Virus record (IMG/VR): IMGVR_UViG_3300025120_000040
Location: 1 to 64,000 of that record
Length of the DNA: 64,000 nucleotides
Reading direction: 5' to 3' (one strand)
Origin: a virus
How positions within the stretch are numbered: the first letter of the stretch is position 1; each line of letters opens with the position of its first letter. The position numbers and the translations under genes were made by a program. Shown piece by piece: positions 1 to 64,000 of the stretch. The notes beneath the pieces are model-generated. The model saw nothing but the letters and a program-made list of their open reading frames with translations. It had not been told where the DNA came from and made no database searches.

Positions 1-2
1 AT

Positions 3-1061
3 TCACTTACACCCAAAGAAACAGAGTTCTTGTTTGGACATGAAGTGTTGCACAATGTATTCGAACACATGCTTGTGAGAATCGGCGACAGAGATCCACA
101 ACTTTGGAACATAGCGGCGGACTATGCTGTGAACCAGATATTGAAAGATTCTAATATCGGTGACATGCCCAAAGGCAAGAAAGGTGAGAACAAAGGCTTC
201 CAAGACGACAAATACAAAGACTGGGCTTCAGAGAGAATATATGACGACTTGATGAAGACTGCCAAGAAGAACGGTAAGAAATTTTTAGAGAAGATGGGTG
301 AACTAATGGACGATCACCAAGAATGGGGCAAGGCCGATGGTGGTGACAGCAAAAACAACAAGGACGGCAAAGGTGGCGGAAAAGGCAAACCTGTCTACAC
401 CAAAGAAGAATTGAAGAAGATCAGAGATGAAGTAAAAGAAGCAATGGTGAGTGCGGCACAGAGCACAGGTGCTAGTAATCTACCAGGTGCCTTACAGAGA
501 CTGGTCAAGGATCTTACAGAGCCTAAGATGGACTGGAGAGAAATACTTCAACAACAGATAATGAGTACATTGAAGTCAGACTACACTTGGATGAGACCTA
601 GTAGAAAGTCATGGCACACATCTGCCATACTGCCAGGACAGAACAATGATGAGATGATTGATATATGCTTGGCTCTTGATGCATCTGGTTCAATCAGCAA
701 CGAACAATGTAAGGAGTTCCTTACAGAAGTTAAGAACATAATGGATCAATACAAGGACTTTAGAATACATCTTTGGTCATTTGATACTGCTGTGTTTAAT
801 CCAAAAGTGTTTACACCAGACAATGCAGATGAATTGCTAGACTACGAACTGGGTTCAGGTGGTGGTACAGAGTTTGAATGTAATTGGGACTACATGAAAG
901 AAGAAGGCATAGAGCCCAAGAAGTTTGTGATGTTCACAGATGGTTGGCCTTTTGAAACATGGGGTGACGAACACTACTGTGACACTATATTCTTAATCAA
1001 CAATCCATACGAGAGGAACATAGAAGCACCTTTCGGACTAACGGTGCAGTACGATGACTAG
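3..1061 (+). CDS. CobT-like metallopeptidase with VWA domain (5' end cut off)
   Basis: The reading frame is open to the left window edge, so the true start lies outside. An HEVLH zinc-binding HExxH motif lies at 39-53, followed by a helical region, a Lys/Gly-rich linker (about 300-390) and a C-terminal von Willebrand A domain whose MIDAS-type DASGS motif lies near 675-692. Zinc-peptidase plus VWA is the architecture of the DUF2201/CobT-like proteins that marine T4-like phages carry beside a CobS-like AAA ATPase; the partner is probably just upstream. By analogy with MoxR-VWA pairs it may act as a chaperone or chelatase-like remodelling factor, but the substrate is unknown. The next small ORF overlaps the stop. 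Confidence 0.8.
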   Translation, partial: SLTPKETEFLFGHEVLHNVFEHMLVRIGDRDPQLWNIAADYAVNQILKDSNIGDMPKGKKGENKGFQDDKYKDWASERIYDDLMKTAKKNGKKFLEKMGELMDDHQEWGKADGGDSKNNKDGKGGGKGKPVYTKEELKKIRDEVKEAMVSAAQSTGASNLPGALQRLVKDLTEPKMDWREILQQQIMSTLKSDYTWMRPSRKSWHTSAILPGQNNDEMIDICLALDASGSISNEQCKEFLTEVKNIMDQYKDFRIHLWSFDTAVFNPKVFTPDNADELLDYELGSGGGTEFECNWDYMKEEGIEPKKFVMFTDGWPFETWGDEHYCDTIFLINNPYERNIEAPFGLTVQYDD

Positions 1062-1173
1062 TCTACTACAGATGTTATGGGAAACTTTCAAGGACTGGTT
1101 CATGAATGAGGTGTCCATATCTATCATGTGCTTTGGATTGCTAACAATGGCACTGTGGAGTTATCTGACATGA
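1054..1173 (+). CDS. Small single-span membrane protein, 39 aa
   Basis: An ATG at 1054 overlaps the stop of the metallopeptidase gene by 8 bases. The short frame ends in a TGA at 1171-1173 that overlaps the next ATG at 1170 (ATGA). The peptide has an amphipathic start (LLQMLWETFKDWF) and then a hydrophobic stretch (VSISIMCFGLLTMALW), which suggests one membrane-spanning helix near the C-terminus. The two nested overlaps suggest translational coupling and support it being real. No function is recognised; it could be a membrane-active or anchoring microprotein. Confidence 0.55.
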   Translation: MTSLLQMLWETFKDWFMNEVSISIMCFGLLTMALWSYLT

Positions 1174-1436
1174 AGGTCAATCCCAACAACTTCTTCAAAA
1201 GAGAATTAGAGATATTACCACCACACTTCGTAAACACAGTGGTAAAGGCACACGAGGCCGATATAGAAAAAATGCGTAAATGGATCTATGAGAACTGCCA
1301 CGGTAGATATTCAATTACCAAAGATGTAATTTACCAAGGTGATACTTCGAGATCCGTTACTGTACTTGGTTTTGAAAATCCGGGTGACCTAACCCTGTTC
1401 GCATTGAGTGGTAAAGCCCAAATAAATCAAAACTAA
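1170..1436 (+). CDS. Conserved phage protein of unknown function, 88 aa
   Basis: I chose the ATG at 1170, which forms an ATGA overlap with the stop of the 39-residue ORF, over upstream TTG codons in the same frame. The protein has a helical N-terminal half (LPPHFVNTVVKAHEADIEKMRKWI) followed by a compact half rich in predicted strands (GRYSITKDVIYQ, SVTVLGFENPGDLTLFAL). The composition looks like a small soluble cytoplasmic protein. I do not recognise a catalytic motif. It is the last gene before the promoter-bearing gap at 1437-1509. Confidence 0.65.
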   Translation: MKVNPNNFFKRELEILPPHFVNTVVKAHEADIEKMRKWIYENCHGRYSITKDVIYQGDTSRSVTVLGFENPGDLTLFALSGKAQINQN

Positions 1437-1439
1437 CTG

Positions 1440-1468
1440 TTGCACTCCATAACTAATTTTAGTATAAT
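1440..1468 (+). promoter_or_regulatory. Sigma70-type promoter
   Basis: TTGCAC (1440-1445), a 17-base spacer and a perfect TATAAT (1463-1468) match the host vegetative promoter consensus. It reads towards the gene at 1510, which has AGGAG at 1496-1500. No TATAAATA late octamer is present, so these genes are probably transcribed early by host polymerase. Inferred from sequence only. Confidence 0.65.
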
Positions 1469-1509
1469 ATACGTATATTAATACCAATTGCAATTAGGAG
1501 AAATAACAA

Positions 1510-1839
1510 ATGGCAACAAAAAAGAAAAACTTAAAAAAGTCTGCCAAGACTGCTAAGGCACCTACAGGAACAGCGACGGCTCAACCTCAGGCGGCACCAG
1601 CAGGGCAACAGGCTCCACAACAGGATCCGACTGCTTTATCGATAGGCGACTTGAAGAATCTTTCTACTATACTTGATGTAGCATCTACAAGAGGTGCATT
1701 CAAGGCCAATGAGATGGCAGGTGTAGGATTCTTATATAACAAACTACAGGCGTTCTTGGCCAAAGTGGCACCAGAACAAACACCTGAAGGAACAGCAGGA
1801 GCACCGGCAACGGCACCAGCGACTGCAGGAGGAAAATAA
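1510..1839 (+). CDS. Phage protein of unknown function with Lys and Ala/Gln/Pro-rich ends, 109 aa
   Basis: A good ribosome site (AGGAG, 1496-1500) precedes the ATG. The first 15 residues are lysine-rich (KKKNLKK), followed by an Ala/Pro/Gln/Thr linker of about 30 residues. A folded helical core spans about residues 43-87 (SIGDLKNLSTILDVASTRGAFKAN...FLYNKLQAFLAKV), and the tail is Ala/Pro/Gly-rich. Disordered ends around a short helical core suggest an adaptor or nucleic-acid-associated protein. The family appears to recur in T4-like marine phages without an assigned role. It sits first behind a sigma70-like promoter and one base upstream of the next gene. Confidence 0.7.
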   Translation: MATKKKNLKKSAKTAKAPTGTATAQPQAAPAGQQAPQQDPTALSIGDLKNLSTILDVASTRGAFKANEMAGVGFLYNKLQAFLAKVAPEQTPEGTAGAPATAPATAGGK

Positions 1840-1840
1840 A

Positions 1841-2389
1841 ATGGCAACACTAATGAACGTTAACGACCAAGCCATGCCAATGGGTGCAGACTCAGGAGCA
1901 GGTGAGGGAGCGACTGGTCCAAAGAGACACTTCAAACATATTGGAGAACTTGTAGACGGTGGAGCAAAGGTAGTAATCATGTACCGAACTGTACCTGGTG
2001 AGCCCAACAACTGTCTAGTAGTAGGAACAAAATTCTTACCGGACTTATATCACAACTCATTAATGAAGGCTGTGGAATCAGCAGGTGGACAAGACGCTGA
2101 CGAGTTTGCGGATTTTGCCAGCAGACAAACATTCCCAGACGGAACTAATATGTTGGCCATGATGCACAACGACAACTTTATCAAGAAGTTCAAGACCAAT
2201 GAGATCATGGTCACTTTTGGCAACACTGCCGATGGAAGAATACTTCTTAACAAGTTGAACGAGATGGTTGCGAAGGATAAAGGCATATCTGTGAAAGATA
2301 TGGCCAAGGATCCAGAAGCACCGGAACCAGCACCAGTCAAGAAGACTACCAAGAAAGCGGATGCCAAAAAGACAACCGCCAAAGAATAG
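1841..2389 (+). CDS. Conserved marine-phage protein of unknown function, 182 aa
   Basis: It starts directly after the preceding stop (spacing of 1). The first 25 residues are Gly/Ala/Met-rich and probably disordered. A globular core follows at about residues 28-150 (RHFKHIGELVDGGAKVVIMYRTVPGEP...), and the C-terminal 25 residues are Lys/Ala/Thr/Pro-rich (KKTTKKADAKKTTAKE), resembling histone-like tails. No enzymatic motif was found. Both this and the upstream neighbour combine a basic low-complexity end with a folded core, suggesting related nucleic-acid-binding or assembly roles; this is inference. Its 3' end overlaps the next gene by 29 bases. Confidence 0.7.
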   Translation: MATLMNVNDQAMPMGADSGAGEGATGPKRHFKHIGELVDGGAKVVIMYRTVPGEPNNCLVVGTKFLPDLYHNSLMKAVESAGGQDADEFADFASRQTFPDGTNMLAMMHNDNFIKKFKTNEIMVTFGNTADGRILLNKLNEMVAKDKGISVKDMAKDPEAPEPAPVKKTTKKADAKKTTAKE

Positions 2390-2705
2390 CACTTGGGTAC
2401 AGTTGACGAAGGATTTCGTCAAGGAATGGCCGGAGGTTCTAGAGGGATTACACTTCCAGAACATGCCGGTCAAGTACCTAATGTATATCAATATCATACT
2501 AAAAAACAATCTCACTATACACTACGACATAGCCAAAGAGTTAAAAACGAAGAAGCAAGATACTATTGCTAGATTCTTAAAAAAAACGATAGAGCAAAAC
2601 TATATGAAAATAAAAAGTGTGGATATGAAGTTTAACATACCTGCTTTGAAAAGAGATATGGAATCTCGGACTTCTTTGATTATGGCTAAAACTTTTAAGA
2701 AATAG
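2361..2705 (+). CDS. Hypothetical helical protein, 114 aa
   Basis: The ATG at 2361 lies inside the 3' end of the preceding gene. Recognisably folded sequence begins about residue 10 (STWVQLTKDFVKEWPEVLEGL). The protein is basic and mostly helical, ending in a Lys-rich tail. No family is recognised. It is the last plus-strand gene of this block; its stop at 2703-2705 overlaps by 11 bases the 3' end of the oppositely oriented accessory operon, so the two operons converge with no room for a spacer terminator. Confidence 0.65.
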   Translation: MPKRQPPKNSTWVQLTKDFVKEWPEVLEGLHFQNMPVKYLMYINIILKNNLTIHYDIAKELKTKKQDTIARFLKKTIEQNYMKIKSVDMKFNIPALKRDMESRTSLIMAKTFKK

Positions 2706-3993
2706 AATTGAACTTTTCTTTCAACCATTCTAATTCATAAGACAGCATTAAGGCTTCTTTATCACCATTCACTTCTTTGTAGTATTCTACGGCATCGAGA
2801 GCACCTCTTTGTACCAGCAGTGCATATCGACCTTTACCAAGTTCACACCATTTCTTCAGTCTAAATTGAGATTGGACGGTTGGTTTCATCTCACACAATT
2901 TGAGTACTTCTCTAAATGCTACACGCCAACTTATCTCAGGTGACTGATTGAAATGACTTGTTCCACACAACTGAGGTACTACTGTGTGTGGTTGCGATAG
3001 TGTGAAATCTAAATTAGGATGTATTGTGGACAAGCAAAGACGTTTGTTGTACAATATCACCGCCCTGTGTCCGTACTCTAAACCGGTCACTGGATTTTTA
3101 GCATGGAAAATATAATGACAGGCTTCTCGCAGTCTATCAGGTTGAAAAGTGAAGTCAAACTTATCATCTAATTCTATTGTGGGGAATACTGCAAAGAAAT
3201 AATCTGTATCACTCATAGCGGCCGCAGTGTGGTACGCCTGTGTCCTTCCTTTGACTCCTTGTATTCTTTTGGCCCTAGGATATTTCTCTTTTAACACTTG
3301 CCAATACTTTTCAGCACTTGGTTCATCGTAAGACAGGAACACTATGTCCATGAGTTTTGTTTCGTAATCATAGTCAAAATGTACATGCCTATCAAAATCA
3401 TATAACTGTTTGATGCTTCTACCACTCGGTACTAGTATGATATCTTTTGTTTTACCCCAAGTATACATCTTCTCGTCTTCCCAGAAACTAGGATAAAAAT
3501 TAGGTTTGTCCACATCACAGTGTCGATTGGTCATCCATGTGTAAAATTCAGTGCCCGTGTTGTACGCATTCACTGGATCGGAAAGTTTGAACGTGGTGGT
3601 AGACAGAGGGCGTTGGAACAAAGTTGGATGAGCATGGAAGTTGATATCTTTGAAATCACGCAGGAACTTGAGGCCATGCATCTGTTTTTTGAATTCCTTT
3701 GTTGGGATCAACATCACATTGCCTTCTTGATTTAGTCCTCCCATGGGGTGCGTGGTGTACCAAACGTGAAGTTGATCACGCTCGTGCTGTTCAGGTATGT
3801 AATCTACATCAATTGTTTTTAAATCAACAAAGTTGGCAAAGAACCAGAAGTACTCTGTTTCAATATCATCCACAACTGCTTTTAGAATATCAAGGTAACT
3901 GCCAACAAATGGTACGACCCTGGTGTTCACCAGCGGTGACTCCATGTGCTTCACATGTTGGAATCTAACCTGTATACTGTCGAATCCAGTCAT
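2695..3993 (-). CDS. Glycosyltransferase-like protein with two tandem GT-A-type modules
   Basis: 432 residues. The C-terminal half (from about residue 216, IVFLSYDEPSAEKYW...) aligns by eye with the 298-residue protein at 15000-15896: 'D-I/F-V-F/Y-[IL]-S-[YF]-x-E-P', then a basic 'P-[WR]-AKR-[IV]-x-GV' and 'A...AAx...TD[YF]F'. The N-terminal half shows a weaker copy (VVDDIETEYFWFFANFVDL), suggesting a duplicated module. The second module has FPTIELD where the homologue has the DGD metal motif, so it may be catalytically altered. Role inferred: sugar transfer or glycan recognition in the surface-modification operon. It is the last gene of that operon and overlaps the upstream epimerase gene by 29 bases. 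Confidence 0.55.
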   Translation of the reverse strand: MTGFDSIQVRFQHVKHMESPLVNTRVVPFVGSYLDILKAVVDDIETEYFWFFANFVDLKTIDVDYIPEQHERDQLHVWYTTHPMGGLNQEGNVMLIPTKEFKKQMHGLKFLRDFKDINFHAHPTLFQRPLSTTTFKLSDPVNAYNTGTEFYTWMTNRHCDVDKPNFYPSFWEDEKMYTWGKTKDIILVPSGRSIKQLYDFDRHVHFDYDYETKLMDIVFLSYDEPSAEKYWQVLKEKYPRAKRIQGVKGRTQAYHTAAAMSDTDYFFAVFPTIELDDKFDFTFQPDRLREACHYIFHAKNPVTGLEYGHRAVILYNKRLCLSTIHPNLDFTLSQPHTVVPQLCGTSHFNQSPEISWRVAFREVLKLCEMKPTVQSQFRLKKWCELGKGRYALLVQRGALDAVEYYKEVNGDKEALMLSYELEWLKEKFNSIS

Positions 3994-4918
3994 AGTAATT
4001 TTCCAATCCTTGCCTCAGCGAGAACTCTGGTTCATACTCTAAGAGATCCCGTGCCCTACTGATGTCCAGTGTTCCTCTCATTGGATACAATTTGTGCATT
4101 CCTATGTCCACTATATCAGAATCACTTCCTGTGATATCTACTATTGTCTCGGCCAGCGTCCTTAGGCTGGTTGCGTTACCCGCCGTGATGTTGAAACTGG
4201 TATTGGCAACTTCTGAACTTGCGGCCTTTATGATACCATATGCGGCATCCTGCCTGTAAGTGAAGTCAACTTTGTTCTCACCATTGTGCAATTCTATTGT
4301 TTGATTGTTCATTGCCTTCGCAAAAAACTTAGATACCACCCTGTCTGGAAGATCTCCAGGTCCGTACACCCCACTGGGTCTTACTATTGTGTAATTCAGT
4401 CCATCTCTTTTGGCGAAAAGTTTTGTTAACCTCTCACCTGTAAGTTTTGCCTCGCCATATATGTTCTGCGGCTTCGTGCTTGAATCTTCCTTTGTTCCGT
4501 CTACGAAATCACCGTACACCATGCTACTGCTGATGTATACAAATTTCTTTGTGTCAAATTCAGCGGCATGCCACAGTAGGTTGGTCGTTGTTCCGATCAC
4601 CTTTGGTATACCTTCGATCGGATCTTGATCTACAATCTTGGCCCTGGGATATGTGGCCAAGTGTATCACGATATCGGGACGTGTAGAAAATGCTTTCAGG
4701 CATACCAGTCTATCGAGTACGTCGCCTTTGATCACATTGACGTTGTTTTGTGACCAGTTGCGTGTTCTCCATGCGATAAGTTTGTTCAACTCTACCTTTG
4801 TCAGTATGTCATAGGTGTCCTCATTGTCTACACATGTGATCCTGTGTCCATCATTGGAAAGTTTTTCAATTATTTTGGATCCTATGAATCCAAGTCCGCC
4901 TGTTATTAGATATTTCAT
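3965..4918 (-). CDS. NAD(P)-dependent nucleotide-sugar epimerase/dehydratase (extended SDR)
   Basis: 317 residues, normal for the GalE-like extended SDR family. The N-terminus carries the Rossmann motif GGLGFIG (residues 7-13) followed by a typical acidic CVDNED. The catalytic region has the SSSMVYG serine segment and a YGEAK (YxxxK) pair. RPSGVYGPGD is the usual substrate-side motif. The family converts nucleotide-activated sugars (C4 epimerisation or 4,6-dehydration/reduction), acting in the cytoplasm on precursors for glycan or O-antigen synthesis. It overlaps the carbamoyltransferase gene by 4 bases (ATGA), suggesting a sugar that is epimerised and then carbamoylated. The exact substrate cannot be read from sequence. 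Confidence 0.85.
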   Translation of the reverse strand: MKYLITGGLGFIGSKIIEKLSNDGHRITCVDNEDTYDILTKVELNKLIAWRTRNWSQNNVNVIKGDVLDRLVCLKAFSTRPDIVIHLATYPRAKIVDQDPIEGIPKVIGTTTNLLWHAAEFDTKKFVYISSSMVYGDFVDGTKEDSSTKPQNIYGEAKLTGERLTKLFAKRDGLNYTIVRPSGVYGPGDLPDRVVSKFFAKAMNNQTIELHNGENKVDFTYRQDAAYGIIKAASSEVANTSFNITAGNATSLRTLAETIVDITGSDSDIVDIGMHKLYPMRGTLDISRARDLLEYEPEFSLRQGLENYYDWIRQYTG

Positions 4919-6387
4919 CCTAGAACTTTTACCCCGTATTTGTTGGTAAACGCTTTACCGTCTTCTCTATCGTTTACGATCGGTTGTCCTTTTATGTTCA
5001 GACTGGTGTTCAAAAGTATCGGGCAACCCGTCTGTTTTTTCCATTCCGTTAACAAAGCATGAAACCCTGGATTATCCGTCTTACGCACCGTTTGAACCCT
5101 AGAAGTGTGATCATGATGTATTATGGCAGGGAAGTCTTTACCAGCAGTACACGCCGCTGTAAATTGCATATAAGGGGTGTTTTGAACTGCTTTAGGCAGG
5201 GTGAAATACTCGTGTACATCCTCTTCCAATATGGCCGGAGCGAACGGTCTGAACTTCTGTCTTTTCTTTATTGAGTTTACCAAATCCTTGATGTCCTCAC
5301 CCCTGGGGTCTGCCAACAGTGATCTATTACCAAGTGCCCTAGGGCCAAACTCCGCCCTGCCACTTGCCACTCCCACCATCTTGTTTTCCTTCAATTCTTT
5401 TATCAGACTGTCCACAGGGTATTCACCATCTATGTTGTGTCCAAGGAATGGGTGTTCCCACTTGAGGTGTCTCTTGTGGTGTGCGGCTATGCAACCCAGG
5501 CTAGATCCCGAATCTCCAGGGTTGGGTATTATCCATATGTTGTCAAACAATCCTAGATTCGCAAGTGTTCTGTTTGCGGCACAGTTCAACGCTACTCCGC
5601 CAGCGTATACTAGATTCTTACTGCCATACTTGGATGCCCTCAGGAAGAGGTCTGCAAGTATTTCCTCCGTGACTGCCTGTATGCTCGCGGCAATGTCCAT
5701 AACATCTGCTTCTGGATGCCAGTCTTTCAATCCTCTGTGTAAATTCTTCTTAAGTTTGAACGGTGACTGATAAACGAAGTCATCGTATATCTGTTGTTTG
5801 TACTTTGGTGTGCCATATGCGGCCATGCCCATCAGGATGTATTCCTCTTCTGCAGGTTTCAGTCCACAACGGTGTGTGAATGCAGAATATAATATGCCCA
5901 CCGAGTGTGGATAGTTGATTGTTTCTTTCCTCTCGATCCAAATTTTATCAGCAGTGGATATGCTGACTGTCTCCCATTCGCCTATCGCATCAACTGTTAG
6001 AATAGTTGCACCTTCGTCTTTGAACGGCGACGTGAAATATCCTGCCGCGGCGTGTGAGTCATGATGTTTAACATACTCGTCGATTTTGATGTTGAACATA
6101 TCCAAATGCCACTGTGGCATCTCTGTATAACTTAATGCTGTCCCCCACTGTCCTGCATACAGTTGTCTCGTTTTCTTTAACAGAGGCTTCTCATAGTAAA
6201 CGACTTTGTCGAATGGTCCGAATGTGTTTGCTTCATTTACTATTGCCCAATTTAAGTAATGATCATTTTTAACTTTTGAATAACGTTCCGAGTGTGCGGC
6301 CCATAATATCTCACCTATGCCTGAACTGTAATCAACAACACTCATAGAAGCATCATGATTCATACAGTTTATTCCTAATATTTTCAT
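4915..6387 (-). CDS. O-carbamoyltransferase, NodU/CmcH family
   Basis: 490 residues, shorter than the usual 550-620 of the family. The N-terminal Kae1-like half begins with GINCMNHDAS and carries HHDSHAAAGY and GGVALNC metal/ATP-site motifs. The C-terminal YrdC-like half carries GRAEFGPRALGNRS and RFRPFAPAI, diagnostic of the family. Family members transfer a carbamoyl group from carbamoyl phosphate, through carbamoyl-adenylate, to a sugar or other hydroxyl. Here the acceptor is probably a glycan made with the neighbouring epimerase. Both key halves appear intact; the shorter length seems to come from trimmed loops. ATGA overlaps on both sides. Confidence 0.9.
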   Translation of the reverse strand: MKILGINCMNHDASMSVVDYSSGIGEILWAAHSERYSKVKNDHYLNWAIVNEANTFGPFDKVVYYEKPLLKKTRQLYAGQWGTALSYTEMPQWHLDMFNIKIDEYVKHHDSHAAAGYFTSPFKDEGATILTVDAIGEWETVSISTADKIWIERKETINYPHSVGILYSAFTHRCGLKPAEEEYILMGMAAYGTPKYKQQIYDDFVYQSPFKLKKNLHRGLKDWHPEADVMDIAASIQAVTEEILADLFLRASKYGSKNLVYAGGVALNCAANRTLANLGLFDNIWIIPNPGDSGSSLGCIAAHHKRHLKWEHPFLGHNIDGEYPVDSLIKELKENKMVGVASGRAEFGPRALGNRSLLADPRGEDIKDLVNSIKKRQKFRPFAPAILEEDVHEYFTLPKAVQNTPYMQFTAACTAGKDFPAIIHHDHTSRVQTVRKTDNPGFHALLTEWKKQTGCPILLNTSLNIKGQPIVNDREDGKAFTNKYGVKVLG

Positions 6388-6821
6388 TTACTATGTGGTC
6401 CTATGTTGCCGTGCTTTTCTAATATATCCTGCTTGATCAAGAACGCCCACATTGTTGCTTCCATGTGTCCCACTTTGAAATCGTAGTGTGTTGGTTCTAC
6501 AAACATTTTGTTTGTGTCCTCGAATCTACCTTCTTTGATCGTGTCCATCCATACTGTGTAATCTGCATCAAATTCTGTTCTTGTTTGATCTGTCGGACAA
6601 ATAAAATCTGCTATCACGACTCTATTTTTATCAATGGCTTCCTCCGCAAATGACCACATCCTCAACGACTGCCTCTTTCTACCTTCGGGTGAAAAGTCCC
6701 AATCGTCTGCTTCCTTCCTAACTTCATCTGCATTCAACCATACAGCATTGAACATAGGCACCAGTAATTTTGCCAAAGTTGTCTTACCTGATCCAGGCAA
6801 ACCCATTATCAGTATCTTCAT
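6384..6821 (-). CDS. Small P-loop kinase, adenylylsulfate-kinase-like
   Basis: 145 residues. Walker A is GLPGSGKT at residues 8-15. WLNADEVRKEADDWDFSPEGRKRQSLRM resembles the substrate-binding segment of CysC/APS-kinase-like proteins, and VVIADFICPTDQTR resembles the following strand. It is shorter than bacterial CysC (about 200), and the late part after residue 90 is atypical. It may phosphorylate APS or another small molecule; the true substrate is uncertain. It lies between the carbamoyltransferase and the outer-membrane-like gene with 4-base ATGA overlaps on both sides, so it is co-translated with the glycan genes. Confidence 0.7.
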   Translation of the reverse strand: MKILIMGLPGSGKTTLAKLLVPMFNAVWLNADEVRKEADDWDFSPEGRKRQSLRMWSFAEEAIDKNRVVIADFICPTDQTRTEFDADYTVWMDTIKEGRFEDTNKMFVEPTHYDFKVGHMEATMWAFLIKQDILEKHGNIGPHSK

Positions 6822-7153
6822 CTACCTATCTCCCATCCTATTACCACACCGTAATTCTCTTTGCCGTTGTGCTTTTCGTATGCTGGGGAAATAAACAATC
6901 CTCCTGCTTTGTATCTGATCATTGGAAGTATGTCATTTGATTTGTAACCTGTCACAAGTCCTAATTCAATGTTCCAAAACTCATCTAATTCAAACTCCTT
7001 GCCAACATATGCACTAATCCTGTCCTCAGAATTGTAATACACCCCTGCAATCGAATTATCCACTGTGCATCTTGCGTGTGGGTGTATGTTGTTGTAGTCC
7101 GCTTCTAGGCCCACATGCATGGACAGTGCCAAAAATAATCCTAAACAATTCAT
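6818..7153 (-). CDS. Small secreted, outer-membrane-like beta protein
   Basis: I chose the ATG at 7153 because it forms an ATGA overlap with the upstream acetyltransferase stop; the same frame is open further upstream without a better start. The 111-residue product begins with a short hydrophobic signal-like segment (NCLGLFLALSMHVGLEA). The rest alternates hydrophobic and polar residues in strand-like blocks (SIAGVYYNSEDRISAYVG, NIELGLVTGY, GGLFISPAYE, YGVVIGWEIG), as in small beta-barrels. It could be exported to the infected cell's outer membrane, for example to alter receptor access, but that is inference. Similar small proteins are known from marine T4-like phages with no assigned function. 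Confidence 0.6.
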   Translation of the reverse strand: MNCLGLFLALSMHVGLEADYNNIHPHARCTVDNSIAGVYYNSEDRISAYVGKEFELDEFWNIELGLVTGYKSNDILPMIRYKAGGLFISPAYEKHNGKENYGVVIGWEIGR

Positions 7154-7707
7154 CTTATGCTGAACCATCCCTTCGCCCTGTCTCTGAACTTCTCCCATTC
7201 ACTCAACTCTATATCATATTCAAAATTTTGTGTGGTTAAATTAACCTGCACTTCCTTGGCTCCGTTCTTTAGATGGAACTTTCTTGCCATGTCTGTGAGC
7301 GGACTCAGTGTTACTAGCCTGTTGAGATGATTGCTTTCTTTGATCATCTTGTACACTTCGTTGACCATGTGCTTACCGCCGCCTTTCTTCTTGGCCCACA
7401 CCGTGTAGGCTATTGCCACGCTACCCTGTACGCCTGCCCTGTGTACTGCCTGCATGGCGGCATCTTTGCTTAACTTGTCCATATCCTCAACACTCTCCGG
7501 TATACCGTGTGTGAATGCGAAACACATAACGGCCGCTATATCGCCCTCTTCGTCCTTGATTCCGTATATCTTCCTGCCGTACGCCTGCCTGAATTCCAGA
7601 CTCAGTTCCGGCCTCACAGGATCTTCCGTCACATCTATGAACGGCAGTTCCATCAGTTCGAACTTAGGTTTCTTTTCCAGAACCTGTTTAATTTTTGCCA
7701 GTACCAT
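7150..7707 (-). CDS. GNAT-family acetyltransferase-like protein
   Basis: 185 residues. The central region has a strand (VAIAYTVWA) followed by KKKGGGKHMVNEVYKMI, resembling the acetyl-CoA pyrophosphate-binding motif A (R/QxxGxG/A) of GNAT enzymes. It is followed by the C-terminal SPLTDMARKFHLKNGA segment typical of GNAT motif B. The expected reaction is transfer of an acetyl group from acetyl-CoA to an amine or hydroxyl. The substrate is unknown; in this operon an amino-sugar or a peptide made by the radical SAM group are both possible. It begins just upstream of the 34-residue ORF's stop and ends in an ATGA overlap. Confidence 0.65.
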   Translation of the reverse strand: MVLAKIKQVLEKKPKFELMELPFIDVTEDPVRPELSLEFRQAYGRKIYGIKDEEGDIAAVMCFAFTHGIPESVEDMDKLSKDAAMQAVHRAGVQGSVAIAYTVWAKKKGGGKHMVNEVYKMIKESNHLNRLVTLSPLTDMARKFHLKNGAKEVQVNLTTQNFEYDIELSEWEKFRDRAKGWFSIR

Positions 7708-7708
7708 T

Positions 7709-7813
7709 TTATTTGTATATGAATGGGTCTTTCTTCTTTAATTCTTTTAATCTTTTCCTGTAAGCTCTTTCCTGTTTGAACTTCAGCCAAAGATTTTTTA
7801 TCCATGTGAACAT
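7709..7813 (-). CDS. 34-residue basic microprotein
   Basis: The ATG at 7813 follows a strong GGAGG ribosome site and overlaps the preceding gene's TAA by one base (TAATG). The stop lies one base before the next ATG. The peptide starts MFTWIKNLWLKFKQ and continues with a highly charged Lys/Arg/Glu helix, so it is strongly basic and amphipathic and could be membrane- or RNA-associated. The tight fit between two genes and the good ribosome site argue for translation. In a radical SAM operon a short peptide could conceivably be a modification substrate, but it has no Cys and no recognisable leader/core pattern. Confidence 0.55.
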   Translation of the reverse strand: MFTWIKNLWLKFKQERAYRKRLKELKKKDPFIYK

Positions 7814-8604
7814 TATTTTCCTCCTGTTAATTTATTAAACATTGGTAACATTAATTTTACAGCATCTCGGTGTGCTTCGTCAAGTGGATGTGTAGTGGCT
7901 CTGGGATAATCTTCCATCAATGTCCATTGATTGAAACCCATCATCCTTGGTCCAAAACTAAACCATTTGGTAAAATCTATTTCATCGTGTAGTGCCTTCA
8001 TGAAATTATCCTGGTCTTTGTGCTGTTCAAACTCCTTGTAAAACAGGCTGTTGTCTGCTAGTGTGAACAAGAATGGTATTTGCTTCTTCTCAAGTATGTT
8101 CTGTAACCAGATAATGCTCTTCCAACTGAGATAGGTCTCATGATATTGGTTTGCACCGTGCTTGTATATGGCTTCTGCGAACGGTTGCACTCCGGTCTCA
8201 ACCATTGAGTCTGCTCTACGTTTCCATTGTTCCAATTGTACTTCTGATCCTGCAAGTGCTTGATGTCTTTCATCACTTGCCATTTTTGTATCCCATGGCG
8301 ATATTGTTGTCCAACGTGTCTTTTCTAAGTCCTTGTGCCTGGACATGGCCCAGTCATACCTGGAGAGGAAACTCCACATCACTATCACACACCCTATATC
8401 ATCATTGTTGTGGACTGCATCAAATACACGCCTGGCTATCCCCGAGTTGCCACTGCCTGGGTGTGCCGTACATACATATTCATGATCTGTTGGCTTTAGC
8501 CTGTATGCCCATGATTTTTTGCTTGGCACTTTGCCATTTTGGTCGTCACTCAACTCATGACCAAAAGTGAAACTACAACCACCTGCTATTAATTTTTTAC
8601 TCAT
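7813..8604 (-). CDS. SGNH-type hydrolase/esterase
   Basis: 263 residues. The N-terminus carries GGCSFTFGHEL, a block I type nucleophile segment with Ser11. GSGNSGI around residue 50 supplies the block II/III-like Gly and Asn, and HPLDEAH near residue 245 matches the block V DxxH pair. Family members remove or transfer acyl groups on glycans and lipids. With the GNAT and glycosyltransferase genes it suggests O-acyl editing of a surface polysaccharide. No signal peptide is seen, so it probably acts in the cytoplasm. It overlaps the first radical SAM gene by 8 bases and the 34-residue ORF by one. Confidence 0.7.
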   Translation of the reverse strand: MSKKLIAGGCSFTFGHELSDDQNGKVPSKKSWAYRLKPTDHEYVCTAHPGSGNSGIARRVFDAVHNNDDIGCVIVMWSFLSRYDWAMSRHKDLEKTRWTTISPWDTKMASDERHQALAGSEVQLEQWKRRADSMVETGVQPFAEAIYKHGANQYHETYLSWKSIIWLQNILEKKQIPFLFTLADNSLFYKEFEQHKDQDNFMKALHDEIDFTKWFSFGPRMMGFNQWTLMEDYPRATTHPLDEAHRDAVKLMLPMFNKLTGGK

Positions 8605-9775
8605 ATATCTGTAATACTTTATTTAAAAGTGGAAACATATCACCAAAATTTTCTTTCCTATACTGATCTGTTTGCAATATTCTTCTTTTTCTTTCTGCAC
8701 GTATCTCCGGAGAGTCTCTGTCAGCGGCGTTCATGAATCTTATGCTTGGTTGGTAGTCTGTGAGCATGTTATACCTGTCTGTGACTATGTCCTTTACCTG
8801 CCGTGGTAATGTCTGTATGTTGAACACATCAGGATCAAAGCAAGTGTTCACATAAAAGAACTTAGGTTGGAACTGTGCCACCCACAATGCCATCTTGGCC
8901 CAATTGAACACATTGAATATATTCACTGTTGAACATATTTGAAAGTCCATGTTAGGTGTTTTCATTTCTTTAAACTTAACAAGATTCTGGTTCACTTCTC
9001 TCCACTTTGCAGGATGTCTTTGATACTCGAAAGGTTCTCCCACGTCATCAATGCTGAACGCTACTTCCACGTGCTTGAAACAACTCCATAGGTCGAATAT
9101 TTCCTGTGGTGGTAACTGTGTGCCGTTGGTGTTGTAGTGTATGTCTATGTTCTTGGCATATCCCTTCTCGACACAGTGCATCAGTATTTTAAAGTGGTCC
9201 TTGATCATGAACGGTTCGCCGCCTGTGAATTCAAAGTACTCCACATATTTTAGATCCTCCTGCAACTCCTCAAAAAATTGTGGGTTACGTTTTGGCCACC
9301 CGCCTTCTTTCAATTGTTTTCTAGCAACAAGATTATCTCCTCCCTTGGCCGTTTCATAATCTATTTCTTCCTGAGCCCATTTTGATGAACTCCATGATCC
9401 GCATATCCTACATTTTAAATTACACACGTTGCCCAACTTAAAGTCAATAAACTTGAGGGATGGCTCGCTATTAGGTGTCCAGTTTTCTAAACTGCTACGC
9501 ATTTTGTAGATCGAGTTTTGTCTTTTGGATGTTTTGCCAGCGTCTTCCTCCTGCCAACAGCTCTGACAACCTTTAGGACGTTCACCGTTTCTAAATTTTG
9601 TTCTAAGATTGTCCATGTATTCCGTATCTTGTATAGACTTAAGACTTTGTTCGTACACTTTGACACCAGGAATACTGCCCTTGTACAAACAGCAAGGAGA
9701 CGCACCACCATTTACATCAACTTCTAAATGATTCCACGGTAATGGGCATATGTTTGAATCTATATACTTGTCCAC
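8597..9775 (-). CDS. Radical SAM protein with N-terminal SPASM/twitch-like domain (copy 1)
   Basis: 392 residues. The radical SAM cluster motif CNLKCRIC has Cys118, Cys122 and Cys125, and FTGGEP is the SAM-contacting GGEP motif. Before it lies an auxiliary-cluster-like module with Cys10, Cys28-Cys29, Cys70 and Cys73, in the pattern C..PW...CC...CxxCW expected of SPASM/twitch domains, which normally sit at the C-terminus. The C-terminal region has no comparable Cys group. The family cleaves S-adenosylmethionine to make a 5'-deoxyadenosyl radical; SPASM/twitch members often modify peptides or sugars. It shares the EYQRHPAKW signature with the copies at 52 and 55 kb. It is the last of five in tandem. 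Confidence 0.85.
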   Translation of the reverse strand: MDKYIDSNICPLPWNHLEVDVNGGASPCCLYKGSIPGVKVYEQSLKSIQDTEYMDNLRTKFRNGERPKGCQSCWQEEDAGKTSKRQNSIYKMRSSLENWTPNSEPSLKFIDFKLGNVCNLKCRICGSWSSSKWAQEEIDYETAKGGDNLVARKQLKEGGWPKRNPQFFEELQEDLKYVEYFEFTGGEPFMIKDHFKILMHCVEKGYAKNIDIHYNTNGTQLPPQEIFDLWSCFKHVEVAFSIDDVGEPFEYQRHPAKWREVNQNLVKFKEMKTPNMDFQICSTVNIFNVFNWAKMALWVAQFQPKFFYVNTCFDPDVFNIQTLPRQVKDIVTDRYNMLTDYQPSIRFMNAADRDSPEIRAERKRRILQTDQYRKENFGDMFPLLNKVLQIYE

Positions 9776-11043
9776 CAGTCTAACACCCTTTCATCTCTGC
9801 TTAATATTTTGGTTATATCCTGTCTTCTGATCTTGTCAATACTTTCTTGTCTCTGTTTTCCTTGTTTAGTTGGTGTAAAGGTTTCTCTATTCTTTAAATT
9901 TTTTATTACCTCTATTAATGCTCTCTGTTTTCGTGTGGCAAGAGGTTCCATGTATGCCAGTGCTTCATCGATGAGTGTGTGTAGCAGTTCTTTGGGCAGT
10001 GCTAATGGACTTAGAATCTCGTCATTACTAAAAGTAAACATAACTTTTGTTAATATCTCTGTGTCCAACTCTCTGCTTAAATCGAACATGTTTTTAAGTT
10101 CTAGTAAACCCGGCATTGTTATCGTATAGTCTAATCTCATCTCCCTGGCTGTTTTTGCCACTGCCATTCCTTCTTTGAAATTGCGTAACCACTGCTCATA
10201 GTTTAATCCGTCTCTGATGTACTCGCCAACTTCTCCTGTTCCGTCCAGTGATGAACATATCTGCCAGTCTTGGAACTGTGGCAGTAAGTCAAACAGTTTA
10301 ATTCCTTTGAATGATGTTCTACTTAGATTCGTGTTGTATCTCACATACACTTCTTTTGCGAATCCTAATTCTATTATTCTCTGCATGGCTTTCCAATGCA
10401 TATCCCACATCAGAGGTTCTCCACCGCACCAGTATATTTCTTTTATTCTTTTTGTTTCTACTGCTTCAACAAACTCTTGTACAACCTGTGTGTCTTGAAA
10501 TTTAATGATTTGTTCTCTCAAAGGTGATGCCATCCATGGTTGTGATTCTTTGGTCCATGTTTTGTTCTTCCTAGATTCTGCTTCCCAACTACTACTTAAC
10601 ATATCACCGCACATCCTACATTTGAAGTTGCATAGGTTGTTGAATCTATAATCAAAACTGATTGTCTGCATTGTAGTTGCACCTGTTTCATCTGTGCTGT
10701 CGTACGCTTCATCTACCCTGTCATTAAACAACTGATTCCAGTATGATCTGTATACATCTGTGTTTAACAGTTTGTGATCACACACTTCACACTCTGACAG
10801 TTCTTCTCCTGCCATCATACGCAGTCTAACAGATTTCATATGCTCTGAATTCCAGTGTTCTTTCAGTGTTAGTGGTTTATATTCTTTAGCGTCATTGCCT
10901 GTGTCAATGTACTGTTTGAAACTTTGTGCAGGTTCTCTAGATGCACAACAAATACGTCTTTCTGTCTGCGGTGACAGATACGTGTGTGTCCACGGTGCCA
11001 TACAGAATGTTTTGTTACCTTCGCTAGGTTTAATTCTCTTCAT
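9760..11043 (-). CDS. Radical SAM protein with N-terminal SPASM/twitch-like domain (copy 2)
   Basis: 427 residues. The cluster motif CNFKCRMC has Cys138, Cys142 and Cys145, followed by SSSWEAE; the GGEP motif is WCGGEPLMW. The N-terminal auxiliary module is FCMAPW (Cys14), Cys32-Cys33 and CEVC (Cys85, Cys88). GEVGEYIRDGLNYEQW is the family signature in the late barrel. A 16-base overlap with copy 1 and a 14-base overlap with copy 3 suggest coupled translation and possibly a multi-enzyme assembly. All radical SAM ligands are present, so it is probably active. The substrate is unknown. Confidence 0.85.
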   Translation of the reverse strand: MKRIKPSEGNKTFCMAPWTHTYLSPQTERRICCASREPAQSFKQYIDTGNDAKEYKPLTLKEHWNSEHMKSVRLRMMAGEELSECEVCDHKLLNTDVYRSYWNQLFNDRVDEAYDSTDETGATTMQTISFDYRFNNLCNFKCRMCGDMLSSSWEAESRKNKTWTKESQPWMASPLREQIIKFQDTQVVQEFVEAVETKRIKEIYWCGGEPLMWDMHWKAMQRIIELGFAKEVYVRYNTNLSRTSFKGIKLFDLLPQFQDWQICSSLDGTGEVGEYIRDGLNYEQWLRNFKEGMAVAKTAREMRLDYTITMPGLLELKNMFDLSRELDTEILTKVMFTFSNDEILSPLALPKELLHTLIDEALAYMEPLATRKQRALIEVIKNLKNRETFTPTKQGKQRQESIDKIRRQDITKILSRDERVLDWWTSI

Positions 11044-12313
11044 ACAATTCCTTCAATTCAGGAAATGTTTCAAGGATATTTTCGTCTCTGATCACGTCCA
11101 TCTTTTTCATTGTGTCTTTGAACTGTTGCATGTCTTTGCTGTTGTCTCTTCTCATCATGTAGTCCAACCCAGATTCAAATCCCTTGGTTGCCCTGGTGAG
11201 ATTATCTAGAGGACGCAACCATTCTAGGTGTGACTCGATCTTCTCTTTGACTCTTTGTTTGTATGAGTCTGGTAAAAGATCAATCCTCTGTGCGTATGGA
11301 TACTGCAATAAGTTGAAGTTGAAATCTTGTGGTTTCAATAATCCTTGATCTACCCAATTCCTGTGGAAGTCTGATATGTGTAATGCATTTATAAGTCCAA
11401 CTGTGCTTGATATGTAGAAGTCTACTTGCGGACAAACTTCTAACATACGTTTCCTGTTTGCTATTACGTCTTTCCACACAGTGCCTTTACGCATGTATTC
11501 TCCCCTGGCACCTTCTGCGTCTAGACTTGCACCTATCGATACTGAATCAAACTTGTTCCATAATTCCAACACGTCAATGTCTTTGTATTTTGTTCTTGTG
11601 AAGTTTGTGTTGTAAATTAATCTCACGTGATACATCTTACGTCTGTCCAATTCTTTTAATATCCTGTAGTGTTCTTCCATGATTATTGGTTCGCCACCTG
11701 CGAAGTAAAACTGTTCCACATGTTCGAACTGTTCCAACATCTGATCCCATATGTCATTACTGCTACGGCCAACTTTCATTATCTTCGCATGATTGGGAGG
11801 AGAACCTGTAAGTTTTTTGTGATCTTCATACCAATTACTGCTGAACCATGTACCACAACTTCTACACGCTAGGTTACATAGGTTACTGAATCTTATATCC
11901 CAATACTTTATGACGAAATCTGCTGTGCCATCTTCCTGTGTGTTCTCAACCATACCTATGTTGTGTCCAAAGTGTTTGTTCGAACTTAGACGCAGTGAGA
12001 AGAACCCCGACTTCTCTTGATCATAACATTTCGTACAATGTTTGCTTGGCTTTGCGGCCAGCATGTTTTTCCTTATACCCTTCATCTCATCGTTGTTAAA
12101 GACTTCTTCCATTGAATTCTTGTTAAGATCACCAACAGGATATTTGTCCAATGCAAAACAACAAGGGTACGCTCTACCGTCAGGGAAAGCATGTATGTGC
12201 AACCATGGCATCATACAGAATGTGTCATTGTCTATCAACAACTCCTTCTCTTTAGGAGTCATATCTTTGATCTTTAGTTTCTCAGGCTCTTTGGCGCCAT
12301 AATCATATGCCAC
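11030..12313 (-). CDS. Radical SAM protein with N-terminal SPASM/twitch-like domain (copy 3)
   Basis: 427 residues. The cluster motif CNLACRSC has Cys146, Cys150 and Cys153; GGEP is FAGGEPIIM. Its N-terminal module is the most SPASM-like of the set: FCMMPW (Cys33), FPDGRAYPCC (Cys51-52), then VGDLNKNSMEEVFN, which matches the G-[ND]-L-...-S-[LM]-xE-[IV][WF]-N spacer usual in SPASM domains, then CTKC (Cys93, Cys96). GARGEYMRKGTVWKDV is the late signature, diverged from YIRDGL. No Cys group lies in the C-terminal third. It overlaps both neighbours by 11-14 bases. Confidence 0.85.
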   Translation of the reverse strand: MAYDYGAKEPEKLKIKDMTPKEKELLIDNDTFCMMPWLHIHAFPDGRAYPCCFALDKYPVGDLNKNSMEEVFNNDEMKGIRKNMLAAKPSKHCTKCYDQEKSGFFSLRLSSNKHFGHNIGMVENTQEDGTADFVIKYWDIRFSNLCNLACRSCGTWFSSNWYEDHKKLTGSPPNHAKIMKVGRSSNDIWDQMLEQFEHVEQFYFAGGEPIIMEEHYRILKELDRRKMYHVRLIYNTNFTRTKYKDIDVLELWNKFDSVSIGASLDAEGARGEYMRKGTVWKDVIANRKRMLEVCPQVDFYISSTVGLINALHISDFHRNWVDQGLLKPQDFNFNLLQYPYAQRIDLLPDSYKQRVKEKIESHLEWLRPLDNLTRATKGFESGLDYMMRRDNSKDMQQFKDTMKKMDVIRDENILETFPELKELYEEN

Positions 12314-13646
12314 TATACCATTCTCCTATTATTGGGAAAGTCTTTTCGAAGTTCTTTCCTGATCTTTTGTCGTATTGACTGTAAAACGCTTTGAAGTCTT
12401 TCTGTAGTTTACTTTGTTCGGCCGCACCTGCATGTGGTGTTTTGACAACATCTAAATAATCTATAAGTCTCTGTGTTTGGTTAGTTTCCATATGTTCTAG
12501 ATGTTTTTCATTGTTATTTAAAAACTTTACCAAGTCTCCTTTAAATTTATTTCTTAGGTCATCGGGTAGCACAAGAGGTGATTGGAAGCTCGGGAACCGT
12601 AATATGTTCAATGTAAAGTTGACCTTCGGTCCATACACCTTACTTGCACTCTTGAACCATATTATCCTCTCTAGCAGTTCTGGCAACGACTCTAAACACA
12701 GTGCATTTATGGTACACATATTATGAATCTCTGATGGGACTTTATCAACCATCATGTGTAAGAAATTTGAGAACCATTCGCCGTAATCTAATCCGTCTCT
12801 GATGTATTCGCCTTGTTTGTGTGTTGCTTCCATGCTGGTATACAGATGAAAGTTTTTAAATCCTTTTAGTTTAGTTTTGAATCTATCAATAATGCTTTGC
12901 TTTGCACCCAGGTTAGAGTTGATTGCAATACGTATATCAGGATTCATTTTTTCACCTTGTGTTTCTATCCAATCTAACAGTCTCCACAAGTTGGGTGACA
13001 TCATAGGTTCTCCACCTGTTATCCTCAGTTCATCTAAACTCTTGTGTAGGTCCGTTTCCCACCATTTGTAAAATGCTTCCACGTACGGATTTGTTTCGTC
13101 TTTCTTGTATGGCTCTGCACTTTCATGACTGTGTGTGAAGTGATTACGCCCATCTGTTTTCATATCTGTGTATGGTCCTTGCCTCTTGATATTGTTTGCC
13201 CACGTAGAACTAAATGCAGGATTACAATATGTACAAGCAAAGTTACAGGTCCTATCGAATGCTATCTCCAGTGTCTTTAGATTGACATCTGTGTCAGCAT
13301 CAGTTTTGTGTGCGTAGTCCAATGCTTCGTTTGTGAATATTTTTGATTTGTAGACCCTGTCGCTAATATTATCTCTTTTGATATCTTCTATCTTCCAGCA
13401 GTATTCACACCCTTTTGGTCTGTCGCCGCACTGCATCTGTTTACGTTCTGCTTTCTTTTGTACTGTGTTGTGTATTGCACTAGGATTTGTTTTTATTGCT
13501 TCAAGATCAATCTTGTGCGGAAGTGGATGGTGACAACTTGTGGTCATACCACTACCCAACCATATTGTTGCATTATACCATTTGGCTCCGCAGAAACTTG
13601 CTGACTTAGGATCCAGTATTTGTTTTTTATATTCTAAATCGTTCAT
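12303..13646 (-). CDS. Radical SAM protein, divergent subfamily (copy 4)
   Basis: 447 residues. The cluster motif CNFACTYC has Cys134, Cys138 and Cys141, followed by NPAFSSTWA; GGEP is ITGGEPMMS. The N-terminal module differs from copies 1-3: FCGAKW (Cys19), then SCHHP (single Cys38 with two His) instead of CC, then GCEYCW (Cys80, Cys83). HKQGEYIRDGLDYGEW is the family signature. It is closely similar to copy 5 by eye along its length, so the two probably arose by duplication. One Cys replaced by His/Pro suggests a different auxiliary cluster or a structural zinc site. Confidence 0.85.
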   Translation of the reverse strand: MNDLEYKKQILDPKSASFCGAKWYNATIWLGSGMTTSCHHPLPHKIDLEAIKTNPSAIHNTVQKKAERKQMQCGDRPKGCEYCWKIEDIKRDNISDRVYKSKIFTNEALDYAHKTDADTDVNLKTLEIAFDRTCNFACTYCNPAFSSTWANNIKRQGPYTDMKTDGRNHFTHSHESAEPYKKDETNPYVEAFYKWWETDLHKSLDELRITGGEPMMSPNLWRLLDWIETQGEKMNPDIRIAINSNLGAKQSIIDRFKTKLKGFKNFHLYTSMEATHKQGEYIRDGLDYGEWFSNFLHMMVDKVPSEIHNMCTINALCLESLPELLERIIWFKSASKVYGPKVNFTLNILRFPSFQSPLVLPDDLRNKFKGDLVKFLNNNEKHLEHMETNQTQRLIDYLDVVKTPHAGAAEQSKLQKDFKAFYSQYDKRSGKNFEKTFPIIGEWYSGI

Positions 13647-15013
13647 GCGTTTTTACACTCCTCCCAGAATTCTTCCATCTCAGGGAAAGTGTTCAATAAG
13701 TTTGTTTGTCTTCTCCGATCGTGTTCGTTAAAAAATGCGTAAAAATTCTTTTTTTGTTGCGTACTTACGTCCGTGTTTTCTCGCCAGTATGCGAGATTGC
13801 GTTGCATTTTTTGAATCTCGAAGTCCTTGAATATGTGTAACCCGTTGTCCTCCCCGGAATGGTTCTGCATGTACTTAATGTTATCCTCATGTATGCTCTG
13901 GTACGCCTCCGGTAGCATCGTGATCTGTTGCCATGCGGGTTGCCTCAGCAGTGGCACATCGAACCACACTCTCTGGTAGGTCTTTGAGTACTTGGTACGC
14001 AGTTCCAATATTTTCTCCAGCAGTTTATCCATGCTCGTGATACTTAGATTGTTGTATGTGCATATGAATGTGATGGAATTACGACCCGGGATCCTGTCAA
14101 GAAACTCCTCCACGTTGTCCATCATGTAGTTGAAATCCAGGCCGTCACGTATGTACTCCGCACGTTTGCCAAATGCGTCAACTGACACGAACTGCATCAT
14201 GTGTTCAACCTTCTCCTGCATACATATCTCCTGTGCCATGTTGAAGTACTTCTCTTTCAACTTCTTGTCTGGTGGACACATGTTACTGGTCACGTTGAGG
14301 TGCAGATCTTGTTTGGGATGATCTATTATGTACTGGAAAACCTTGTAGGTGTTCACGTCCATCATGGGTTCACCACCGGTCATACGGAAGTGCTTTAAAT
14401 TCTTGTACAGTGTTGGCCACCACTTCCAGAAAGCGGTCACGTAAGGGTTCTCCTCCCTGTTGGGTATGGGCTTCCTGCGACCTTGGAAGTGCTCTGGTGC
14501 GTTGTGGGAAGGGGTGGTAGGATATTCGCCGTATCTGTCCACCTCCTTGGCCCACGTGGTCGAGAACTGTGGTGAACAATAACTGCACTTGAAGTTACAA
14601 GCGTTGTTGAAGTTCACCTCCACGTATCTCGGCGTCCAATGTTCGTCTATTGGATTCTTTCTAATATCCTCGAAGTCCTGCATGGCCCATGGCTCACCAG
14701 ACCTGTAGTGCCTGTCTGACATCTCCCCGGTCTTCTCCATGTTCCAGCAGTATGAACAACCCTCGGGTTGTTCTCCCTGGAGCATCTGTTGTCGTTGATT
14801 CATTTTCTCTGCGGTGTTGTGCAGTGCGGCTGGATTGTTTTTCAACTTCTCTGCATCAATGTTGTGCAATGGTGGATGATAGCAACTGTTGGTCAGTCCC
14901 GTGGGCAGGTGCAGTGAGGTCTGATTCCACTTGGCCAGGCACATGGTAGGAGAAACTGTCTCGAGTATTTCCTTGGCCTTCAATGCGTCCTGTTTGTAGT
15001 TACTGGTACTCAC
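13643..15013 (-). CDS. Radical SAM protein, divergent subfamily (copy 5)
   Basis: 456 residues. The cluster motif CNFKCSYC has Cys139, Cys143 and Cys146, followed by SPQFSTTWA; GGEP is MTGGEPMMD. The N-terminal module reads MCLAKW (Cys25), SCYHP (Cys44) and GCSYCW (Cys86, Cys89), the same pattern as copy 4. GKRAEYIRDGLDFNYM is the late signature. It overlaps copy 4 by an ATGA and the glycosyltransferase-like gene upstream by 14 bases. The DNA appears richer in G and C than copies 2-4 by eye, which might indicate a different age or origin; this was not computed. Confidence 0.85.
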   Translation of the reverse strand: MSTSNYKQDALKAKEILETVSPTMCLAKWNQTSLHLPTGLTNSCYHPPLHNIDAEKLKNNPAALHNTAEKMNQRQQMLQGEQPEGCSYCWNMEKTGEMSDRHYRSGEPWAMQDFEDIRKNPIDEHWTPRYVEVNFNNACNFKCSYCSPQFSTTWAKEVDRYGEYPTTPSHNAPEHFQGRRKPIPNREENPYVTAFWKWWPTLYKNLKHFRMTGGEPMMDVNTYKVFQYIIDHPKQDLHLNVTSNMCPPDKKLKEKYFNMAQEICMQEKVEHMMQFVSVDAFGKRAEYIRDGLDFNYMMDNVEEFLDRIPGRNSITFICTYNNLSITSMDKLLEKILELRTKYSKTYQRVWFDVPLLRQPAWQQITMLPEAYQSIHEDNIKYMQNHSGEDNGLHIFKDFEIQKMQRNLAYWRENTDVSTQQKKNFYAFFNEHDRRRQTNLLNTFPEMEEFWEECKNA

Positions 15014-15896
15014 GGTCTTGCACTCCCTTGTTTATGTGCGGAGGGATGACGAACCGATAGAACCTGCTGTCATCGTCATCGTACTCCGCAATTGGCATGT
15101 CCAGTTGTTGCCTCAGGCTGTTACCGTACATCAACAGATCTGTGTCTATGTCTGTAGGTGACTGATCCTTGTAGTACAACTCCATGTTATCCAGATCACG
15201 TATCTTGAAATGCTCATTTTTGGCCTCTATCACTGTGTTGAAACAACCCATCCTCGCTCCCAACATGGCGTACTTGCCAAACTCTACGTCTGCACCCACT
15301 GTACACCAAGTGCTGAGTGTCCTCAGATTAGTCGGCCACACTTTTTGGAAATCATTGGCAGGTATGGGTTTGCCTTTGTTCGTACTCATTTTTACACCCT
15401 CCCTGAAGCCTGCCACAAAGGCCTGCTGTTCAGAACCATTTATTATGGTAGTGGAGTAACAGTTATGCAGATTCTCATGTGGCACACCCCAGCAGAAATC
15501 TATCTGGTTCTCCTCCGAGTCAGCATTCTCGTGTGTCCTCATGTTCAAGCACGTTTCCTTTGACCAACCAACTAGTCCTCCATTACCGTACACTAGCCCA
15601 TTAATGTTATTTTTTGCTCGCCAACGATGAACTGCCTTGGGATCGGTCTTCGTCCAATCTAGGGTTTGTAATAAAAAAGTTTCATCAATAACGTTGTCAC
15701 CGTCAACACTTATAAAGAAGTCGGTCTCTGCCAACTCGGCCGCGGCCTTATGGGCGTTGTCAAACCCCACAACACCATCAACACGCTTGGCCCATGGCAC
15801 CTTGTTCTTGAGATCCGCCCAATTCTCTTCCTTGTTGGGCTCCTTGAAACTGATGTACACGAAGTCCAGTTCGCTTATTCTCGTTCTATCAGCCAT
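15000..15896 (-). CDS. Family-2-like glycosyltransferase (GT-A fold)
   Basis: 298 residues. LDFVYISFKEPNKEENW begins a GT-A Rossmann-like unit, and ETDFFISVDGDNVIDETF contains the DGD (DxD) nucleotide-sugar/metal motif near residue 65. It resembles each module of the 432-residue protein at 2695-3993 but keeps DGD intact, so it is the more likely active enzyme. The late region is rich in aromatic residues and ends VIPPHINKGVQ. Expected reaction: transfer of a sugar from a nucleotide donor; acceptor unknown. It overlaps the downstream radical SAM gene by 14 bases and the upstream gene by 22. Confidence 0.65.
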   Translation of the reverse strand: MADRTRISELDFVYISFKEPNKEENWADLKNKVPWAKRVDGVVGFDNAHKAAAELAETDFFISVDGDNVIDETFLLQTLDWTKTDPKAVHRWRAKNNINGLVYGNGGLVGWSKETCLNMRTHENADSEENQIDFCWGVPHENLHNCYSTTIINGSEQQAFVAGFREGVKMSTNKGKPIPANDFQKVWPTNLRTLSTWCTVGADVEFGKYAMLGARMGCFNTVIEAKNEHFKIRDLDNMELYYKDQSPTDIDTDLLMYGNSLRQQLDMPIAEYDDDDSRFYRFVIPPHINKGVQDREYQ

Positions 15897-16177
15897 GCTT
15901 TGCCTCCTTCCACTATTCCTGTGGGCCAGTGTATGTCATCGTCTTGGAACACATATCCTTTTTTTGCTTCTTTTAAAACGCTGTATTGTGTTTTTGGTTT
16001 TGGCTTTGGCTTCAACACTATCTCACCATCTTTGATCATTAGCTCTTCTTCATTGTACTGTAGTGCCCACAACTTCTTGTCATGGGTCACTTCGTGTTCT
16101 ACGCCATCAACAGTCACAAAAAGTTTCCTAGGTTCTCTCTTTGGCAGATTCGCCATTGCCTCAAAAAATCCTGGCAT
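15875..16177 (-). CDS. Hypothetical protein, 100 aa
   Basis: I chose the ATG at 16177 because AAGGAG sits 4 bases upstream; the frame is open a little further up and an internal ATG lies at 16156. The product has a strand-rich segment with a VTVDGVEHEV turn, a KPKPKPK linker around the middle and an aromatic/acidic C-terminus (GYVFQDDDIHW). I recognise no family. Overlap with both neighbours indicates it is part of the accessory operon. It may be a small accessory subunit of the adjacent glycosyltransferases. Confidence 0.5.
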   Translation of the reverse strand: MPGFFEAMANLPKREPRKLFVTVDGVEHEVTHDKKLWALQYNEEELMIKDGEIVLKPKPKPKTQYSVLKEAKKGYVFQDDDIHWPTGIVEGGKAWLIERE

Positions 16178-16955
16178 GTAACTCCTTGTTGTGATAGTGC
16201 CAAACTCTGCTGACACGTGTTTCGCCTATGTACACTGCATCTCCGGATCTGTTGGGATATAGATATTCGTTTTGATCCTTTGCCCTCATGGTATTGTTTA
16301 CACCTGGTTTGTGATGAATGAATTTAAACCAATCATAATCTATAAGATCACAGGCAGTAGGATCCATAATCCTATATGCCAACGCAAACACCACGTCTGT
16401 GCTAGGGTATTCGTCATGACACGAAATCAACATCTGTGTTTTGACCTGTTTCCAATTCTTCACTATGTGTTCTGCTATCTCATAGAATTTCTTTGCTTTT
16501 GCACTCCTACGGAAATACATCAATCCATTGTAGATATTGGGTAAATGGTTCCTCATGAACAATTTCCTGTATGGCGTTTGTTTTACAACATTGTCCCGGT
16601 AGTCAAAACAGTCAACACTGAATACTAAATCGTGTTGCCACAGGTGATTCCACCACCAATCAGTGTTTGTGGTCCACAACATGTCCGCCTCCAATTTTAT
16701 TGTGTGTGTAAAAGGTGTGAGACGGAACGCTTTGTACTCGTTCGCCCATTTGATATCGTGCAAGGCACTGTCGTCTTCCCCTATGACTTTCACTACGTCA
16801 ACGTGTTCGCTGGAAAATTTACTTGATTGATCTGTCACCACACATACCTTGTTGTTTTTGTTCCAACGTTTTATGCTCTTGGCCAAAGTTATAGACAGTT
16901 CCACATAATCAACTTTGCCATTGTTCTGTGCGAACCAAAGAAATCCTTTAGACAT
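16161..16955 (-). CDS. Glycosyltransferase-like protein (GT-A, EAD metal motif)
   Basis: I chose the ATG at 16955, preceded by AAGGAG and overlapping the upstream stop by 8 bases; an upstream extension of 28 residues has no good start signal. 264 residues. The N-terminal strand and DYVELSITLAKSIKRW helix are followed by VCVVTDQ. HTIKLEADMLWTTN contains an acidic DxD-like EAD motif, as in families that use a nucleotide-sugar donor. NIYNGLMYFRRS and STDVVFALAYRI resemble acceptor-side segments of the same fold. The next gene upstream has the same layout, so the two are probably paralogues or partners. Acceptor unknown. Confidence 0.6.
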   Translation of the reverse strand: MSKGFLWFAQNNGKVDYVELSITLAKSIKRWNKNNKVCVVTDQSSKFSSEHVDVVKVIGEDDSALHDIKWANEYKAFRLTPFTHTIKLEADMLWTTNTDWWWNHLWQHDLVFSVDCFDYRDNVVKQTPYRKLFMRNHLPNIYNGLMYFRRSAKAKKFYEIAEHIVKNWKQVKTQMLISCHDEYPSTDVVFALAYRIMDPTACDLIDYDWFKFIHHKPGVNNTMRAKDQNEYLYPNRSGDAVYIGETRVSRVWHYHNKELHARIF

Positions 16956-17700
16956 TGAATATCTCCTTGTTGAGTACATGGACATCTTGATTTTGTACAC
17001 AGGATATCTGATCATTGTATTTCCATGCAATACCTTCATTGGTCATCTCAACCACTTCGCAGTCTGGCGGCAGTGTTGCCAATGCAAATGGCATCTTTTC
17101 GTAGCCCACAAATCCGTTTATCTGTTGCAGTGCCATTGCGAACAGATAGTCATTACGTAGATTCTTGGCATATATCCTGTACATCTCGTTGAAGTAATTG
17201 TAGTTCTTCTTTATGTATTTTACCGTGTCAAATATCTTTCTGGTCTTTTCGTTTTTCTTGAACAGTAGCACAGTCGCCCACACCATGGGTATCATGCTCC
17301 ACTTCCTTTGATCAAACGTGTTCCTGCCTGTCAGATCATATGCTGTGTCTGGCACAAGGAAATCATATTCTGTGTCAAAGAGCTCTAACAAGTTGTCCGT
17401 GAAACAGAAATAATCGATGTCCATCACAAGCGTCTTGTCGTATGGAGAAAGTTCGTAGGCAAGATGCCTATCTACATTGTTCCAAGATTTTCCCAGTTTG
17501 GTGTTACCCAGTTCTGGTTCAATGAATTTGTAATTTATAAAGCCCAATGGTTTGATTTTACAGAAAGTTTCAAAGTTAGTCACTACGGTGATTTCTACTT
17601 TGAGATTTTTCTTTACTAGGGCCACACACCTCTCCAGTATCTTGTGATACCGTGTGTGTTCTGTGTCAAAACAGAATAGTAATACTCCTTGCGTCATCAT
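16948..17700 (-). CDS. Glycosyltransferase-like protein (GT-A, DID metal motif)
   Basis: 250 residues. It starts at the ATG at 17700 in an ATGA overlap with the upstream gene. TLVMDIDYFCFTDNL is a clear DxD segment, with PDTAYDLTGRNTF and WATVLLFKKNEKTRKIFD following as in GT8-like or capsular sugar transferases. The order of segments matches the 264-residue protein downstream, including the late acceptor-side DYLFAMALQQINGF. It probably adds a sugar to the operon's glycan product. Cytoplasmic; no signal or membrane helix. Confidence 0.65.
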   Translation of the reverse strand: MMTQGVLLFCFDTEHTRYHKILERCVALVKKNLKVEITVVTNFETFCKIKPLGFINYKFIEPELGNTKLGKSWNNVDRHLAYELSPYDKTLVMDIDYFCFTDNLLELFDTEYDFLVPDTAYDLTGRNTFDQRKWSMIPMVWATVLLFKKNEKTRKIFDTVKYIKKNYNYFNEMYRIYAKNLRNDYLFAMALQQINGFVGYEKMPFALATLPPDCEVVEMTNEGIAWKYNDQISCVQNQDVHVLNKEIFNV

Positions 17701-18014
17701 TCACCTTTTTTTGTAAAAGTTTCGTATATTTGGTGATATGCGTTCAAGGCCTCCTGGTTCCGTTCAATCAATCTTGCTAGGAAATCGTCTGCGTCTGTTA
17801 TCTCAACTGGATTTTTATTTGTGTCCAGTATGAAAAACTTACTGCTGTTTTCCTTTAGTGTCCTCACAAGACATATTGTCCCAGGATCGGCACGGAAAAG
17901 ATTTCCATTATATGCCAGTACCTGTCGTGAGTGTGCTTTCTCCAGAGCGTTGCGTTTTGCGATCGCTATGTCGTAAGAAAGATCTGATTGTTTTTTGAGT
18001 TCGCGAATATCCAT
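17697..18014 (-). CDS. Conserved small protein, first gene of the accessory operon
   Basis: I chose the ATG at 18014 (MDIRELKKQSDL...) over one 15 bases upstream because the upstream codons fall within the -10 to +1 region of the promoter. 105 residues: a charged N-terminal helix (LKKQSDLSYDIAIAKRNALEKAHSRQ), a strand-rich middle (GTICLVRTL, KFFILDTNKNPVEI) and a C-terminal helix. I recognise a phage-conserved look but no function. Translation may begin with almost no leader, because the -10 hexamer ends only 6 bases before the start codon. It overlaps the next gene by ATGA. Confidence 0.6.
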   Translation of the reverse strand: MDIRELKKQSDLSYDIAIAKRNALEKAHSRQVLAYNGNLFRADPGTICLVRTLKENSSKFFILDTNKNPVEITDADDFLARLIERNQEALNAYHQIYETFTKKGE

Positions 18015-18020
18015 ACCACA

Positions 18021-18049
18021 ATTATACAATAATTATGGTTAAATTTCAA
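18021..18049 (-). promoter_or_regulatory. Strong sigma70-type promoter of the accessory operon
   Basis: On the minus strand: TTGAAA (18049-18044), exactly 17 bases, then a perfect TATAAT (18026-18021). The predicted start is at or next to the ATG at 18014, so the first message may be leaderless or nearly so. No late octamer is present. It would drive the whole 2.7-18.0 kb minus-strand operon with host polymerase, independently of the late virion genes just upstream. Confidence 0.7.
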
Positions 18050-18065
18050 CCTGGTAAAATTATTA

Positions 18066-19022
18066 TTATGACTGCGAGTTACTAACCTGTGTGTTTGAAC
18101 TTGATTGTATCGCCGCCGACAATCCGCCACCTGTTGTTGGATGTATTTCCGCCAACTGTAGTGTCATCGCTGGTGCTTCATTGGGGTTGGCCGGTGTACC
18201 TGCTGTGTTACCTGCAGTGTAAGTCTCGTCACCCGCTGGGTCTGATGCCACAGATTTGATAGTGATCACTGTTGCTGATCCAACTGACGCATCCAACTTG
18301 GCAAATATCTCTAACGTGTCTGAAGTGTAACCCGAGTTGTTTGAAGTCAATTTACACAAAGATGTGTATGATGTACCCAGGTCATGGAAACCAGTTGAAC
18401 TAGCAAGACTAGTCTGTGTCTCACCTGAACCTGATCTCGAAGTTGCGTGTCCACTCATGTCAATGTTGCCCATGGCCGCTTCCAGTTCTTGGAACACAGT
18501 GTCCTTGTCACCGTCAGTTGAACCTGAAGTGCCTGGATTACATCTGATTTTTCCACCTGCGTTGAAGAAGTGTCTCATCTTGTCCGCATTGGCGAAGGTA
18601 ACTGATCTCTCGATGGTTGATGTTGAGTTCCATGTTCCACTGTTGGTGCTTGTACTTAATGTGTTTGTAGTTACTGCTGATGTGCTTGTACATCCGCCGT
18701 TCACTGATGCCGCCAATGTTGCTAAATCTGCCGCAACCGCCGCCTTAATTTTGATAGGATCACCTGCTGTGATCTGACCTCTTGCTGTCATTGTATCACC
18801 TGTGTGACCTGCAATGGTATCAACACCTGCAAGTAGAGTGTTCCACTGTGATGCGTTGATTGTTCCTGTCGCCGCTACCACTGTTGGAATGTGTGTTTGA
18901 CCAAGACCGTAAGTACCTGAACCCGTTCCTGCGAAATGGTTGTATCCGAATGGACTTGAACTGTTGTTTACGAATATGTTGTACTCGTCATCTAAAATTT
19001 TATCACCTGCTGTATATGCCAT
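18066..19022 (-). CDS. Virion-associated protein of unknown role
   Basis: 318 residues. It begins MAYTAGDKILDDEYNIFVN, a start found in many marine T4-like virion proteins, and is rich in Thr, Ser, Gly and Ala with little charge, as is usual in fibre or decoration proteins. A segment with two Cys (about residues 110-160) and a Gly/Ser/Thr C-terminus stand out. It is the last gene of the late minus-strand virion cluster and probably a distal fibre or baseplate-decorating component. No enzymatic motif was found. Confidence 0.55.
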   Translation of the reverse strand: MAYTAGDKILDDEYNIFVNNSSSPFGYNHFAGTGSGTYGLGQTHIPTVVAATGTINASQWNTLLAGVDTIAGHTGDTMTARGQITAGDPIKIKAAVAADLATLAASVNGGCTSTSAVTTNTLSTSTNSGTWNSTSTIERSVTFANADKMRHFFNAGGKIRCNPGTSGSTDGDKDTVFQELEAAMGNIDMSGHATSRSGSGETQTSLASSTGFHDLGTSYTSLCKLTSNNSGYTSDTLEIFAKLDASVGSATVITIKSVASDPAGDETYTAGNTAGTPANPNEAPAMTLQLAEIHPTTGGGLSAAIQSSSNTQVSNSQS

Positions 19023-19026
19023 ATTG

Positions 19027-20655
19027 TTATTTAACCCCTATTACACATTCTGTTAATGCTGTTTCTTTGTTGTATTTATCCTTGACCAGTCTTCCCAGGG
19101 TGTTAAAAGCGGTACATTCGTCAATGGCCGCCACTCTGGCTTCTCCATTGCCTGCTGATACCACACGATCCCCTGCTTTACCCGTGCCCTGTAGTTTGAC
19201 CATGACACGTCCTTTCAGTGCCACCATCGGGTGCGAGTCGTTGTTGCCCGCCTGTGCATTCATCAAGAACGCTGGTGATTCTGATATCACACCAAAAACT
19301 GCATCTGACAGTTCGTCCTTGCACTTGGTTATCTCTGCGTGACCACCTAAAATGACCACATCACCTGGCGTAGTCTCACAGTCTGTCTCATAACGTTCCG
19401 CCAAATCAGCGTACTGAGCCGATGTAGATGTCGCATGCACTATGTTTGCTCTAACATCTACCAACGTTGGTGCTGATAATTCGTTTTCACCGCCGCCTGA
19501 CTTGAATGCTGTCCAGGCCCCGCCTGCGTTTCCGTGTATGGTCGTGCCGTCATCTGCGAACGTTTCATCCCATACCCAGTAAAGGTTCTGTTCAGTCGCA
19601 CCTGATGTCTCGCCTCTGTTTACCTTTAATCCTGTGAAACTAGGCATGCCTGCGTTGTTGGATATGTTCCTGTTCAATTCTATGATGTTGTCCTCTACTG
19701 ACAGCGTTGTTGTGTTCATTATGGTGTTGGTTCCATCAACTGTTATGTCACCCACTCTCAAATGTTCGATCCTTCCTGTTGAACCTGTAATTCTGAGTGC
19801 TTCTGTTGTGACACCTCCGTCATTTACTGTGAAAATAATATCTTTGTTTGATGTTGTTTGTGCAATGGTGAAATCATCACTTGATAGACTCATTGTGATG
19901 TCAGATCCTGCACCGATCGTCAACCCTGTGTCATTTAGAACGCCCAATGAACCGGTTGATGTATCGTTGGCGTTTGATCTCAAATAGTTTGCGGCCGTAA
20001 CACCACCCAACGCATCTGAGTCTGTGGATGTGCCTCTGAATTTTGCAGACGATACCGAACTTGACAGTTGGATACCTTGTGCCACTGTGGAAAATCCTGC
20101 CGCTATCAAGGCCGCGCCATTTGTTTCCGTAGAACTTGGTGTGAATGCTTGATTTGATACGACACCTACTACAGTGTCATTGGCCACCATTTTTAATATG
20201 GACTTGTTTGTACCTGTATTGTCGTCGACGACCTCACTGGTGAACTGTGTCACTCCAGAGCCTGCAACTGTTGTTGGCCCAATCAGTGTCCATGCTGTTC
20301 CTGTGTACACATATAATTGTGTGTTTGTTGTGTCGAACCACATGTCTCCCTGCACAGCGTTGGTTGGTGCAGTGGCGGAGTTGGTGGTCGAACCTACCGG
20401 TTTCCATTTTGATCCTGTGTAGACGTTTATTTGATTGTTTGTCTTGTCGTACCACATTTGACCTTGGACCTTGTTTGCCGGTGTCGTGGTGTTATTGAAA
20501 TTCTCCAGTAGTTTTACAAGGTTTTCATTCAACTTCTCTCCGAAACCCGCATAGCCTTTACCTATCAGTGTAAGGTCTGTAGTGGCCGTGTCGATGGTTC
20601 CATCGGCCAGTGTGACCAGCAGTGTTCCAAATGTGTTGTTAATCTTGTATGCCAT
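19027..20655 (-). CDS. Tail fibre protein, paralogue A, with C-terminal fibre-tip domain
   Basis: 542 residues. The N-terminus (LIGKGYAGFGEKLNENLVKLLENFNNTTTP...QMWYDKTNNQINVYTGSKW) is shared with the proteins at 22649 and 24095. Middle repeats use strand-turn units (DGTIDTATTD, EALRITGSTG). The C-terminal part, from ADLAERYETD through SESPAFLMNAQ to AGDRVVSAGNGEARVA, resembles the distal or chaperone-like domain of many phage fibres. It probably forms trimeric fibres for host recognition. It overlaps the upstream 61-residue gene by TAATG. Confidence 0.7.
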   Translation of the reverse strand: MAYKINNTFGTLLVTLADGTIDTATTDLTLIGKGYAGFGEKLNENLVKLLENFNNTTTPANKVQGQMWYDKTNNQINVYTGSKWKPVGSTTNSATAPTNAVQGDMWFDTTNTQLYVYTGTAWTLIGPTTVAGSGVTQFTSEVVDDNTGTNKSILKMVANDTVVGVVSNQAFTPSSTETNGAALIAAGFSTVAQGIQLSSSVSSAKFRGTSTDSDALGGVTAANYLRSNANDTSTGSLGVLNDTGLTIGAGSDITMSLSSDDFTIAQTTSNKDIIFTVNDGGVTTEALRITGSTGRIEHLRVGDITVDGTNTIMNTTTLSVEDNIIELNRNISNNAGMPSFTGLKVNRGETSGATEQNLYWVWDETFADDGTTIHGNAGGAWTAFKSGGGENELSAPTLVDVRANIVHATSTSAQYADLAERYETDCETTPGDVVILGGHAEITKCKDELSDAVFGVISESPAFLMNAQAGNNDSHPMVALKGRVMVKLQGTGKAGDRVVSAGNGEARVAAIDECTAFNTLGRLVKDKYNKETALTECVIGVK

Positions 20656-20840
20656 TACTCATCATCCCTTATTGCTGTCAACATGCTAACATCTCCTAAC
20701 AGATCTATGAGTGTCTCTGCCAGTAAAGGTTTGGCAGGATGATTCTTAATGGAATCCCCTAGAGTCTTGATCTCCTCAGCCGTCAATATATTATCTATAT
20801 TGGCATTGATGTAGTCTGCTACTTCTGTCTTCGTGATCAT
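20655..20840 (-). CDS. Small helical protein, 61 aa
   Basis: ITKTEVADYINANIDNILTAEEIKTLGDSIKNHPAKPLLAET suggests two or three short helices and an acidic surface. The start and stop are each joined by TAATG to neighbouring genes, which supports translation. Position between a fibre gene and another small gene suggests a fibre accessory or assembly role; no family is recognised. Confidence 0.6.
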   Translation of the reverse strand: MITKTEVADYINANIDNILTAEEIKTLGDSIKNHPAKPLLAETLIDLLGDVSMLTAIRDDE

Positions 20841-21067
20841 TAGTTATTGTCCCCGTTCTTGGCTATATTTTTCACCATTACTGTTTCGCCAACAAGTTTC
20901 ACAAGTATTTTCGCTATGTCTGGTGTTACCCAGTTGACCATTAGTCCTAACCTAGTAGCATTGTACCCTTCTGTCGCAGGCTCTTCCCAATATTTTACAA
21001 AGGCATCGTTTCCACCTTTTTGCCACTGGCTATCTATGTATTCTGTTACTTGTTCTTTGGTTGCCAT
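20840..21067 (-). CDS. Small protein, 75 aa, in fibre cluster
   Basis: I chose the ATG at 21067 (MATKEQVTEYIDSQW) because the extension upstream runs into the 3' coding part of the adhesin gene. The stop overlaps the next ATG (TAATG). The protein resembles its 61-residue neighbour in starting T-K-x-x-V-x-[DE]-Y-I, so the two may be distant relatives. It is mostly helical with a hydrophobic C-terminal half (DIAKILVKLVGETVMV). Function unknown. Confidence 0.6.
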   Translation of the reverse strand: MATKEQVTEYIDSQWQKGGNDAFVKYWEEPATEGYNATRLGLMVNWVTPDIAKILVKLVGETVMVKNIAKNGDNN

Positions 21068-21075
21068 ACTTGTAT

Positions 21076-22644
21076 TTAATAGTCCTTTAACAATGTTTCG
21101 TACTTGCTTTTTACAAAAGGTTTTGCCATAAAACCCACCACAGCACACAGTGATTCACCTATAATTCTCACACATTTACCAAATAGGTTACTGTGTTTCC
21201 TTGCACCCATCTTGTGTGATATCTCATGTGCCCTTGCTGTAGCAAAAGACAAAGTTGTTGCGATGGCAAATCTGTGCCATAATTTGTTTGAATTCTCATG
21301 TTTTTCCATCCATTCTACCAAAGGTATTGCCCATAACCAGTATCCAATCTTAACGTTATCGCTGATATTTTGCCTAGTCCATTCGTAGTCATTCTGTAGA
21401 TCATCTAGTTCCAGCAGTCCTCTGGCATGGAAGTACGTGCATATCACACGTGGATTGCTTCCACCACCTTTTTCGTTAGCCGATGATGGTCCGTTCCATA
21501 CCGCTTCAACTCCACCAATCGTTCCCCAAGACTGACGTCCTCGAGATACTTTTGGAGACGGTGTCCTGTTATCATTGTCACCTCCGGTGTCAACACCACT
21601 AGGTGTGGGAGAAACCGGATTTCCTGCTGTTCCTTCTGACCCTGATGTTAAGTTACCATCGTCGTCACCGAATTCTGAATAATCTATCGAAAATACTACG
21701 TCGTTAGCAAATATAGGTTTCCACACGCCTGATACTTTGGTGTAGGCCGCTGTGATGTTCTTCCATGATCCTGACACTTTATGATAAATCTGATCGAGTT
21801 TCTTCCATTCACCACCCACTTTGTAGTTTGATGCTGACGGTATAGTGAAAATTAATACTGCTCTACCGTTGCCTCCTGACGTTTGTGATGCACCTCCTAG
21901 TGCCGCACCTGTTGAATAATAACCACTTGACGTTCCACCTGGTGTAATACCTGATCCATTTGCTGATGTTCCTGATGCAGGCACTGTGTCTGATCCTGCT
22001 CTACCACCAAACGCTCCTATGTCTCCCTGGTCTCCAGAACCTCCAGTACCTCCGTCGGTACCACCGCCACCTGCTCCAGCACCACCACCGTTGTCGGCGT
22101 GGCTTGCACCATTCTCTCCCAGTGTTCCTGGTGTTCTTCCCGTGGCGTTGCTTGTGTTAGAACCTGTGCCACCTGTTGATAATCTACCAGCGCCTCCACC
22201 TCCAGCGCCTCCACCTGCTACTGCTATCACTGATTGGGTCACTGAGGCTCCATCGTCGAATACCGTGACTGTTGTGGCTCCTCCGCCACCTCCGCCTGAT
22301 CCTGAATCACCGTTTGGTCCTGAAGGACCTCCTGTACCACCTGAGTATCCTGTTAAACTTTTTCCGTTTGGGCCACCTTCTGATCCGGAACCTGTTGTAC
22401 CACCACCGCCACCGCCACCTACTGACACTGAGATGTTCTTCACACCTGCGTATGATGAGACGTCTAAATCTGTTTTTGTTACGTAGTGACCTGCTGATCC
22501 TTGACCGCCGGCTCCTGCCGCGTCTTCACCTCCGCCACCGCCGGCTCCTGCCCAAAGATGCATTGTGAGAGTTGTTGTGCCTGCCGGAATTTCTGCTATC
22601 CTGACTCCGCCTTCGTATGTGAAAGTCTTAGTGATTATGGCCAT
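21076..22644 (-). CDS. Glycine-rich tail adhesin/fibre-tip protein
   Basis: 522 residues in three parts. An N-terminal strand-rich cap (ITKTFTYEGGVRIAEIP) leads into a very glycine-rich region, about residues 34-260, with runs of G5 to G7 (GAGGGGGED, GGGGGGGTT, GSGGGGGGA). Such regions can form polyglycine-II helical bundles, as in the host-range adhesin gp38 of T2/T6-type phages. Three copies of a K-[VL]-x-G-x-W-K unit follow (KVGGEWKKLD, KVSGSWKNIT, KVSGVWKPIF). The C-terminal domain (RVICTYFHARGLLELDD...) resembles a tail-protein tail seen in other marine phages. The role is likely host recognition at the fibre tip. Confidence 0.7.
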   Translation of the reverse strand: MAIITKTFTYEGGVRIAEIPAGTTTLTMHLWAGAGGGGGEDAAGAGGQGSAGHYVTKTDLDVSSYAGVKNISVSVGGGGGGGTTGSGSEGGPNGKSLTGYSGGTGGPSGPNGDSGSGGGGGGATTVTVFDDGASVTQSVIAVAGGGAGGGGAGRLSTGGTGSNTSNATGRTPGTLGENGASHADNGGGAGAGGGGTDGGTGGSGDQGDIGAFGGRAGSDTVPASGTSANGSGITPGGTSSGYYSTGAALGGASQTSGGNGRAVLIFTIPSASNYKVGGEWKKLDQIYHKVSGSWKNITAAYTKVSGVWKPIFANDVVFSIDYSEFGDDDGNLTSGSEGTAGNPVSPTPSGVDTGGDNDNRTPSPKVSRGRQSWGTIGGVEAVWNGPSSANEKGGGSNPRVICTYFHARGLLELDDLQNDYEWTRQNISDNVKIGYWLWAIPLVEWMEKHENSNKLWHRFAIATTLSFATARAHEISHKMGARKHSNLFGKCVRIIGESLCAVVGFMAKPFVKSKYETLLKDY

Positions 22645-22648
22645 GGGA

Positions 22649-24064
22649 TTACGCCTCCCTTACGAACCAGAAGTCTCCGTCAGCACCGTCACCACCTGTT
22701 GGTGCGGATGTCGAAACTGTTTTTGCAGATCCACCCCATTCATTGCTTAGGGTAGCAACTGCACCTATCGTTGGTACGCCTAGGTTTGATGTGTCCGTGT
22801 ATGTTATAGATCCAACGGCACCTAGTGTCATTGAAGTTGCTTTAACATTTCCGCCTGCTGTTGTTTTTAAAACTTTTCCTTTGTTTGCATCGCCGTCTTC
22901 CACTGCATCTGCCAATCTTATAACCTGTGAATATGACGCACCATGGCCTGCTGACCAGAAGTTCTCTGAAACATCATAAAATATTCTAGCATCATCTGAA
23001 TCACCTGTCTCTACTATAAGTCCTGCGTCTGCCTCCGAGTTGCCTGTATTCACTTTTATGAAAGCATCATCGTATGTTGATACATTCGAAACTGAACTGT
23101 TGTATTCGCCTGATATGCTCAAGTTACCTGTTATTGCTACATCACCTGTCAAAGTTATGCCACCCGTTGCTCCAACTAGTTGTATTGGAGTCTTTGTAGC
23201 ACCACCGTCGTTTACTGTGAATTTTAAATCTTTGTCTTCTGATGTCTGTGCAACTGTCACGTCGTTGCTTGAAATTGTTATTGACAGTTCCTGTGCATCA
23301 CCTATGATCACACCACCATCTGCATCAACTGTAAGTGCACCTGTTGTTGTGTCTGCCGCGTCTGCCCTTAGGAAGTTTCCGCCTGCTATTATTGTTCCCG
23401 AAGTGTTAGACGTACCTGACACATCGATTGCTGATGCCTGTGTGCTTGAACCTTCAAACACTCCACCCAATGTTGAGTTAAGCGTTATCCCTGCCTTGAT
23501 CGAAGCGAATCCTGTCTGCGATACGCTTGGTGTGAATGTTTCTTTTGAAAGTATTGCTACCCTTGTTGCTCCTGCGTACATTGATGAAACAACCTTGTTT
23601 CCACCTGAACTTGCTAACGTCTCTATTTTCCAACCTGACTGTGTCTGTCCTGCCGTGAAGGCCGGTCCTATCAACTCCCATTCGTCATTTACTTGGTGTG
23701 ATCTCGAGTCGCCTGTGTAAACGAAGACCTGGTCGTTCGTGGAATCCAACCAAAGGTCACCAACGGAAGGTCCTGCTGGTAGTGAGGCGCTTGCCTTTGC
23801 ACCACCTGTTGGTTTGAAACTAGTTCCGTCATAGACTTTGATCTGGTTCGTTGTTGTGTCAAACCATAATTCACCTTTTAGAGGTGCCGAGGGTGCCGCT
23901 GTGGATGCCGCATTTTCTAATAATTTTACTAGATTTTCGTTAAGGCCTTCACCAAAACCTGAATATGATTTACCAAACAACTGCAACGTAGTGGTATTGT
24001 CTACCGTTCCGTCTGTGATCGTTGTTACTACTGTTCCGTCTGTTTTGTTTATTGTGTACGCCAT
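22649..24064 (-). CDS. Tail fibre protein, paralogue B
   Basis: 471 residues. It shares the N-terminal module with paralogues A and C: NTTTLQLFGKSYSGFGEGLNENLVKLLENAA, then GELWFDTTTNQIKVYDG and a second DLWLDSTNDQVFVYTG. Strand-turn repeats and a Gly/Ser/Thr-rich tail follow, without the C-terminal fibre-tip domain of paralogue A. It probably forms a related fibre or a fibre segment. The gene is separated by 30 bases from paralogue C and 4 bases from the adhesin. Confidence 0.7.
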   Translation of the reverse strand: MAYTINKTDGTVVTTITDGTVDNTTTLQLFGKSYSGFGEGLNENLVKLLENAASTAAPSAPLKGELWFDTTTNQIKVYDGTSFKPTGGAKASASLPAGPSVGDLWLDSTNDQVFVYTGDSRSHQVNDEWELIGPAFTAGQTQSGWKIETLASSGGNKVVSSMYAGATRVAILSKETFTPSVSQTGFASIKAGITLNSTLGGVFEGSSTQASAIDVSGTSNTSGTIIAGGNFLRADAADTTTGALTVDADGGVIIGDAQELSITISSNDVTVAQTSEDKDLKFTVNDGGATKTPIQLVGATGGITLTGDVAITGNLSISGEYNSSVSNVSTYDDAFIKVNTGNSEADAGLIVETGDSDDARIFYDVSENFWSAGHGASYSQVIRLADAVEDGDANKGKVLKTTAGGNVKATSMTLGAVGSITYTDTSNLGVPTIGAVATLSNEWGGSAKTVSTSAPTGGDGADGDFWFVREA

Positions 24065-24094
24065 TTTGTATATTTATTACGCCCTTACTGGTTA

Positions 24095-25534
24095 TTAACC
24101 TGTGCTTATTTTTAAATCTCCCGAGTCATTCCATAACTGACCAGCATTTGATGGGTCGGAAGTAGGTAAACTACTCAACATGACCACTGCACCAGTAACT
24201 GTTAGTCCGTCGTTTACAGTAATCTGACTAGAATCTTCTGAACTTATTGTAGATCCTACAAGTTTCATACCACCACCAATAATAACTCCGCCTGTGCCTG
24301 ATCCTCCAAGTACTAGATTATCGTTGGATCTGCTGGCGCTTATGTTATTGTCATTGATCGTCACACCCTCTGTCTTTAACTCAGTTGAAGTGATTGTGTC
24401 TATGAAAGCGTTTGCGAATTCTGTACCATCAGCACCTAGGTTGTATGTGCTGTCCGCACTAGGCAGTATGGTCTGTCCTGTCAATGTACCTGTAAGAGTA
24501 CCGCCTGTTTTCAGCAAGTTAAGGCTAGCGGATCCAGTGACTGTTCCCGTCACATCACCTGTCACATCACCTGTCACATTACCTACTACAGCACCCGTGA
24601 TGGGACCTGTAAATGCTGTGGCATTAACTGTGCCTGACACATCTAATTTTGTTGTGGGCGATGTTGTACCGATACCAACTCTTGATTCTGAACCGTCTAT
24701 GGTCATCACTGTTGTGTTTACACCAGCATCGTTGACCTTGAAAGTTATGTCTGTGTTTGTCACAGTATTTGTTAGGATTGCACCTGAGGAATCGACAGTA
24801 ATAGTCAAGTCACTGTCTGCTCCAACAACAAGTCCCCCGTCATTGGCAATAGTGATTGTGCCCGAAGTTGTGTCGTTGGCGTTTGATCTCAGGTAGTTCG
24901 CGGCCGCAACACCACCTAACGCATCTGCGTCTGTGGCCGTACCTTGGAATTTTGTATCTGCTATAGCAGTTGTAAGTGTGATACCTTTTTTGATACTTGC
25001 AAAACCTGTTATAGAAACTTTTGGAGTAAATGTGTCTTCTGAAACTATTGCAATAAGGTTACCATCATTGTACCATTTTGTTACGTTCTGTGATGCATCG
25101 CTACTGTCCAATATAGTTTCAAAAATAAATCCGTTTGTGGTTCCAGTCGAAGCAGATGGACCAACAAGCACGTTGCTTGATCCGTTGTAGAAATAAAGTT
25201 GTCCTGTGTCTGAGTCTATCCAAAGATCACCCTGTGAAAGTGAACTTGGTGCAGTTGTCTGGTATGGCACGTTTCCGCCTGCAGGTACAAATGCTGAACC
25301 CGAATAAACTTTCAACTGTGAATTAGTGCTATCATACCAAAGTTGGCCGCTTATTGGTTTTGTTGGTGCTGATGTGTTTGAAAAATTTTCCAGTAAATGT
25401 AAAAAGTTCTCTGCAATCTTCTCACCGTAGCCTGCGTACCCTTTTCCTATTAAGGAAAGATCGGTCTGCGTGTTGATCACGCTATCCTGCACAGTGTATG
25501 AACCGCTACTTGTCTTGTTTACTGTGTATGCCAT
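24095..25534 (-). CDS. Tail fibre protein, paralogue C
   Basis: 479 residues. It has the common module (DLSLIGKGYAGYGEKIAENFLHLLENFSNTSAPTKPISGQLWYDSTNSQLKVYSG) and two W-[YI]-D-S fibre repeats. The middle contains short tandem units (VTGDVTGDVTGTVTG), a pattern typical of fibre shafts. Its end (LPTSDPSNAGQLWNDSGDLKIS) repeats the LW-x-D-S unit. Start and stop overlap neighbours by one base. It is likely part of the same fibre apparatus as A and B. Confidence 0.7.
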   Translation of the reverse strand: MAYTVNKTSSGSYTVQDSVINTQTDLSLIGKGYAGYGEKIAENFLHLLENFSNTSAPTKPISGQLWYDSTNSQLKVYSGSAFVPAGGNVPYQTTAPSSLSQGDLWIDSDTGQLYFYNGSSNVLVGPSASTGTTNGFIFETILDSSDASQNVTKWYNDGNLIAIVSEDTFTPKVSITGFASIKKGITLTTAIADTKFQGTATDADALGGVAAANYLRSNANDTTSGTITIANDGGLVVGADSDLTITVDSSGAILTNTVTNTDITFKVNDAGVNTTVMTIDGSESRVGIGTTSPTTKLDVSGTVNATAFTGPITGAVVGNVTGDVTGDVTGTVTGSASLNLLKTGGTLTGTLTGQTILPSADSTYNLGADGTEFANAFIDTITSTELKTEGVTINDNNISASRSNDNLVLGGSGTGGVIIGGGMKLVGSTISSEDSSQITVNDGLTVTGAVVMLSSLPTSDPSNAGQLWNDSGDLKISTG

Positions 25535-26259
25535 TAGTATCCTGTGTTACCACCTGATGTCGTTCCACTCACTGTGTTCGATGTTGACAGTGCTGTAGAA
25601 CTTGTCTCGGTGAAAGTTGTTAAACTTTGAATTCTTAAAGTGTAGTCAATCTGTATTAGTCTGTTAAGTGATTTCTGTACCGGGTGGAATATAACATGTG
25701 TCAACAGTTTGTTTGTTGTACCGTTCTCTGTTCCTTCCCAGCTCTTTAAACCTAGTTCGTCAAAAACATAATCGCCATTGAAATCAGTTGTGTTATCGAA
25801 GGCCGCCTGTCCTGTTGGCTCACCGTAGTCAAGTGTGCAAGTGACAACGATGTCAGTGTACTTGTTACCCGCTGTGTGTCTCACTTCCATCTTGTTTCTT
25901 GTGGTGTCTTTGTTTGTAGCAGAATTGTCATCTACTACTTTGTAATAAGTCTGGTTGTACAGTGTGGCGTTCGTACCAGTTGAGTTTGGAGTAAGGTATG
26001 TGATTATACCCGTTGGATCAACACTAGTTCCACCGTTGCCCAATGCAATCTCATGTACAAATCCTGTAGATTTATTTGCCAATGAGTTAGCCAATGCCTG
26101 AGACATGTTCTCGTAGTGTATCGCATTTCTCTTGTCTACGATGACCTCACCTGTCTCTGGATCTGAAATCTTTATATGCCCCGTCATCATAACACCCGTG
26201 TTATCCTGAGGCTTTTTATTCTCTTCTTTTACTTCTGTGGGTTTATTGTTCTGTGTCAT
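25534..26259 (-). CDS. Virion structural protein, 241 aa
   Basis: The N-terminus is a charged, disordered stretch (NNKPTEVKEENKKPQD). It is followed by a beta-rich domain (GHIKISDPETGEVIVDKRNAIHYENMSQALANSLAN...) and a Ser/Thr/Gly tail. The pattern of a conserved strand core and low-complexity ends resembles small fibre-attachment or baseplate-decoration proteins. It sits between the giant virion gene and the fibre paralogues, consistent with a connector. No function is recognised with certainty. Confidence 0.55.
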   Translation of the reverse strand: MTQNNKPTEVKEENKKPQDNTGVMMTGHIKISDPETGEVIVDKRNAIHYENMSQALANSLANKSTGFVHEIALGNGGTSVDPTGIITYLTPNSTGTNATLYNQTYYKVVDDNSATNKDTTRNKMEVRHTAGNKYTDIVVTCTLDYGEPTGQAAFDNTTDFNGDYVFDELGLKSWEGTENGTTNKLLTHVIFHPVQKSLNRLIQIDYTLRIQSLTTFTETSSTALSTSNTVSGTTSGGNTGY

Positions 26260-26268
26260 CTAGTGTAT

Positions 26269-29200
26269 TTATTCAGGTGCGTTTGTTGGTTCGTTAGCAA
26301 TGAATTTAGCCTGTTGAGTGTTTGAAGCCTGTAATCCTTTACCATCCGCTGGATTACCATCTAGTGCCGTGTACCATACCTGTCCTCTCTTGTGTAAGAT
26401 TTTAACCTGTGTTCCCGATGCTGGCACAGTGCTTAAAGTGACTGCTGTTGTGCTTCCGTCCACAGAGTAGTTAATAGTTGATCCATCCTCGCTAGTAAGC
26501 AACAATCGTTGGCCACCAATGAATATGTCTAACTCACTAGCAGAGGCTGGGGTTTGTGATAGTGCAAACGTCAATGTACTGCCGTCACCTGTGAAAGTGT
26601 TGGTGTGTACTGTGTCCGCATAAGGGATGGTTTGAGTACCAGACGCATCTACCACTTCAGTGCCTGATCCATGCTCCTTAATTCCTGTACCAAGTGTTCC
26701 ACGTCTTAATTGTCCCAACGTGTTACTTGATTTTGTAAAATATTCTATTCTCTCTTTGTCTATGAAAATGACACCTGGAGTGTTTGAAGAAGCATCTGGT
26801 ATTGGTAAAACACTTTCGTCTTCCACAGTTATGGTCTGTGTTCCTGCTGTCATATCTACAGTTAATTTTGTTGTTGACGTTTTACTAATACGTTTGTAGA
26901 ACGTCCTGTTCATCATATCTTTGAATATCCTGAATCCTGTGGACCCTGTCGCTGATTCAAGTGCAAAGTACATGACATCTAATCTATCCGATGATGTGAT
27001 AGTCTTGCCCGAAACTGTTATCGTGTTGCCACTTGCTACATAATCTGTTCCTTGTATCAATTGCTCACCATTCAACCAAACAAAAGTGTATCCTGCATGT
27101 AACACATCGAATCTAAGTTTGAATACTCCGCCTGTTCTGCCTTCCAACACTTCTCTTCTCTGTTTCATGCCCAACGCATTATTGAACGTTGTTACACTGA
27201 TGATGTCATTTGCAGTCAAACTGTAAGGAGATGTTATCGCACTTGGTACCAATACTACGTCGTTACCTGAGTTGAAGTACTGATGATCTACCAATGTCGA
27301 TATACAGATTACATCTGTTGTTGTTGGAACAGATGCACTTACGAATTCTATGTTGTTGTTTCCTACATCAACTGTGTAATGTGTGTTCAAATCTTTCTTG
27401 GTTCCGTTGACATAAACTTCAACCTGGCTTGCACTTGAAATTGTTTTGGCTGGATCAACAGTAGAGTCATCGCCTAGTCCTGATACCACACCATATGTGT
27501 AAGTGCTTCCGTCACCAACATAGTAGGTGTTGTCTGGTCCACGTAGTACCCTTCCGTTCACTTCAACCGTTGTCAATCCTGAGAATGGTCCTATCGCACC
27601 AGGTGGATATGTCAACGTGTGTCTGTTAGTCGAACCATCATATGTTATTGATTCATTTCTCACACTGGCATAACTCCTTGTCGATGTTGCTGACTTGTTG
27701 AAACCTGCTATCTGTATGTAAGAACTTGCGGCAGGAGCCGAGTCAAACACAACTGTAATCGTATTAGCAGTAGTGGTTGTTGCGTATGCTGTTGTAGGCA
27801 CGCCATCCACTGTAACATATAAGTCAGATGATGTTGAATCTAGATTGAACTCACCTCTTGTAGAAGTCAAGAACGTAGTGGTACTATCATCTCCAGTGAA
27901 AGTGTTCAATACTCTGTAGTTCTCACCTGAAATGGCAAATACCTTGGTTGATATTGTGCTGTGATTGGCAGGTGCTGTGTCGAATGTAATTGTTTTATTT
28001 GCAACATCAATTGTGTAATCAGATACTGTTGAATCTAATGCACTACCTTTCTGCACCACGCCATTGACTGCAACAGTCACTGACCCTAGTGTGCCAGGAT
28101 AGTCTCCTATGCTGAATGATGTTGTGCTTCCGTTACCTCTGTGATTCATCTCACTTATAAATGGCACACCAGACTCTGGTGATGTGTAAACTTTTATGTC
28201 TAACGTGTCAAACAACTGGCCAGGTACTACCTCTTCTGGTGCATAACTTGTGTCCGGAGAAATAAAATCATCTCCCTCTAATAAGATATCACTAGGTGCG
28301 TGTCCCAGTGCTGATGTGAATAGACCACCTTTAACAATTGAATCTAAGGTTCTGTCATCTGTTGGTGTCAACACACCATCGTCATCGAACGGGATGAACT
28401 CTACCAAAGCGTTCTCTTCTGGTGTCTCGCTGATTGTGAATGATACTGTAGACCCATCACCTCTGATCACGTCTGACAGTTTTTTCCTTGAGCTGTCGTC
28501 CTGTGTTAGATACACTTGATACACTTCACTACTTGTAGGTGCTGTGTCAAATGTGTACGCCGCTGTAGAGCCATCTGCCCTGAAGGCTTTAACTTTTGAA
28601 TCGCCATAGTTGTCCCAAGAGAAATCATACCAACCCGCTTTGTCCCAACCTGCTTCTTGATTGAATAGTAATCCTGTTACCATTGTTCCGCCGTAGTCGA
28701 CTCCTGTCATCACTTGGTCAAGTTCGTTACCTGGCATTCCAGATCCTGGCGTGTAGAAACCCTTTGTTCTGTCCGCCGCGGTAAGTCCGGTCTCATTGCC
28801 GTATATTTTGTATACGCTTCCTATGTTGTCGTCGAAGTCTGTGCTTGACGTAAATGCGTTTGTAACTTTGTAAAGTCCATTGTTGTATCTCAATAGGTCA
28901 TTGTAGGCATAGGCTGTTGATGCCGCCCAGTCCACAACTCTAGAGGTGCTTGATACCCTGTCAAATTTGATCGTTGTATCAAAGTCTCTGACCAAGTCGT
29001 TGTTTAAGTTAGCATATGCTTTAGCAGTGTCTGTTGGTGTTGTACCATCTGTCTTACCGCCCGATAACACAACTGTTGGTGTTGCAGTGTAATTTGCACC
29101 AATACCTGTCACCGTAATTTTTGTTACTGCACCGTCTTGTATAATTGCTGTTGCTGTAGCGGCCGTTGTTGTCGGTGTCACATACATCTTGAATGTTCCA

Positions 29201-32200
29201 ATTTTGTCACCCTGTGCTTCATTTACTGATGCTGTTGGGCCATAGAAAGTTTCTGTGTAACCTTCAAATGTATAATCTTTCGTAGTGCCTGATCCTGAAT
29301 TTTGTGTGTCATAAATCTCGGCCTGTTTTTGACTCGTGAACAACGGATAGTAATACCCAAACTGTCCACTGGTTGATCCTGATGCACTCGTGGCCTGTAA
29401 CTGGAAAGGTCCTGTCGATCCTGTAGTACCTCCGAGTATGCTCACTGTTGGAGCGACTTCATAACCCGAACCGCCTGCTGTGACAGTTATAGTCTGGACA
29501 TACTTCTTGTGGTAGTCATACCACATTTGATACGGATACTCTGTTAATTTGGCAGTATCAGAGTTAACATTCAAACTTCTTATTTTGCCTGTTGCTGTAT
29601 CGTAAAAAGTAGGATTGTCAAAATCTGAGAATATTCCGTCCTGTGTCTCTGTTTTTTCATAGCCCAATTTATATTCTCTCAATTTGGTGTGGAAGGGTTT
29701 TACTTCGTTTATGTAACTCTCTATCCAACTATCAGTGCCTTTGGTGTAAGTTTTTCGTTGATCTAGTTTTCTAACAGAGTTTTTTGCATTTATGAATGAT
29801 GTTTTAAACATCCAGTCTACATATGTTTGCTCTGCAAGTACTTTCCTTAATCCAGTAAAGAACAGTGTGTTGTATTCTCCAGCAAGATCATTAATGAATA
29901 AATCATCTCTCAATGCAGTCAGGACTTTTCTTGTCTCTATACTCGGCTCTTGGTCAAAGAAGTTGTCGTCAAAATTATCATCACCGGCAAAACCTGATGC
30001 ATCCTGTGAATAATCATAAAGTTTAGTGCTGAATCTGATTGTTCCATTCTCTGTTCCAACGTTTGTCCACCCTGTAGCAGTCTTCATAAACAATTTCCAA
30101 CCGCCTGTGTCGGCACTAGTAACTTTTACATGTTTACCTACAGCAAGATCCAGTGAGTCTAACTCGTATTGAAACGTTACCTGTTTATCAATTTTTGTGT
30201 TCTCATCATGGAGCATTCCATGTATAGCAGGATCAGTACCATACCAATCTGTGTAACTCCAGTAAGCGGAAGTGTTGTATGTCTGTAATTTGGTCCTTGT
30301 GAATTCTGTTCCGTCCCATTGGTATATTGCCCAATAGTTGTTCGCTGTCTCATCTGCTTTGACCAAGTACTTCACTGTCCCTGAAAGATCTGCGGTGTTA
30401 AGGTAAGTCAGTTCAGCATATGTGTCTACCGAAACGTCCCACTCTAGGCTCTGTGCTGTTGGCTCCGGTTCCGAACTATCGAGGTTTGTAAGATTTATTT
30501 GTCCAACTAACTGATTTTTTTTCAGTACCGTGTTTGCGTAATCTATTATCTCTGTCAATGCGGCATATCTGTCTACGTACCAGCTCTGCCTAGGCCTGAT
30601 ATTATTACCATATCTCTCATTGAGAGGGAGAGCTAGATCTGGTACTACATCTCCTGTAGAATTTTTTCCTGTCAACGAGTCCCACCAACGTGTCTCAATC
30701 TGCAGTGATGGTCTGAAGTCGGCATCGCCTTCCCTGACTAGTTTCCAAACACTGTGAGAATCACCCTCGAACGTGTTTGTTCTAATATCCATGTTCAGTA
30801 CTGTGTCGTCGTTGGTTAGATTGCTAATGTTATTCAGTATAAATTTATTGGTGTCTGTCACAGAATAATATTTGTAGTCAAATGCTCTAGGGTTTGCAAT
30901 TAGGTTGGCAACAAACGCTACCGTGTTCTTCCTGTGTGTGTTATTCGGCAATGTTGTCTTGCCTTTTACCCAGTAGTAATAGAAGTTAACAAATTTGTCT
31001 AATCTCGAATCATATTTCTGCATCACTGTGTATTGTGAGTCGTCACTCGGTAGTAGTTTTGACTCTACCCATTCATAGACATCTATGCTCGAACCTGGGA
31101 ATGTCTGCCCCCAATGATTCACTTTATATTCCTGTGTGTCTTGCTCGTACCACAGCCATTTCACTGTTGACAGATCCCACCATACTTCACCTATGTGTGT
31201 TTCCGCCCATGGTGTCTTGGTATTTGCATTATCTCCGGTATTGTATACAGCAGGATCCCATGCTGTCTTGATATCTATTTCTCTGTCTGCTAGTCCCAGT
31301 ATCCTACCTTTGATAGGATCGTACAAATCATAGTAGTCTTGTAATTGTTTTGTCTTTTTGTTGAATTCAAAAACTTTGCCCAGTTTGTCTGTGTCCATCA
31401 GTGCTGTTTCCGTCACAAGGTTTTTCCAAGCGTACTCGCCATTTACTGTGAGATCATACTGTGCTACTGACCCGTCGTTGACTATTTTTGTGCTTCCGTC
31501 TGCTGTTGTGTTCCCGTCGTCTGTCGGTGCGCCAACAAATAGAGAGTTATCAATCATACACACACCACGTCCAAAGTCGTCGTTCTCAGACATGTTTGTT
31601 GATGTCATTGTGTCGTCTATAATAAATTTAGTGTTGTACATCGTGGCAGTGAATGCACCTCCGGAATCAGTGTTGTCGTCCACTATAGTAGTGTCTTGTA
31701 AGTCAAACGTGGTCTCACCTGAGTCAAAATTTATTTCTGTTGTACTTGCGAAGTTCTCAGCACCTATCACTAATCTTGTACCATCGTTATTCAAATCAAG
31801 ACTTGTGCCAAACTTCATGTTAGTGCTAGAACTAGGTGCACTTATAGTCTGTTGTAAAGTATATGTGTTTGTGGAATCGTCTGCATTCCATTTGTAGTAA
31901 TAGATAGCACCCGCATCTGGATGTGCTGTGCCGTCAACGCCCGGTGCACCAATTATCAATGTCGTGCCGTCCTTGCTCATTGCTATCGAATCACCAAAAG
32001 CAGTGTTTAAGGATGACCCGTCACTTGCCACACCTGTTATGGTTTGTGCCAGTGCAAAAGAATTCTGTGTACTTCCGTCGTTGCTCTGTGCTGTCTTTAT
32101 GAATATCTCTACCTTGCCTGCGTTGCCAGGTGCTAATGAACTCACAGCAAGGATATCACCGTTGTCGTTCGCGGCTATCCTGTGGCCAAATCTCTGTCCT

Positions 32201-35200
32201 TCGCCACCGTCTGGTGCTTCTATTGTGTAGTCTTGTGTCCAAGTGTCATAGGTAGATCCGTCTGCACCTACTCCCCAAGTGTACAAGTACACTCTACCTC
32301 TGTCAGTGCTGTGTCCAGGTGCTGACACAAATAGATACTTGTCCGGTGTGGTTCTAACTGATGTTGCTCCAGGTTCTGCTACCTTGTGTGCCCAACCAAA
32401 ATTCTGTGATGCCGCGTCAACTGGCGGACTGATTGTGTTCAGTATTCCGTACTTGAATGTGTTTGGATCCCATATGTAAAGTTTGACCAATCCTGAATCG
32501 GAAAATCTTGTACTCCCATCCAAACCTATGGTGTTAGTGTAAGGTGCTCCTGCAACTACAAAGTTTTCATCAGTACTGATTGACAGCGATTCACCAAGTC
32601 TACTGGTGTTGTCATCGTTTTCGGTCATCGTTACTGTTGACTGTGTCTGTACAGTTGTTCCTGCTTCCGTGGAAGATCTAAACAGGAAGTGTACCTCACC
32701 TTGTGCTTTACCTGGTGCAGATGCAATCACTGTCCTTCCATCATTACGTGCCACGATCCTGTGTCCAAACTCCTGTTCCGTTGTGGTGGCGTCTGGTGAT
32801 AGTACTAAAGACGATGTATAAGGGTCTTGCTTCTCATACACCCTCCATAAACCTGAACTGTCTGCATCTGCAAACGCCTTGTCTCCTGGCTGTTCAATTG
32901 CATCATTCTTGTCAGTGTACTGATCGTGTTCCAACAAGTCATTGACATTGTCCATCGACGACAATCTTACTGATATAAATTTGTACAGGTTACCGTAACT
33001 GTCTGCGGTTGACCCATCCTCCAGTGCAGGAATAAATCCTACGTTACCTGAGTAGTCAATGATCACTGTCTTATGGCTTGGTGCAGAGCTAACTTGGTAC
33101 GTACCATTTAGCGTTGCTTCCTCACTGTTTGATATTGCAAAGTAATCGGCTTGTGTTGTTGTTGTGCCTGCACTTAAATTGTGAGACCCTGTGAATGTGA
33201 TCTCTAACTGTGTTGAATCGTTGATCAGTTCTAACGTTGCTATCTTTATGTTAGCACTTGAAACCCTTAGAACGTCCCAATCCTTGTTGCTCTTGCTGGC
33301 CACCCAAACTAGATCATTAGGTCTTATAGCATTTATGTCTATGTCTAATATCTCGTCAATGTTGAATACAGTGTGTTGCACCTGTGTAGGTTGAGGATAT
33401 CCTGCTGTCTTAAAGATCTGTGCTGTGTCTCTGCTCACTCCTTGCTTACTGTAATCTAATCTTTTGAATGTCGTGGATGCTGTGTATTCTACTGGCTTGT
33501 AGTAAAAATTATCTTTTGTAATAGCACTTGATCTCGCATATCCGACTGCGTCTGCCGAACTATCCAATAATTCTATACTTTGTGGGTTCGCTGTAATTTC
33601 TGTATCTTTCAACACTACTTGTACGTTTTCAATAGAATCTGTGTTTCCAAAGTTACCTGTCCTGATCATCCATTCCGGATATAGATCTAAATTAATATCT
33701 TCACCCTCATATTTGGCTTTCAATATTTTGTCTATTGCATTCTGAGTGCCTTTCTCTCTGATGTAACCTTGATAGAACTTGTATTGTGACACATCATTTA
33801 CGAATAAATTTTCCAGATAGTCTCTGCTTTGATACCCTGTTAACCTCTGTGCTAGTTGTTGTTGTGATTCGTCGAAGTTGTTGGTCTCTAGATCGTAGAA
33901 ATCATTAAACTGTGAGATCTTGTATTCAAAGTTAGGAATCAGTTGTGGTGCTGGTTTTTTGTCTTTCAGCGTCCAATTAGCAGTTTCAAAAGTTGCACCT
34001 GAATTATGATTTGTTTTGGCAACATAGAACTTACCTTGGTACTCGACACTGTCTCCAATCCTGTAATCGGTGTTTGCTATCCAATACGTGACCTGTGCGG
34101 CATCAAATACGAAACCAGGAGCATAGTAATCTCCGTTCCACCCTGCGGTCTTCCATCCTACCAACTTCAATCTCTGCTGTCTGAATCCAGTAAATGGATC
34201 GTATATAATATCAGCGAAAACTGTTTTGTTGTCAAACAATAACACATGTTCTTTCTGTACTGTATTCAATGCGATGTTGTAAAGACCCACTGTGTCTGAT
34301 TTAATTCCTAACTCAAATGTCTTACCTATACGTTTGGTTGATATATCACCAATATCGATCTTCCTACCGCCTGAATCTAATATAGAATAATCACCAGATA
34401 AATTACGTAGTTTACCAACTATGCTATTGTTAGTGTCTAGTTCAAATCCGTCCGCGGCCGGTGAAACTGTTACAGCACTGCCTGGCGCCCATTCTTGAGT
34501 TGTCCAGAATAAAAACTCTCGTACTGCGTTTTGCCAATTTAGTGTTTCTTTAATCTCATTTGAAAATTTGTCAAATCGGAATCCTTGACCTTCCAACCAA
34601 TGTCCGTATCCAAACAAGAAATCGGCAACATCCTGTGTTGTGTTAAACACATAACCATATGGTATGGTCTGTGTAGTTTCTTGGTATGCAGTGTACTGTT
34701 CGATCACTAGTGATCCTTTAACAGATACTGCGTTCGCTGTTGTTGTCTTGACAGGATAGTTAAAATTAAAATATGGTTTGGCTGTGCTGTACCCCAACAC
34801 CTTGTAACCACCCAATACCGTTGACCCATCATTGCTGATGTCTGTGTTCTTCTCTATAAGCACACCAGAATACTGGAAACTCTCCACAGGGTTTGATGTC
34901 CTAAACAGTATCTTGTAATTCTCATCTGGAATAAATTTAGATCCGGATGCTGATCCTGGAGACACACTGTCCGTTAGGATCTTTATGTTGTCCTTATCTG
35001 TGAATCCTCCCAACTTGTATGCTAACTGAACACTTAGGTTCTTCATCTTGTTGTAGTAAAAAACCTCAGTGTCTAAGTTCCTCGAAATCAAATAGTTGAG
35101 AACGAAAGGTTGGTACCCTGCCGTTTGATATCTAGTCGTTACACCTGTTGTTAGATCTGTTTCCGTTTCTAAATGATATTTTGCTGTTGCTAATGTTTTC

Positions 35201-38200
35201 CTAATACCTGTGTCTTTATAGATTTGGTTGTTTGAAACATTTGTTGTAAGTCTAGACGGATCAAAAAGATTGGAAAAGAATTTTGCTGGTTTGGTTAGAG
35301 CGAGTAATTTCATTGCAGTAAACGGGAATGAACTGGATCTTCTCCATGCCGTCTCTGCTGGTGCCTGATCACCAAACTTCCAAGAATTCTGCCTTCCTGG
35401 TATATCGAAGTTGTCGACAAGTCCTGCCGCTAATGGATCTAGAAGATTACCTGACGCATCAACGGGTAGGTAATTTCTAATTAGAGGTTTCCCATATCTA
35501 CCTGGCTCTGTCGCAACAGCGTTCCATAACACATCATTGCCCGAAGTATAAGGAGCCGTTCCGTAAGTTGTGTCCCAGTCAGTGGGTTTTTCTGAATGGC
35601 CCAACATCTCCCACGGTCTAATATGTGGAGAATCCGTGTCATAAAAATATTTGTATATACCCCTCCAGTATCCTGGCAGGTTCTCATTTATCAGTCTACC
35701 TTTTGATCTAGCGTAGTTGTACGTAAACGGTGATCCTTCATTGAACGCTGTGTTGTTGATATACTGAACATTGTTACGTCCCGCCCACTGGTAGAAGTCT
35801 GTTCCCATCACGTTGTCAACTTCCTGTAGTGTGTATTCCGTAGATGTAAAAGCACTAGGCAACACATCATGCATATCCACTAAAGTAGCATCGTAGGTAA
35901 CTTTTATATTGTTGTAAATTCTTTTTTCAAGTTCCAATATTAAATCATCACGTTCGTCGCCATACGCTTTTATGATTGATCCATCGTGTTTCCGGATAAC
36001 GGCCGTGTCAGTCAAATAAGTTGTGTCTGTGAATGTCTCAGGAGTGAACCTGGGATACATTCCAAGTTTAGTCGGAGAAGGTGGCATGTAACTGCCCACA
36101 GTGTCGGCATAATCCTTGATTACAATTTTGTCTCCCTCTGCTAATGTTTTACTAATGTTGATACTGTCATCTGTTGTGCTGAAAGTGTAATCTGTTCCTA
36201 GTAATAGTTGAACATCATTGAGGTAAACGTATACTGCCCTGTTGCTTAATGTTGTAATATTGTGTTGCGAGTCTAGTGCATAATCTTTTTGTGACTCACC
36301 CATCACAGTGTATGATCTTGTTGAAACATTTTCTCCCCAACCCACCATATCCTCATAGAAGAACGGGAACGAACTGTTCCTGCCTGGTGTGATTGCTGTG
36401 ATTATCTCATCAACTCTATTAGCGGCGTCTCCTTCGTAAGCCGTACCTGTAGCGTGTGTAAGGAATGCGTTGTACCACTTCTCATACTCCTGATTCACAT
36501 ATTCTGTTGCCGTAACAAAATTGGCTTCCTGATCTATAAGGCCAAATATCGCAGGTAGCAATGGTCCTTCGTGCTGATGTATGCTACCGCCCTTTAATCT
36601 CGCATCTGGTTTATCTCGTAAATTTGAAACTCCAGGAATGGCACCAGTGACATCTTGATTTTTATCAAATATGTCTCGCACATGATTCAGTATCTGTCCA
36701 AAAGTAAATGTGCCCAACTGCTGATTTAGACTGTTAGTTGCCAAGTTCTCCGGTATCTCATATACCCCCTTGTCAGCAATCTTATCAGCACTGCTGTATC
36801 CTGCTATTCTGATCTGTTCGTCAATTTCTAGTGCCTTGTTAAATTTTATGTATTTGTTTTTTGTTCCAGTTTCCAAAGTGTAATCGGTGATCCTGGTTTT
36901 CCTTAATCCGTTTACTGAAACAGACACTTCTAGGTCTGTCAGTTCCGCTGAGTTCTTATAGAAGTCTATAGGGAACAACTGTTTTTCTATCGTATCGACA
37001 GTGAAGGTCCTGATAACACGCTGTTTACTTTCGCTTGTTCTTTTTATCCAAGAACTACGTGAATTATGTGTTGCTCTACCTGTTGTGTAGTGTAAGTGTC
37101 CTTCTGCTAGATTTTTTGTCAGTGTCTTTGCACCACTCTTGTACGTGAATGTTCCTGCTGTGTGATCCGATTCGAAGACTATGTCTCCAACATTGTTAAC
37201 CGTGTTGTACTTGACCTTGATGCCTAACACAGTGTCTGTTGTTGCTGTATCCGATGTAGAGAAAGAGAACACTTTTGCGCCTGCGAAAGTTGAATTAGGA
37301 TATGTTGTGGCATCATCGAACGAAGTATGATCAGTGTCCCACATGCCAAACAACGGCTGTTGGTTTACATCTGTTTTCTGCTGTGCTTCTATAAAAGATT
37401 CTGTTGTGCTGTCATAACGAAAAGTCTTTCCTTGATTTGTTGTACCAAACTCTATGTATATTGAATCGTCACTTGTTGGTGTGGCATCCGATGACTCGGT
37501 CAGGTTGATAACCTGTGTGCTATCTCCCGCGGTCACAAAGTTCACATCATATATCTTATTTTTTACTGTGGGATCTGTGTCAGCCGCGAACACAACTCTC
37601 ATTCCGGTTTGTAGTGACAGTCCGTCAATAATGTACCCTGTCTGTTTAACCACACTACTGAAAGCGTCCGTGGTCACTGTGTCATACAGTGTGACCGATT
37701 TCTTGGCCACCGTTCCGTGATTGTACAGTGCCAACCCTGAATCGAATTCTATTATCGGTCTCTTCGCTCTGTCGTCCTCGTTCAACACCGGAGTGAAACC
37801 ACTCACTTTTGCTGTCTCTTCGATTACAGATCTGTGGAACCATCTGTTGTACCTCGACCATGCGTTCCTGTCAATTGAATCTCTCTTGATGGTTATGTAA
37901 TCCTTGGTTTCTGGTAGGTAGTATGCCTTGGCATATGGTCGTGAATCGTATCCTGCTTGATCATACAGTATCGTAGATTCTGTAGCATAAGTGCCGGGAG
38001 TCATCATGTCCTCGACATCAGTAAGCGTTATGGCATCACCTACGCCCTCTACGTAATATTCCTTGTCCTGATAATCTGTTGCCACTAGAGAATTCGTAAA
38101 TTTGATCTTCATACCGTTGGACAGGTCCAGAGTCCTCAGGCTGTAATTCTTGGTTCCGACTATGTCGTCTTCTACGTTGATTGCCGTTGTGCTAGATGCA

Positions 38201-39066
38201 TCTTTTATCTGTAGTATTCCATACATGGCGTCATGATTGCCACATTGATAATATAAAGTGTCGGGTGCACCTGTTGTTGGCACCGTAAATGTAACTGTAC
38301 CATAGTCCGTACCGTTGTTTGTGACGCCTGTGTCAAAAATAGTCGATGTTGATCCATCCGCTGAAACCTTGTCCTTGTATGGTTCTGTCATTATCCATAA
38401 CGGATGTCCTTTTGCATTTACGTTAAACTTGTAAGTGTTGCCCCTGTAAAGAGTTAGGATAGGATTGTCTTCATTTTCTCTGTGTGTAAAGTTATAGGCA
38501 CCTTGTGCTAGATTCTCTACTGAATATTCCGCTACCGCACTTGGTCCAACTGAATCTATCTCGATCGATCCAGGCCCTTCTGGCATCCAGTAGTACTCTC
38601 TGTAGTTGATTAACTTGTCATAATCAATAGCAGGATTCCAACTATAAACTGTTTCCTTGTTTAATCTGTCATGGTTATTAATCTTACCGCCTAAATATTT
38701 TATTTGGTTGATGTAGTCGTCATATGTTCCTGTGAATTTGACCTGGTCCTCTGGATTTACTGACGTTGTATCTCTATCTGTGTAAGTGACTGTAGGCTCT
38801 AACTGATATGCCATCCTGTCTCTGCTGGTTGCACTTATGTACCTATCGTTGATATCTCTAGTGTAAGCGTCCTGTCTACCTACGTAACCGTCCAGTCTCT
38901 CCAATGAACCTTTCTGTACCAAAGGATCCATAGTGCTTGAAAGGAATCTCTGGTTGGTATCTGTCCTGTAGAAAGCAGGAAGATGCTGTACAGTACGTCT
39001 GTACTCGTTGTTGCCTTGCTTGACTACTTCGTTATTGGTTAAAGAGTTTGTGGGAGTGTCTGCCAT
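26269..39066 (-). CDS. Giant multidomain virion protein, 4265 aa, with cupredoxin-like and FG-GAP domains
   Basis: The gene follows gp6 and precedes the fibres, as do giant virion genes of other marine T4-like phages. Residues 1-160 form an N-terminal domain. Residues about 185-290 look like a cupredoxin with His221, Cys275, His278 and Met281 as possible copper ligands. CBM-like aromatic units such as W-I-A-N-T-D-Y-R-I-G-D-S-V-E-Y occur near the middle. Residues about 2095-2515 carry seven FG-GAP-type blades (FGHRI, LGESL, FGWAH, FGHRI, FGDSI, FGTSL, FGRGV, each with an AP/GA turn). The last third is beta-sandwich-like repeats (DGSTxxFxxS..., V-x-V-N-G). No frameshift was seen. It is probably an adhesive or long side-fibre protein. 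Confidence 0.8.
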   Translation of the reverse strand: MADTPTNSLTNNEVVKQGNNEYRRTVQHLPAFYRTDTNQRFLSSTMDPLVQKGSLERLDGYVGRQDAYTRDINDRYISATSRDRMAYQLEPTVTYTDRDTTSVNPEDQVKFTGTYDDYINQIKYLGGKINNHDRLNKETVYSWNPAIDYDKLINYREYYWMPEGPGSIEIDSVGPSAVAEYSVENLAQGAYNFTHRENEDNPILTLYRGNTYKFNVNAKGHPLWIMTEPYKDKVSADGSTSTIFDTGVTNNGTDYGTVTFTVPTTGAPDTLYYQCGNHDAMYGILQIKDASSTTAINVEDDIVGTKNYSLRTLDLSNGMKIKFTNSLVATDYQDKEYYVEGVGDAITLTDVEDMMTPGTYATESTILYDQAGYDSRPYAKAYYLPETKDYITIKRDSIDRNAWSRYNRWFHRSVIEETAKVSGFTPVLNEDDRAKRPIIEFDSGLALYNHGTVAKKSVTLYDTVTTDAFSSVVKQTGYIIDGLSLQTGMRVVFAADTDPTVKNKIYDVNFVTAGDSTQVINLTESSDATPTSDDSIYIEFGTTNQGKTFRYDSTTESFIEAQQKTDVNQQPLFGMWDTDHTSFDDATTYPNSTFAGAKVFSFSTSDTATTDTVLGIKVKYNTVNNVGDIVFESDHTAGTFTYKSGAKTLTKNLAEGHLHYTTGRATHNSRSSWIKRTSESKQRVIRTFTVDTIEKQLFPIDFYKNSAELTDLEVSVSVNGLRKTRITDYTLETGTKNKYIKFNKALEIDEQIRIAGYSSADKIADKGVYEIPENLATNSLNQQLGTFTFGQILNHVRDIFDKNQDVTGAIPGVSNLRDKPDARLKGGSIHQHEGPLLPAIFGLIDQEANFVTATEYVNQEYEKWYNAFLTHATGTAYEGDAANRVDEIITAITPGRNSSFPFFYEDMVGWGENVSTRSYTVMGESQKDYALDSQHNITTLSNRAVYVYLNDVQLLLGTDYTFSTTDDSINISKTLAEGDKIVIKDYADTVGSYMPPSPTKLGMYPRFTPETFTDTTYLTDTAVIRKHDGSIIKAYGDERDDLILELEKRIYNNIKVTYDATLVDMHDVLPSAFTSTEYTLQEVDNVMGTDFYQWAGRNNVQYINNTAFNEGSPFTYNYARSKGRLINENLPGYWRGIYKYFYDTDSPHIRPWEMLGHSEKPTDWDTTYGTAPYTSGNDVLWNAVATEPGRYGKPLIRNYLPVDASGNLLDPLAAGLVDNFDIPGRQNSWKFGDQAPAETAWRRSSSFPFTAMKLLALTKPAKFFSNLFDPSRLTTNVSNNQIYKDTGIRKTLATAKYHLETETDLTTGVTTRYQTAGYQPFVLNYLISRNLDTEVFYYNKMKNLSVQLAYKLGGFTDKDNIKILTDSVSPGSASGSKFIPDENYKILFRTSNPVESFQYSGVLIEKNTDISNDGSTVLGGYKVLGYSTAKPYFNFNYPVKTTTANAVSVKGSLVIEQYTAYQETTQTIPYGYVFNTTQDVADFLFGYGHWLEGQGFRFDKFSNEIKETLNWQNAVREFLFWTTQEWAPGSAVTVSPAADGFELDTNNSIVGKLRNLSGDYSILDSGGRKIDIGDISTKRIGKTFELGIKSDTVGLYNIALNTVQKEHVLLFDNKTVFADIIYDPFTGFRQQRLKLVGWKTAGWNGDYYAPGFVFDAAQVTYWIANTDYRIGDSVEYQGKFYVAKTNHNSGATFETANWTLKDKKPAPQLIPNFEYKISQFNDFYDLETNNFDESQQQLAQRLTGYQSRDYLENLFVNDVSQYKFYQGYIREKGTQNAIDKILKAKYEGEDINLDLYPEWMIRTGNFGNTDSIENVQVVLKDTEITANPQSIELLDSSADAVGYARSSAITKDNFYYKPVEYTASTTFKRLDYSKQGVSRDTAQIFKTAGYPQPTQVQHTVFNIDEILDIDINAIRPNDLVWVASKSNKDWDVLRVSSANIKIATLELINDSTQLEITFTGSHNLSAGTTTTQADYFAISNSEEATLNGTYQVSSAPSHKTVIIDYSGNVGFIPALEDGSTADSYGNLYKFISVRLSSMDNVNDLLEHDQYTDKNDAIEQPGDKAFADADSSGLWRVYEKQDPYTSSLVLSPDATTTEQEFGHRIVARNDGRTVIASAPGKAQGEVHFLFRSSTEAGTTVQTQSTVTMTENDDNTSRLGESLSISTDENFVVAGAPYTNTIGLDGSTRFSDSGLVKLYIWDPNTFKYGILNTISPPVDAASQNFGWAHKVAEPGATSVRTTPDKYLFVSAPGHSTDRGRVYLYTWGVGADGSTYDTWTQDYTIEAPDGGEGQRFGHRIAANDNGDILAVSSLAPGNAGKVEIFIKTAQSNDGSTQNSFALAQTITGVASDGSSLNTAFGDSIAMSKDGTTLIIGAPGVDGTAHPDAGAIYYYKWNADDSTNTYTLQQTISAPSSSTNMKFGTSLDLNNDGTRLVIGAENFASTTEINFDSGETTFDLQDTTIVDDNTDSGGAFTATMYNTKFIIDDTMTSTNMSENDDFGRGVCMIDNSLFVGAPTDDGNTTADGSTKIVNDGSVAQYDLTVNGEYAWKNLVTETALMDTDKLGKVFEFNKKTKQLQDYYDLYDPIKGRILGLADREIDIKTAWDPAVYNTGDNANTKTPWAETHIGEVWWDLSTVKWLWYEQDTQEYKVNHWGQTFPGSSIDVYEWVESKLLPSDDSQYTVMQKYDSRLDKFVNFYYYWVKGKTTLPNNTHRKNTVAFVANLIANPRAFDYKYYSVTDTNKFILNNISNLTNDDTVLNMDIRTNTFEGDSHSVWKLVREGDADFRPSLQIETRWWDSLTGKNSTGDVVPDLALPLNERYGNNIRPRQSWYVDRYAALTEIIDYANTVLKKNQLVGQINLTNLDSSEPEPTAQSLEWDVSVDTYAELTYLNTADLSGTVKYLVKADETANNYWAIYQWDGTEFTRTKLQTYNTSAYWSYTDWYGTDPAIHGMLHDENTKIDKQVTFQYELDSLDLAVGKHVKVTSADTGGWKLFMKTATGWTNVGTENGTIRFSTKLYDYSQDASGFAGDDNFDDNFFDQEPSIETRKVLTALRDDLFINDLAGEYNTLFFTGLRKVLAEQTYVDWMFKTSFINAKNSVRKLDQRKTYTKGTDSWIESYINEVKPFHTKLREYKLGYEKTETQDGIFSDFDNPTFYDTATGKIRSLNVNSDTAKLTEYPYQMWYDYHKKYVQTITVTAGGSGYEVAPTVSILGGTTGSTGPFQLQATSASGSTSGQFGYYYPLFTSQKQAEIYDTQNSGSGTTKDYTFEGYTETFYGPTASVNEAQGDKIGTFKMYVTPTTTAATATAIIQDGAVTKITVTGIGANYTATPTVVLSGGKTDGTTPTDTAKAYANLNNDLVRDFDTTIKFDRVSSTSRVVDWAASTAYAYNDLLRYNNGLYKVTNAFTSSTDFDDNIGSVYKIYGNETGLTAADRTKGFYTPGSGMPGNELDQVMTGVDYGGTMVTGLLFNQEAGWDKAGWYDFSWDNYGDSKVKAFRADGSTAAYTFDTAPTSSEVYQVYLTQDDSSRKKLSDVIRGDGSTVSFTISETPEENALVEFIPFDDDGVLTPTDDRTLDSIVKGGLFTSALGHAPSDILLEGDDFISPDTSYAPEEVVPGQLFDTLDIKVYTSPESGVPFISEMNHRGNGSTTSFSIGDYPGTLGSVTVAVNGVVQKGSALDSTVSDYTIDVANKTITFDTAPANHSTISTKVFAISGENYRVLNTFTGDDSTTTFLTSTRGEFNLDSTSSDLYVTVDGVPTTAYATTTTANTITVVFDSAPAASSYIQIAGFNKSATSTRSYASVRNESITYDGSTNRHTLTYPPGAIGPFSGLTTVEVNGRVLRGPDNTYYVGDGSTYTYGVVSGLGDDSTVDPAKTISSASQVEVYVNGTKKDLNTHYTVDVGNNNIEFVSASVPTTTDVICISTLVDHQYFNSGNDVVLVPSAITSPYSLTANDIISVTTFNNALGMKQRREVLEGRTGGVFKLRFDVLHAGYTFVWLNGEQLIQGTDYVASGNTITVSGKTITSSDRLDVMYFALESATGSTGFRIFKDMMNRTFYKRISKTSTTKLTVDMTAGTQTITVEDESVLPIPDASSNTPGVIFIDKERIEYFTKSSNTLGQLRRGTLGTGIKEHGSGTEVVDASGTQTIPYADTVHTNTFTGDGSTLTFALSQTPASASELDIFIGGQRLLLTSEDGSTINYSVDGSTTAVTLSTVPASGTQVKILHKRGQVWYTALDGNPADGKGLQASNTQQAKFIANEPTNAPE

Positions 39067-42000
39067 TAGTATCCTGATCCACTACTGCCGGTGCTTGAAC
39101 CGGAACCTGTTGTAGTAGAGCCTGACACTGCTGATCCTGTCGTGGTGTTGTTTGTGGCAGTTGATGTTGATGTGACCACAGTACCTGATGCCGCAAGTTG
39201 ATTGGCTCCTAGTGCTGTTATGATTGACACATCATCAACGGTGGCCCCACTGATGAAAATTTCGTCTGCCGCCGAGTCAAGTTGGAACAAGGACCCAAAA
39301 CCCTGTCCTGACTGGTTTGGCACAATCACTGCTGTAAGCAAGTCTGGAGCAAGTTGATTGTGTATGTAAGCGGCTAATTCTGTAAAGTAAAAACTGTCTC
39401 CAAAATCCCAGTTGTTCAATGCAAAGAATTCATTGATCGAAGCGATCACTCTGGTCTTAACAACTGCATCTGAAATGTTTGTCTTTGGATTTTTCACAAC
39501 CTTGAACGTTGCCTGTAATTGTTCTTCGGCATTTGAACCAAAAAGTATTTTGTATTTCACAGGATGGTATATGATCTGATCTGACAACGATTTTAAAGGA
39601 TTCAATGTACCCGAATAGTTTATTCTCAACTGATCTGAAGTAGATACATTAGGCTTACTACCGCCGTCCTGCAACCATATTCTAAATAGATTATCATATG
39701 TTCTCTCTAATAGGTACACATCAACAATATTTGACACACTAGGATCTATCCTAGTTTCCTGCCCTGCATGATGTTTGTATTGAAAATTAATTGATCCTCT
39801 ACCTTTTCTTGATGTATAGTCTGTTGTTGTAGAAAGCGTATTTGTCGTGCTACTGTAACTTTTGATCACATCCTCACTTTCGTCATAGAAGTAAAACAAC
39901 TGTCCGTCTGTGTACGTAGATGTGTTAAGATTTATATCCGTTTCATTTTTTGTAACAACAAAGTTAGTTGTCGCATAAGGTTTGAATCTTTCTATGTTAT
40001 CATAAGAAGTGTATTTTTGAAAGAATACAAATTTTGTAGATTCAGAAAGCGTGGGTTCAACAAAGATATCAAATATTTCAGGGTTATCAACTACTCCGTC
40101 GTCATCGTCGTCGAAGAAACCAACTTTGACTTTCCTGTTGTCCTGGAAACCGTCTGCTTCTGTTACCACGTCAACGACTTGCCATGTAATTGGATATCCT
40201 ATGCTGTTACCCGACGAAACTATGCTGTTAGTCTTTAATATCTTGACTGCGTCTTTTACACTCTTTCCTGTTGTGTAATCGTAAATTTTTTCTTCCACAT
40301 CATAATGAAACTTGTTCTGTGATTCTGATTCAAATATGTAATCCAGTTTCCTATATTGCACTGTATAGGTGTTACCATCATTAGTGAACTTAAACCACCA
40401 ACTGGCATCTGTGTTTGTGCCTGTTGCTGATCCTGTGTTAGCAAGACTGAACACCGAATCTGCACTTAAATTTGTTGACGTAATAACTTTCCATGTTTCC
40501 GAATCTGTGTCATATCTAAGACCAAATTCCTCATATGCTTCTATCCTGGCCAGTAAATCTGTTTCTAGTGTTGAAGAAAATGATGTGGTTAAGTTTGGTA
40601 TGATGGCATTTATAACCGAACCATTTGGTATTATGCTATTGAGTGTTACCGGTCCCACACCTGACTCTAGGTTTCCTACACCGCTGTTGGCCCCGTCAAG
40701 TACAACTGCCCCTATCTTGGTCCATGCTCTGTCCTCGGCATTGTCTGTTGTTGAAGTCACTAACGTTCCGTTTAGGAATTTTCTTGTGTCTGGTGATGTA
40801 AATTTTATCAATGCACCCGGTTTGGCAAACTTCATGTTAGAAGTTGCCGAATCACCGATGACCAATGGACCACCTGATGTGAAGTAACCTGTGTTTGTAT
40901 TTGTTGATGTTGTTGTTGAGTTCCAAGTAGCCGTTAATGTGCTGGCATCTTTTGTACCATACTTTAGGTAATAAAACTGTCTAGCATACGCCTCTTTTAA
41001 TTTTGCTTCCACTGACGAATCTATTGTTGATTGTATCTCACTCTTATTATTAAACGTAAACGTGAATTGCTGTAACGATTCTTCCCTATAAAGTATTCCG
41101 TCTTCTGCAAACGCACTCACGTTAGAGTATGCACCTGTTGGGTCTAGAATTTCTTTTGCCCTAGATATGCCTGATGCCGATCTGTTCACCGATCTCACTT
41201 TAACAATTTCCTGTGATGCACTCAAAGGAACTACTTGGTAGTCCTCTGCCGTAATCATCCTGTTCTGAGAGTAATATACCTGCGCCGCTTTTTCTTTTAT
41301 GGAATCACTTGATTCTGTTGCCGCTGAATTGTAAATGCTGGCCTTCAAATTTAGGCTTATCTGTAATGTTTGCTGTGCACCGTTGGTGTCTGTGTAAGGT
41401 ACACTCAACTGTATGTCCTGCATATCTGCCGGTTGTATAGCGTACTTGGCATTGTCACTGACTCTGTAATAGGTCCTGAAATTCCCCAACGGTATGTTAG
41501 AGAAGTTGCCATCTCCAAACACTAGGTCAATCGCATCGTTATTTTTTGTCACGACGTTGTAAGTGTTTCTCTCTGATTTGGACAACGAATTGTAAATTGC
41601 ATTATTCCCTGACAGCGATGGAACTTTCGACCACGCTTCTGACAACTGTCCAAATTGATCTAACTTGTACAACCAAACATCAGAATCGTTGATATTGGAA
41701 GTTTCAAGATTTTTCACATAATTTGTTATCGCAGTACCTACAGAAAAATCTTGATTTTCTAATACTCCCTGTTTAAAAAGAAAGAAGAATCCTGTGTTAT
41801 TGGAACTATCTCCGGATCCGTCTGTCCTGTAAGTATAAGTCAGTCCCGAACCTGGTACTGGTGATGACTCATACACAGAGTCAGAACCTGTTGTCGTACT
41901 GGGCACTATTTCAAAACTTCTATTCGTTCCACCAATTGATTTTTGAAATTTGAATATCGGAAGATCCAATTGATTTGAACTTAACGTGTAGACCTCTGTG

Positions 42001-42548
42001 TTTATTCCGCCTATCTTCCCCGACTCCCTAGGATTGCCAAAAAGTTGCCCTGCCTGGTTAGCGGCGTTTAATATTGCAGTGAATTGTTCTCTGTAATTTG
42101 AGTTAGCACTGTCGTTCCATATAATATTTTCATTTGCTAAATTTGTTCCTGTACTATCTTTTACATCCTGTGTTGTTGATATAGAGTCTATCTTCAACAT
42201 TCCTGTTGCAGGTTTGTTTCTTTTGGCATTGTAGTTGATTAGCCTTGCCAATCTTAAAACACTGTTTCTTCTTTCTGCTGTTTCTAAGAAGTTTTCCCTA
42301 GCATTCAAGTCAACTCTGAAAGATAGTGCCTGTGCTATGTAGGCAATCAAATCTATCAGTGCAACATATTCCGAACTCTCAACAAAGTCATTGAAATCGT
42401 CCGGGTAGTTCTCTTTCAGATACGCTACCATCGTCCTTCTCAGAGTCTCAAAATCGTATGATTTGAAATCCGCCTGTTGGAAGGACTGGTAGATCTTTCT
42501 CCAATCTTCCGCAACTAATAATCTGTTTTGTCTATCTGTAGTGGCCAT
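39066..42548 (-). CDS. 6: Baseplate wedge subunit gp6-like
   Basis: 1160 residues, against about 660 in T4. The N-terminus (WRKIYQSFQQADFKSYDFETLRRTMVAYLKENYPDDFNDF...YVALIDLIAYIAQALSFRVDLNARENFLETAERR) is characteristic of the gp6/gpJ-like baseplate family. The C-terminal region (YHPVKYKILFGSN...NEFFALNNWDFGDSFYFTELAAYIHNQL) matches the conserved gp6 end. The extra length is inserted beta-rich material in the middle. gp6 forms the inner ring of the baseplate wedge. A TATAAATA promoter lies 14 bases upstream of the start, and the start codon sits inside a perfect palindrome. Confidence 0.85.
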   Translation of the reverse strand: MATTDRQNRLLVAEDWRKIYQSFQQADFKSYDFETLRRTMVAYLKENYPDDFNDFVESSEYVALIDLIAYIAQALSFRVDLNARENFLETAERRNSVLRLARLINYNAKRNKPATGMLKIDSISTTQDVKDSTGTNLANENIIWNDSANSNYREQFTAILNAANQAGQLFGNPRESGKIGGINTEVYTLSSNQLDLPIFKFQKSIGGTNRSFEIVPSTTTGSDSVYESSPVPGSGLTYTYRTDGSGDSSNNTGFFFLFKQGVLENQDFSVGTAITNYVKNLETSNINDSDVWLYKLDQFGQLSEAWSKVPSLSGNNAIYNSLSKSERNTYNVVTKNNDAIDLVFGDGNFSNIPLGNFRTYYRVSDNAKYAIQPADMQDIQLSVPYTDTNGAQQTLQISLNLKASIYNSAATESSDSIKEKAAQVYYSQNRMITAEDYQVVPLSASQEIVKVRSVNRSASGISRAKEILDPTGAYSNVSAFAEDGILYREESLQQFTFTFNNKSEIQSTIDSSVEAKLKEAYARQFYYLKYGTKDASTLTATWNSTTTSTNTNTGYFTSGGPLVIGDSATSNMKFAKPGALIKFTSPDTRKFLNGTLVTSTTDNAEDRAWTKIGAVVLDGANSGVGNLESGVGPVTLNSIIPNGSVINAIIPNLTTSFSSTLETDLLARIEAYEEFGLRYDTDSETWKVITSTNLSADSVFSLANTGSATGTNTDASWWFKFTNDGNTYTVQYRKLDYIFESESQNKFHYDVEEKIYDYTTGKSVKDAVKILKTNSIVSSGNSIGYPITWQVVDVVTEADGFQDNRKVKVGFFDDDDDGVVDNPEIFDIFVEPTLSESTKFVFFQKYTSYDNIERFKPYATTNFVVTKNETDINLNTSTYTDGQLFYFYDESEDVIKSYSSTTNTLSTTTDYTSRKGRGSINFQYKHHAGQETRIDPSVSNIVDVYLLERTYDNLFRIWLQDGGSKPNVSTSDQLRINYSGTLNPLKSLSDQIIYHPVKYKILFGSNAEEQLQATFKVVKNPKTNISDAVVKTRVIASINEFFALNNWDFGDSFYFTELAAYIHNQLAPDLLTAVIVPNQSGQGFGSLFQLDSAADEIFISGATVDDVSIITALGANQLAASGTVVTSTSTATNNTTTGSAVSGSTTTGSGSSTGSSGSGY

Positions 42549-42562
42549 TGTAATTACAATGG
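42545..42562. repeat. 18-bp perfect palindrome over the gp6 start codon
   Basis: CCATTGTAATTACAATGG is its own reverse complement and contains the gp6 ATG (42548-42546) at its end. In RNA it could fold with the start codon paired; as DNA it could be a dimeric-protein operator. It abuts the late octamer at 42563-42570. Seen directly; function is inferred. Confidence 0.6.
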
Positions 42563-42570
42563 TATTTATA
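42563..42570 (-). promoter_or_regulatory. T4-type late promoter of gp6
   Basis: The minus strand reads TATAAATA exactly, the gp55-dependent T4 late consensus. Only 14 bases separate it from the gp6 start codon, so the leader would be very short. Confidence 0.75.
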
Positions 42571-42590
42571 TGTTAGGAAATGTGCGTATA

Positions 42591-43004
42591 TTAAGATAGA
42601 CGCATTAGTGAGTTCTCGTCAAAGTTGAAGCTCAATTTCTCGGTAATATTCAACGGCACATATGTTATAGTGGCCTGTATGGCTATGCCCTTGTCTGCTT
42701 CGGATACCAAAATCTCTTCTGTGGCAATACGTGGATCTGCGTTGAGATTTGCCGTGACATCCTCTATTATTGCTTCTTTTAGAGCTTCTGTGAACGGTTC
42801 AAATATGGCATCATATATGATAGTGCCAAACTCGGGGTTCTCCACTCTCTCGCCCTTACGTATGCTTAATCTGTTTATGAGATCTTGTTTGGCCACCTCG
42901 AAGTCATACAGTTTGAAGTTGGTTTTATCCGCACGTGAGCTGAAACCCTTGAAGGTCACTGTCTTGTTTGCTATGTCTCCTGATCCTGAATCTCCGTATG
43001 CCAT
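42591..43004 (-). CDS. 25: Baseplate wedge subunit gp25-like
   Basis: 137 residues, normal for gp25. The signature of the gp25/lysozyme-like baseplate family is visible: NFKLYDFEVAKQDLINRLSIRKGERVENPEFGTIIYDAIFEP, followed by a second half with ITYVPLNITEKLSFNFDE. gp25 is the central wedge protein that contacts the sheath in contractile tails. It sits between gp5 and gp6, a usual baseplate-cluster order. A short GGAG ribosome site precedes the ATG. Confidence 0.85.
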   Translation of the reverse strand: MAYGDSGSGDIANKTVTFKGFSSRADKTNFKLYDFEVAKQDLINRLSIRKGERVENPEFGTIIYDAIFEPFTEALKEAIIEDVTANLNADPRIATEEILVSEADKGIAIQATITYVPLNITEKLSFNFDENSLMRLS

Positions 43005-43020
43005 ATACTATATTTACTCC

Positions 43021-44802
43021 CTAAAATCTAAAGAAACTCTTCACCGCCGAAATGGCACTGCTTTTAATGGACGCTATCTTACCATGGATAAAACTCATCG
43101 CGGCACCTTTCGGATCGGAAATTAATTTTTGAATATCGTTTGCTTTGCTTGTTAAAGTGTTCAAATTTTTTAGCGGTAGTTTTATGTTGTCATTAAGTTT
43201 GACCACCTTGCTCAACTTACTGGATACTGCTTTTATAGATGGTTGCTTCAACAATTCTGATTTGATAACTTTTAGTTCCGTAGCGGATAATCCCGGGCTA
43301 GATTTCTTTATCTCTTCCATGGCTTCGTTGATAAATTTCTTGGTCCTTGCAGTACTACTCTGTCTATCATAAGGTTCATGAGTCACAAAATCTGTTACGG
43401 TTGTCTTGTTGTCTATCTTGTTGGGTTTTCCTTGTGCTAAAGGATTGTCGTCATCTATGTCTATCAGCCCTTCGGTTACCCTTATTCCTATTGCATCTGG
43501 TTTGAGCCAACTAGGACCCCACAATGGACTGGCATTTATCGAATTCAAATGAACCTGAGATCCTGCTAGATCTATTCTACCTTTCGCACCATGCAGTTGT
43601 GTGCCTTCTGTGAATGAACTTATACCGTCCCTTCCATAATGTCTCACAGCACCTTTCTGAGAACTGTTGAATATGCCTTTTTCTCCCATTGCAAAAAGAT
43701 ATCCCTCTGCGTTCAACGCCAGATGATTTTCTGATGTAAGATTGATGGTGCCTTTGGCATGGAAATTAATGTTTGTCTCCGAGTGCAGATTGAAGTCTTT
43801 GCCTGATCTTAAATTTATACCACCGTCGGAGTAAACACTTATGGTGCCATCCTTTGCCATCTCTATGTATGCTTTACCAGAACCGTTTGCAAGATACACC
43901 ACACCTTCTGTGTCGTGCATTAAAAGTTGGTGTCCGGATGCTGTTCTCAATCTGGTCAATTGGTTTGTGCCGTCCACTGCGCCGTCGTCCATGACGAACG
44001 TGTGTCCTGTCTTCCTGGTCACGTAATCTTTTGCCTCCGAGTCTCTTGTGCCCACGCTCTCTTTTGTCGTGGTCGTGTCTTTCCTACCCGGCGTGCTTAT
44101 GCCAAAAACCTGACTTGGTGTTTCCCTACGTGCCGAACTTGATGTGTTACCTCTGACATCATCCGCACTCAATCCCTGTTGCAGTAAAGTATCCGCGAAT
44201 GGGTGTATGGGCTTGGGTATTGATTCGTAGTTGCCGTTCTGCAACGCACCTTGCCTGTTCCTGTTCAGCTCTCCTGACGGCACATTTTTTGAACCGTATT
44301 TGGATTGCTTGTCGTCTTGGAAGCCTGCGTCTGTACCTTCGAACGTTCCGTCCAGTGCGTCGTTGGTGTTGGTGCTTGACGCTATGCCTGGCATCATGTG
44401 ATTGGTGTATGGTTCCTGCACACAACCTATCCAGTAGGCCTGATTCATTTTGCCTTCTGCGAATATCACAAGAACTTTGGTCTCTAGGTCTGGTGGTATC
44501 ATCCACATACCGTACGAGTGCTGTGAGTCTCCAAATTCTGTGCCTGCTCCCTTGGCGTACTTGCCTCCCTTGGCTCCGTAGAAAGGTGCCAGGTATTCGC
44601 AGGTTATGAGCTGGTTCTCTGCTGGGTCTGATGTCTTTGACAGGCTTGGAATTTGTACTTTCAATCTTCCCATCCTAGTGGGATCCATGTTGCCCTTGAC
44701 TGTGCCCACATAAGGTCCGGCATTTGTTCCGGCCCAAGACTTGTCTGATCCGGGTGCTTTTGAAGTTGAAGTGTCTCCCTTGAGATAATTGTGCAATGAC
44801 AT
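43021..44802 (-). CDS. 5: Baseplate hub spike gp5-like (no lysozyme domain seen)
   Basis: 593 residues. The N-terminal OB-fold is recognisable from GPYVGTVKGNMDPTRMGRLKVQIPSL and WMIPPDLETKVLVIFAEG. The C-terminal part has the beta-helix repeats of the gp5/VgrG spike (GHQLLMHDTEGVVYLANGSGKAYIEM, INLRSGKDFNLHSETNINFHAKGTINLTSENHLAL). The T4 gp5 lysozyme domain is not evident between them; that stretch is a Gln/Asn/Ser-rich linker. It would form the membrane-puncturing spike at the tail tip. The start overlaps the upstream stop by one base. Confidence 0.8.
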   Translation of the reverse strand: MSLHNYLKGDTSTSKAPGSDKSWAGTNAGPYVGTVKGNMDPTRMGRLKVQIPSLSKTSDPAENQLITCEYLAPFYGAKGGKYAKGAGTEFGDSQHSYGMWMIPPDLETKVLVIFAEGKMNQAYWIGCVQEPYTNHMMPGIASSTNTNDALDGTFEGTDAGFQDDKQSKYGSKNVPSGELNRNRQGALQNGNYESIPKPIHPFADTLLQQGLSADDVRGNTSSSARRETPSQVFGISTPGRKDTTTTKESVGTRDSEAKDYVTRKTGHTFVMDDGAVDGTNQLTRLRTASGHQLLMHDTEGVVYLANGSGKAYIEMAKDGTISVYSDGGINLRSGKDFNLHSETNINFHAKGTINLTSENHLALNAEGYLFAMGEKGIFNSSQKGAVRHYGRDGISSFTEGTQLHGAKGRIDLAGSQVHLNSINASPLWGPSWLKPDAIGIRVTEGLIDIDDDNPLAQGKPNKIDNKTTVTDFVTHEPYDRQSSTARTKKFINEAMEEIKKSSPGLSATELKVIKSELLKQPSIKAVSSKLSKVVKLNDNIKLPLKNLNTLTSKANDIQKLISDPKGAAMSFIHGKIASIKSSAISAVKSFFRF

Positions 44803-47063
44803 TAACTTATAAATCCTTTAATCTTGTTCGTAATTTTGTTCTTGATCCTGCTCACGTTTGCAGAAGCAAGATCGATATATTTCCTACCAATACTAGTTAA
44901 GTTTGATTTGACGTCAGTGAAATCTTTTGCACTGTAGAATTTGGTTAGTTCACTTTTCAACACGATGAATGGCTCGCCGTTTATATCCACCACGCTGGAA
45001 GTCGGAACAGGATCTGATATGATCACTCCTTGATTGTTGAATCTGGTAAGGTTCAACACATTGGTGTACTTGCCATCTGTGAAGTTGTGTTCCACCTGTA
45101 CCACACGATACAGTCCACTGAATTCTGCTGACTGATCTTCCTGTAGTTCGTAAACACCTGTCTGGTCATTAAAGTCCGTAGGCATCCTGAAGTTCAGCAT
45201 TATGATCGGTTCCGCCACGTCCGTGTTGTAGCAACGTAACTCGCTGTTCCAAATCCTGTCCTTGTTGCGCCTCCAATAACCTATGTCCGGATCAGATGCC
45301 TTGCCGGCACCTCTTGCAAAGTTCTTGGCGTTTAGTGGGATGAACTGTGACTGGCTGATCCATGCGGGATCTCCCAAGATCTCCATCCTCACATTGACCA
45401 TGTCCGCCATGGGGTGTGTCAGTGAATCCAGAAACGAGTCCAACTGCGTTGGTGTGCCACCGGTCTTGGCCGTGCCCTCAGACTTGTTAGTGTCGGCGTG
45501 TGATCTAGTCAGAAGGTTACCGTCCGTGTTGTGGTCTGTTGCATTGGTACCGCCTGTGGCCTTGTCCGAGGCGTTTTCGATTTTGTTCTTACGATCTTCA
45601 GTTGCCTCGAAGTCTTTTAGTCGAGACTGGAAGTATGCCACTTTGTAGTTGATGTTCAAATCCATCACGTCCACGTTGTCGCCTGTGAATATGTAATTGT
45701 AGGTCTTGAAAACGAAATTCCTGAAGTTCTGACCTGTGCTGACGCCGGGTATGGACAAAGAGTAAGCGTGTATCTTGTATGGTTCAACATGGTAGTTGAT
45801 CTTCTTCCTGTCCATGGCACGTATGTTGTCGAAGTCACCCTCGACAGGCACCACGCTGGCCCGGATCTTGAAGTAGTCGAAATAGAAGTCCTGTGCCGCA
45901 TCTAGCACCCCCTCTGCACCACCCTTGAACTGTGCGACGTTCAGTGTCCTGTCCACCTTTTTCTTCCACTGGTCGAACTTCTTGTCCGAGTATGCAGGAT
46001 GGCCCTTCATGATCTCTTCTAGAATCTTGGTTATGGCGTTGGCGGAGTTGATCTTCATGTAGTCGGGTGGCACTGCTAGTTCATTCGCTACGTAGAATCC
46101 AGCGTCTGCGCCTGTGGCACCTTGAGTGGCCATGCCCTGTTGCTCTAGGTTCTCTGTCGTAATAAAAGCATCATTGATGCCCTTGCTGTCAAACGTGATG
46201 GTGTAAACATCCGGTTTCTCCGCTAATCCTGTTTTTTTCTCGTCCTCGTTCTGTTTGTTCAACAACTCCTCCAGTGCCTTGAACACGTCTGAAAGTCGTT
46301 TGCCGTCTGGCGACAGTGTTCCCGCTGTCCTTGGATAGTTGAATCTGTTCACATAGGCGAATTCGTTGTAGGGTATGGCCTTGACCGTATACACCGTACC
46401 GGCCTGGGTGACATCCATCTGCATGTCCACTAGTTTCACAGGTATCAGTCTTTTCATGTTCTGTGAATCTTTGGTCGATGCTTGTTTACCCAGCTCATCA
46501 AACCCTTTGAAGTCTATGGTCAACAGGAACGGAGCGTCCAGGTGATCTAGGAAACCGTTGTTGACCGCGGCACCACGTATCCTCTCCAACAGCGTTATGC
46601 CGGCTGGTTCAATTATCTCCATGGATATCTGTGTGACCGAGGTCAGCCTCCTCTTGTCGTTTAGGCCTGGTATGCTGTTCATTGTCACGTTCCTGATGTA
46701 AAGGTCCCTGTTCCTTCCCAGCGTCCGCCTACTTTTGAAGAGGGCCTCTTTTTGTCGTTTATTGAGGGTTGTGCCCTCTGTGGCCTTTGCCAAATCCGTG
46801 GCCGGTGAGCTTTGGTTCACGTCTGCGCCAATGCCAGAACTTCTGACTATGATGTCATGTGCTTTGGATTTCAGTAATGTTGGTGTGTCCTCGAGATCTC
46901 GCTGTGACAATGCACTCAATGTGAACAAAGAATTGTAAGAGGCGAACTGGTGCAGGCTGTTGGGGTCGTTGATAGTGGTGACGTAGGTGTCGTTGCCTTT
47001 GTTTAATGTACCCTTCTCTGTGATAGTTCCGGCAAAATCTGGACCGTTATATTCGTTAGCCAT
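44802..47063 (-). CDS. Large baseplate protein, candidate gp27-like hub subunit
   Basis: 753 residues. It lies immediately upstream of gp5, where the hub protein gp27 would be expected. Segments such as LERIRGAAVNNGFLDHLDAPFLLTIDFKGFDELG and NFVFKTYNYIFTGDNVDVMDLNINYKVAYFQSRLKDFE suggest beta-barrel hub domains. A Thr/Asp/Gly-rich linker follows about residue 470, and NLTRFNNQGVI lies near the end. T4 gp27 has about 390 residues, so the match is by position and style, not by clear sequence. It is a structural protein with confidence, but its exact T4 counterpart is not. Confidence 0.55.
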   Translation of the reverse strand: MANEYNGPDFAGTITEKGTLNKGNDTYVTTINDPNSLHQFASYNSLFTLSALSQRDLEDTPTLLKSKAHDIIVRSSGIGADVNQSSPATDLAKATEGTTLNKRQKEALFKSRRTLGRNRDLYIRNVTMNSIPGLNDKRRLTSVTQISMEIIEPAGITLLERIRGAAVNNGFLDHLDAPFLLTIDFKGFDELGKQASTKDSQNMKRLIPVKLVDMQMDVTQAGTVYTVKAIPYNEFAYVNRFNYPRTAGTLSPDGKRLSDVFKALEELLNKQNEDEKKTGLAEKPDVYTITFDSKGINDAFITTENLEQQGMATQGATGADAGFYVANELAVPPDYMKINSANAITKILEEIMKGHPAYSDKKFDQWKKKVDRTLNVAQFKGGAEGVLDAAQDFYFDYFKIRASVVPVEGDFDNIRAMDRKKINYHVEPYKIHAYSLSIPGVSTGQNFRNFVFKTYNYIFTGDNVDVMDLNINYKVAYFQSRLKDFEATEDRKNKIENASDKATGGTNATDHNTDGNLLTRSHADTNKSEGTAKTGGTPTQLDSFLDSLTHPMADMVNVRMEILGDPAWISQSQFIPLNAKNFARGAGKASDPDIGYWRRNKDRIWNSELRCYNTDVAEPIIMLNFRMPTDFNDQTGVYELQEDQSAEFSGLYRVVQVEHNFTDGKYTNVLNLTRFNNQGVIISDPVPTSSVVDINGEPFIVLKSELTKFYSAKDFTDVKSNLTSIGRKYIDLASANVSRIKNKITNKIKGFIS

Positions 47064-47066
47064 GGA

Positions 47067-47366
47067 TTATATCCCCAGGTCTTTGATCAGGTTCTCTTTC
47101 TTTGGCAACTGCACAGTCACCCCTGGTTTGAAATCATAAATGGGGTCTTCCAGTTGATCTGGATTTCTCTGTGCGAACACCCACCAAAGTCTCGGTGAGC
47201 CGTATAAGTCATAGGCCAACAGGTCTGGCCTGTATGCGTATGTTCTCTCTATGGTGTAACTTTGATCATCTTCTTCGGCTGTGAGTGTTCTAGGATTCAA
47301 GATACCCAAATAGTCTGCTACTTCTCTTGTTTCGAAATATGGTGATGTGTTTGAGTACTTGGCCAT
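47067..47366 (-). CDS. 53: Baseplate wedge subunit gp53-like
   Basis: 99 residues. The pattern YTIERTYAYRPDLLAYDLYGSPRLWWVFAQRNPDQLEDPIYDFKPGVTVQLP is the LysM-like core of gp53-type proteins. It has the conserved R-P-D-L-[LI]-[AS] and W-W-[VI]-[FI] motifs and a hydrophobic strand ending. gp53 joins wedges in the baseplate. The T4 protein is longer (196), so this is the conserved core only. It overlaps the upstream gene by one base. Confidence 0.8.
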   Translation of the reverse strand: MAKYSNTSPYFETREVADYLGILNPRTLTAEEDDQSYTIERTYAYRPDLLAYDLYGSPRLWWVFAQRNPDQLEDPIYDFKPGVTVQLPKKENLIKDLGI

Positions 47367-48190
47367 TAGATGAATCCTACCTCGTTACTTCCCTTGCCGT
47401 TAAGTTCTCCGTTCACGAATTTCTTCATTGAGAAGTTCTTAATGGAATCCCTGCTGTAGATCGGTGTCACCAGCACTGATATGTTTGACAGTGTGGGTGC
47501 CCATGTCTGTGATTCTCCCTGTTGGGCAGTTAAAAATTCACCTGCGTCTGGTCCATTTAATTCCTTGTAGGGTGTGCTTGTTTGTTTGGTAGAGATGTAA
47601 TCTATGCCCGGCCTTAATTCTACGTTGAATGTGTTTATTACCACAGGCACTTTATTGAACATGTGGTCTCCATAACCAAACAGGTGCATGATTGGTGGGG
47701 GATTTCCTTTAAGGCCATCTAGGCCATTCTCACTTCCAAAGAACATCTTTGTCGCGGTCCTTAGGAAATTCACAGTTGCCACCCAGTGCTTGGCATCGTC
47801 TTGATTCTGAACAGGAAATTCACCAATGATGTTCATTGAGTCCACCTGTGAGTTTTGATAGGCCTGGTGAGGGTAGTTGCTGTGTACCTGATCCATTGCG
47901 TTGTAGTTGGCAGAATGCTGTATCACAACCGCTGGAGTCAAGGGCCAGAAAATACCTTTTGCATCTGCTAAAGGTTTCATTATAGGATTGTTATCAAAAT
48001 CAAAAAATTTCGTCAAAGGTCCATCTGGCACTTGCAGTCTCACACGCCAGTCTGTTTTGTCGCTACGTCCGGACCACTTGGCCCTTGCTTGTACAATTCT
48101 CGAATCTGTGGAAATACCGGCACCCGTTAATCTACCCAGGGTCCTGTTGAATATACCCTGTCCCACATTCTTGATTATTTTTCCCAACAT
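47366..48190 (-). CDS. Baseplate/tail-tube-associated protein (gp48-like candidate)
   Basis: 274 residues. A positively charged N-terminus leads into WRVRLQVPDGP and a core with NIIGEFPVQNQDDAKHWVATVNFLRTATKMFFG, then PPPIMHLFGYGDHMFNKVPVVINTFNVELRPGIDYI. These resemble the tail-tube-like domain of tube-cap proteins (gp48/gp54) in marine myoviruses. It is the first gene after the late promoter at 48233-48240 and heads the baseplate operon. The assignment is by style and place, so moderate. Confidence 0.5.
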   Translation of the reverse strand: MLGKIIKNVGQGIFNRTLGRLTGAGISTDSRIVQARAKWSGRSDKTDWRVRLQVPDGPLTKFFDFDNNPIMKPLADAKGIFWPLTPAVVIQHSANYNAMDQVHSNYPHQAYQNSQVDSMNIIGEFPVQNQDDAKHWVATVNFLRTATKMFFGSENGLDGLKGNPPPIMHLFGYGDHMFNKVPVVINTFNVELRPGIDYISTKQTSTPYKELNGPDAGEFLTAQQGESQTWAPTLSNISVLVTPIYSRDSIKNFSMKKFVNGELNGKGSNEVGFI

Positions 48191-48232
48191 AAATGGTTGC
48201 TTTCCTTTGTAAAATTTCGTATACTTTAACTA

Positions 48233-48240
48233 TATTTATA
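48233..48240 (-). promoter_or_regulatory. T4-type late promoter of the baseplate/fibre operon
   Basis: The minus strand reads TATAAATA exactly, 42 bases upstream of the start at 48190. AAAGGA lies before the ATG. The site is in the divergent gap opposite the gp55 gene. gp55 would recognise this octamer, so the sigma gene and one of its own target promoters are adjacent. Confidence 0.75.
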
Positions 48241-48306
48241 GGCATTATTTAGGCACACTTAATTCGCCATACGGCACGAATCAACACAATATAAAGAGAA
48301 GCAATT

Positions 48307-49296
48307 ATGAAGAGAGTAAAGTACCTAAACAACAGAGATCTGCTATTACAGATACATGCCAGCAAGAATACATACTGCTCATACGTCACACCCGAGGACG
48401 CACAATATGACTTGATCTTACCCAACCTCAAAAAGGTCAACGCCAGTGCAGTGGCACAGGCACGTAAGGCAAAGGCCAAGAGACTCACACAGGAAGCGTG
48501 GGAGGATGCCAAGGCGGCAGGGCTCAAGAAGATAAAATTAGTGGACTACACAGTGAGTCCGAGGAAAATAGAAAAGACAGACCTAATTTTTAGAGTCATG
48601 ATGTTTGACCATGTGCCCATGGACAGCGAGAGAAAGAAGAATCCAAAAACAACAGCGGATCACCATTCTAAAGTTAACTTCCCTCCATTCCAACACTACA
48701 AGTTTGACAAAAAAGGCAAACTAGTTTGTATGGGAAAATCACACTGGGTGGGTGGTATGAGTAATGGACACTTCTCTGTGGATCACGGCAAGATGACTAA
48801 TCAACTGGCATTGATGTACATGAAGTTGTGTGAGAGATATGGAACAAGAGCCAACTGGAGAGGCTACACCTACAACGATGAGATGCAATCACAGGCACTG
48901 ATGCAACTGTCACAGATTGGATTACAGTTTGACGAATCTAAGTCAGACAATCCTTTCGCATACTACACGGCGGCCATAACAAACAGTTTCACGAGAATCT
49001 TGAACATCGAGAAAAAAAATCAAGCAATCAGAGACGACTTGTTAGAATTCAATGGGATGATGCCCAGTTTCACAAGACAGAATGAGAACACCACCGCAGG
49101 TCCATCATACAAGGAGATGATGAAGACAGCACATGGTGATGTGCATGAGGTCAACAAGACAACTCTAGCAAAACTGAATAAGAGATTCAAGAAGAAGGGC
49201 GAAAATCTAGACCTCAAGGAAGATTTCGAAGGGGTCAAGTTCAAGAACAAGATAGACATGACCAATCACAAACCAACAGTCAAGAAGAAGTGGTAA
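48307..49296 (+). CDS. 55: Late-transcription sigma factor gp55-like
   Basis: 329 residues, longer than T4 gp55 (185). The most sigma-like segment is in the middle: MQLSQIGLQFDESKSDNPFAYYTAAITNSFTRILNIEKKNQAIRDDLL, matching the NPF[AS]Y[FY]T.....F.R.[IL] helix pair of gp55-type sigma region 2. The N-terminal half, with many Lys/Arg and a GKSHWVGGMSNGHFS segment, appears to be an extension. It would direct host polymerase to the TATAAATA promoters. AGAGAAG lies close upstream of the ATG. It is immediately followed by gp47, 3 bases apart. Confidence 0.75.
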   Translation: MKRVKYLNNRDLLLQIHASKNTYCSYVTPEDAQYDLILPNLKKVNASAVAQARKAKAKRLTQEAWEDAKAAGLKKIKLVDYTVSPRKIEKTDLIFRVMMFDHVPMDSERKKNPKTTADHHSKVNFPPFQHYKFDKKGKLVCMGKSHWVGGMSNGHFSVDHGKMTNQLALMYMKLCERYGTRANWRGYTYNDEMQSQALMQLSQIGLQFDESKSDNPFAYYTAAITNSFTRILNIEKKNQAIRDDLLEFNGMMPSFTRQNENTTAGPSYKEMMKTAHGDVHEVNKTTLAKLNKRFKKKGENLDLKEDFEGVKFKNKIDMTNHKPTVKKKW

Positions 49297-49299
49297 TCA

Positions 49300-50322
49300 A
49301 TGGCGTTCTTTAAAAAGTTAGCCTGCTTCACGGACATACACTTCGGCCTTAAAGGCAACAGTCGTATACACAACGATGACTGCGAAGAGTTCGTGCAATG
49401 GTTCATATCACAGGCCAAGGCCGAAGGTTGTGAGACCTGTATATTCCTGGGAGATTGGCACCATCACAGGTCAGCAACAAATGTTTCCACGATGAACTAC
49501 ACAGTTTCAAACATGGAAAGACTGGGTGCGGCATTTGAAAATGTGTATGTGATCATGGGAAATCATGATCTGTATTACAGGGACAAGAGAGAAATCAACT
49601 CGATGGAATACATCAGGAACATTCCAAACATACACATTGTGAATGAATGGTTAGTGGAGGAGGATGTTGCAATCATACCGTGGGTTGTCGGAGACGAATG
49701 GAAAAAAATTGAGAAAATGAAACAGAAGTACGTGTTTGGACATTTCGAATTGCCTTACTTCAAAATGAACGCAATGGTAGAAATGCCGGATGTTGGCGGA
49801 ATACAAACAGATCATTTTGCAGGTTGTAAGCAAGTGTTTTCAGGACACTTTCATAAAAGACAGCAAATGAAAAACGTAACTTACATGGGTAATGCATTTC
49901 CACACAACTATGCAGACGCATGGGATGACGACAGAGGCATGATGATCATTGATTATGGAAAAGAACCCAAGTATATCAACTGGCCCGAGATGCCAAGATA
50001 TATCACAATAAAAGTGTCTGAATTACTAGAAGACCCAGACAAGTATCTAAAACCGAAGATGTATGTGAGGGTGACCTTAGACATAAAAATTAGTTACGAG
50101 GAGGCAAACTTTGTAAGAGAAACATTCATAGACAAATACCAATTGAGAGAACTACAACTAATACCAGAACAGGTGGACAATGCACAACAACCGCTAGTAG
50201 AAGTGCAGAAGTTTGACAGCGTCGATCAAATCGTTATCAAACAATTACAAGGTGTAGACTCAGAAGTCTATGACAAGAATGTATTAACAGCAATTTACAA
50301 CGATCTAGATGTCACAAATTAG
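49300..50322 (+). CDS. 47: Recombination endonuclease subunit gp47 (SbcD/Mre11-like)
   Basis: 340 residues, matching T4 gp47 (339). Calcineurin-like phosphoesterase motifs appear in order: FTDIHFG, LGDWHHHR (GD), VIMGNHDLYYR (GNHD), FGHFELP and SGHFHKRQ (GHxH). These residues bind two metal ions. With gp46 it forms the nuclease complex for end resection in recombination-dependent replication. All motifs are intact. Its stop overlaps by 14 bases the 54-residue ORF. Confidence 0.95.
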   Translation: MAFFKKLACFTDIHFGLKGNSRIHNDDCEEFVQWFISQAKAEGCETCIFLGDWHHHRSATNVSTMNYTVSNMERLGAAFENVYVIMGNHDLYYRDKREINSMEYIRNIPNIHIVNEWLVEEDVAIIPWVVGDEWKKIEKMKQKYVFGHFELPYFKMNAMVEMPDVGGIQTDHFAGCKQVFSGHFHKRQQMKNVTYMGNAFPHNYADAWDDDRGMMIIDYGKEPKYINWPEMPRYITIKVSELLEDPDKYLKPKMYVRVTLDIKISYEEANFVRETFIDKYQLRELQLIPEQVDNAQQPLVEVQKFDSVDQIVIKQLQGVDSEVYDKNVLTAIYNDLDVTN

Positions 50323-50473
50323 TAAAAAAAAATTAATAAAAGTTTTAAAGGGAGACCTTGAAGAACCTGTAACCAAACAATCACTCTTGGATCAACTTGC
50401 AAAACCTGTAACACAGGAAGAATGGTTAAGAGGATATAAAGAATGGAAGAAAAAACAACTTGCTAACAATTAA
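50309..50473 (+). CDS. Bridging small ORF between gp47 and gp46, 54 aa
   Basis: The ATG at 50309 overlaps the 3' end of gp47 and the frame ends 14 bases inside gp46. The peptide is basic and helical (ISKKKLIKVLKGDLEEPVTKQSLLDQLAKPVTQEEWLRGYKEWKKKQ). Its overlap at both ends would let ribosomes pass from gp47 to gp46 by reinitiation, useful because gp46 begins with TTG. It may be a functional small protein or mainly a coupling device. Confidence 0.6.
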   Translation: MSQISKKKLIKVLKGDLEEPVTKQSLLDQLAKPVTQEEWLRGYKEWKKKQLANN

Positions 50474-52235
50474 AGAACTAACAGTAAAGAACTTCATGAG
50501 TGTGGGCAACCAGGCCCAAGCAATTAACTTCGCCGACAAGAGCCTTGTGCTTGTGATCGGTGAGAACATGGATCTAGGTGGCGACGATGCAGGTGCTAGG
50601 AACGGCACAGGAAAGACCACAATCATTAATGCATTGAGTTACGTGTTCTTTGGAGAAGCTCTGACAAACATCAGGAGGGATAATCTAGTAAACAAGACCA
50701 ATGAGAAAGGCATGCTAGTTGGTGTTAAGTTTGTGAAAAATGGAATTACCTATACAATCGAGAGAGGGCGTAAGCCACAGATATTTAGATTCTATGCTAA
50801 CGACATAGAACAAAAAACGGAAAGCAACGAAGCACAAGGTGAGAACAGAGAAACACAAGTAGAAATAAACAAGTTGATGGGCATGACACACTCCATGTTC
50901 AAGAACATAATTGCGTTGAACACTTACACACAACCGTTCCTGTCGACGAAACAGGCAGAGCAGAGAGAGATAATCGAGCAGTTGCTTGGTATAACACTAC
51001 TTTCACAAAAAGCAGATCTGTTAAAGGAAAAACAGAAAGCAACAAAACAGATGCTTACTGAAGAAAAATTAAAAATAGATGCTAGGGTTGCCAGTAATGA
51101 AAAGATACAGGAGTCCATAGAAAGCCTACAGATAAGATCAAATGCTTGGGACAAACAGAAGCAGGAGGACATAAAAAGTTTCCAGGAAGCAATCGCAGAA
51201 TTAGAGAAAGTGGACAGTGAGATAGAGATAGCCAAACACAAAAAATTACAGAAACATACTGAGATGCAAACTGCGTTAAGAAGTCTGCAGAAAGAGAAAG
51301 CATATCATGAAGATTCGCTAACCAAAGCAGAAAGTACAGTAACTAAGACCGAAGCAGACTTGGAATACACTAAACAACAAAAATGTCCCACATGTGAACA
51401 ATCACTGCACGATGACAAGCACGAACTCTTGGTTGGAAAACTAAAAACACAACTTACAGAATCAACAGAATACGTGACAAAATTACAAAGTGACCTTGCA
51501 AAAATACAAGGGGGCATAGATGAGATCGGTGACCTTGGACAGATTCCAGACACGTATTATGATACCATAGACGAAGCGTACAATCACAAAGGTTCGTTGC
51601 AGGATCTAAAAAGACAGTTAGATCAAACTGAGAAAAAAGCAGACACATATGCTGAACAGATATCGGAGATGAAGAAATCTGCAATACAAAAATTAGATTA
51701 TGAGAAAGCAAACGAGCTAGAAGATCTGCACAGGCACCAGGACTTCTTATACAAACTGTTAACAGCAAAAGATTCATTCATAAGAACAAGAATCATAGAA
51801 CAGAATCTAACATATCTGAATCAAAGACTAGCATACTTCCTGGGCAAAGTAAAACTGCCACACACAGTCACCTTCCAATCAGACCTAACTGTGCGTATTG
51901 AGGAACTGGGCAGGGAACTGGATTTTGACAACTTGAGCAGGGGAGAAAGAAACAGGCTGATCCTAAGTTTAAGTTGGGCATTCAGAGATGTGTGGGAGAG
52001 CCTTTATCAACAGATCAACTTGTTGTTTATAGACGAACTCGTGGACGCTGGTATGGACATATCGGGTGTTGAAAGTTCTATGGCAGTGTTGAAGGACATG
52101 AGCAGGACACAGAAGAAGAATATTTTCTTAATATCCCACAAGGACGAACTGGTAAGTAGAGTAAATTCAGTATTAAAAGTTGTAAAAGAAAATGGATTCA
52201 CAAATTATGCTAACGACGTGGACATTATAGTGTAG
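50460..52235 (+). CDS. 46: Recombination endonuclease subunit gp46 (SbcC/Rad50-like)
   Basis: 591 residues, close to T4 gp46 (560). The start is a TTG at 50460; no in-frame ATG precedes it after the last stop, and the first ATG (residue 13) would remove the first conserved strand. Walker A is NGTGKT (residues 48-53). A long coiled coil surrounds the zinc-hook CPTC near residue 309. The ABC signature is LSRGERNRLILSLSWAF and Walker B is NLLFIDELVD. It is the ATPase partner of gp47 in DNA-end processing. Confidence 0.95.
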   Translation: MLTIKELTVKNFMSVGNQAQAINFADKSLVLVIGENMDLGGDDAGARNGTGKTTIINALSYVFFGEALTNIRRDNLVNKTNEKGMLVGVKFVKNGITYTIERGRKPQIFRFYANDIEQKTESNEAQGENRETQVEINKLMGMTHSMFKNIIALNTYTQPFLSTKQAEQREIIEQLLGITLLSQKADLLKEKQKATKQMLTEEKLKIDARVASNEKIQESIESLQIRSNAWDKQKQEDIKSFQEAIAELEKVDSEIEIAKHKKLQKHTEMQTALRSLQKEKAYHEDSLTKAESTVTKTEADLEYTKQQKCPTCEQSLHDDKHELLVGKLKTQLTESTEYVTKLQSDLAKIQGGIDEIGDLGQIPDTYYDTIDEAYNHKGSLQDLKRQLDQTEKKADTYAEQISEMKKSAIQKLDYEKANELEDLHRHQDFLYKLLTAKDSFIRTRIIEQNLTYLNQRLAYFLGKVKLPHTVTFQSDLTVRIEELGRELDFDNLSRGERNRLILSLSWAFRDVWESLYQQINLLFIDELVDAGMDISGVESSMAVLKDMSRTQKKNIFLISHKDELVSRVNSVLKVVKENGFTNYANDVDIIV

Positions 52236-52237
52236 AC

Positions 52238-53314
52238 ATGTTTTGCACACAACCGTTCAATCATATAGATGTTATTGTAGAAAACAGCAAAGTGATGTTG
52301 CAACCATGTAACGTTTGGGGCTCAAAAAAATTCAGCATAGAAGAATACAAAAATAGCATATCTCAATTAAAAGATACCATGGCAAGTTCCTACCATTATC
52401 CAGGATGTAGGATCTGCTGGGCTGAAGATAAAAAAAATATCCGATCCAGACGTGTGGCACAGAACCAATTCTCAGAGGATAACGAGTTATCAACACAAAA
52501 ACTACAAAGTCTAGGTGTGAGATATGGTACCTTGTGTAACAGCAAGTGCATGATTTGTAGTCATACTAGATCTTCGTCCTGGGTACCAGATGCAGAAAAA
52601 TTAGGGATCAAAATAGAAGAACAGTACAAGTACAAAAAAAACTTACTGCCCGGGGTTGATATTTTCTTTGATAATTTTGATCTAGATGATTTGAGATATG
52701 TGGAATTCCACGGCGGTGAACCGTTGATGCAAAGTTATCCTGCTGATTTCCTAAAGAAGATAAAAAAATTAGATCAGTTAATTGTGAAATTCAACACTAA
52801 CCTGACTGTGCTACCGTCGAACGACTTAAATGCATTATTGAAGAAATGTAAAAGAGTAGATTTCTTGTTAAGCGTTGACGACATAGGAGAGCGTTATGAG
52901 ATGTTGCGATATCCGGGTAAATGGGATATATTTGTAAAGAACATGGAAATAATAAAAAAACAAAATTATAGAACAATGGCGTACAATGCACTATCGTCAT
53001 TGAACATTTTTTATGCCGTAGAGTTTTACAAATGGGCAACGAAAAACTTTGGCACTGAGGTGCATTCTCAGTTTGTAGTTGACCAGGAACACTTAGATAT
53101 AAGTTATCTCCCGCAACAAGCCAAAAACATAGTATTAGAAAAAATAAAAAATTATAAAGGTAAAATATTTGATTCGATAAGGCAACAGTTGAACATACAA
53201 AAAGAAGACCGTAAAGAGGAATTATTAAAGTACATCAAAGATCTAGATCGTATTAGAAAAACAAACTACCCGGTCACTTTCAAGGAATGGTACACAATAT
53301 TAAACAAAAGATAG
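52238..53314 (+). CDS. Radical SAM protein with N-terminal twitch-like domain (copy 6)
   Basis: 358 residues. The cluster motif CNSKCMIC has Cys100, Cys104 and Cys107, followed by RSSSW; GGEP is FHGGEPLMQ. The N-terminal auxiliary module is FCTQPF (Cys3), QPCN (Cys24 only, without the second Cys) and GCRICW (Cys57, Cys60). GERYEMLRYPGKW is the signature shared with copies 1 and 7. It starts 2 bases after the gp46 stop, so it is read out with the recombination operon and looks inserted there. Substrate unknown. Confidence 0.85.
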   Translation: MFCTQPFNHIDVIVENSKVMLQPCNVWGSKKFSIEEYKNSISQLKDTMASSYHYPGCRICWAEDKKNIRSRRVAQNQFSEDNELSTQKLQSLGVRYGTLCNSKCMICSHTRSSSWVPDAEKLGIKIEEQYKYKKNLLPGVDIFFDNFDLDDLRYVEFHGGEPLMQSYPADFLKKIKKLDQLIVKFNTNLTVLPSNDLNALLKKCKRVDFLLSVDDIGERYEMLRYPGKWDIFVKNMEIIKKQNYRTMAYNALSSLNIFYAVEFYKWATKNFGTEVHSQFVVDQEHLDISYLPQQAKNIVLEKIKNYKGKIFDSIRQQLNIQKEDRKEELLKYIKDLDRIRKTNYPVTFKEWYTILNKR

Positions 53315-53330
53315 TATTTTCTGGCAACGC

Positions 53331-54158
53331 CTAAAATTTTCCGGATCTCAATAAATTACTCACACCAAAACTTTTATTTTCATCTCCTTTATGAACAACG
53401 TGTATTAAATTTGTTGGCTTAACACCTATACTATCACAAATTTTAAAATATTTTTCTCCATAGGTATTCCATCCATAGTCTCTTGGAATATTTTGCACAG
53501 CATATGCGCCACATGAACTTAAATTTCCGTTTGTGTGGGGTTGATAATAGTGATTAAACATAGTGATGCTGTCCATTGTTCTTTGTTTGCACCACCTTAG
53601 ACCAATTCTGTTCCATTGCATAGAATACTTACTGATACTCATTCCTACACTTGAAATAGACGGATGCTCAAAATCTATTTCTATCCCTTTAGACAAAGTT
53701 AACCAAGCCATGTCTATGTGAATGTCTATATTCTTTTGTTCACATTCTTTAAGAACATCATTCCATTCAGGTCTCAATCCACCCCATGTATAATGCGGCA
53801 GTGTTATGATCAATGGTTTATTTTTTTCAAGATTACCAACCTCAACTCCCCATTTACCCATGAAAGAATAATAGGCATATTCTTGATTGAGCACCTGAAA
53901 ACCATCAAATCCATGTTTTCCTACGAATGACTCTATATAATGAGTATTACCCATGGTAACATCCTTATAGGGGAAATTGCTTAATCCTTGTAAGTCGTTG
54001 ACTTTGGTAGAACTGAACCAGTCGTGTAAAATGGGTACGCAGTCTTTATTTTTCACATAAGGATGAGACTCTTCCAACCATTTGTTTTTAACATTATCTA
54101 GAAAATCATCGTGCAGTGGTATTAATTCTTGTGTAAGATTTTTATCAGAAATTATCAT
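53331..54158 (-). CDS. Miniature PLP-dependent aminotransferase-like protein
   Basis: 275 residues, against about 400 for fold-type I enzymes. A recognisable order of elements is present: TMGNTHYIESFVG (cofactor-loop-like), PLIITLPHYTWGG..., then IDIHIDMAWLTLSKG where a D-x-A-[WY] strand normally meets the cofactor, and SISKYSMQWNRIGLRW as the S-x-S-K...G-[LR]-R-x-G segment with the candidate Schiff-base lysine. The small domain is shortened. It may transaminate an amino acid or sugar for the surface pathway, or may be inactive. An ATGA overlap joins it to the upstream gene. Confidence 0.6.
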   Translation of the reverse strand: MIISDKNLTQELIPLHDDFLDNVKNKWLEESHPYVKNKDCVPILHDWFSSTKVNDLQGLSNFPYKDVTMGNTHYIESFVGKHGFDGFQVLNQEYAYYSFMGKWGVEVGNLEKNKPLIITLPHYTWGGLRPEWNDVLKECEQKNIDIHIDMAWLTLSKGIEIDFEHPSISSVGMSISKYSMQWNRIGLRWCKQRTMDSITMFNHYYQPHTNGNLSSCGAYAVQNIPRDYGWNTYGEKYFKICDSIGVKPTNLIHVVHKGDENKSFGVSNLLRSGKF

Positions 54159-54646
54159 AATCTATTTTGTATCCAGTCTATTAGAAATTTGTATACCGGA
54201 GATCTAAAATCAAACTCCCATTGGCCATTGTGACCTAATGCAGTGGTGCCATTTAAGGTGTCACTTAATTGAATGCCTTGATTTCTTTGTTCTGTGGCCC
54301 ACTGCACTGGATATATTGGCGTGTACACACATCTATGGCTTATTAAATTTTTTAGGTCTATGTTATCAATCTTGATTTTCTCCATCGTCAACATCTGAGA
54401 TTCTAAAGAACCGTCTGGCAAAAATTTTGTATCTCGATTTGTTTTTCCGGATCTCAAAATTTTAATTTTGTGTATATCATCAAAACTACACTTTTTTTGG
54501 AAACGTAAGTGGATGTCCTTTTTCACATGATCCTCAAAAAACACGTCATCATCTATCATAAGTTTCATGAAGGGAGGATTCAAAAAATATTCAGATTTTA
54601 CCCAAAAATCAAAATAGATCTTTTCAGAGTTTGTAAAATCTAACAT
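54155..54646 (-). CDS. Hypothetical protein, 163 aa
   Basis: The N-terminal half is strand-rich (PPFMKLMIDDDVFFEDHVKKDIHLRF, HKIKILRSGKTN), resembling a small beta-sandwich. MLTMEKIKIDNIDLKNLISHRCVYTPIYPVQW follows. The composition is that of a soluble protein without signal or membrane helix. A four-base ATGA overlap with the aminotransferase-like gene indicates a shared function. I do not recognise a family confidently; carbohydrate binding is one possibility. Confidence 0.55.
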   Translation of the reverse strand: MLDFTNSEKIYFDFWVKSEYFLNPPFMKLMIDDDVFFEDHVKKDIHLRFQKKCSFDDIHKIKILRSGKTNRDTKFLPDGSLESQMLTMEKIKIDNIDLKNLISHRCVYTPIYPVQWATEQRNQGIQLSDTLNGTTALGHNGQWEFDFRSPVYKFLIDWIQNRL

Positions 54647-54710
54647 ATGTACTTTTCCTTAAATTGTTGGTAACGTATACCATTTAAATTTACCAATGTT
54701 GCATTTTCTA

Positions 54711-54753
54711 TTGACTAACTCACATCTTATGTGCTTAAATGTAACATATGTTA
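54711..54753 (+). promoter_or_regulatory. Candidate promoter and palindromic operator
   Basis: TTGACT (54711-54716), 18 bases, then TGC-TTAAAT with an extended -10 TG (54735-54740), reading to the gene at 54793. Its expected start lies within a perfect 12-bp palindrome TAACATATGTTA (54742-54753), a possible repressor site. The -10 match is weak, so this is tentative. Confidence 0.35.
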
Positions 54754-54792
54754 ATTAATTATATCGTACGACAATAGAAGGAGAAAAAACAT

Positions 54793-54987
54793 ATGTCAAA
54801 TGAAACACATGATGCTATCATGACAGCAATTCAAACTTACTCAGAAGAGAATGGTAAGTTCGTTGATAAGGGCGTGAAAGCCTCTGCAACAAGAGCCAGA
54901 AAGGCCCTAGCAGAATTATCTAAACTGATCAAAGCAAGAAGAAAAGAGATCCAAGAAGTTAAGAATGCGGCTAAAACAGCGGCGTAA
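54793..54987 (+). CDS. Histone-H1-like (Hc1-type) small basic protein
   Basis: 64 residues with AGAAGGAG upstream. The segment KGVKASATRARKALAELSKLIKARRKEIQEVKNAAKTAA is lysine, arginine and alanine rich. It resembles the conserved helix of Hc1/histone H1-like proteins from bacteria and marine phages (A-x-R-A-R-K-A-L-x-E-L-x-K-L). The N-terminus is a short acidic helix. It probably binds DNA and could condense or shield phage or host DNA. A strong terminator follows, so it is a single-gene transcript. Confidence 0.55.
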   Translation: MSNETHDAIMTAIQTYSEENGKFVDKGVKASATRARKALAELSKLIKARRKEIQEVKNAAKTAA

Positions 54988-55010
54988 TTTTCTTTAACAT
55001 TTAAAGTTTA

Positions 55011-55044
55011 AAACCCTCGGCTTTTACGAGTCGGGGGTTTTTTT
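55011..55044. terminator. Bidirectional rho-independent terminator
   Basis: CCCTCGGCT and AGTCGGGGG form a nine-pair stem with two G-U pairs, flanked by A-rich and T7-rich tracts. It ends the Hc1-like gene in the plus direction. Read the other way it lies right after the stop of the radical SAM gene at 55043, so it can serve both. Confidence 0.8.
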
Positions 55045-56077
55045 ATAAGAGAGAAAAAAGCTCGGGCAGATGATCTGCAAATTTCAATTTACTAAACCTA
55101 TCTTGTCTTTCTAAATTATCCATCATCTTTACCGACGATGACGAGGTCCCTCTCCACTCTACCGTTTTCTTTTTAAAGAACATAGGATTATTTTTTTCAA
55201 CCTCTGTCCCGACATGTTTAGCAAGATTATCGTAAGCAAACTCCGGAGGGTAAGTTACTAGATTCAGTTCTACCTTACGGGGGAGGAGTTTAAAAAGATT
55301 AAGCACGATATCATCGATGTAAAATACGTTCAAGTTGCTAATCGTAACGTATGTCGATAAATGGTCAATTCCAAAATTTTTAATGTACTGTTTGATATTG
55401 TCTCGTACCTGATTCCATTTTGCTGGTTGTCGTATGTATTCAAATATTTTTCCATATCCATCAAGAGAGAAACATATGTTAAACTTTTTAAAACTAGATA
55501 GCAACTCTATCTGCTTCTGTGTCAGTTCCACTGTTCCATTTGTTTGTAAGGAGAATGATTTATCCTTGTCCAGTATCGATAGGTAATTCCATAGTGATGC
55601 AGACTTTAGTGTTTCTCCGCCTATAAACTCTATGTGCTTAATTTTGTGTATATCTTGTACATCAGACGCTTTAATATCTGTTATTACTTTCATGTCTTTG
55701 AATTTCTCGGCTCTAACTTGTGACAGATCAAAATACACATTTTGATATTTCTTCAGCCATGACGTGCTTACCATTGGATTACATGTCACGCAGTAAAGAT
55801 TACACACATTACCAACAGGTATCACTGCCGTACTTACTGACCGTTCCGTCTGTGCTAGATTTTCTTTATATGTTTCGTTGGCTATTTGTCTTTTTGACTT
55901 TATCCCCAATGCCTCTGTTTTCCAACAGCCGTTGCAGAACCTACTTTGGCGATTGTTTCTGTGGTCATCTAATAATTGATCTGTGTCCCTGTCTGCTTTG
56001 AAATCACCTAAAATACAACAAGGCGCATCAAACTGGTAGTCTTGATTTATAAATGGTAGTACACACTTATTCCCCAT
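55043..56077 (-). CDS. Radical SAM protein with N-terminal SPASM/twitch-like domain (copy 7)
   Basis: 344 residues, the smallest of the set. The cluster motif CNLYCVTC has Cys92, Cys96 and Cys99, followed by NPMVSTSW; the GGEP motif reads FIGGETLKS, with Thr for Pro. The N-terminal module is KCVLPF (Cys5), APCC (Cys20-21) and FCNGCW (Cys48, Cys51). GKIFEYIRQPAKW is the signature shared with copies 1 and 6. It ends in the shared terminator and its start overlaps the GIY-YIG gene by 11 bases. Confidence 0.85.
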   Translation of the reverse strand: MGNKCVLPFINQDYQFDAPCCILGDFKADRDTDQLLDDHRNNRQSRFCNGCWKTEALGIKSKRQIANETYKENLAQTERSVSTAVIPVGNVCNLYCVTCNPMVSTSWLKKYQNVYFDLSQVRAEKFKDMKVITDIKASDVQDIHKIKHIEFIGGETLKSASLWNYLSILDKDKSFSLQTNGTVELTQKQIELLSSFKKFNICFSLDGYGKIFEYIRQPAKWNQVRDNIKQYIKNFGIDHLSTYVTISNLNVFYIDDIVLNLFKLLPRKVELNLVTYPPEFAYDNLAKHVGTEVEKNNPMFFKKKTVEWRGTSSSSVKMMDNLERQDRFSKLKFADHLPELFSLL

Positions 56078-56480
56078 TTTTTAATATCCCTTTTCCATGC
56101 ACACGCACACGGATGTGTCCATTGTAGTATTCGTTGGTCTCTAAAACCTTACGTGAAAATTGTTCACGTGCCTCCACGTAGGACAATTCCGATTTGGACT
56201 TGCAGTAGAAAAGTATCTCTCTTGCGAACTTGTCTTTACCAATTTTGTTGACATCGATCGTGAGGTCATCACTGGATCCATAGTAGTCCTGCCAGTCAGA
56301 GTCCACTTTGTACCTACGCTTGTTCTTTCTGCCTTTGAGGGGTGGTCTGGATCTTTTGAATCTCGCAAGTTTCTTGCCTATGTACATCCTGCCGTTGGTT
56401 GTATTCGTTATGAGATACACGAATCCGACTATGTCTTCTGGAATGTTGGTAATTTCTTTTCCTTGGTACGTCCAATGCAT
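56067..56480 (-). CDS. GIY-YIG endonuclease-like protein
   Basis: I chose the ATG at 56480 (MHWTYQGKEI...), because the open frame upstream is low-quality sequence that overlaps the putative RNA. The product has 137 residues. The GIY-YIG motif is present as GFVYLI-N9-MYIGKK, followed by a basic loop (KLARFKRSRPPLKGRKNKRRYK) and the expected later glutamate (YVEAREQFSRKVL). Such proteins in T4-like phages act as free-standing homing or structure-specific nucleases. Its location next to a structured RNA and two radical SAM genes may indicate that it helped move this block. Confidence 0.65.
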   Translation of the reverse strand: MHWTYQGKEITNIPEDIVGFVYLITNTTNGRMYIGKKLARFKRSRPPLKGRKNKRRYKVDSDWQDYYGSSDDLTIDVNKIGKDKFAREILFYCKSKSELSYVEAREQFSRKVLETNEYYNGHIRVRVHGKGILKNGE

Positions 56481-56503
56481 GATGGTATTTAAAGCCAAAA
56501 AGA

Positions 56504-56530
56504 TTGACTCTAAATTAAAACTCATATAAA
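56504..56530 (+). promoter_or_regulatory. Candidate promoter for the structured RNA
   Basis: TTGACT (56504-56509) and TATAAA (56525-56530) are separated by 15 bases, shorter than the optimal 17. It reads into the structured region beginning near 56535. Tentative. Confidence 0.3.
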
Positions 56531-56534
56531 CAAG

Positions 56535-56970
56535 TGCGATAGGCAAACAAAAATTTCTTAAAAATTTCCAACAGGCAAACATAGCATCGCAACCAGTGAG
56601 CAAGGAAATGCGGCTAACAAGCGACAGGTGAATCCTTAGATGCACACAGCAAAAAATGATGGGGCTCTTAGAAAAAGTTAATCCCCAGGTCGACCAAGAA
56701 CTATTATACAAGGGTTTGGTGGACTCGCGTTGTAATGAATGAGCAAATGGGTACAGCACAACCGCCCAACTCCGGTAGCGATGTATAGTGACTGCGAACT
56801 CACCACAGGGTTCAAGTCGGTTCGGCTAGAAATAGCCGAATTGTGACTGCTCATCTACCACAGGGCACGCAATATGCGTGTACCGTTAATTTTTACTTTG
56901 CGTAAGCGTAAATTGAGAAAACGAAACGAGCGTAAGCGAAGTTTCAGATGGCGTAAGCCGTCTCTGACAA
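56535..56970 (+). ncRNA. Putative large structured non-coding RNA
   Basis: This 494-bp gap (56481-56974) has no convincing gene. On the plus strand it holds perfect or near-perfect hairpins: TGCGAT/ATCGCA (56535-56540, 56586-56591) enclosing two AGGCAAACA copies; TGGGG/CCCCA (56660, 56683); TTCGGCTA-GAAA-TAGCCGAA (56821-56840); CACGC-AATAT-GCGTG (56866-56880). Three hairpins capped by GC-GTAA-GC follow, with GCGTAAGC at 56900, 56930 and 56951. A 23-nt element GTGACTGC-N6-ACCACAGGG occurs twice (56788, 56843). All four GNRA loops exist only on the plus strand, so that strand is probably the RNA. I do not recognise tmRNA, RNase P or an intron core. Confidence 0.55.
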
Positions 56971-56974
56971 TCAA

Positions 56975-57295
56975 CTATTCGTTGTCTTCTGGCTTTTCTG
57001 ATGTGTCGGATTGTTCTATTGTGGAATCGTCATGTATGCCACGGATTTTTTGCAGTGCTTCCTCTAGCAGTTTGTCCTTGGTCTCCAACCTGGCCTTCAG
57101 CTCTGCTATCACCTTGTTCTGATCACCTATCTTGTGTCCCAGACTCTGCACGTCTGCCGTGGAGTGTTCCAGTTTGATCAGAACCTGCTTGTTCCGACTA
57201 TCCTTGGATTTCATTTTCTCCAAGGCATCATCACGGTCTTTTGTGATTTCTACGATTGCTGATTTGAGTTCTTTGACTAGGTCTTTTTCGGACAT
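56975..57295 (-). CDS. Coiled-coil protein, 106 aa
   Basis: The sequence is a nearly continuous heptad-rich helix from SEKDLVKELKSAIVEITKDRDDALEKM to ELKARLETKDKLLEEALQKI, with many Lys, Glu, Asp and Leu and no Cys. It ends in an acidic tail (EQSDTSEKPEDNE). It probably dimerises and may be a scaffold or tail-assembly helper, because it is downstream of the gp26-like genes on the same strand. No family is recognised. Its stop is only a few bases from the end of the structured RNA on the other strand. Confidence 0.6.
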   Translation of the reverse strand: MSEKDLVKELKSAIVEITKDRDDALEKMKSKDSRNKQVLIKLEHSTADVQSLGHKIGDQNKVIAELKARLETKDKLLEEALQKIRGIHDDSTIEQSDTSEKPEDNE

Positions 57296-57347
57296 ATGTA
57301 AGTGTTAATTATCTGCATTTTGGAATACCATTATAGTATACTATATC

Positions 57348-57578
57348 TTAGAAGAAAGGTTGACCGCTTTTTTTAGTAGTTTCCATGTTCTCTTTTACCA
57401 GTTGTGCTACCACACCACGTTCCTCCGGCGAAAGATTAAGTGCTTCCTGCCAGGTGATGCCGCCACGCATGAACCAACACACTTTCATTGTTTCGAGTTT
57501 GAGATTCTTGACTTCGTTGTCGAAGTCCTTTAGGTAGGAAACAATTTCAGAGTTCCCCTTTGTCAGTAGCGTTACCCG
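57348..57578 (-). CDS. -1 frame extension of the gp26-like protein, 76 aa
   Basis: This frame is open from a TGA just upstream of the slippery site to 57348 and encodes well-formed protein sequence (NSEIVSYLKDFDNEVKNLKLE, MKVCWFMRGGITWQEALNL). No ATG, GTG or TTG occurs before residue 31 of the extension, and that ATG has no ribosome site. A -1 slip at 57578-57584 would fuse it to the 283 residues before it, giving about 359. T4-like phages encode small hub-assembly proteins such as gp51 nearby; this could be that counterpart. Alternatively, it may be a 46-residue protein starting at the internal ATG. Confidence 0.6.
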   Translation of the reverse strand, partial: RVTLLTKGNSEIVSYLKDFDNEVKNLKLETMKVCWFMRGGITWQEALNLSPEERGVVAQLVKENMETTKKSGQPFF

Positions 57579-58426
57579 AAAAAATTTGAGCTGTCAAATG
57601 TCACCGGTACTTCGAACGAAGTTGGTGCACCCTTCTTGATCTGATCTTCTGTGGTCTTGAGTTTCAACGGTGGTATCTGTGCTTGTACCCTTAACTCGGA
57701 AAGTTTTTCCTGTATCTCCGTCACTGTCTTTGCATCTGCATTGTTGCAGAATTCGATAATCTGTGCTCTGTCCACCACGGTGTTACCTTCCGGTGTTGTG
57801 ATGGTTTTGATCGAATCGACCAATAGTGAGAAGTTGACCATGTTCAGGGTTTGGAAACTTTTTGCGAATGCCGACTGCTTTGCCTCATCGGTCATTGTGC
57901 TGTTGTCTATTGTTCCGTACATCTTCTGTTGCTCGAACCTTGCAATCTGTATCTTGGTAAGTGATTTATATGTCAGCGGTTCTATTTTGATCTTGAATTT
58001 TGTTGAAGTCGTGGTCTCATCCACTATTTCGGTCCTGCCGAGATCTTCCAGCAGTGCGGGTAGGTTGATAGTGTGTGATTGCTCCTCATTGGTCACCGGC
58101 ACACGATAGTTCACATCCATGGTCTCACCGTAGGTCGCGATCCTGATCGCCAGCAACACAGCATCCGTGTCGTAGTTCACCATCTTCCATGGGTCTAACA
58201 TGTTAGGCACACAGCTCTTGATAACATCCACTGTGGATTGCCCGTTGATCATGGCGTCTGGTGTTTTGAATGCTAACTCGTCCTTCACAGTCATTGGCAG
58301 GATTGGTATCTCACCTGTCTCTGTGGGAGTGAATGCCTCCTTGGGATAGTATCTGCCACCACTGGGCAACTTGATGTATATGGCCGGTTGCCTGTAGTAC
58401 TTCTGTAATGGGTTAGTATTTTCCAT
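57572..58426 (-). CDS. 26: Baseplate hub assembly protein gp26-like
   Basis: 284 residues. It resembles the T4 gp26-type baseplate/tail-assembly family, seen in YYRQPAIYIKLPSGGRYYP, then EIPILPMTVKDELAFKTPDAMINGQSTVDVIKSCVPNM and AVLLAIRIATYGETMDVNYRV. The family has a helper role in hub or tail assembly and does not normally remain in the virion. The tape-measure gene is divergent, and this neighbourhood resembles tail-assembly chaperone loci. The late promoter at 58472-58479 drives it. The last two codons before the stop form a slippery heptamer. Confidence 0.7.
   Translation of the reverse strand: MENTNPLQKYYRQPAIYIKLPSGGRYYPKEAFTPTETGEIPILPMTVKDELAFKTPDAMINGQSTVDVIKSCVPNMLDPWKMVNYDTDAVLLAIRIATYGETMDVNYRVPVTNEEQSHTINLPALLEDLGRTEIVDETTTSTKFKIKIEPLTYKSLTKIQIARFEQQKMYGTIDNSTMTDEAKQSAFAKSFQTLNMVNFSLLVDSIKTITTPEGNTVVDRAQIIEFCNNADAKTVTEIQEKLSELRVQAQIPPLKLKTTEDQIKKGAPTSFEVPVTFDSSNFFG
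57578..57584 (-). promoter_or_regulatory. Candidate -1 ribosomal slippery heptamer
   Basis: The minus strand reads T TTT TTC in the zero frame, an X XXY YYZ heptamer of the U-UUU-UUC type, one codon (GGG) before the stop. AAATTTT just upstream also fits. The -1 frame continues for 76 codons. No strong downstream stem was seen. Confidence 0.6.
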
Positions 58427-58438
58427 GTTTTTTATATC

Positions 58439-58446
58439 TATAAATA
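58439..58446 (+). promoter_or_regulatory. T4-type late promoter of the tape-measure/portal operon
   Basis: TATAAATA, exact, on the plus strand, 63 bases before the tape-measure start at 58510. It faces the minus-strand octamer at 58472-58479 and their predicted first transcribed bases overlap by about a dozen. Confidence 0.75.
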
Positions 58447-58471
58447 TACACTAAATGCATATAGGTGTCAA

Positions 58472-58479
58472 TATTTATA
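58472..58479 (-). promoter_or_regulatory. T4-type late promoter of the gp26-like gene
   Basis: The minus strand reads TATAAATA exactly, 45 bases before the start at 58426. It points towards the plus-strand promoter at 58439-58446, so the two transcripts start inside each other's leader. Confidence 0.75.
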
Positions 58480-58509
58480 TGCGTACAAAAAGGTAAGAAA
58501 TAAAACCAT

Positions 58510-60498
58510 ATGGACAGAGAATTAGAACAATTATTGAAAGAGATGACCGCAGAGCTCAAGGACCTTACCAGGGTCTTGCGAGGATCTACAAAATCTGCCA
58601 TAGACGGAACCAAGACAATCAAGCAAGAGACCAGCGCCAGGAAGATGGCTATAGCACAGTTAGAGGCCCAGCGAACAGATCTCTTGAAAAGAGGCAAACT
58701 TACCAAAGAACTCAACGCTGAAATTGACGATTCCATAGAAGCATTGGAGAAATTCCAGAAAACGGCCAAAGCAGGAGCAGGGGTGATGGGTCTGGTAACC
58801 AAGGCTCTTGGCTTTTTAAAGGACGCCATTGTAAGTGTTGCCACAGCAGGTATAAAGACAGGTCTAGCATTTTCAGACACAACAAAATCAATCAGTTCGG
58901 TGGAAGACTTTATAAACGCAGGGTTCGGTGACATACCGGTCCTCGGCAAGATAACCAAGGAACTGGCACGTGAGATAGATTCCAACGTTGAATCATTCAC
59001 ACAACTGGCCAAGACAGGAGCCACATTTGGTAGTTCCATAGTGATGCTACGTAGGGCGGCGGGGGACGCAGTGATGCCTCTGGGCAAGTTCACGGACCTG
59101 ATCGGAACCAACTCTGGACTGTTGGCAAAATTCTTTGGATCAGTAGACCAAGGGGTACCACAGATAGTGGGACTAACCTCAAAACTGAGGGACATCACAG
59201 AAAATGAATTCGCAAAATTTGGTCTGACACTGGATGACACAGCAGGTTACATGACAACTTTCCTAGAACTGGAAAGGGCGAGGGGCAACCTGAACAATTT
59301 ATCGCAGGCACAACTTCTGCAAGGAACCAGGGAGTACACAAAAAATTTAGTTACCTTGAGCAAACTGACAGGACAGAGCGTTGATGAGCTGAACAACCAG
59401 AACATGGCCATGGCCGCGGACGGAGTGTTCCAGTCACAACTTACAAAAATGAATGCCAAGGATGCCAAGACATTGTCACTGGGTGTGAGTGCGTTGCCCG
59501 GACCACTGGCACAACTGGCCAAGGAAGTGATCGGACTGGGTGCACCTATCAGTGATACCAGCAGAGAACTAACTGCTCTATCGGGCGGTGCGTTCAACGA
59601 TGCGATCAAACAATTCCAGAACACAGGAGACCTGGTTGCGTTCCAGAACAGCATCAAGACCATATCAGCCGACGTGATGAAAGACGGTGAGGCATTTGGT
59701 GAGGCCGCACTAGCAGGTGGCGGGTTCGGCGAGGCTTTGAACGCCGTCGTGCAGAGCATAGGTAAAGCGGTAGACCCATCAGTGATACAAACTGAACTCG
59801 AGGCAGTGGGAGACAACATAAAGAATTTAAGGAATATCACCAGTTCATTCGACAGGGTGGCATCCAAACTACAGATAGACAGATTCGAACTGCTGGCACC
59901 TGTCCTGTATGACAACAGTGAAGCAGTTGTGGGATTCACGTCAGCGTTCAACACCAAGATCCAGGACATAGTCAAAGAGGGTGGTGGACTAGACGAGTTC
60001 TATGAGGGACTGAAGAAATTCAAAGACTACCTGGTCACCGGCGATATAAACATATTCAAGAAGGATAAGAAAAAAAAGAAATATGAAGAAGTTGACTTGG
60101 GAGATACTTCCATAGGAGGAGGAATTTCTGCCAATAACGGAACTGAAGGATTCCAAGACTTTGGTTCTGGAACACGAGCAACACTCCATGGGTCGGAGAT
60201 GGTCCTACCCGAGAGGAACGTTGGCGAGTTGTCCAAGCAGTTAGCGGCCGCTGTAAGTCAAATGACTAATAAAACAACAAGTGTGACAAACACAAATACC
60301 ACAGCAGGCGACAGTGTGACGAACAATACCACGTCAATGGACATGACAAAACTGAACGCAAACACAGAACAACTCATAGCCTTGACCGAAAAAACAGCAA
60401 ACCACTTAAATACGCTAGTAACGATAGGTGCTATGACAGAAAAAAATACCAAATCAACAAAGAATAATCTTGCAAACATGGGCGGAAGTCTAGTATAA
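58510..60498 (+). CDS. Tail tape-measure protein
   Basis: 662 residues. It has an N-terminal coiled coil (RELEQLLKEMTAELKDLTRVLRG...), a hydrophobic Ala/Gly/Val segment (GLVTKALGFLKDAIVSVATAGIKTGLAF), long helical repeats of Ala, Leu, Lys and Gln, and a C-terminal FGSGTRATLHGSEMVLPERN motif usual in tape measures. A Thr/Asn-rich segment follows (TTSVTNTNTTAGDS...). The T4 counterpart by role would be gp29 (590 residues). It sets tail length and reaches the membrane at injection. The late promoter lies upstream. Confidence 0.8.
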   Translation: MDRELEQLLKEMTAELKDLTRVLRGSTKSAIDGTKTIKQETSARKMAIAQLEAQRTDLLKRGKLTKELNAEIDDSIEALEKFQKTAKAGAGVMGLVTKALGFLKDAIVSVATAGIKTGLAFSDTTKSISSVEDFINAGFGDIPVLGKITKELAREIDSNVESFTQLAKTGATFGSSIVMLRRAAGDAVMPLGKFTDLIGTNSGLLAKFFGSVDQGVPQIVGLTSKLRDITENEFAKFGLTLDDTAGYMTTFLELERARGNLNNLSQAQLLQGTREYTKNLVTLSKLTGQSVDELNNQNMAMAADGVFQSQLTKMNAKDAKTLSLGVSALPGPLAQLAKEVIGLGAPISDTSRELTALSGGAFNDAIKQFQNTGDLVAFQNSIKTISADVMKDGEAFGEAALAGGGFGEALNAVVQSIGKAVDPSVIQTELEAVGDNIKNLRNITSSFDRVASKLQIDRFELLAPVLYDNSEAVVGFTSAFNTKIQDIVKEGGGLDEFYEGLKKFKDYLVTGDINIFKKDKKKKKYEEVDLGDTSIGGGISANNGTEGFQDFGSGTRATLHGSEMVLPERNVGELSKQLAAAVSQMTNKTTSVTNTNTTAGDSVTNNTTSMDMTKLNANTEQLIALTEKTANHLNTLVTIGAMTEKNTKSTKNNLANMGGSLV

Positions 60499-60504
60499 TA
60501 AAGT

Positions 60505-62235
60505 ATGGCTTGGAAAAAATATTTTAAAGACGCTAACCTTTCACCAATATCAGGTGAGAAGGTACCCAACTTCGCCAAGAGGAACTACAGTTCTTACTTG
60601 CCGGATGTGTACACAGGACACCCTAACAGGATACAGAGATACTTCCAGTATGATCAAATGGATTCAGACAGTGAGATCAATGCGGCACTGGACATCCTGG
60701 CAGAATTCTCAACACAGAAGAACACCGAGAACGAAACACCGTTTGATCTTGTGTTCAAGGATGAGACCACAGAGCACGAAGTAAAATTATTGAAGAAGGC
60801 TTTACAGCAATGGACGAAATCCAATCAGTTCTCAAAGAGAATCTTTAGGATATTCAGGAACGCACTGAAGTACGGAGATTGTTTCTTCGTCAGAGATCCG
60901 GAGACACAGAAATGGTTGTACATTGACAACGCAAAAGTTGACAGGATCGTTGTAAATGAGTCCGAGGGAAAGAAACCCGAGCAGTATGTTATCAGGGACA
61001 TCAACCCTAACCTACAAAGATTAAGTGCAACACAGATAACACCTAACCAAACATATGGTGGCGGTGGAACAACTGGTGGTGGTACAGCGGCATACGGATC
61101 AAGTTATGCCAACGCAGGTGCCACAAACAACATGTCAGGATTCGCAGGCGGTAACGCAGGTGGCAGATTCTACAAAACAATGAATGCATACAACATCAAT
61201 GCAGAACATGTGATACACATGAGTATGTCGGACGGGTTAGACAACTTATTTCCGTTTGGACAGTCAGTATTAGAACAAATATTCAAAGTTTACAAACAGA
61301 AAGAGTTACTAGAAGACGCAATCATCATTTACAGAGTTCAAAGAGCACCTGAGAGAAGAGTTTTTTACATTGACGTGGGTAACATGCCTACACACTTGGC
61401 GATGCAGTTCGTTGAGAGAGTCAAGAACGAGATCAATCAGAGAAGAATTCCAAGTTCGTCAGGTGGTGCAAACTTCGTTGATGCAACCTACAACCCAATG
61501 AGCATAAACGAAGATTACTTCTTCCCACAGACGGCGGAAGGTAGAGGATCTAAAGTGGACACACTACCGGGTGGTACTAACCTAGGTGAGATTGATGACT
61601 TGAGATTCTTCACTAACAAACTGTTCAGAGGTTTGAGGATACCAAGTTCATACCTACCAACAGGTGCAGAAGACGGTGGACAACAGTACAATGACGGCAG
61701 GGTCGGAACGGCATACATCCAAGAATTGAGATTCAACAAGTATTGTGCAAGATTACAAAGCATGTTGGCAGAAACATTTGACAGTGAGTTCAAATTATGG
61801 GTAAAAAACAAAGGTTACAACATAGACAACGGAATGTTTGAGATAAAACTTAATCCACCACAGAACTTTGCACAGTACAGGCAGACAGAAATGGACCAAA
61901 GCAGGGTAAACACATTCACAGCAGTGGCAGACTTACCTTACATGAGTAAGAGGTTTGCATTGAAAAGATATCTTGGTCTTTCTGAAGAAGAAATGGCAAG
62001 GAACGCAGAACTATGGGCAGAAGAAAACAACGTGCCTCAGAAGAAACAGAGCAAATCAAATGAATTGAGAGGTGGCGGTGTTACACAATCGGGAATATCA
62101 AGTGACCTAGACCAATTTGAAGAGCCAACAGCAGATCCAGACGCACCAGAACCAGGATCACCAGCACCAGGTGGACCAGGACAGACACCAGGCGGACAGA
62201 CACCAGGCGGTACAGGTGGCGGCGGACAGGTTTAA
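60505..62235 (+). CDS. 20: Portal protein gp20-like
   Basis: 576 residues, like T4 gp20 (524). NRIQRYFQYDQMDSDSEINAALDILAEFS and EDAIIIYRVQRAPERRVFYIDVGNMPTHLAMQFVERVKNEINQRR are diagnostic portal segments. INEDYFFPQTAEGRGSKVDTLPGGTNLGEIDDLRFFTNKLFRGLRIPSSYL follows. A Gly/Thr/Ser-rich insert near residues 175-215 and a Pro/Gly-rich tail are extra. It forms the dodecameric head vertex through which DNA enters. Confidence 0.95.
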   Translation: MAWKKYFKDANLSPISGEKVPNFAKRNYSSYLPDVYTGHPNRIQRYFQYDQMDSDSEINAALDILAEFSTQKNTENETPFDLVFKDETTEHEVKLLKKALQQWTKSNQFSKRIFRIFRNALKYGDCFFVRDPETQKWLYIDNAKVDRIVVNESEGKKPEQYVIRDINPNLQRLSATQITPNQTYGGGGTTGGGTAAYGSSYANAGATNNMSGFAGGNAGGRFYKTMNAYNINAEHVIHMSMSDGLDNLFPFGQSVLEQIFKVYKQKELLEDAIIIYRVQRAPERRVFYIDVGNMPTHLAMQFVERVKNEINQRRIPSSSGGANFVDATYNPMSINEDYFFPQTAEGRGSKVDTLPGGTNLGEIDDLRFFTNKLFRGLRIPSSYLPTGAEDGGQQYNDGRVGTAYIQELRFNKYCARLQSMLAETFDSEFKLWVKNKGYNIDNGMFEIKLNPPQNFAQYRQTEMDQSRVNTFTAVADLPYMSKRFALKRYLGLSEEEMARNAELWAEENNVPQKKQSKSNELRGGGVTQSGISSDLDQFEEPTADPDAPEPGSPAPGGPGQTPGGQTPGGTGGGGQV

Positions 62236-62249
62236 GGTTAAATACTGAT

Positions 62250-62492
62250 ATGAAACTTAATGAATTTTTCACATACGGCGCAGATGGCTTTGAACAGGAC
62301 AAAACATACGAGCCGGAGAACGATATTTCAATATTAGACGCAGAAGATACAAGAAAAACACGTTTGACACTCAAACAAATCAACTCTATGAGGTTGGCAT
62401 CAGAGGCACACGATGCACAACAGAAGGAAGAAGCAGTATTCGTCCAAAAGATGTACGGACAACCTGCCCAAGACGATAACTTAGAGTTATAA
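62250..62492 (+). CDS. Small prohead-region protein, 80 aa
   Basis: The ATG at 62250 follows gp20 by 14 bases and the stop overlaps the next start by one base. It has an acidic, disordered first half (GFEQDKTYEPENDISILDAED) and a helical second half (TRKTRLTLKQINSMRLASEAHDAQQKEEAVFVQKMYG). In T4, small prohead proteins gp67 and gp68 follow gp20; this is a likely positional counterpart, but sequence identity to them is not evident. Confidence 0.55.
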   Translation: MKLNEFFTYGADGFEQDKTYEPENDISILDAEDTRKTRLTLKQINSMRLASEAHDAQQKEEAVFVQKMYGQPAQDDNLEL

Positions 62493-63118
62493 TGTCACAA
62501 ACAGCATTCGTATTAGGTAACGGTCAGTCACGTAAGGGATTGGATATCAATGATCTCAAAAGTAAAGCCACTGTTTTTGCGTGTAACGCCGTGTACAGGA
62601 CACACCAACCACACTGGCTAGTGGCAGTGGATCCCAAGATGATGCTAGAGATAGCAGAGACTGATTACGTTATACATAATAAAGTGTATTCCAACTACAA
62701 CAATCAATACGAAAAGCATCAGAAGTTGTTGGATCATGTTACATGGTCTAAACCCAGCCTAGGTTGGTCTAGTGGACCAACTGCACTGAGACTGGCCTGT
62801 GAGCAAGGATTTGATGATATTTACATTTTGGGTTTTGACTACCAAGGGTTGGCTGTAGAGTCTAACAAGAACAGATTCCACCTTAACAACCTCTATGGTG
62901 ATACACGTAACTACAAAAAGAGCAACGACGAGGCTACCTTCTACGGCAACTGGATGAATCAAACAAAAAATATTTTAAAGGACTTCCCAGGGATTAAATT
63001 CCATCGTGTGATCCCAAAAGGCTGGTTCAGACCTAAAGACCTAGAGTGGAATAATAACCTGTCTCAACCGACAACTGAAGAATTCCTAGCAAAATTTGAC
63101 TTACAAATCAAAATCTAA
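62492..63118 (+). CDS. Rossmann-like glycosyltransferase-like/DUF115-type protein
   Basis: 208 residues. TAFVLGNGQSRKGLDI opens a Rossmann fold with a GNGxSR nucleotide-binding motif. TVFACNAVYRTHQPHWLVAVDPKMM, then SGPTALRLACEQGFDDIYILGFDY continue the MptE/DUF115-like pattern found in phage and surface-sugar proteins. It is not a normal T4 head gene, though it sits between gp20 and the prohead core. It may modify a capsid or surface component. Role uncertain. Confidence 0.55.
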   Translation: MSQTAFVLGNGQSRKGLDINDLKSKATVFACNAVYRTHQPHWLVAVDPKMMLEIAETDYVIHNKVYSNYNNQYEKHQKLLDHVTWSKPSLGWSSGPTALRLACEQGFDDIYILGFDYQGLAVESNKNRFHLNNLYGDTRNYKKSNDEATFYGNWMNQTKNILKDFPGIKFHRVIPKGWFRPKDLEWNNNLSQPTTEEFLAKFDLQIKI

Positions 63119-63184
63119 CCAAAATACACCTTTTCGCACCAATTACTACACTCTTTTACTCGTTTTACAGTAAATACAAACACT

Positions 63185-63192
63185 TATAAGTA
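63185..63192 (+). promoter_or_regulatory. Near-consensus late promoter (TATAAGTA)
   Basis: One mismatch (G for A) to TATAAATA, 32 bases upstream of the prohead gene at 63225, which also has AAAGGAG. The intergenic stretch 63119-63224 holds no other signal I can support. Confidence 0.45.
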
Positions 63193-63224
63193 CAAATCGA
63201 CCTAATTAAAGGAGCTCGTTAAAT

Positions 63225-64000
63225 ATGTCAAATAATAAATTTGAGAGTTTATTAGAATTACTAATAAACGAAGAAAACGATAAAGCAGAGGCTTTATTCC
63301 ACGAAATCGTAGTAGAAAAATCTAGAGATATCTACGAGAATTTAGCAGACGAAGAAGTAACTGCTGAATCAAAAGACGAAGAAGTTAAAGAAACTGAATC
63401 ATCAGAAGAAAAAGTAGACGAAACTACAGAAGAAAAAGTAGAAGAAACTGCAAAAGATGACGAAGTTAACGAGACTTCAGATGAGTCTAAAGACGAACAA
63501 GTAGACGAAGTTGTTGAAATCGAAGACGAAGCAACAGAATCAGAAACTACTGAAGAAGAATCAATTGAAGAAGTAGGCGGTGACGCAACTGACGAATTGG
63601 TTAAAGACATCTCAGCAGAAGAAGAAGGCGAAATGGATGCAGACATGGATAAAGAAATGCCAGCAGATATGGAACCAGAAGCAGACGCAGAAGGCGATGT
63701 TGAAGACAGAGTAGTTGACTTGGAAGACGCTTTAGATGAATTAAAAGCAGAATTCGAAGCAATGATGGGCAAGAAAGACGGTGAAGAAGAAAAAGACGAA
63801 ACTTTTGCACCAGAAGTTGCACCAGAGTTAACTCCAGAAGTTGAAATGGAAGGCAAAATGAAGCATGACAAGGAAAAAATGAAAGAATACAAAAATCCTG
63901 TCAAAGCGGACAGCGCCGACCACTCAGACAAATCAGCAAAATCACCAGTAAACGCTTCTGTTAAATCAGCAGGCGGTACAACGGCTAACATAGCAAAAGG
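63225..64000 (+). CDS. Highly acidic prohead core protein, gp67-like (3' end cut off)
   Basis: The frame starts at the ATG at 63225 with AAAGGAG upstream and runs off the right edge. The first 40 residues (FESLLELLINEENDKAEALFHEIVVEKSRDIYENLADEE) have the helix pair of gp67-type core proteins. About 130 residues of Glu/Asp/Thr/Lys-rich low-complexity sequence follow, then a less acidic end (FEAMMGKKDGEEEKDE...KMKEYKNPVKADSADHSDK). T4 gp67 is only 80 residues. It probably scaffolds the head and is cleaved during maturation. The whole codon pattern is simple (GAA-rich), which gives a Ser-rich mirror frame on the other strand. Confidence 0.65.
   Translation, partial: MSNNKFESLLELLINEENDKAEALFHEIVVEKSRDIYENLADEEVTAESKDEEVKETESSEEKVDETTEEKVEETAKDDEVNETSDESKDEQVDEVVEIEDEATESETTEEESIEEVGGDATDELVKDISAEEEGEMDADMDKEMPADMEPEADAEGDVEDRVVDLEDALDELKAEFEAMMGKKDGEEEKDETFAPEVAPELTPEVEMEGKMKHDKEKMKEYKNPVKADSADHSDKSAKSPVNASVKSAGGTTANIAK

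Follow-up and report, generated by a model that had tools for sequence, protein, structure and literature searches.

Cassettes of glycosyltransferase and radical SAM genes near phage fibres are already in print. According to excerpts of one account, T4-like marine pelagimyophages carry a host recognition cluster, a hypervariable island with tail fibres and GT8-type glycosyltransferases, which is bounded by VrlC and gp14 in a SAR11 myophage; radical SAM gene cassettes were added between two of these phages, and a change of the host surface against co-infection was proposed for the cluster (PMC7029224). In excerpts of a second account, the T4-like environmental genome TARA_ERS488813_N000010 has 12 radical SAM genes, which are treated as part of Fe-S metabolism (PMC5332604). 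The DNA analysed here, a viral stretch of 64,000 nt (the window), resembles that genome as a marine T4-like phage with many radical SAM genes, for which no link to glycans is given in those excerpts (PMC5332604). With the pelagimyophage cluster, our cassette shares fibres, transferases (of GT8 type in the cluster, putatively so here) and radical SAM cassettes, the window being compared with it by its fibre-adjacent position only. The excerpts do not describe for that cluster the unvarying core order, the arrays of N-terminal-twitch enzymes, the carbamoyltransferase or the separate promoter that belong to the cassette (PMC7029224). Our search of the published literature found no description of this core order. 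NodU/TobZ-type carbamoyltransferases of cyanophages and pelagiphages have the same domains as the cassette enzyme; at E ≤ 1e-5 the latter has matches in 145 isolate phage records, with at most 45% identity among the matches listed. Isolate phages gave no match for GT298 or GT292, and a DNA-level search of them was also empty.

The cassette consists of 17 ORFs of at least 60 aa, all on the minus strand, filling positions 2695–18029 of the window (Table 1). Taken as longest ORFs, 15 of the 16 junctions overlap, by 4 to 92 nt, the single exception being a 105-nt gap between the SGNH-like and GNAT-like genes (7708–7812). As regards a RiPP cluster, which would have a precursor peptide gene next to a radical SAM gene, this is the one gap in the run. 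The preliminary description of this DNA, which had translationally overlapped genes spanning 2695–18014, was thus right in coordinates and content, its end falling on the ATG of the first gene, u110. With dN/dS values between 0.02 and 0.13, all genes of the cassette except u113, for which no value was computed, are under strong purifying selection, a sign that the arrangement is more than chance; these are 16 genes. Among the 47 complete related loci, u110 was found in 44, u113 in 36 and the GNAT-like gene in 32. The P-loop kinase, the PagP-like protein and the small proteins u110 and u113 had been absent from the preliminary gene list.

Table 1. Features of the cassette, its promoter and related genes of the window.
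Feature	Position	Strand	Basis or remark
GT432, tandem GT-A-like glycosyltransferase (putative)	2695..3993	-	AlphaFold2, Foldseek, VIA-align
NAD-dependent sugar-nucleotide epimerase/dehydratase (SDR)	3965..4918	-	PF01370 E 5e-42
NodU/TobZ-type O-carbamoyltransferase	4915..6387	-	PF02543 7e-42, PF16861 1e-54
P-loop small-molecule kinase, APS-kinase-like	6384..6821	-	PF01583 E 1.8e-8; phrog_10255 4e-29
PagP-like protein	6818..7198	-	phrog_3600 E 5.1e-8, partial match, residues 22-106
GNAT-like protein, not confirmed	7150..7707	-	no convincing library or PDB match
SGNH-like protein, not confirmed	7813..8604	-	conserved residues, no Pfam match
R1, N-terminal-twitch radical SAM enzyme	8597..9775	-	NF033640 365 bits; CxxxCxxC intact
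R2, N-terminal-twitch radical SAM enzyme	9760..11043	-	NF033640 322 bits; CxxxCxxC intact
R3, N-terminal-twitch radical SAM enzyme	11030..12313	-	NF033640 415 bits; AlphaFold2 and Foldseek
R4, N-terminal-twitch radical SAM enzyme	12303..13646	-	NF033640 300 bits; CxxxCxxC intact
R5, N-terminal-twitch radical SAM enzyme	13643..15013	-	NF033640 327 bits; CxxxCxxC intact
GT298, putative GT-A glycosyltransferase	15000..15896	-	invariant DGDN motif; homology to GT432
u113, small protein	15875..16216	-	ORF call
GT292, putative GT8-like glycosyltransferase	16161..17039	-	weak glycogenin match; true start probably near 16955
GT250, putative glycosyltransferase	16948..17700	-	homologue of GT292
u110, first cassette gene, small soluble protein	17697..18014	-	longest ORF to 18029 from TTG
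sigma70-like promoter TTGAAA-17-TATAAT	18021..18049	-	top promoter match of window 1-20000
s318, fibre-like protein adjoining cassette	18066..19022	-	upstream ATAAATA; co-diversification
R6, N-terminal-twitch radical SAM gene outside cassette	52238..53314	+	NF033640 202 bits
R7, N-terminal-twitch radical SAM gene outside cassette	55043..56077	-	NF033640 179 bits

All seven radical SAM proteins of the window (R1–R7) lie above the 170-bit membership cut-off of NF033640 (N_Twi_rSAM). The cysteines of the CxxxCxxC motif (C118, C122 and C125 in R1 numbering) and the twitch cysteines C10, C28, C70 and C73 are invariant in all of them. An alignment of the seven is too divergent to serve as a search profile. 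With the AlphaFold2 model of R3 (pLDDT 91), radical SAM enzymes were the best Foldseek matches; the peptide maturases CteB, anSME and SkfB lead the solved relatives, and BlsE, viperin and MoaA are also present.

Of the enzyme set claimed in the preliminary description, the epimerase, the carbamoyltransferase and the radical SAM enzymes stand, and the names SGNH and GNAT are left unconfirmed since neither protein has a convincing match in the domain and profile libraries (Pfam, PHROG). The epimerase scores 144 bits with PF01370, above the gathering score, and matches UDP-glucose 4-epimerase in the PDB (4zrm, E 6e-29); its profile search reached no equivalog cut-off. Both Carbam_trans_N and Carbam_trans_C were found in the carbamoyltransferase, whose closeness to decarbamoylnovobiocin carbamoyltransferase (9s2t, E 4e-52) extends to alignment of its HHDSHA, VDAIGE and PGDSG with the solved enzyme; at 147.7 bits it falls below the 1000-bit cut-off of the NodU equivalog NF041651. 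The metal site in the N-terminal domain of such enzymes, which we take to be HxxxH with two Asp, is present. In the SGNH-like protein G8, G9, S11, G50, G52, N53 and H239 are invariant over 16 sequences, Ser and His thus being kept, and one distant relative matches DUF6071. The four glycosyltransferase-like proteins fare unevenly. The AlphaFold2 model of GT432 (pLDDT 85) gave a Foldseek list headed by K4 chondroitin polymerase (E 5e-6) and VIA-align Z values of about 10–11 over residues 158–348 and 1–129, so that a GT-A fold is predicted for GT432 and, through homology of GT298 with the C-terminal half of GT432 (hhalign P 99.4, E 1.6e-21), for GT298. For GT292 the evidence is a weak glycogenin match (E 0.026), and GT250, itself without a direct match, is homologous to GT292 (hhalign P 97.8, E 1.2e-12). 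No credible sequence relative emerged from PDB profile searches for GT298, GT250, GT432 or the GNAT-like protein, and Pfam at E ≤ 1 gave nothing useful on distant relatives of the transferases.

Relatives of the run, close and distant, recur in many uncultured phages. The preliminary description tied the radical SAM genes to the glycan genes. We looked for the opposite pattern, radical SAM genes standing apart from glycan genes in most related phages, and for those of the cassette did not find it: every related locus that runs from GT298 through to the carbamoyltransferase (47 of 47) has all five. One or more are missing in 9 of 62 related loci, all nine cut by contig ends. We then considered 69 distant loci with GT298 relatives of 41–47% identity (80 minus the 11 close loci L183–L193, near-identical contigs being retained). 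GT250 and GT292 accompany GT298 in all 69, u110 in 64 and a fibre protein in 62. Radical SAM genes, scored in distant loci, controls and the further records below with a profile of our own at 100 bits or more and not with NF033640, were found in 52 of the 69. Of the 52 loci with at least 5 kb downstream, the 17 shorter ones being excluded, 45 have them, and the other seven have transferases without radical SAM genes. There were 120 radical SAM matches in 1.16 Mb around the distant loci versus none in 0.89 Mb at 80 portal genes, a rough measure of background since this is a conserved structural region and 61 of the 80 loci span less than 15 kb. The order, GT298 followed by the radical SAM array, is fixed over distant phages. 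The constant core is fibre-u110-GT250-GT292-GT298 with a varying number of radical SAM genes. Carbamoyltransferase and epimerase matches, each in 5 of 69 distant loci, are not constant, and the cassette is not one fixed pathway; genes inserted in relatives encode a DegT aminotransferase, a PIG-L deacetylase, a Gfo/Idh/MocA oxidoreductase and a methyltransferase.

In bacteria, three of the four independent NF033640 loci above the cut-off lie beside polysaccharide genes; at another locus, L146, no such genes were found alongside. The O-antigen cluster L159 resembles the cassette in having N-terminal-twitch radical SAM genes, four of them, in tandem within a surface polysaccharide cluster (Wzm/Wzt, RmlC, RmlD, TylF, WbsX), but it comes from a bacterium, includes ABC export genes and a Wzt fusion, and lacks phage fibre genes. 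In this fusion a single bacterial ORF joins ABC_tran, Wzt_C, SPASM and Radical_SAM, Wzt being the O-antigen exporter ATPase. Synteny, these bacterial clusters and the fusion make a joint glycan-tailoring pathway well supported. The preliminary description, with its single product, is thus supported in part, with two corrections: the pathway is not a fixed one, and genes of the same family also occur outside the cassette (R6, R7). Computation has shown the gene anatomy, the linkage, a conserved promoter-like sequence, purifying selection and the family membership of the radical SAM, carbamoyltransferase and epimerase genes; beyond these, we infer a single product, a glycan substrate and a target on the host surface.

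We favour, at about even odds, the reading that this glycan-tailoring line acts early in infection to remodel the host surface glycan. If so, the cassette would form one transcription unit, read from its own sigma70-type promoter and not from the T4-late-type promoters of the upstream fibre genes. The soluble GT250, GT292, GT298 and GT432 would add sugars drawn from host and phage nucleotide-sugar chemistry, with the epimerase and, in relatives, also an aminotransferase, a deacetylase and a sugar dehydrogenase contributing to the supply. A single radical step, be it oxidation, epimerisation, dehydration or the forming of a new bond, might fall to each of R1–R5, on the sugar or on its carrier. 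Capping would be the part of the carbamoyltransferase and of possible acyl enzymes. The likeliest acceptor would be the host surface glycan, remade in infection such that the receptor is changed and other phages are excluded. No membrane helix is predicted in the 17 cassette proteins (highest 19-residue hydropathy 1.25). Since there is no flippase, polymerase or membrane-anchored transferase among them, the cassette should act only on an existing host glycan or a cytosolic protein, a limit that counts against the host-glycan reading. Serotype-converting gtr operons of temperate phages encode membrane proteins and a bactoprenol transferase. They would resemble the cassette, if the host-glycan reading is true, as phage-encoded means of changing the host O-antigen, but their multi-pass membrane proteins have no likely counterpart in it.

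The promoter bears on the choice between host surface and virion. Its −10 element ends 6 nt ahead of the u110 ATG, the start being predicted to be leaderless. Counting identical regions once, 38 of 42 regions upstream of u110 in related loci score at least 9/12, a score reached by 8% of random 70-mers, and 36 share the 6-nt spacing. In a second such comparison, with identical regions again pooled, the best of several candidate ATGs was used, so that its scores are slightly inflated. The late-type motif is absent in these loci upstream of u110 and of every other cassette gene, whereas ATAAATA occurs within 70 nt upstream of s318 in 33 of 41 distinct loci. This evidence leans towards the host surface and against the main alternative, in which the adjacent Ser/Thr-rich s318 receives a glycan from the transferases, with tailoring of this glycan by the radical SAM, carbamoyl and acyl enzymes, giving a coated virion with changed or shielded adsorption. 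Such decoration, which we regard as unlikely but worth serious attention, would fit the position of the core beside fibre genes in nearly all distant loci, a point we counted against the host-glycan reading. It would also fit the weak resemblance of GT292 to glycogenin, a protein-glycosylating enzyme, and the co-diversification of s318, u110, GT250 and GT292 as a block (distance correlations 0.48–0.66, those of s318 being 0.48–0.64) that is only weakly tied to the neighbouring backbone gene s542 (0.06–0.33). However, adjacency by itself can yield co-diversification, and the bacterial relatives of the radical SAM enzymes lie in polysaccharide export clusters. The Ser+Thr content of s318, 27% versus 12% in the portal protein, was rejected as proof of fibre glycosylation, other fibre proteins being equally rich.

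A hypervariable fibre region might also simply gather unrelated genes, the radical SAM enzymes having substrates such as peptides, tRNA or metabolites that are unconnected with the sugar genes. We consider this improbable. R2 and R3 are indeed exchanged independently of all other genes (distance correlations 0.02–0.25), and, besides R6 and R7, ten genes of the family lie outside the cassette over the portions read of two long records, six of them without a glycan-family match within three ORFs. In addition, the 29 kb read of Vibrio phage K566 contain radical SAM genes in tandem but no transferase match, and peptide maturases, not sugar enzymes, head the solved folds nearest to R3. We counted these folds against the host-glycan reading as well, together with the seven distant loci lacking radical SAM genes, the six outside genes and L146. 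A mere collection of cargo is nevertheless difficult to reconcile with overlapping genes, with an order of GT298 and radical SAM genes that is kept over distant phages, or with the bacterial O-antigen context and the Wzt fusion. Viperin-like chemistry on small molecules or antiviral nucleotides, aimed at co-infecting phages, deserves hardly any credence: R1–R5 do have weak viperin-family profile matches and viperin folds occur among the R3 matches, but R1–R5 score about 12 to 20 times as much with NF033640 as with the viperin family, the viperin scores are far under that family's 180-bit cut-off, and the neighbours are sugar enzymes.

Returning to glycan tailoring, we tentatively suggest, with rather more doubt than conviction, that N-terminal-twitch radical SAM arrays are general surface-glycan tailoring machinery, common to T4-like phages that are uncultured and to some O-antigen clusters of bacteria. 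They would carry out serial radical steps on a polysaccharide- or nucleotide-bound sugar, with R2, R3 and the s318-u110-GT250-GT292 block swapped as specificity parts. If true, a radical SAM family that so far has a structural name only would acquire a function, and surface sugars would join the substrates of twitch/SPASM-type radical enzymes. It would also show how host receptors may be rewritten by abundant uncultured phages, with a set of genes that cultured phages have not yielded.

Three minor observations concern the locus itself. Palindromes at the promoter were considered as an operator or RNA hairpin, with a mean perfect stem of 5.7 versus 4.2 in shuffles; this is partly a by-product of TATAAT/AATTAT, and we do not claim such an element. 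Upstream of R3, 23 of 46 loci show a promoter-like match, which sits inside conserved coding sequence. Finally, three MAG contigs with R1 are phage-like in appearance and are binned under three different taxa.

The DNA, 64 kb out of a virus record of 64,891 bases, belongs to a T4-like phage in which genes for a baseplate wedge, tail lysozyme, late sigma factor, portal and an SbcC/D-like nuclease were recognised. As the preliminary description stated, the genes of the radical SAM and glycan cassette are translationally overlapped, with overlaps at 15 of its 16 junctions when the longest ORFs are taken. Purifying selection acts on all 16 of the cassette genes tested, with dN/dS of 0.02-0.13.

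Positions of the cassette, its surroundings and features of related loci (window unless a locus is named)
Feature	Position	Strand	Remarks
Cassette, 17 genes	2695-18029	minus	downstream of fibre-like genes
R2 and R3	9760-12313		cassette radical SAM genes
Promoter-like site	18014-18049	minus	-10 element 6 nt before u110 ATG; conserved in related phages
Fibre-like genes	18066-26259		precede cassette
Single ORF, 4,265 residues	26269-39066		between baseplate wedge gene and fibre genes
275-residue protein	53331-54158		near R7
Thioredoxin-reductase-like gene	L018:9957-10949		within cassette
GT432-matching protein, 2,185 residues	L124:6285-12842		directly after carbamoyltransferase
GT432-matching protein, 2,113 residues	L128:11494-17835		directly after carbamoyltransferase
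Wzt-radical SAM ORF, 854 residues	L159:8579-11143		bacterial
Carbamoyltransferase, then directly radical SAM gene	L182:5979-7950		MH319727.1

Scans with R3 and with the carbamoyltransferase gave 62 and 60 related viral loci, respectively. The five radical SAM genes R1-R5 are all present in 53 of the 62 R3 loci, the other nine being cut by contig ends, and in 47 of the 47 loci spanning the putative transferase GT298 to the carbamoyltransferase, a count biased towards linkage as these loci were found through R3. The 47 also hold GT292 (47), GT250 (46), the SGNH-like gene (45), u110 (44), u113 (36), the GNAT-like gene (32), the kinase (12) and the PagP-like gene (7), and 41 each have an epimerase and a GT432 match, some of these just 30-40% identical. 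Because of this bias a scan was made with GT298, requiring no radical SAM gene. Among the best 80 of at least 577 relatives, 69 were distant, with GT250 and GT292 in all 69, u110 in 64, a fibre protein in 62, GT432 in 37 and carbamoyltransferase and epimerase in five each; where the downstream sequence reaches 5 kb or more, 45 of 52 loci carry radical SAM genes and seven have the transferases without one. Around 80 portal genes used as a control there were 0 radical SAM matches in 892 kb versus 120 in 1,156 kb near the GT298 relatives. Three records with alternative cassettes (G004, G006, G008) keep the core order, fibre-u110-GT250-GT292-GT298, with 11-16 matches each to the N-terminal-twitch radical SAM profile NF033640 (E<=0.001). 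No isolate phage among 50,697 records matches GT298 or GT292 (E<=1e-5); R1 matches three records. In Marine virus AG-345-D19 (L182), which comes from a single cell, a related carbamoyltransferase gene is followed directly by a radical SAM gene.

The linkage is not strict. Two radical SAM genes of the window, R6 and R7, are located at a distance from the cassette, and the stretches covered in two long records showed ten outside it, four of them adjoining, or one gene from, an epimerase and six with no glycan-family match within three ORFs. In Vibrio phage K566, radical SAM genes occur in tandem, and the 29 kb covered there showed no detectable transferases.

With 300-415 bits, R1-R5 score well over the cut-off of 170 for N-terminal-twitch radical SAM enzymes, and all seven window copies, R6 and R7 included, share an unchanged CxxxCxxC motif and four unchanged N-terminal cysteines. 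The predicted structure of R3 combines a radical SAM barrel and an N-terminal cluster domain. Peptide maturases lead the list of its closest solved relatives, with viperin, BlsE and MoaA lower down, so that the substrate cannot be read from the fold. The genomic context is more informative: it comprises sugar-nucleotide enzymes, transferases, carbamoyl and possible acyl caps and, in bacteria, polysaccharide export genes. The 275-residue protein near R7 contains an SK-x8-GxRW stretch resembling the lysine site of PLP aminotransferases; proteins of this length also adjoin the radical SAM genes of loci L097 and L120.

The NF033640 family is rare in bacteria (2/385, 2/274, 1/33 and 4/398 genomes at E<=1e-20; some genomes recur from one search to another, and the counts include the two MAGs that supplied the phage-like contigs used as starting points). 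Four independent bacterial loci exceed the cut-off. L159 has four tandem copies flanked by Wzm/Wzt, RmlD and RmlC on one side and by TylF, another methyltransferase and WbsX on the other; one of its ORFs joins an O-antigen exporter ATPase to an N-terminal-twitch radical SAM enzyme (ABC_tran, Wzt_C, SPASM, Radical_SAM), a fusion that could be an assembly error. L145 and L160 adjoin an epimerase and a family 2 glycosyltransferase, L145 also a gene resembling a methyltransferase by eye; no polysaccharide gene adjoins L146.

The carbamoyltransferase and SDR epimerase are clearly identified, the SGNH and GNAT labels have motifs as their sole basis, and the cassette also encodes a P-loop kinase and a PagP-like protein that the preliminary description had not listed. 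Its four glycosyltransferase-like proteins resolve into two families, GT432/GT298, for which the fold gives support, and GT292/GT250, which stay tentative. GT432 is predicted as two GT-A-like domains (pLDDT 85); its best solved Foldseek matches are glycosyltransferases but with low TM-scores (about 0.2), and VIA-align gives Z of about 10-11 across single domains, with same-fold nucleotidyltransferases matching too. GT298 is homologous to its second half (E 1.6e-21). GT292 and GT250 are mutually homologous (E 1.2e-12), and GT292 alone has a weak glycogenin match. Two loci encode much longer GT432-matching proteins (see table), and eight carry a thioredoxin-reductase-like gene within the cassette (one cluster of eight members), which perhaps supplies reductant.

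The best sigma70-like site in positions 1-20000 (11/12) ends 6 nt upstream of the u110 ATG, a spacing that would place the predicted start at this ATG and make the mRNA leaderless. Upstream of u110 in relatives, 38 of 42 distinct regions score at least 9/12, compared with 8% of random 70-mers, and 36 have identical spacing. By eye, TTGAC(A/C)-17-TATAAT-N6-ATG also occurs in loci L065 and L147 and was not found in L163-L166. Inverted repeats overlap the site in several loci. Scores of 9 or more are reached by 29 of the 56 distinct regions from distant loci and scores of 10 or more by 21, many of them showing a leader and a GGAG-like sequence; the T4-late-type promoter word ATAAATA occurs in five of the 56. 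In the close phage group ATAAATA precedes no cassette gene; it lies within 70 nt upstream of the fibre-like gene s318 in 33/41 and of s61 in 16/33, and by inspection all six minus-strand copies in the window stand no more than about 57 nt from the start of a structural gene. Judged from these promoter words, the cassette of this group looks early or middle and the fibres late.

Likely membrane helices are absent from all cassette proteins, and neither a flippase nor a polymerase was recognised in the cassette; the product must therefore modify either a glycan that the host already has or a cytosolic protein, for instance a fibre. Early expression favours action on the host without proving it, and we put a host glycan as target at about an even chance. 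Modification of the fibre is the less likely alternative, though a serious one. Pelagimyophages have a host recognition cluster in which fibres occur together with GT8 transferases and radical SAM cassettes; the authors who described it suggest a change of the host surface (PMC7029224). A T4-like genome carrying 12 radical SAM genes has been published as well (PMC5332604), and the general idea is therefore not new. The literature searched yielded no account of the fixed core order and of how widely it occurs in uncultured phages while no isolate matches, of a separate cassette promoter, or of the bacterial O-antigen parallel with its Wzt fusion.

Pairwise distances among 38 dereplicated loci and the window show that s318, u110, GT250 and GT292 form a block (correlations 0.48-0.66) barely tied to the adjacent backbone gene s542 (0.06-0.33). 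GT298, R5, R4, R1 and the SGNH-like gene track s542 (0.62-0.82). R2 and R3, which track nothing (0.02-0.25), fall into separate allele classes swapped independently of the remaining operon. Our reading is that phages exchange a specificity block of fibre and transferase genes, and also single radical SAM alleles, although physical linkage accounts for part of the overall pattern.

Follow-up and report, generated by a model that had tools for sequence, protein, structure and literature searches.

A five-gene radical SAM array behind a glycosyltransferase block in a T4-like phage: a candidate tailoring module of a phage glycan operon

The radical SAM array and its neighbours

The DNA analysed is a 64,000 nt stretch (the window; positions 1 to 64,000 of IMG/VR virus record IMGVR_UViG_3300025120_000040) from a T4-like myovirus that encodes a gp20-type portal, gp6/gp25-type baseplate parts and a gp55-like late sigma factor. 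Its portal is closest, at ~52% identity, to those of jumbo phages such as Phosso and Atu_ph07. A single open reading frame of 4265 aa occupies 26269-39066, between a gp6-like baseplate gene and fibre genes. Five consecutive radical SAM genes, R1-R5, overlap by 4-16 bases and follow a block of glycosyltransferase-type genes. The relevant features are listed below; for the radical SAM genes we give the score on NF033640, the NCBIfam model for twitch domain-containing radical SAM proteins (N_Twi_rSAM), and, for R1-R5, the clade support in the tree described in the next section.

2695-3993, minus strand: GTy, linked to GTx in a single-linkage cluster; no Pfam hit
3965-4918, minus strand: NAD-dependent sugar epimerase/dehydratase (PF01370, E 5e-42)
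4915-6387, minus strand: O-carbamoyltransferase of the NodU/TobZ/NovN/GdmN type (PF16861, PF02543; PDB matches with E down to 4e-52; phrog_1601)
6384-6821, minus strand: P-loop kinase, APS-kinase-like (PF01583, 35 bits; cut-off 21.1)
7813-8604, minus strand: SGNH-hydrolase-like protein, directly after R5 (conserved GxCSFTxG...THPLDxAH)
8597-9775, minus strand: R5, N_Twi_rSAM (364.6 bits; clade 99/97)
9760-11043, minus strand: R4, N_Twi_rSAM, with alleles that diverge among relatives (321.6 bits; clade 100/100)
11030-12313, minus strand: R3, N_Twi_rSAM (415.3 bits; clade 100/100; model pLDDT 90.4)
12303-13646, minus strand: R2, N_Twi_rSAM (299.5 bits; clade 100/99)
13643-15013, minus strand: R1, N_Twi_rSAM, first in the array (326.8 bits; clade 96/88, core 99/98)
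15000-15896, minus strand: GTx, glycosyltransferase-like with a predicted GT-A-like fold, directly before R1 (model pLDDT 90.7; invariant DGDN)
15875-16177, minus strand: f6, small conserved protein of about 100 aa between GTa and GTx (family in many relatives, few conserved residues)
16161-17039, minus strand: GTa, GT8/glycogenin-like glycosyltransferase (profile match to glycogenin-1 structures, E 1e-4; phrog_1903, listed as of unknown function)
16948-17700, minus strand: GTb, putative glycosyltransferase with an invariant DxD (same single-linkage protein cluster as GTa)
17697-18014, minus strand: h110, small conserved protein, first gene of the operon (kept before GTb in relatives)
18021-18049, minus strand: sigma-70-type promoter-like site, TTGAAA-17-TATAAT, leaderless, 6 bases before the h110 ATG (sequence match)
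18066-19022, minus strand: TF318, Ser/Thr-rich protein just upstream of the operon, its structural role assumed from position (family median 26% Ser+Thr)
52238-53314, plus strand: R6, sixth N_Twi_rSAM, away from the array (202.8 bits)
55043-56077, minus strand: R7, seventh N_Twi_rSAM (178 bits; motifs)

The whole-protein cut-off of NF033640 is 170 bits, and R1-R5 score 300-415 bits, or 130-245 bits above it. A first-pass annotation had proposed five consecutive, overlapping radical SAM genes with intact CxxxCxxC and GGEP motifs at exactly 8597-15013, and this proposal holds; the search, which covered the whole virus record of 64,891 bases, added R6 and R7, which it had overlooked. CxxxCxxC is intact in all seven members, as are four N-terminal cysteines that match those expected for the auxiliary [4Fe-4S] cluster of SPASM/twitch enzymes; the GGE motif is likewise kept in all seven, as GGEP in R1-R5 and as GGET in R7. 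These motifs place R1-R7 in the radical SAM superfamily, and the AlphaFold model of R3 contains the predicted radical SAM barrel. Profile searches detected PF04055 in R1-R5 (above its curated cut-off in R4 and R5 only) and PF13186 above its cut-off in R3, R4 and R5. The family is known but uncharacterised, its name gives no reaction, and a demonstrated substrate for any NF033640 member was not found in the literature. A gene for a SegE-type GIY-YIG homing endonuclease (56067-56759) adjoins R7.

On the upstream side, GT-A enzymes occupy the top rows of both Foldseek and VIA-align for the GTx model (best Z 10.5 over 143 residues), in line with the original call of a glycosyltransferase-like gene. 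GTb has no PDB profile match and is placed among the glycosyltransferases by its clustering with GTa and its DxD. A family search with h110 returned no match, and GTx, h110 and TF318 found none in 50,697 phage records.

Downstream of R5, the first-pass annotation had named SGNH hydrolase, GNAT and carbamoyltransferase genes. The carbamoyltransferase is certain, and by sequence it groups with NovN, GdmN and TobZ, the antibiotic-sugar/Nod-factor type. The SGNH label comes from motif conservation, with no Pfam or PDB match, and the gene follows R5 in most loci; the GNAT label found no Pfam or PHROG support. Read by eye, a DegT-type aminotransferase is sometimes among the genes after the array in relatives. 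Since 5-hydroxymethylcytosine can be a substrate for carbamoyltransferases of the phage type (PMC8670742), the kinase, carbamoyltransferase and radical SAM enzymes might together modify phage DNA bases. However, this activity goes with an adjoining thymidylate synthase, whereas in unmodified contigs the carbamoyltransferase genes have neighbours such as glycosyltransferases (PMC8670742). The neighbours here are the P-loop kinase and the sugar epimerase in a glycosyltransferase-type context, no thymidylate-synthase-type base hydroxymethylase lies beside them, and the scanned genes of this record, which is a fragment, revealed no base hydroxymethylase. The enzyme looks like the kind found in unmodified contigs, and we regard DNA hypermodification as the most improbable of the readings.

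The closest structural neighbours of the R3 model are nearly tied: BlsE (Z 14.0), anSME (13.8), CteB (13.2), SuiB (13.1) and DesII (12.8). Sugar/nucleoside enzymes (BlsE, DesII) and peptide maturases (anSME, CteB, SuiB) are about equally near, so the fold leaves the substrate undecided. The R proteins could be SPASM/twitch-like maturases whose substrate is a protein of the phage or of the host, and the glycosyltransferases would glycosylate that same polypeptide. The top Foldseek hits of R3 (CteB, anSME and SkfB) and of GTx (the peptide S-glycosyltransferase SunS) are consistent with this arrangement, as is the small protein f6 just before GTx. Nevertheless, no precursor-like peptide lies inside the array, where the genes overlap, although one may be encoded elsewhere, and the carbamoyltransferase and epimerase context speaks against this reading. 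We rejected f6 as a peptide precursor because it has no conserved core motif, and it is absent from some arrays. Peptide or protein maturation is, in our judgement, quite unlikely, though a serious rival.

Weak similarities to viperin and BlsE also bring to mind a small-molecule or nucleotide product, viperin-like or antibiotic-like, that acts against the host or competing phages. However, the prokaryotic viperin model NF038283 scores only 19-31 bits against a cut-off of 180, on which ground viperin identity was rejected, and no transporter or nucleotide kinase is conserved in the block. Such a product is very unlikely.

Age, order and nesting of the array in relatives

Pairwise identity among the R1-R5 paralogs is 17-33%. 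In a tree of 49 representative N_Twi_rSAM proteins the five genes form separate supported clades, with at least 99/97 for each of R2-R5, which indicates that they were duplicated before these phages diverged; a recent tandem duplication was rejected on the same evidence. Median pN/pS is 0.11-0.15 for each of R1-R5 and a similar 0.15 for the carbamoyltransferase, figures that are rough because synonymous sites are near saturation. By this measure R1-R5 are all under purifying selection. The divergence of R4 shows the lowest correlation with that of the other array genes, which suggests exchange of R4 alleles between phages.

The gene order in relatives is tail fibre-TF318-h110-GTb-GTa-f6-GTx-R1-R2-R3-R4-R5-SGNH-like, followed by a variable set with the carbamoyltransferase and epimerase; many IMG/VR contigs preserve the succession R1 to R5. 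The block sits directly behind tail-fibre genes, on the same strand, and thus occupies the location of the glycan modules of phage host-recognition clusters, which lie behind tail fibres with glycosyltransferases. Scans of IMG/VR with GTx and GTb each returned at least about 600 matching stretches, so the block is widespread among uncultured viruses of the ocean. In some relatives (loci L066-L071, L020 and L144), PaaD-like, thioredoxin-reductase-like, 2OG-oxygenase-like and B12-type radical-SAM-like genes were read by eye in or beside the array.

Nesting was counted in loci fetched with GTx or GTb queries, which are not selected for radical SAM genes. Here the GTb-GTa-small-GTx block is near-constant and the radical SAM run behind it varies in length; the pattern GTb-GTa-small-GTx-rSAM accompanies 75 of ~158 GTb genes among the GTx and GTb matches listed. 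The 88 complete runs among these matches hold 0-5 radical SAM genes after GTx: 37 are empty, 26 carry R1 only and seven carry R1-R2-R3-R4-R5. R1 is present wherever R2 (10/10), R3 (13/13), R4 (9/9) or R5 (8/8) occurs, and among the copies that could be assigned it always comes first behind GTx. A minority of runs contain radical SAM genes none of which could be assigned to R1-R5. The same R1-first nesting appears when all loci, including those fetched with R1 and R3, are collapsed by GTx identity (<70%) into 58 clusters. This presence-absence pattern may partly reflect shared descent instead of reaction order.

The first-pass annotation assumed that a phage seldom has more than one or two radical SAM genes. 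In 19 IMG/VR contigs each record has 5-12 N_Twi_rSAM matches, mostly over the cut-off, and a T4-like ocean phage, TARA_ERS488813_N000010, was reported to carry 12 radical SAM genes (PMC5332604, 2017); the rarity argument therefore fails. Among isolated phages, tblastn matches to R3 or R5 came only from Vibrio phages K566 and K567 and one single-cell fragment. K566 (OZ196521.1, locus L149) has six N_Twi_rSAM matches, two of them over the cut-off, and is a possible laboratory model. Its matches lie near genes annotated as PagP and nicotinamide phosphoribosyltransferase.

A genome search with R3 orthologs also found cellular members, in MAGs and isolates of Bacteroidota, Bdellovibrio-like bacteria, Elusimicrobia and others. 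The bacterial copies are mostly single and have no GT block, and GTx is absent outside six phage-like loci. Among 108 neighbouring proteins, counted with no control set, glycosyltransferases are the commonest family (GT2 7, GT1/4 3), with GDSL 4, carbamoyltransferase 2 and epimerase 2. In the bacterial MAG contigs L160 and L167, up to eight N_Twi_rSAM genes follow one another, again with no GT block.

A promoter-like site ahead of the block

A site scoring at least 10/12 against the sigma-70-type pattern precedes h110 in 88 of 164 distinct regions, compared with 2-11% before GTb, GTa, GTx and R1-R5. Before h110, 53 of 164 distinct regions show the leaderless arrangement TATAAT-N5-8-ATG, compared with about 0.4-2.5% elsewhere, and an intrinsic terminator separates TF318 from h110 in seven regions, where shuffles predict 0.4. 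Because the regions are related to each other, these counts are not independent. Late-type TATAAATA sites stand before baseplate and other genes, and none was found at the operon. Together, these features suggest that the block is a separate unit, probably read earlier than the late genes.

The -10 element of the h110 promoter lies inside an inverted repeat (18012-18036, minus strand), of which relatives have two sequence types, ACCATAATTATTGTATAATTGTGGT and AACTGTATAATACAGTT. A palindrome score of at least 9/11 at this -10 occurs in 27 of 154 regions, compared with 2.7 in shuffles. The repeat is a possible operator.

The promoter-like site bears on the target of the proposed chemistry. The phage might use the same glycan chemistry on its own tail fibre or on TF318, which would shield the virion or tune adsorption. 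The position of the block behind the fibre genes accords with this, as do the 26% Ser+Thr of TF318 and the divergence of TF318, which correlates better with that of GTb (0.82) and GTa (0.74) than with that of the upstream fibre (0.57). However, other fibres are as Ser/Thr-rich as TF318, and the conserved separate promoter, with the occasional terminator between TF318 and h110, points to expression apart from the late genes. A separate, earlier-read unit favours a host target over the virion, and we consider virion glycosylation unlikely, though a serious rival.

A proposed glycan-tailoring pathway and its relation to known systems

We propose, tentatively and at somewhat less than an even chance, that R1-R5 form the tailoring half of a glycan operon in this phage, which would carry out stepwise radical chemistry with the host envelope as its most likely target. 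The first-pass annotation had suggested a multi-step pathway on a surface glycan or a peptide. A multi-step pathway is still the best reading of five distinct, old clades in a fixed nested order; between the two substrates, genomic context favours a glycan, and the fold comparison does not discriminate. In the proposed pathway, h110-GTb-GTa-f6-GTx would build or extend a glycoconjugate on which R1-R5 act, each forming a 5′-deoxyadenosyl radical from SAM and holding a second Fe-S cluster in its N-terminal twitch-like domain. R1 would make the entry modification and R2-R5 would process the intermediates that follow. Acyl or carbamoyl decoration and sugar precursors would come from the SGNH-like enzyme, carbamoyltransferase, epimerase and kinase. 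Since it has its own sigma-70-type promoter, the operon would probably be transcribed by the host RNA polymerase ahead of the late phase, which makes a host envelope glycan the most likely target; its alteration would change the receptor against competing phages.

A broader proposal, which we consider doubtful, is that the block constitutes an independently expressed viral assembly line for a sugar product. Radical SAM enzymes, as many as five or more, would act there on one glycoconjugate in a fixed hierarchy with R1 obligatorily first, and differences in enzyme number and alleles between phages would diversify the product. To our knowledge, combinatorial radical chemistry on a glycan has not been described in any virus. 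Reaction order can be predicted directly, and tested, from the nested R1-first order. If the glycan-tailoring reading is right, marine phages remodel cell or virion surfaces by oxygen-sensitive radical chemistry, a large set of untested enzymes is opened, and phage-phage competition becomes readable from gene content.

In the passages of PMC7029224 (2020) consulted, the pelagimyophage host recognition cluster is described as having added radical-SAM cassettes and being rich in GT8-type glycosyltransferases, and the authors propose that these glycosyltransferases change the host O-chain. Those cassettes resemble the present array in gene class and in lying behind tail fibres with GT8-type glycosyltransferases; five orthologous lines, their order, R1-first nesting and a promoter are not reported in those passages. 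What is new here is an array attached to the conserved h110-GTb-GTa-small-GTx block beside tail fibres, with R1-first nesting and often a sigma-70-type promoter-like site of its own. TARA_ERS488813_N000010 likewise combines numerous radical SAM genes in a single T4-like marine genome, but they were treated there as Fe-S metabolism and not as a glycan operon (PMC5332604). All seven proteins belong to NF033640, yet the context of an ordered R1-R5 array with a GT block was not found in the literature on that family. From the sugar-modifying radical SAM enzymes DesII, BlsE and BtrN, the R proteins differ in carrying the auxiliary domain N-terminally, without sequence orthology, and a sugar substrate is for them a proposal; they share with these enzymes the predicted fold, and with BtrN also sequence similarity in the twitch-like domain.

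Follow-up and report, generated by a model that had tools for sequence, protein, structure and literature searches.

The stretch of DNA analysed here, 64,000 nucleotides of the IMG/VR virus record IMGVR_UViG_3300025120_000040 and hereafter called the window, contains a gap of 494 bp at 56481-56974 that holds no gene, and the question this locus raises is what occupies it. The gap lies between a divergent minus-strand gene for a SegE-like GIY-YIG endonuclease (56067..56477; PF19835, E = 5.5e-36) and a 106-aa gene, also on the minus strand (56975-57295), with the T4 baseplate hub gene (57572..58426, minus strand; PF12322/phrog_150) marking the far boundary of the locus. A sequence-only reading had described the gap as gene-free and rich in plus-strand stems, and this description was borne out by rereading the letters, which located the hairpins as they had been listed, by shuffling and by a test for reading frames. 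The fold of the plus strand is better than that of dinucleotide-shuffled sequences (z = −3.6, with none of 100 shuffles equally good), whereas that of the minus strand is not (z = −1.4), and the consensus index is 1.34 for the plus strand versus 1.26 for the minus strand. No conserved reading frame was found among 75 homologues, where any of the six frames stays open for more than 300 nt in only 0 to 2 sequences and, of 870 indel runs, just 13% have a length divisible by three. On these sequence grounds the gap is judged to be real and noncoding, with a structured RNA on its plus strand.

A DNA element such as a replication origin, a packaging site or a recombination site might merely resemble an RNA. 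The gap has recombination genes (gp46/47, nuclease) on one side and structural genes on the other, and a hairpin in it is flanked by direct repeats, both of which are compatible with such an element. However, about 190 of the paired cells conserved on the plus strand in 39 core sequences are G-U pairs, whose opposite-strand counterparts would be A-C, and this argues that the plus strand has been selected as RNA. Together with the better folding of the plus strand, it makes a DNA element a very unlikely explanation.

The sequence belongs to a sizeable family. Exact 18-mers from the 5′ and 3′ parts of the RNA are present in 75 and 54 IMG/VR contigs, respectively, and its signature hairpin, described below, in at least 120. 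Profile searches recovered the RNA in 179 of the fetched loci, and a later count gave 374 fetched loci matching it, some loci in both counts lying on the same contig. Subfamily I, the type found in the window, comprises 96 distinct full-length sequences with identities to the window down to 50%; clustering at 96% identity left the 75 that were used for counts of reading frames, GNRA loops and terminators. In contigs with more distant baseplate proteins (L027-L030), the gap at the same place holds subfamily II, whose 5′-part motif matched at least 120 contigs and whose profile matched 124 loci with 69 distinct full-length sequences. Three loci (L133, L152 and L222) combine the 5′ domain of subfamily II with the signature hairpin of subfamily I, a mixture that joins the 2 subfamilies, and both have in common a 3′ module made of motif A, a hairpin, UGACU and motif B. 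Matches of the exact 18-mer in bacterial and archaeal genomes included a single true copy, whose contig (L202) had been binned into a Pelagibacter MAG, and the other five loci had no family match by profile search. BLASTN of the RNA and the signature hairpin against named phages returned chance matches only, and no description of the RNA was found in open-access papers; a subscription journal may contain one. Judged by its sequences, this is a family of mostly marine T4-like phages, with hundreds of members at one genome address.

The conserved fold was assessed in a core alignment of 39 sequences, with covariation scored per predicted pair cell. Standard pairs are formed in 94% of these cells, and two-sided changes occur in 238 of them compared with 62.7 in shuffles. 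The covariation score was 0.543 and fell to at most 0.110 when partners were slid by 1 to 3 columns; because these sequences also contributed to deriving the structure, the comparison is biased towards the unslid version, but the two-sided counts do not depend solely on that. When substitutions were replayed along a tree as a null, five pairs reached E <0.05, all of them Watson-Crick or G-U. The helices thus covary beyond both the shuffles and the slid controls. Absence of covariation, or a clear match to a known ORF or RNA family, had been named as outcomes that would count against a structured RNA, and neither occurred.

The family model (nhmmer) covers 56485-56965 on the plus strand. The predicted fold includes a 5′ domain (56584..56643) with an outer stem (56584-56588:56639-56643) and an inner stem (56602-56606:56633-56637), each showing two-sided change at 3 of 5 pairs. 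Next comes hairpin H2 (56660..56687; stem 56660-56664:56683-56687), which has changed on both sides at 4 of 5 pairs with 95% of its cells paired, and then H3 (56688..56725), whose 11-bp stem (56688-56698:56715-56725) shows two-sided change at 10 of 11 pairs. The H3 loop (56702-56710) is predicted to form a 9-bp pseudoknot with 56782-56790, supported by two-sided change at 6 of 9 pairs and by pairing in 92% to 96% of cells. A second pseudoknot is possible between GUUG (56729-56732) and CAAC (56759-56762); this pairing is complementary in 39 of 39 sequences and, being invariant, lies outside the reach of covariation, so that it is a candidate only. The signature hairpin H5, GGGUACAGCACAACCGCCC (56748..56768), has a loop that is invariant in all 39 core sequences, while its closing pair varies among CG, UA, GC and AU and has changed on both sides in 16. 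Hairpin H6 (56818..56843) is the GAAA-capped hairpin of the sequence-only reading and was confirmed: 4 of its 11 pairs show two-sided change, and the loop is GNRA in 68 of 75 homologues, with several variants, as expected of a putative tertiary contact.

The ends of the RNA can be placed from elements that resemble a promoter and a terminator. The conserved block begins near 56485 with a promoter-like stretch, and within it a sigma70-like motif consists of TTGACT (56504-56509), a spacer of 15 nt and TATAAA (56525-56530) on the plus strand. The TTGACY/TATAWA pair is conserved ahead of the RNA at a similar distance in most homologues, its spacer being short, 15 nt, in many members. A promoter score of at least 10 was reached by 70% of 124 homologous upstream regions versus 9% of shuffles, the former figure being inflated by relatedness among the sequences. 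At the other end, after motif B, lies a terminator-like hairpin (GCACGCA-ATA-TGCGTGT) with a U-rich tail (56865..56895, plus strand), a type of element present in 42 of 75 homologues where 2.2 would be expected from shuffles. Stricter consensus scans of the window for promoters and terminators found none. With the promoter-like pair ahead and the terminator-like hairpin behind, the mature RNA probably starts near 56537 and ends near 56895 on the plus strand, a length of about 350 nt.

This placement bears on three further hairpins that had been counted as part of the structured RNA. Their GCGTAAGC loops, at about 56900-56907, 56930-56937 and 56950-56959, are present in the sequence, and the second and third hairpins (GAAAC..GTTTC and AGATGGC..GCCGTCT, 56923..56963) covary, with two-sided change at 5 of 5 and 4 of 8 pairs; the first is not clearly kept. 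All three lie downstream of the likely terminator and so are probably outside the RNA core. On the minus strand the first of the two covarying tail hairpins (GAAAC..GTTTC) has a short U-rich tail beside the stop of the 106-aa gene, and it may end the transcript of that gene. A further minus-strand feature is a conserved TTTAAATA at 56485-56495, just ahead of the GIY-YIG start codon, which resembles a T4 late promoter.

The direct repeats flanking H6 offer the most specific hint of what the RNA may do. Motif A (CACCACAG, 56801..56808) and motif B (TACCACAG, 56856..56863), both on the plus strand, co-evolve as identical copies of each other: their identity over distinct pairs is 0.94 versus 0.72 when permuted, with a maximum of 0.81 in 5000 permutations, and columns 56802 and 56803 covary with 56857 and 56858, respectively. 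Subfamily II behaves likewise (columns 354-411, identity 0.98). The motifs change rapidly among relatives, reading CCACAGG, CATGATG, CGTGATG or GCACATG. No complementary partner of either motif was found inside the RNA, and no exact complement of CCACAGGG was found in the window. The simplest reading of this pattern would be a partner acting in trans that is touched twice; short-tract gene conversion may alternatively account for the co-evolution.

Such a partner could be a protein, if the RNA acted as a sponge or a polymerase modulator in the manner of CsrB or 6S RNA and its two motifs bound one protein twice. A GNRA hairpin with two identical single-stranded motifs next to it would suit this role, as would the early expression suggested by the promoter, but a protein site that changes so quickly among relatives would be unusual and the 6S and Csr RNA models gave no match, leaving a protein-binding RNA possible though on the doubtful side. 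The fast and joint change of motifs A and B tips the balance somewhat towards a nucleic acid over a protein as the partner. The repeats and the GNRA hairpin could instead act between copies of the RNA itself, in a large RNA-only assembly of the GOLLD, ROOL or OLE type that forms homo-oligomers by loop contacts. We regard this as unlikely, since intermolecular pairing normally leads to complementary, not identical, co-evolving motifs, since the RNA has no sequence or structure match to the Rfam models of these classes, and since it is shorter than GOLLD and ROOL. What speaks for such an assembly is that the RNA is large, pseudoknotted, GNRA-rich and phage-encoded, with two identical motifs, and that GOLLD, ROOL and OLE do form homo-oligomers (PMC12286853).

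The surroundings of the RNA bear on whether it could serve a particular neighbouring gene. The recurring gene order is gp47, gp46, a small gene, a nuclease, the RNA, one or more variable genes, the baseplate hub, a tail protein and the portal; in the window the neighbours of the RNA encode GIY-YIG, radical SAM and baseplate proteins. A search with the GIY-YIG protein alone found the RNA within about 1.5 kb in 45 of the 51 contigs with enough upstream DNA, and in two of the other six (L403, the contig of L083, and L411, the contig of L047) it lies farther off behind inserted genes. Genes downstream of the RNA differ among relatives while the RNA stays. Many relatives do have a plus-strand gene (cluster C4) starting shortly after the tail hairpins, as a riboswitch-like cis-regulatory leader of the next plus-strand gene would require. 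A riboswitch or other leader was rejected, however, because no same-strand downstream gene is conserved, both gene and strand being variable; the gene that follows in the window runs the opposite way, the first long plus-strand gene begins no earlier than 58510, and the terminator-like hairpin closes the RNA. We consider a leader distinctly improbable.

The nuclease is usually of the SegE-like GIY-YIG type. In most of subfamily I its gene runs opposite to the RNA; in subfamily II and the L188 group the two share a strand. This habitual neighbour could suggest that the RNA is itself mobile, either intron-like or associated with the endonuclease, and travels with the GIY-YIG gene. Yet where a PDDEXK/RusA-like resolvase replaces GIY-YIG (L128, L130 and L136) the RNA remains, and it is kept at one locus across relatives whose baseplate proteins are only about 34% to 43% identical. 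A group I or II intron was likewise rejected, there being no match to intron models and the RNA lying between genes of differing strand without interrupting any. The constancy of the RNA while its neighbours change argues against both a leader and an endonuclease-borne element, and for the latter only a slender chance is left. In subfamily II, where the RNA lies downstream of the GIY-YIG gene on the same strand, it could be processed from the GIY-YIG transcript.

Several other genes of the window deserve mention. A 64-aa protein of the histone H1-like Hc1 family (54793-54987; PF07432) adjoins gp46 in many relatives, and a radical SAM-like ORF at 55043-56077 has a weak PF04055 match below the curated cut-off. 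Farther away, adjacent ORFs at 8597-15013 resemble radical SAM proteins by eye (CxxxCxxC-type motifs), and a single ORF at 26269-39066 encodes a giant protein of 4265 aa among structural genes.

By portal protein, the closest cultured relatives are Phosso, Atu_ph07, PA5oct and the RaK2 group, and several of these carry, at this locus, a large gap without annotation. The RaK2 group (CBB, 121Q and GAP32) and PA5oct resemble the marine phages in the position of this locus between gp46/resolvase and the baseplate hub, in its similar length and in a sigma70-like promoter recognised by eye. The RaK2-group element, conserved in 41 records, yields a consensus fold; its neighbours differ in RaK2 and XaC1, which implies that it can move as a unit. 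Nevertheless, the similarity of the RaK2, PA5oct, Phosso and Atu_ph07 gaps to the marine RNA was not significant by profile, covariance model or pairwise tests: the RaK2-group element showed weak pairwise similarity only, PA5oct gave the best match in the 194 kb searched, suggestive and at the right place but with a non-significant E of 3.5, and the Atu_ph07 gap contains ORF-like sequence by eye. The RaK2-group element itself is about 480 nt long (L206-L217, for example L206:15911-16696) and unannotated, with promoter-like and terminator-like sequences by eye and, in several records, small hypothetical ORFs annotated within it. The large PA5oct gap (L205:14456-15968, Pseudomonas phage) has a perfect TTGACA-17-TATAAT promoter, and one stretch of it resembles H2 of the marine RNA. 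A separate repeated hairpin, TATACGGTNTAGCGTATATT..AATATACGGTNTAGCGTATA, is present at three places: the variable loop of one subfamily II RNA (L030:8043-8098), a Schitoviridae roseophage (L348:1501-1558) and the tRNA cluster of a Caulobacter phage (L349:1501-1547); the matches of L030 in Schitoviridae and Caulobacter phages are confined to this variable hairpin and were rejected as homologues.

We favour, with a probability of roughly three in four, the reading that this is a stand-alone gene for a trans-acting noncoding RNA of T4-like, mostly marine phages. Host RNA polymerase would transcribe it early from its own sigma70-type promoter, and the transcript of about 350 nt would end at the intrinsic terminator and act in trans. 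The pseudoknotted core would serve as a rigid scaffold, with the GNRA hairpin making a tertiary contact, and between them they would position the identical motifs to contact the same partner twice. Candidate partners are an RNA of the phage or host, or else DNA engaged in recombination-dependent replication, a process whose genes adjoin the RNA. Two-site recognition of a nucleic acid is put forward only tentatively. Bolder still, and improbable on present evidence, is the idea of a hallmark RNA of a broad T4-like lineage, from marine to RaK2- and PA5oct-like jumbo phages, that sits beside recombination genes and uses two fast-evolving, guide-like motifs to target nucleic acid in trans; several of the RaK2-group and PA5oct-type phages with an element at this address infect laboratory bacteria, which makes a positional counterpart directly testable. 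The RNA is kept in hundreds of marine phage contigs despite drift to 50% identity, swapped neighbours and little spare room in the genome, and is probably an important tool of these phages. Few RNA classes this large and complex are known, and most of the understood ones have important roles.

How the RNA relates to these classes was examined with Rfam covariance models. The search that the sequence-only reading had proposed gave no relevant match in the window at the gathering threshold or at E up to 10, the permissive search returning two irrelevant sub-threshold matches only, and both settings gave nothing relevant on relatives and PA5oct. That reading had offered two branches. A diverged GOLLD- or HEARO-like RNA is disfavoured, with no Rfam match up to E of 10, no adjacent IscB and no tRNA, whereas the covariation, the pseudoknot, the retained GNRA loop and the hundreds of homologues, along with the lack of an Rfam match, lend strong support to a new, tertiary-folding phage RNA. 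Membership of GOLLD, ROOL, OLE or HEARO was rejected for want of a covariance-model match in the window or its relatives. GOLLD and ROOL occur in phages, and GOLLD commonly has a tRNA embedded or adjacent; ARAGORN found no tRNA or tmRNA in the window, which also speaks against GOLLD. HEARO, the omega RNA of IscB, resembles the present RNA as a structured RNA close to a nuclease gene, but here the neighbour is a GIY-YIG nuclease or PDDEXK resolvase instead of IscB, and membership was rejected on this ground too. The manA and wcaG motifs are structured RNAs of T4-like cyanophages and mostly leaders of metabolic genes (PMC2864571). The present RNA is like them a structured RNA of marine T4-like phages found in metagenomes, but it lacks a constant gene downstream, and their Rfam models do not recognise it. 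With GOLLD, ROOL and OLE it shares the character of a large, ornate RNA discovered through comparative genomics, theirs containing pseudoknots or kissing loops as well as A-minor contacts (structure in PMC12286853), and it differs from them in its architecture and its fixed T4-type locus. Relative to Rfam 15, the named-phage collection and open-access papers, its sequences almost certainly define a real new RNA class.

Follow-up and report, generated by a model that had tools for sequence, protein, structure and literature searches.

Near one end of the window, the whole stretch of DNA analysed here (64 kb of a 64,891-base IMG/VR record), a gp26-like gene ends on the minus strand with TCA AAT TTT TTC GGG TAA, and a second ORF overlaps this end in the -1 frame. 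The question was whether the two are translated separately or are joined by ribosomes that slip at the run of T residues. An initial annotation had favoured a frameshift. Its placing of U-UUU-UUC one codon before the stop of the gp26-like gene was confirmed (Table 1). The 76 residues of the -1 frame, with no ordinary start before residue 31, were also found as described. The fusion size of 359 aa was correct (residues 1-283 of the gp26-like protein plus the 76 of the -1 ORF).

We interpreted the locus, which belongs to a large T4-like myophage related to RaK2 and Atu_ph07, as very probably a -1 programmed ribosomal frameshift. Judged from sequence, it would give two proteins, TAC-N (284 aa) and TAC-NC (359 aa), TAC being the tail assembly chaperone. 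Most ribosomes would follow the gp26-like frame to the TAA and release TAC-N. At AAT-TTT-TTC a minority would move back, with both tRNA-Phe shifting by one base (T_TTT_TTC to TTT_TTT_C). These ribosomes would read 76 more codons and finish TAC-NC. The short and long forms sharing an N domain, as is typical of TACs, are present as an ORF arrangement.

Table 1. Features of the locus and other genes of the window (positions are those of the window)
Feature	Position	Strand	Evidence
gp26-like frame-0 ORF, TAC-N, 284 aa	57572-58426	-	PF12322, phrog_150, AF2, BFVD
Slippery heptamer T_TTT_TTC (frame 0: AAT TTT TTC)	57578-57584	-	
Frame-0 stop TAA, one codon (GGG) past the heptamer	57572-57574	-	
-1 frame ORF, 76 aa, putative TAC-C domain	57348-57578	-	tblastn relatives, pN/pS, AF2
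Block of synonymous conservation past the slip site	57545-57560	-	
Divergent neighbour, 662 aa, virion structural / probable tape measure protein	58510-60498	+	phrog_14121, 7.3e-07
gp20-like portal protein, 576 aa	60505-62235	+	PF07230, 3.1e-109
SegE-like GIY-YIG endonuclease gene	56067-56759	-	
Radical SAM gene	8600-9775	-	
Radical SAM gene	9763-11043	-	
Radical SAM gene	13646-15013	-	just under Pfam cut-off
Radical SAM gene	52238-53311	+	
Radical SAM gene	55046-56077	-	just under Pfam cut-off
Carbamoyltransferase gene	4918-6387	-	N and C domains both present
4265-codon ORF	26269-39066	-	

The portal protein was nearest to those of Sinorhizobium phage Phosso and Agrobacterium phage Atu_ph07 (52% identity in each case). 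The order of portal gene, structural protein gene and divergent gp26-like gene is common to RaK2, 121Q, PA5oct, Phosso, CBB and GAP32. The gp26-like gene and the probable tape measure gene occupy different strands and diverge; in the window the former does not lie between tail tube and tape measure genes. The initial annotation had described the locus as opposite the tape measure. This was borne out in part: the neighbour is divergent and matched phrog_14121, a family named 'virion structural protein', and its RaK2 counterpart, in the same place, is annotated as similar to a tape measure protein.

Several other genes of the window were noted. Just downstream of the locus is the SegE-like endonuclease gene. 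Five radical SAM genes, two of them with SPASM domains, occur in this one phage fragment. The carbamoyltransferase, with its N and C domains, is likewise carried by a phage. The 4265-codon ORF is near a baseplate hub/lysozyme-like gene.

The 284-aa gp26-like protein matched PF12322 (1e-12, 48.6 bits; curated cut-off 24.5) and phrog_150, named 'baseplate hub' (6.8e-19). PF12322 is also matched by both gp26 and gp51 of T4 (8.8e-64 and 3.9e-52, respectively). Direct hhalign comparison of the N domain with T4 gp26 or gp51 was weak, so the family link to T4 rests on the Pfam and PHROG profiles. A search of PDB sequences gave nothing relevant. Along the 282 positions of phrog_150, gp51 reaches 280 and gp26 ends at 235, about 45 positions shorter. 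From this coverage (280/282 versus 235/282), gp51 resembles a gp26 that has been extended at its C-terminus. The comparison with G/GT of siphophages, which had been made in the initial annotation, was supported: the two T4 proteins share one family, and the longer of them, gp51, has its extra part at the C-terminus. In T4 the genes 26 and 51 are separate and divergent. The alternative frames at the end of T4 gene 26 hold no C domain, and the -1 frame there is gene 25.

The AF2 model of the gp26-like protein had a pLDDT of 86, and its BFVD matches included T4-like baseplate hub (assembly) proteins. The HK97 TAC (2ob9) ranked second among its PDB matches (Z 5.8, rmsd 4.5, 86 residues). A Z of 5.8 is below the safe level for a shared fold, and this match to the model is suggestive. 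The C domain was modelled as all-helical (pLDDT 88). Its fold had no significant match to any known TAC, and none was among the 12 PDB chains with which it was compared. Searched alone, the 76-aa piece matched no family among the Pfam and PHROG profiles. The alignment of the C domain with the gp51 C-terminus by hhalign fell in the expected place and was not significant (E 0.06, probability 0.9%), and another alignment put the domain elsewhere on gp51. Homology between the two was not supported at a significant level. In-silico fusions stopped matching phrog_150 at positions 233-252 of 282.

The chaperone function is an inference. The fusion might be made and yet be a component of the baseplate hub instead of a chaperone, as suggested by the family names ('T4 bacteriophage base plate protein' and 'baseplate hub'). 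Genes for tail assembly chaperones usually occupy the space between tail tube and tape measure genes. In the distant relatives immuto and SP-15, a gp26-family gene is located between the tail tube gene and an annotated tape measure gene. In Microcystis phage Mel-JY01 it is flanked by the tail tube gene on one side and a large hypothetical gene on the other. The two former phages, and probably Mel-JY01, thus carry the gene with its shifted second ORF between tail tube and tape measure, which argues against a hub component. In addition, passages of two papers (PMC12846349, PMC10885494) cite work naming TAC genes in T4-like phages. We consider a hub component unlikely, and we prefer a chaperone made in two forms.

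The initial annotation had pointed to conservation of the heptamer and both frames in relatives as the way to check the frameshift. IMG/VR was searched with each ORF, which gave 110 loci, and both genes were present in 100 of them. Relatives of the 76-aa ORF numbered 92 by tblastn in viral_contigs, of which 80 were kept. The set of junctions contained 84 distinct sequences, from 69 IMG/VR contigs (the window included) and 15 named phages. S-PM2 was left out, as the region taken from it lacked its gp26.

Heptamer and both frames were found in all 84 distinct junctions. TTTTTTC was in frame 0 in 83, and TTTTTTT took its place in one (RAS14). The second ORF was in the -1 frame in every junction, and the distance from the heptamer to the frame-0 stop ranged from 1 to 11 codons. 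When the junctions were clustered, the heptamer was present in all of the 48 clusters at a 70% identity cut-off and all of the 21 at 50%. The junction sequences are related, and for this reason no P value is given for the whole set.

The bases around the heptamer were also constrained. The codon preceding it encodes N, S, H, R, D, T, Y or A, yet it ends in T in 84/84 junctions; the codon use of these genes would predict 49%. The pair TTT-TTC was fixed in 83/84, and phenylalanine elsewhere in these genes is 62% TTT. Within the clade of the window (27 members), TCA-AAT-TTT-TTC was without synonymous variation (25/25 of the serine codons, then 27/27 for each of the others). The heptamer itself is common in the window, with 25 observed against 19.3 expected. 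Its presence was therefore not used as evidence, only its conservation. A chance heptamer was rejected on that conservation, the heptamer being in frame in 84/84 junctions.

Selection on the second ORF was measured on both sides of its first possible start. The first ATG, GTG or TTG of the -1 ORF in the window is the ATG at residue 31. For codons 4-30, which precede it, pN/pS was 0.29 when read in the -1 frame, against 1.13 and 2.06 for the remaining two. For codons 31-76 it was 0.24 in the -1 frame. Between the slip site and the first ATG, protein-like evolution is confined to the -1 frame. Counted from the slip site, the second ORF was 76 codons long in 68/84 junctions, despite the variation of 1-11 codons in the frame-0 tail.

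These data also bear on another possibility, a small independent gene in place of a fusion: the second ORF might have a start of its own, or ribosomes that terminate at the upstream stop might reinitiate on it. A start overlapping the frame-0 stop, or within 4 nt of it, was found in 15/84 distinct junctions. The overlap is ATGA in Atu_ph07 and Phosso, and TAATG in 121Q, XbC2, BF and Kaldavass. Among the records of the 15 named relatives, 13 give the second ORF as a hypothetical protein of its own, two (PA5oct and RaK2) omit it, and none joins it to the gp26-like gene. On the other hand, ATG, GTG and TTG were absent from its first 18 codons in 25/84 junctions, and the second ORF of PA5oct has no start codon at all. 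Protein selection sets in immediately past the heptamer, at a point that in the window precedes every start codon, and the heptamer is retained even where a start overlaps the stop.

The initial annotation had named two observations that would count against a frameshift, a start codon with ribosome site for the second frame in relatives or a missing slippery site. Neither was found: no start was conserved in the second frame, and the slippery site was present in 84/84 junctions. Because start codons are not conserved, coupled reinitiation is not the common mechanism, and an independent start or coupled translation was rejected as the general explanation. A separate gene is in our judgment very improbable. 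Coupled reinitiation may add free C domain in some of the phages with ATGA or TAATG overlaps. Elements that might stimulate a -1 frameshift were sought around the slip site.

Stems were tested against synonymous-codon shuffles of the same ORF, with seven control positions. A stem with its 5' arm 3-7 nt past the heptamer was obtained at p<=0.05 in 21/48 clusters; at the control positions the number was 0-6/48. With one mismatch allowed, the stems were 16 bp in L060 and L063, 13 bp in Atu_ph07, L058, L070 and L100, and 11 bp in L091 (L numbers denote individual loci). Strong stems with the 5' arm fixed at 3-7 nt past the slip site were those of L060 (5001-5090), L063, L070, L091, L100 and L111 (Atu_ph07). 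The 3' arm was at clade-specific distances, and two-sided base changes were seen in 3/4 of the clade-specific stems examined. No single consensus RNA structure was found for all relatives; the stems are specific to clades.

The long form might also arise by slippage of RNA polymerase on the six T/U residues, with no slipping of ribosomes, and a homopolymer run is indeed present in every relative; but a run of six is short for efficient slippage by a bacterial polymerase, the run ends in C in 83/84 junctions without growing and is always in the X_XXY_YYZ phase, and the stem enriched in relatives has the spacing expected of a ribosomal stimulator (3-7 nt downstream); we consider polymerase slippage very improbable. 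Ribosomal slippage at the heptamer remained the preferred reading.

The window differed from the relatives with stems. No stem was found at the expected position (55/60 shuffles were as good), and its marine relatives were likewise without one. The fold of the whole region of the window was mildly stable (z -1.7, with 14/200 shuffles as good). A Shine-Dalgarno-like tetramer was absent from the 30 nt upstream in 80/84 junctions and present in 4/84. The clade of the window (the window and 26 relatives) did have a block of synonymous conservation past the slip site. The block reads GGGGGACTCTGA in most members, and Ser10 is TCT in 27/27. No structure that would account for the GGGGGACTCTGA block was found in this clade.

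By the sequence tests applied, the site qualifies as a genuine signal for -1 programmed frameshifting, with the exception that the window itself yielded no stimulator. The frameshifting itself and its efficiency are inferred. The site most probably yields two forms of a tail assembly chaperone.

A search with the Mel-JY01 protein found six distant members of the family, Mel-JY01 among them. In these six (L125, L140, L141, L142, L143 and L144) the overlapping C-domain-like ORF is in the +1 (or -2) frame instead. The overlap in Mel-JY01 adjoins AAC TTT TTT TGG. We lean slightly towards the following picture. In the -1 group the 5' arm of the stem would have stayed fixed, and the 3' arm would have been founded anew at several places. 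The marine clade, including the window, would dispense with the stem or use an element not yet recognized. One T4-like family would contain three modes of producing the two chaperone forms: a -1 frameshift at T_TTT_TTC in the RaK2/Atu_ph07 group and the window, a +1 or -2 shift in at least six distant relatives, and the separate gene pair 26/51 in T4. The clades with and without a downstream stem form a natural experiment on what a U_UUU_UUC site requires.

The initial annotation had called the mechanism unusual for T4-like phages. This was corrected, since it is not unheard of there. A passage of the PRFect paper (PMC10885494) cites Vladimirov, Gautam and Davidson 2022 for T4-like phages with a short gene and a fused long gene. 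The paper on phage Adele (PMC12846349), in a similar passage, credits the same work with poly-T signals for a -1 shift in the TAC-N genes of such phages. In view of that work, as these passages report it, the kind of frameshift is known, and the RaK2-like group may be partly covered there. No description of a frameshift in RaK2-like phages was found in the literature searched, which covered few subscription journals. The frameshift is unmarked in the records of all 15 named relatives. According to a passage of a 2016 review (PMC5009743), the G/GT frameshift of lambda is conserved widely in long-tailed phages, 'except T4'. The present locus would extend this classic recoding to a large group of T4-related jumbo phages. 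That T4 gp26 and gp51 serve as the short and the long chaperone is an explanation that can be tested.

On the model of lambda gpG/gpGT, the N part would cover the tape measure protein, with the C domain bringing in subunits of the tail tube; neither form of the chaperone would stay in the finished tail. The slippery site of lambda is G_GGA_AAG, whereas that of the window is U_UUU_UUC and its protein belongs to PF12322. The two also differ in position, as the lambda gene is just before the tape measure gene and the window gene is on the strand opposite to the probable one. They are alike in having one start, a short and a long protein, a -1 slip late in the first ORF and a link to tail assembly, as far as the relevant passages of the review describe lambda (PMC5009743).

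T4 gp26 and gp51 share a Pfam and a PHROG family with the window protein. T4 differs in having two separate divergent genes in place of the overlapping frames of the window, and it would obtain its two products from genes 26 and 51. There is also a likeness in kind to the TAC-N and TAC-NC of T4-like phages of Vladimirov, Gautam and Davidson 2022, in so far as passages of PMC10885494 and PMC12846349 convey that work. The Vandenendeviridae and Andersonviridae, as described in passages on phage Adele (PMC12846349), also have a myophage TAC with a -1 shift at a T run (invariant GTTTTT), and there too annotations usually list the second ORF as a hypothetical protein of its own. They differ, by the same account, in belonging to other phage families, in using another slip motif and in having the TAC directly before the tape measure gene.
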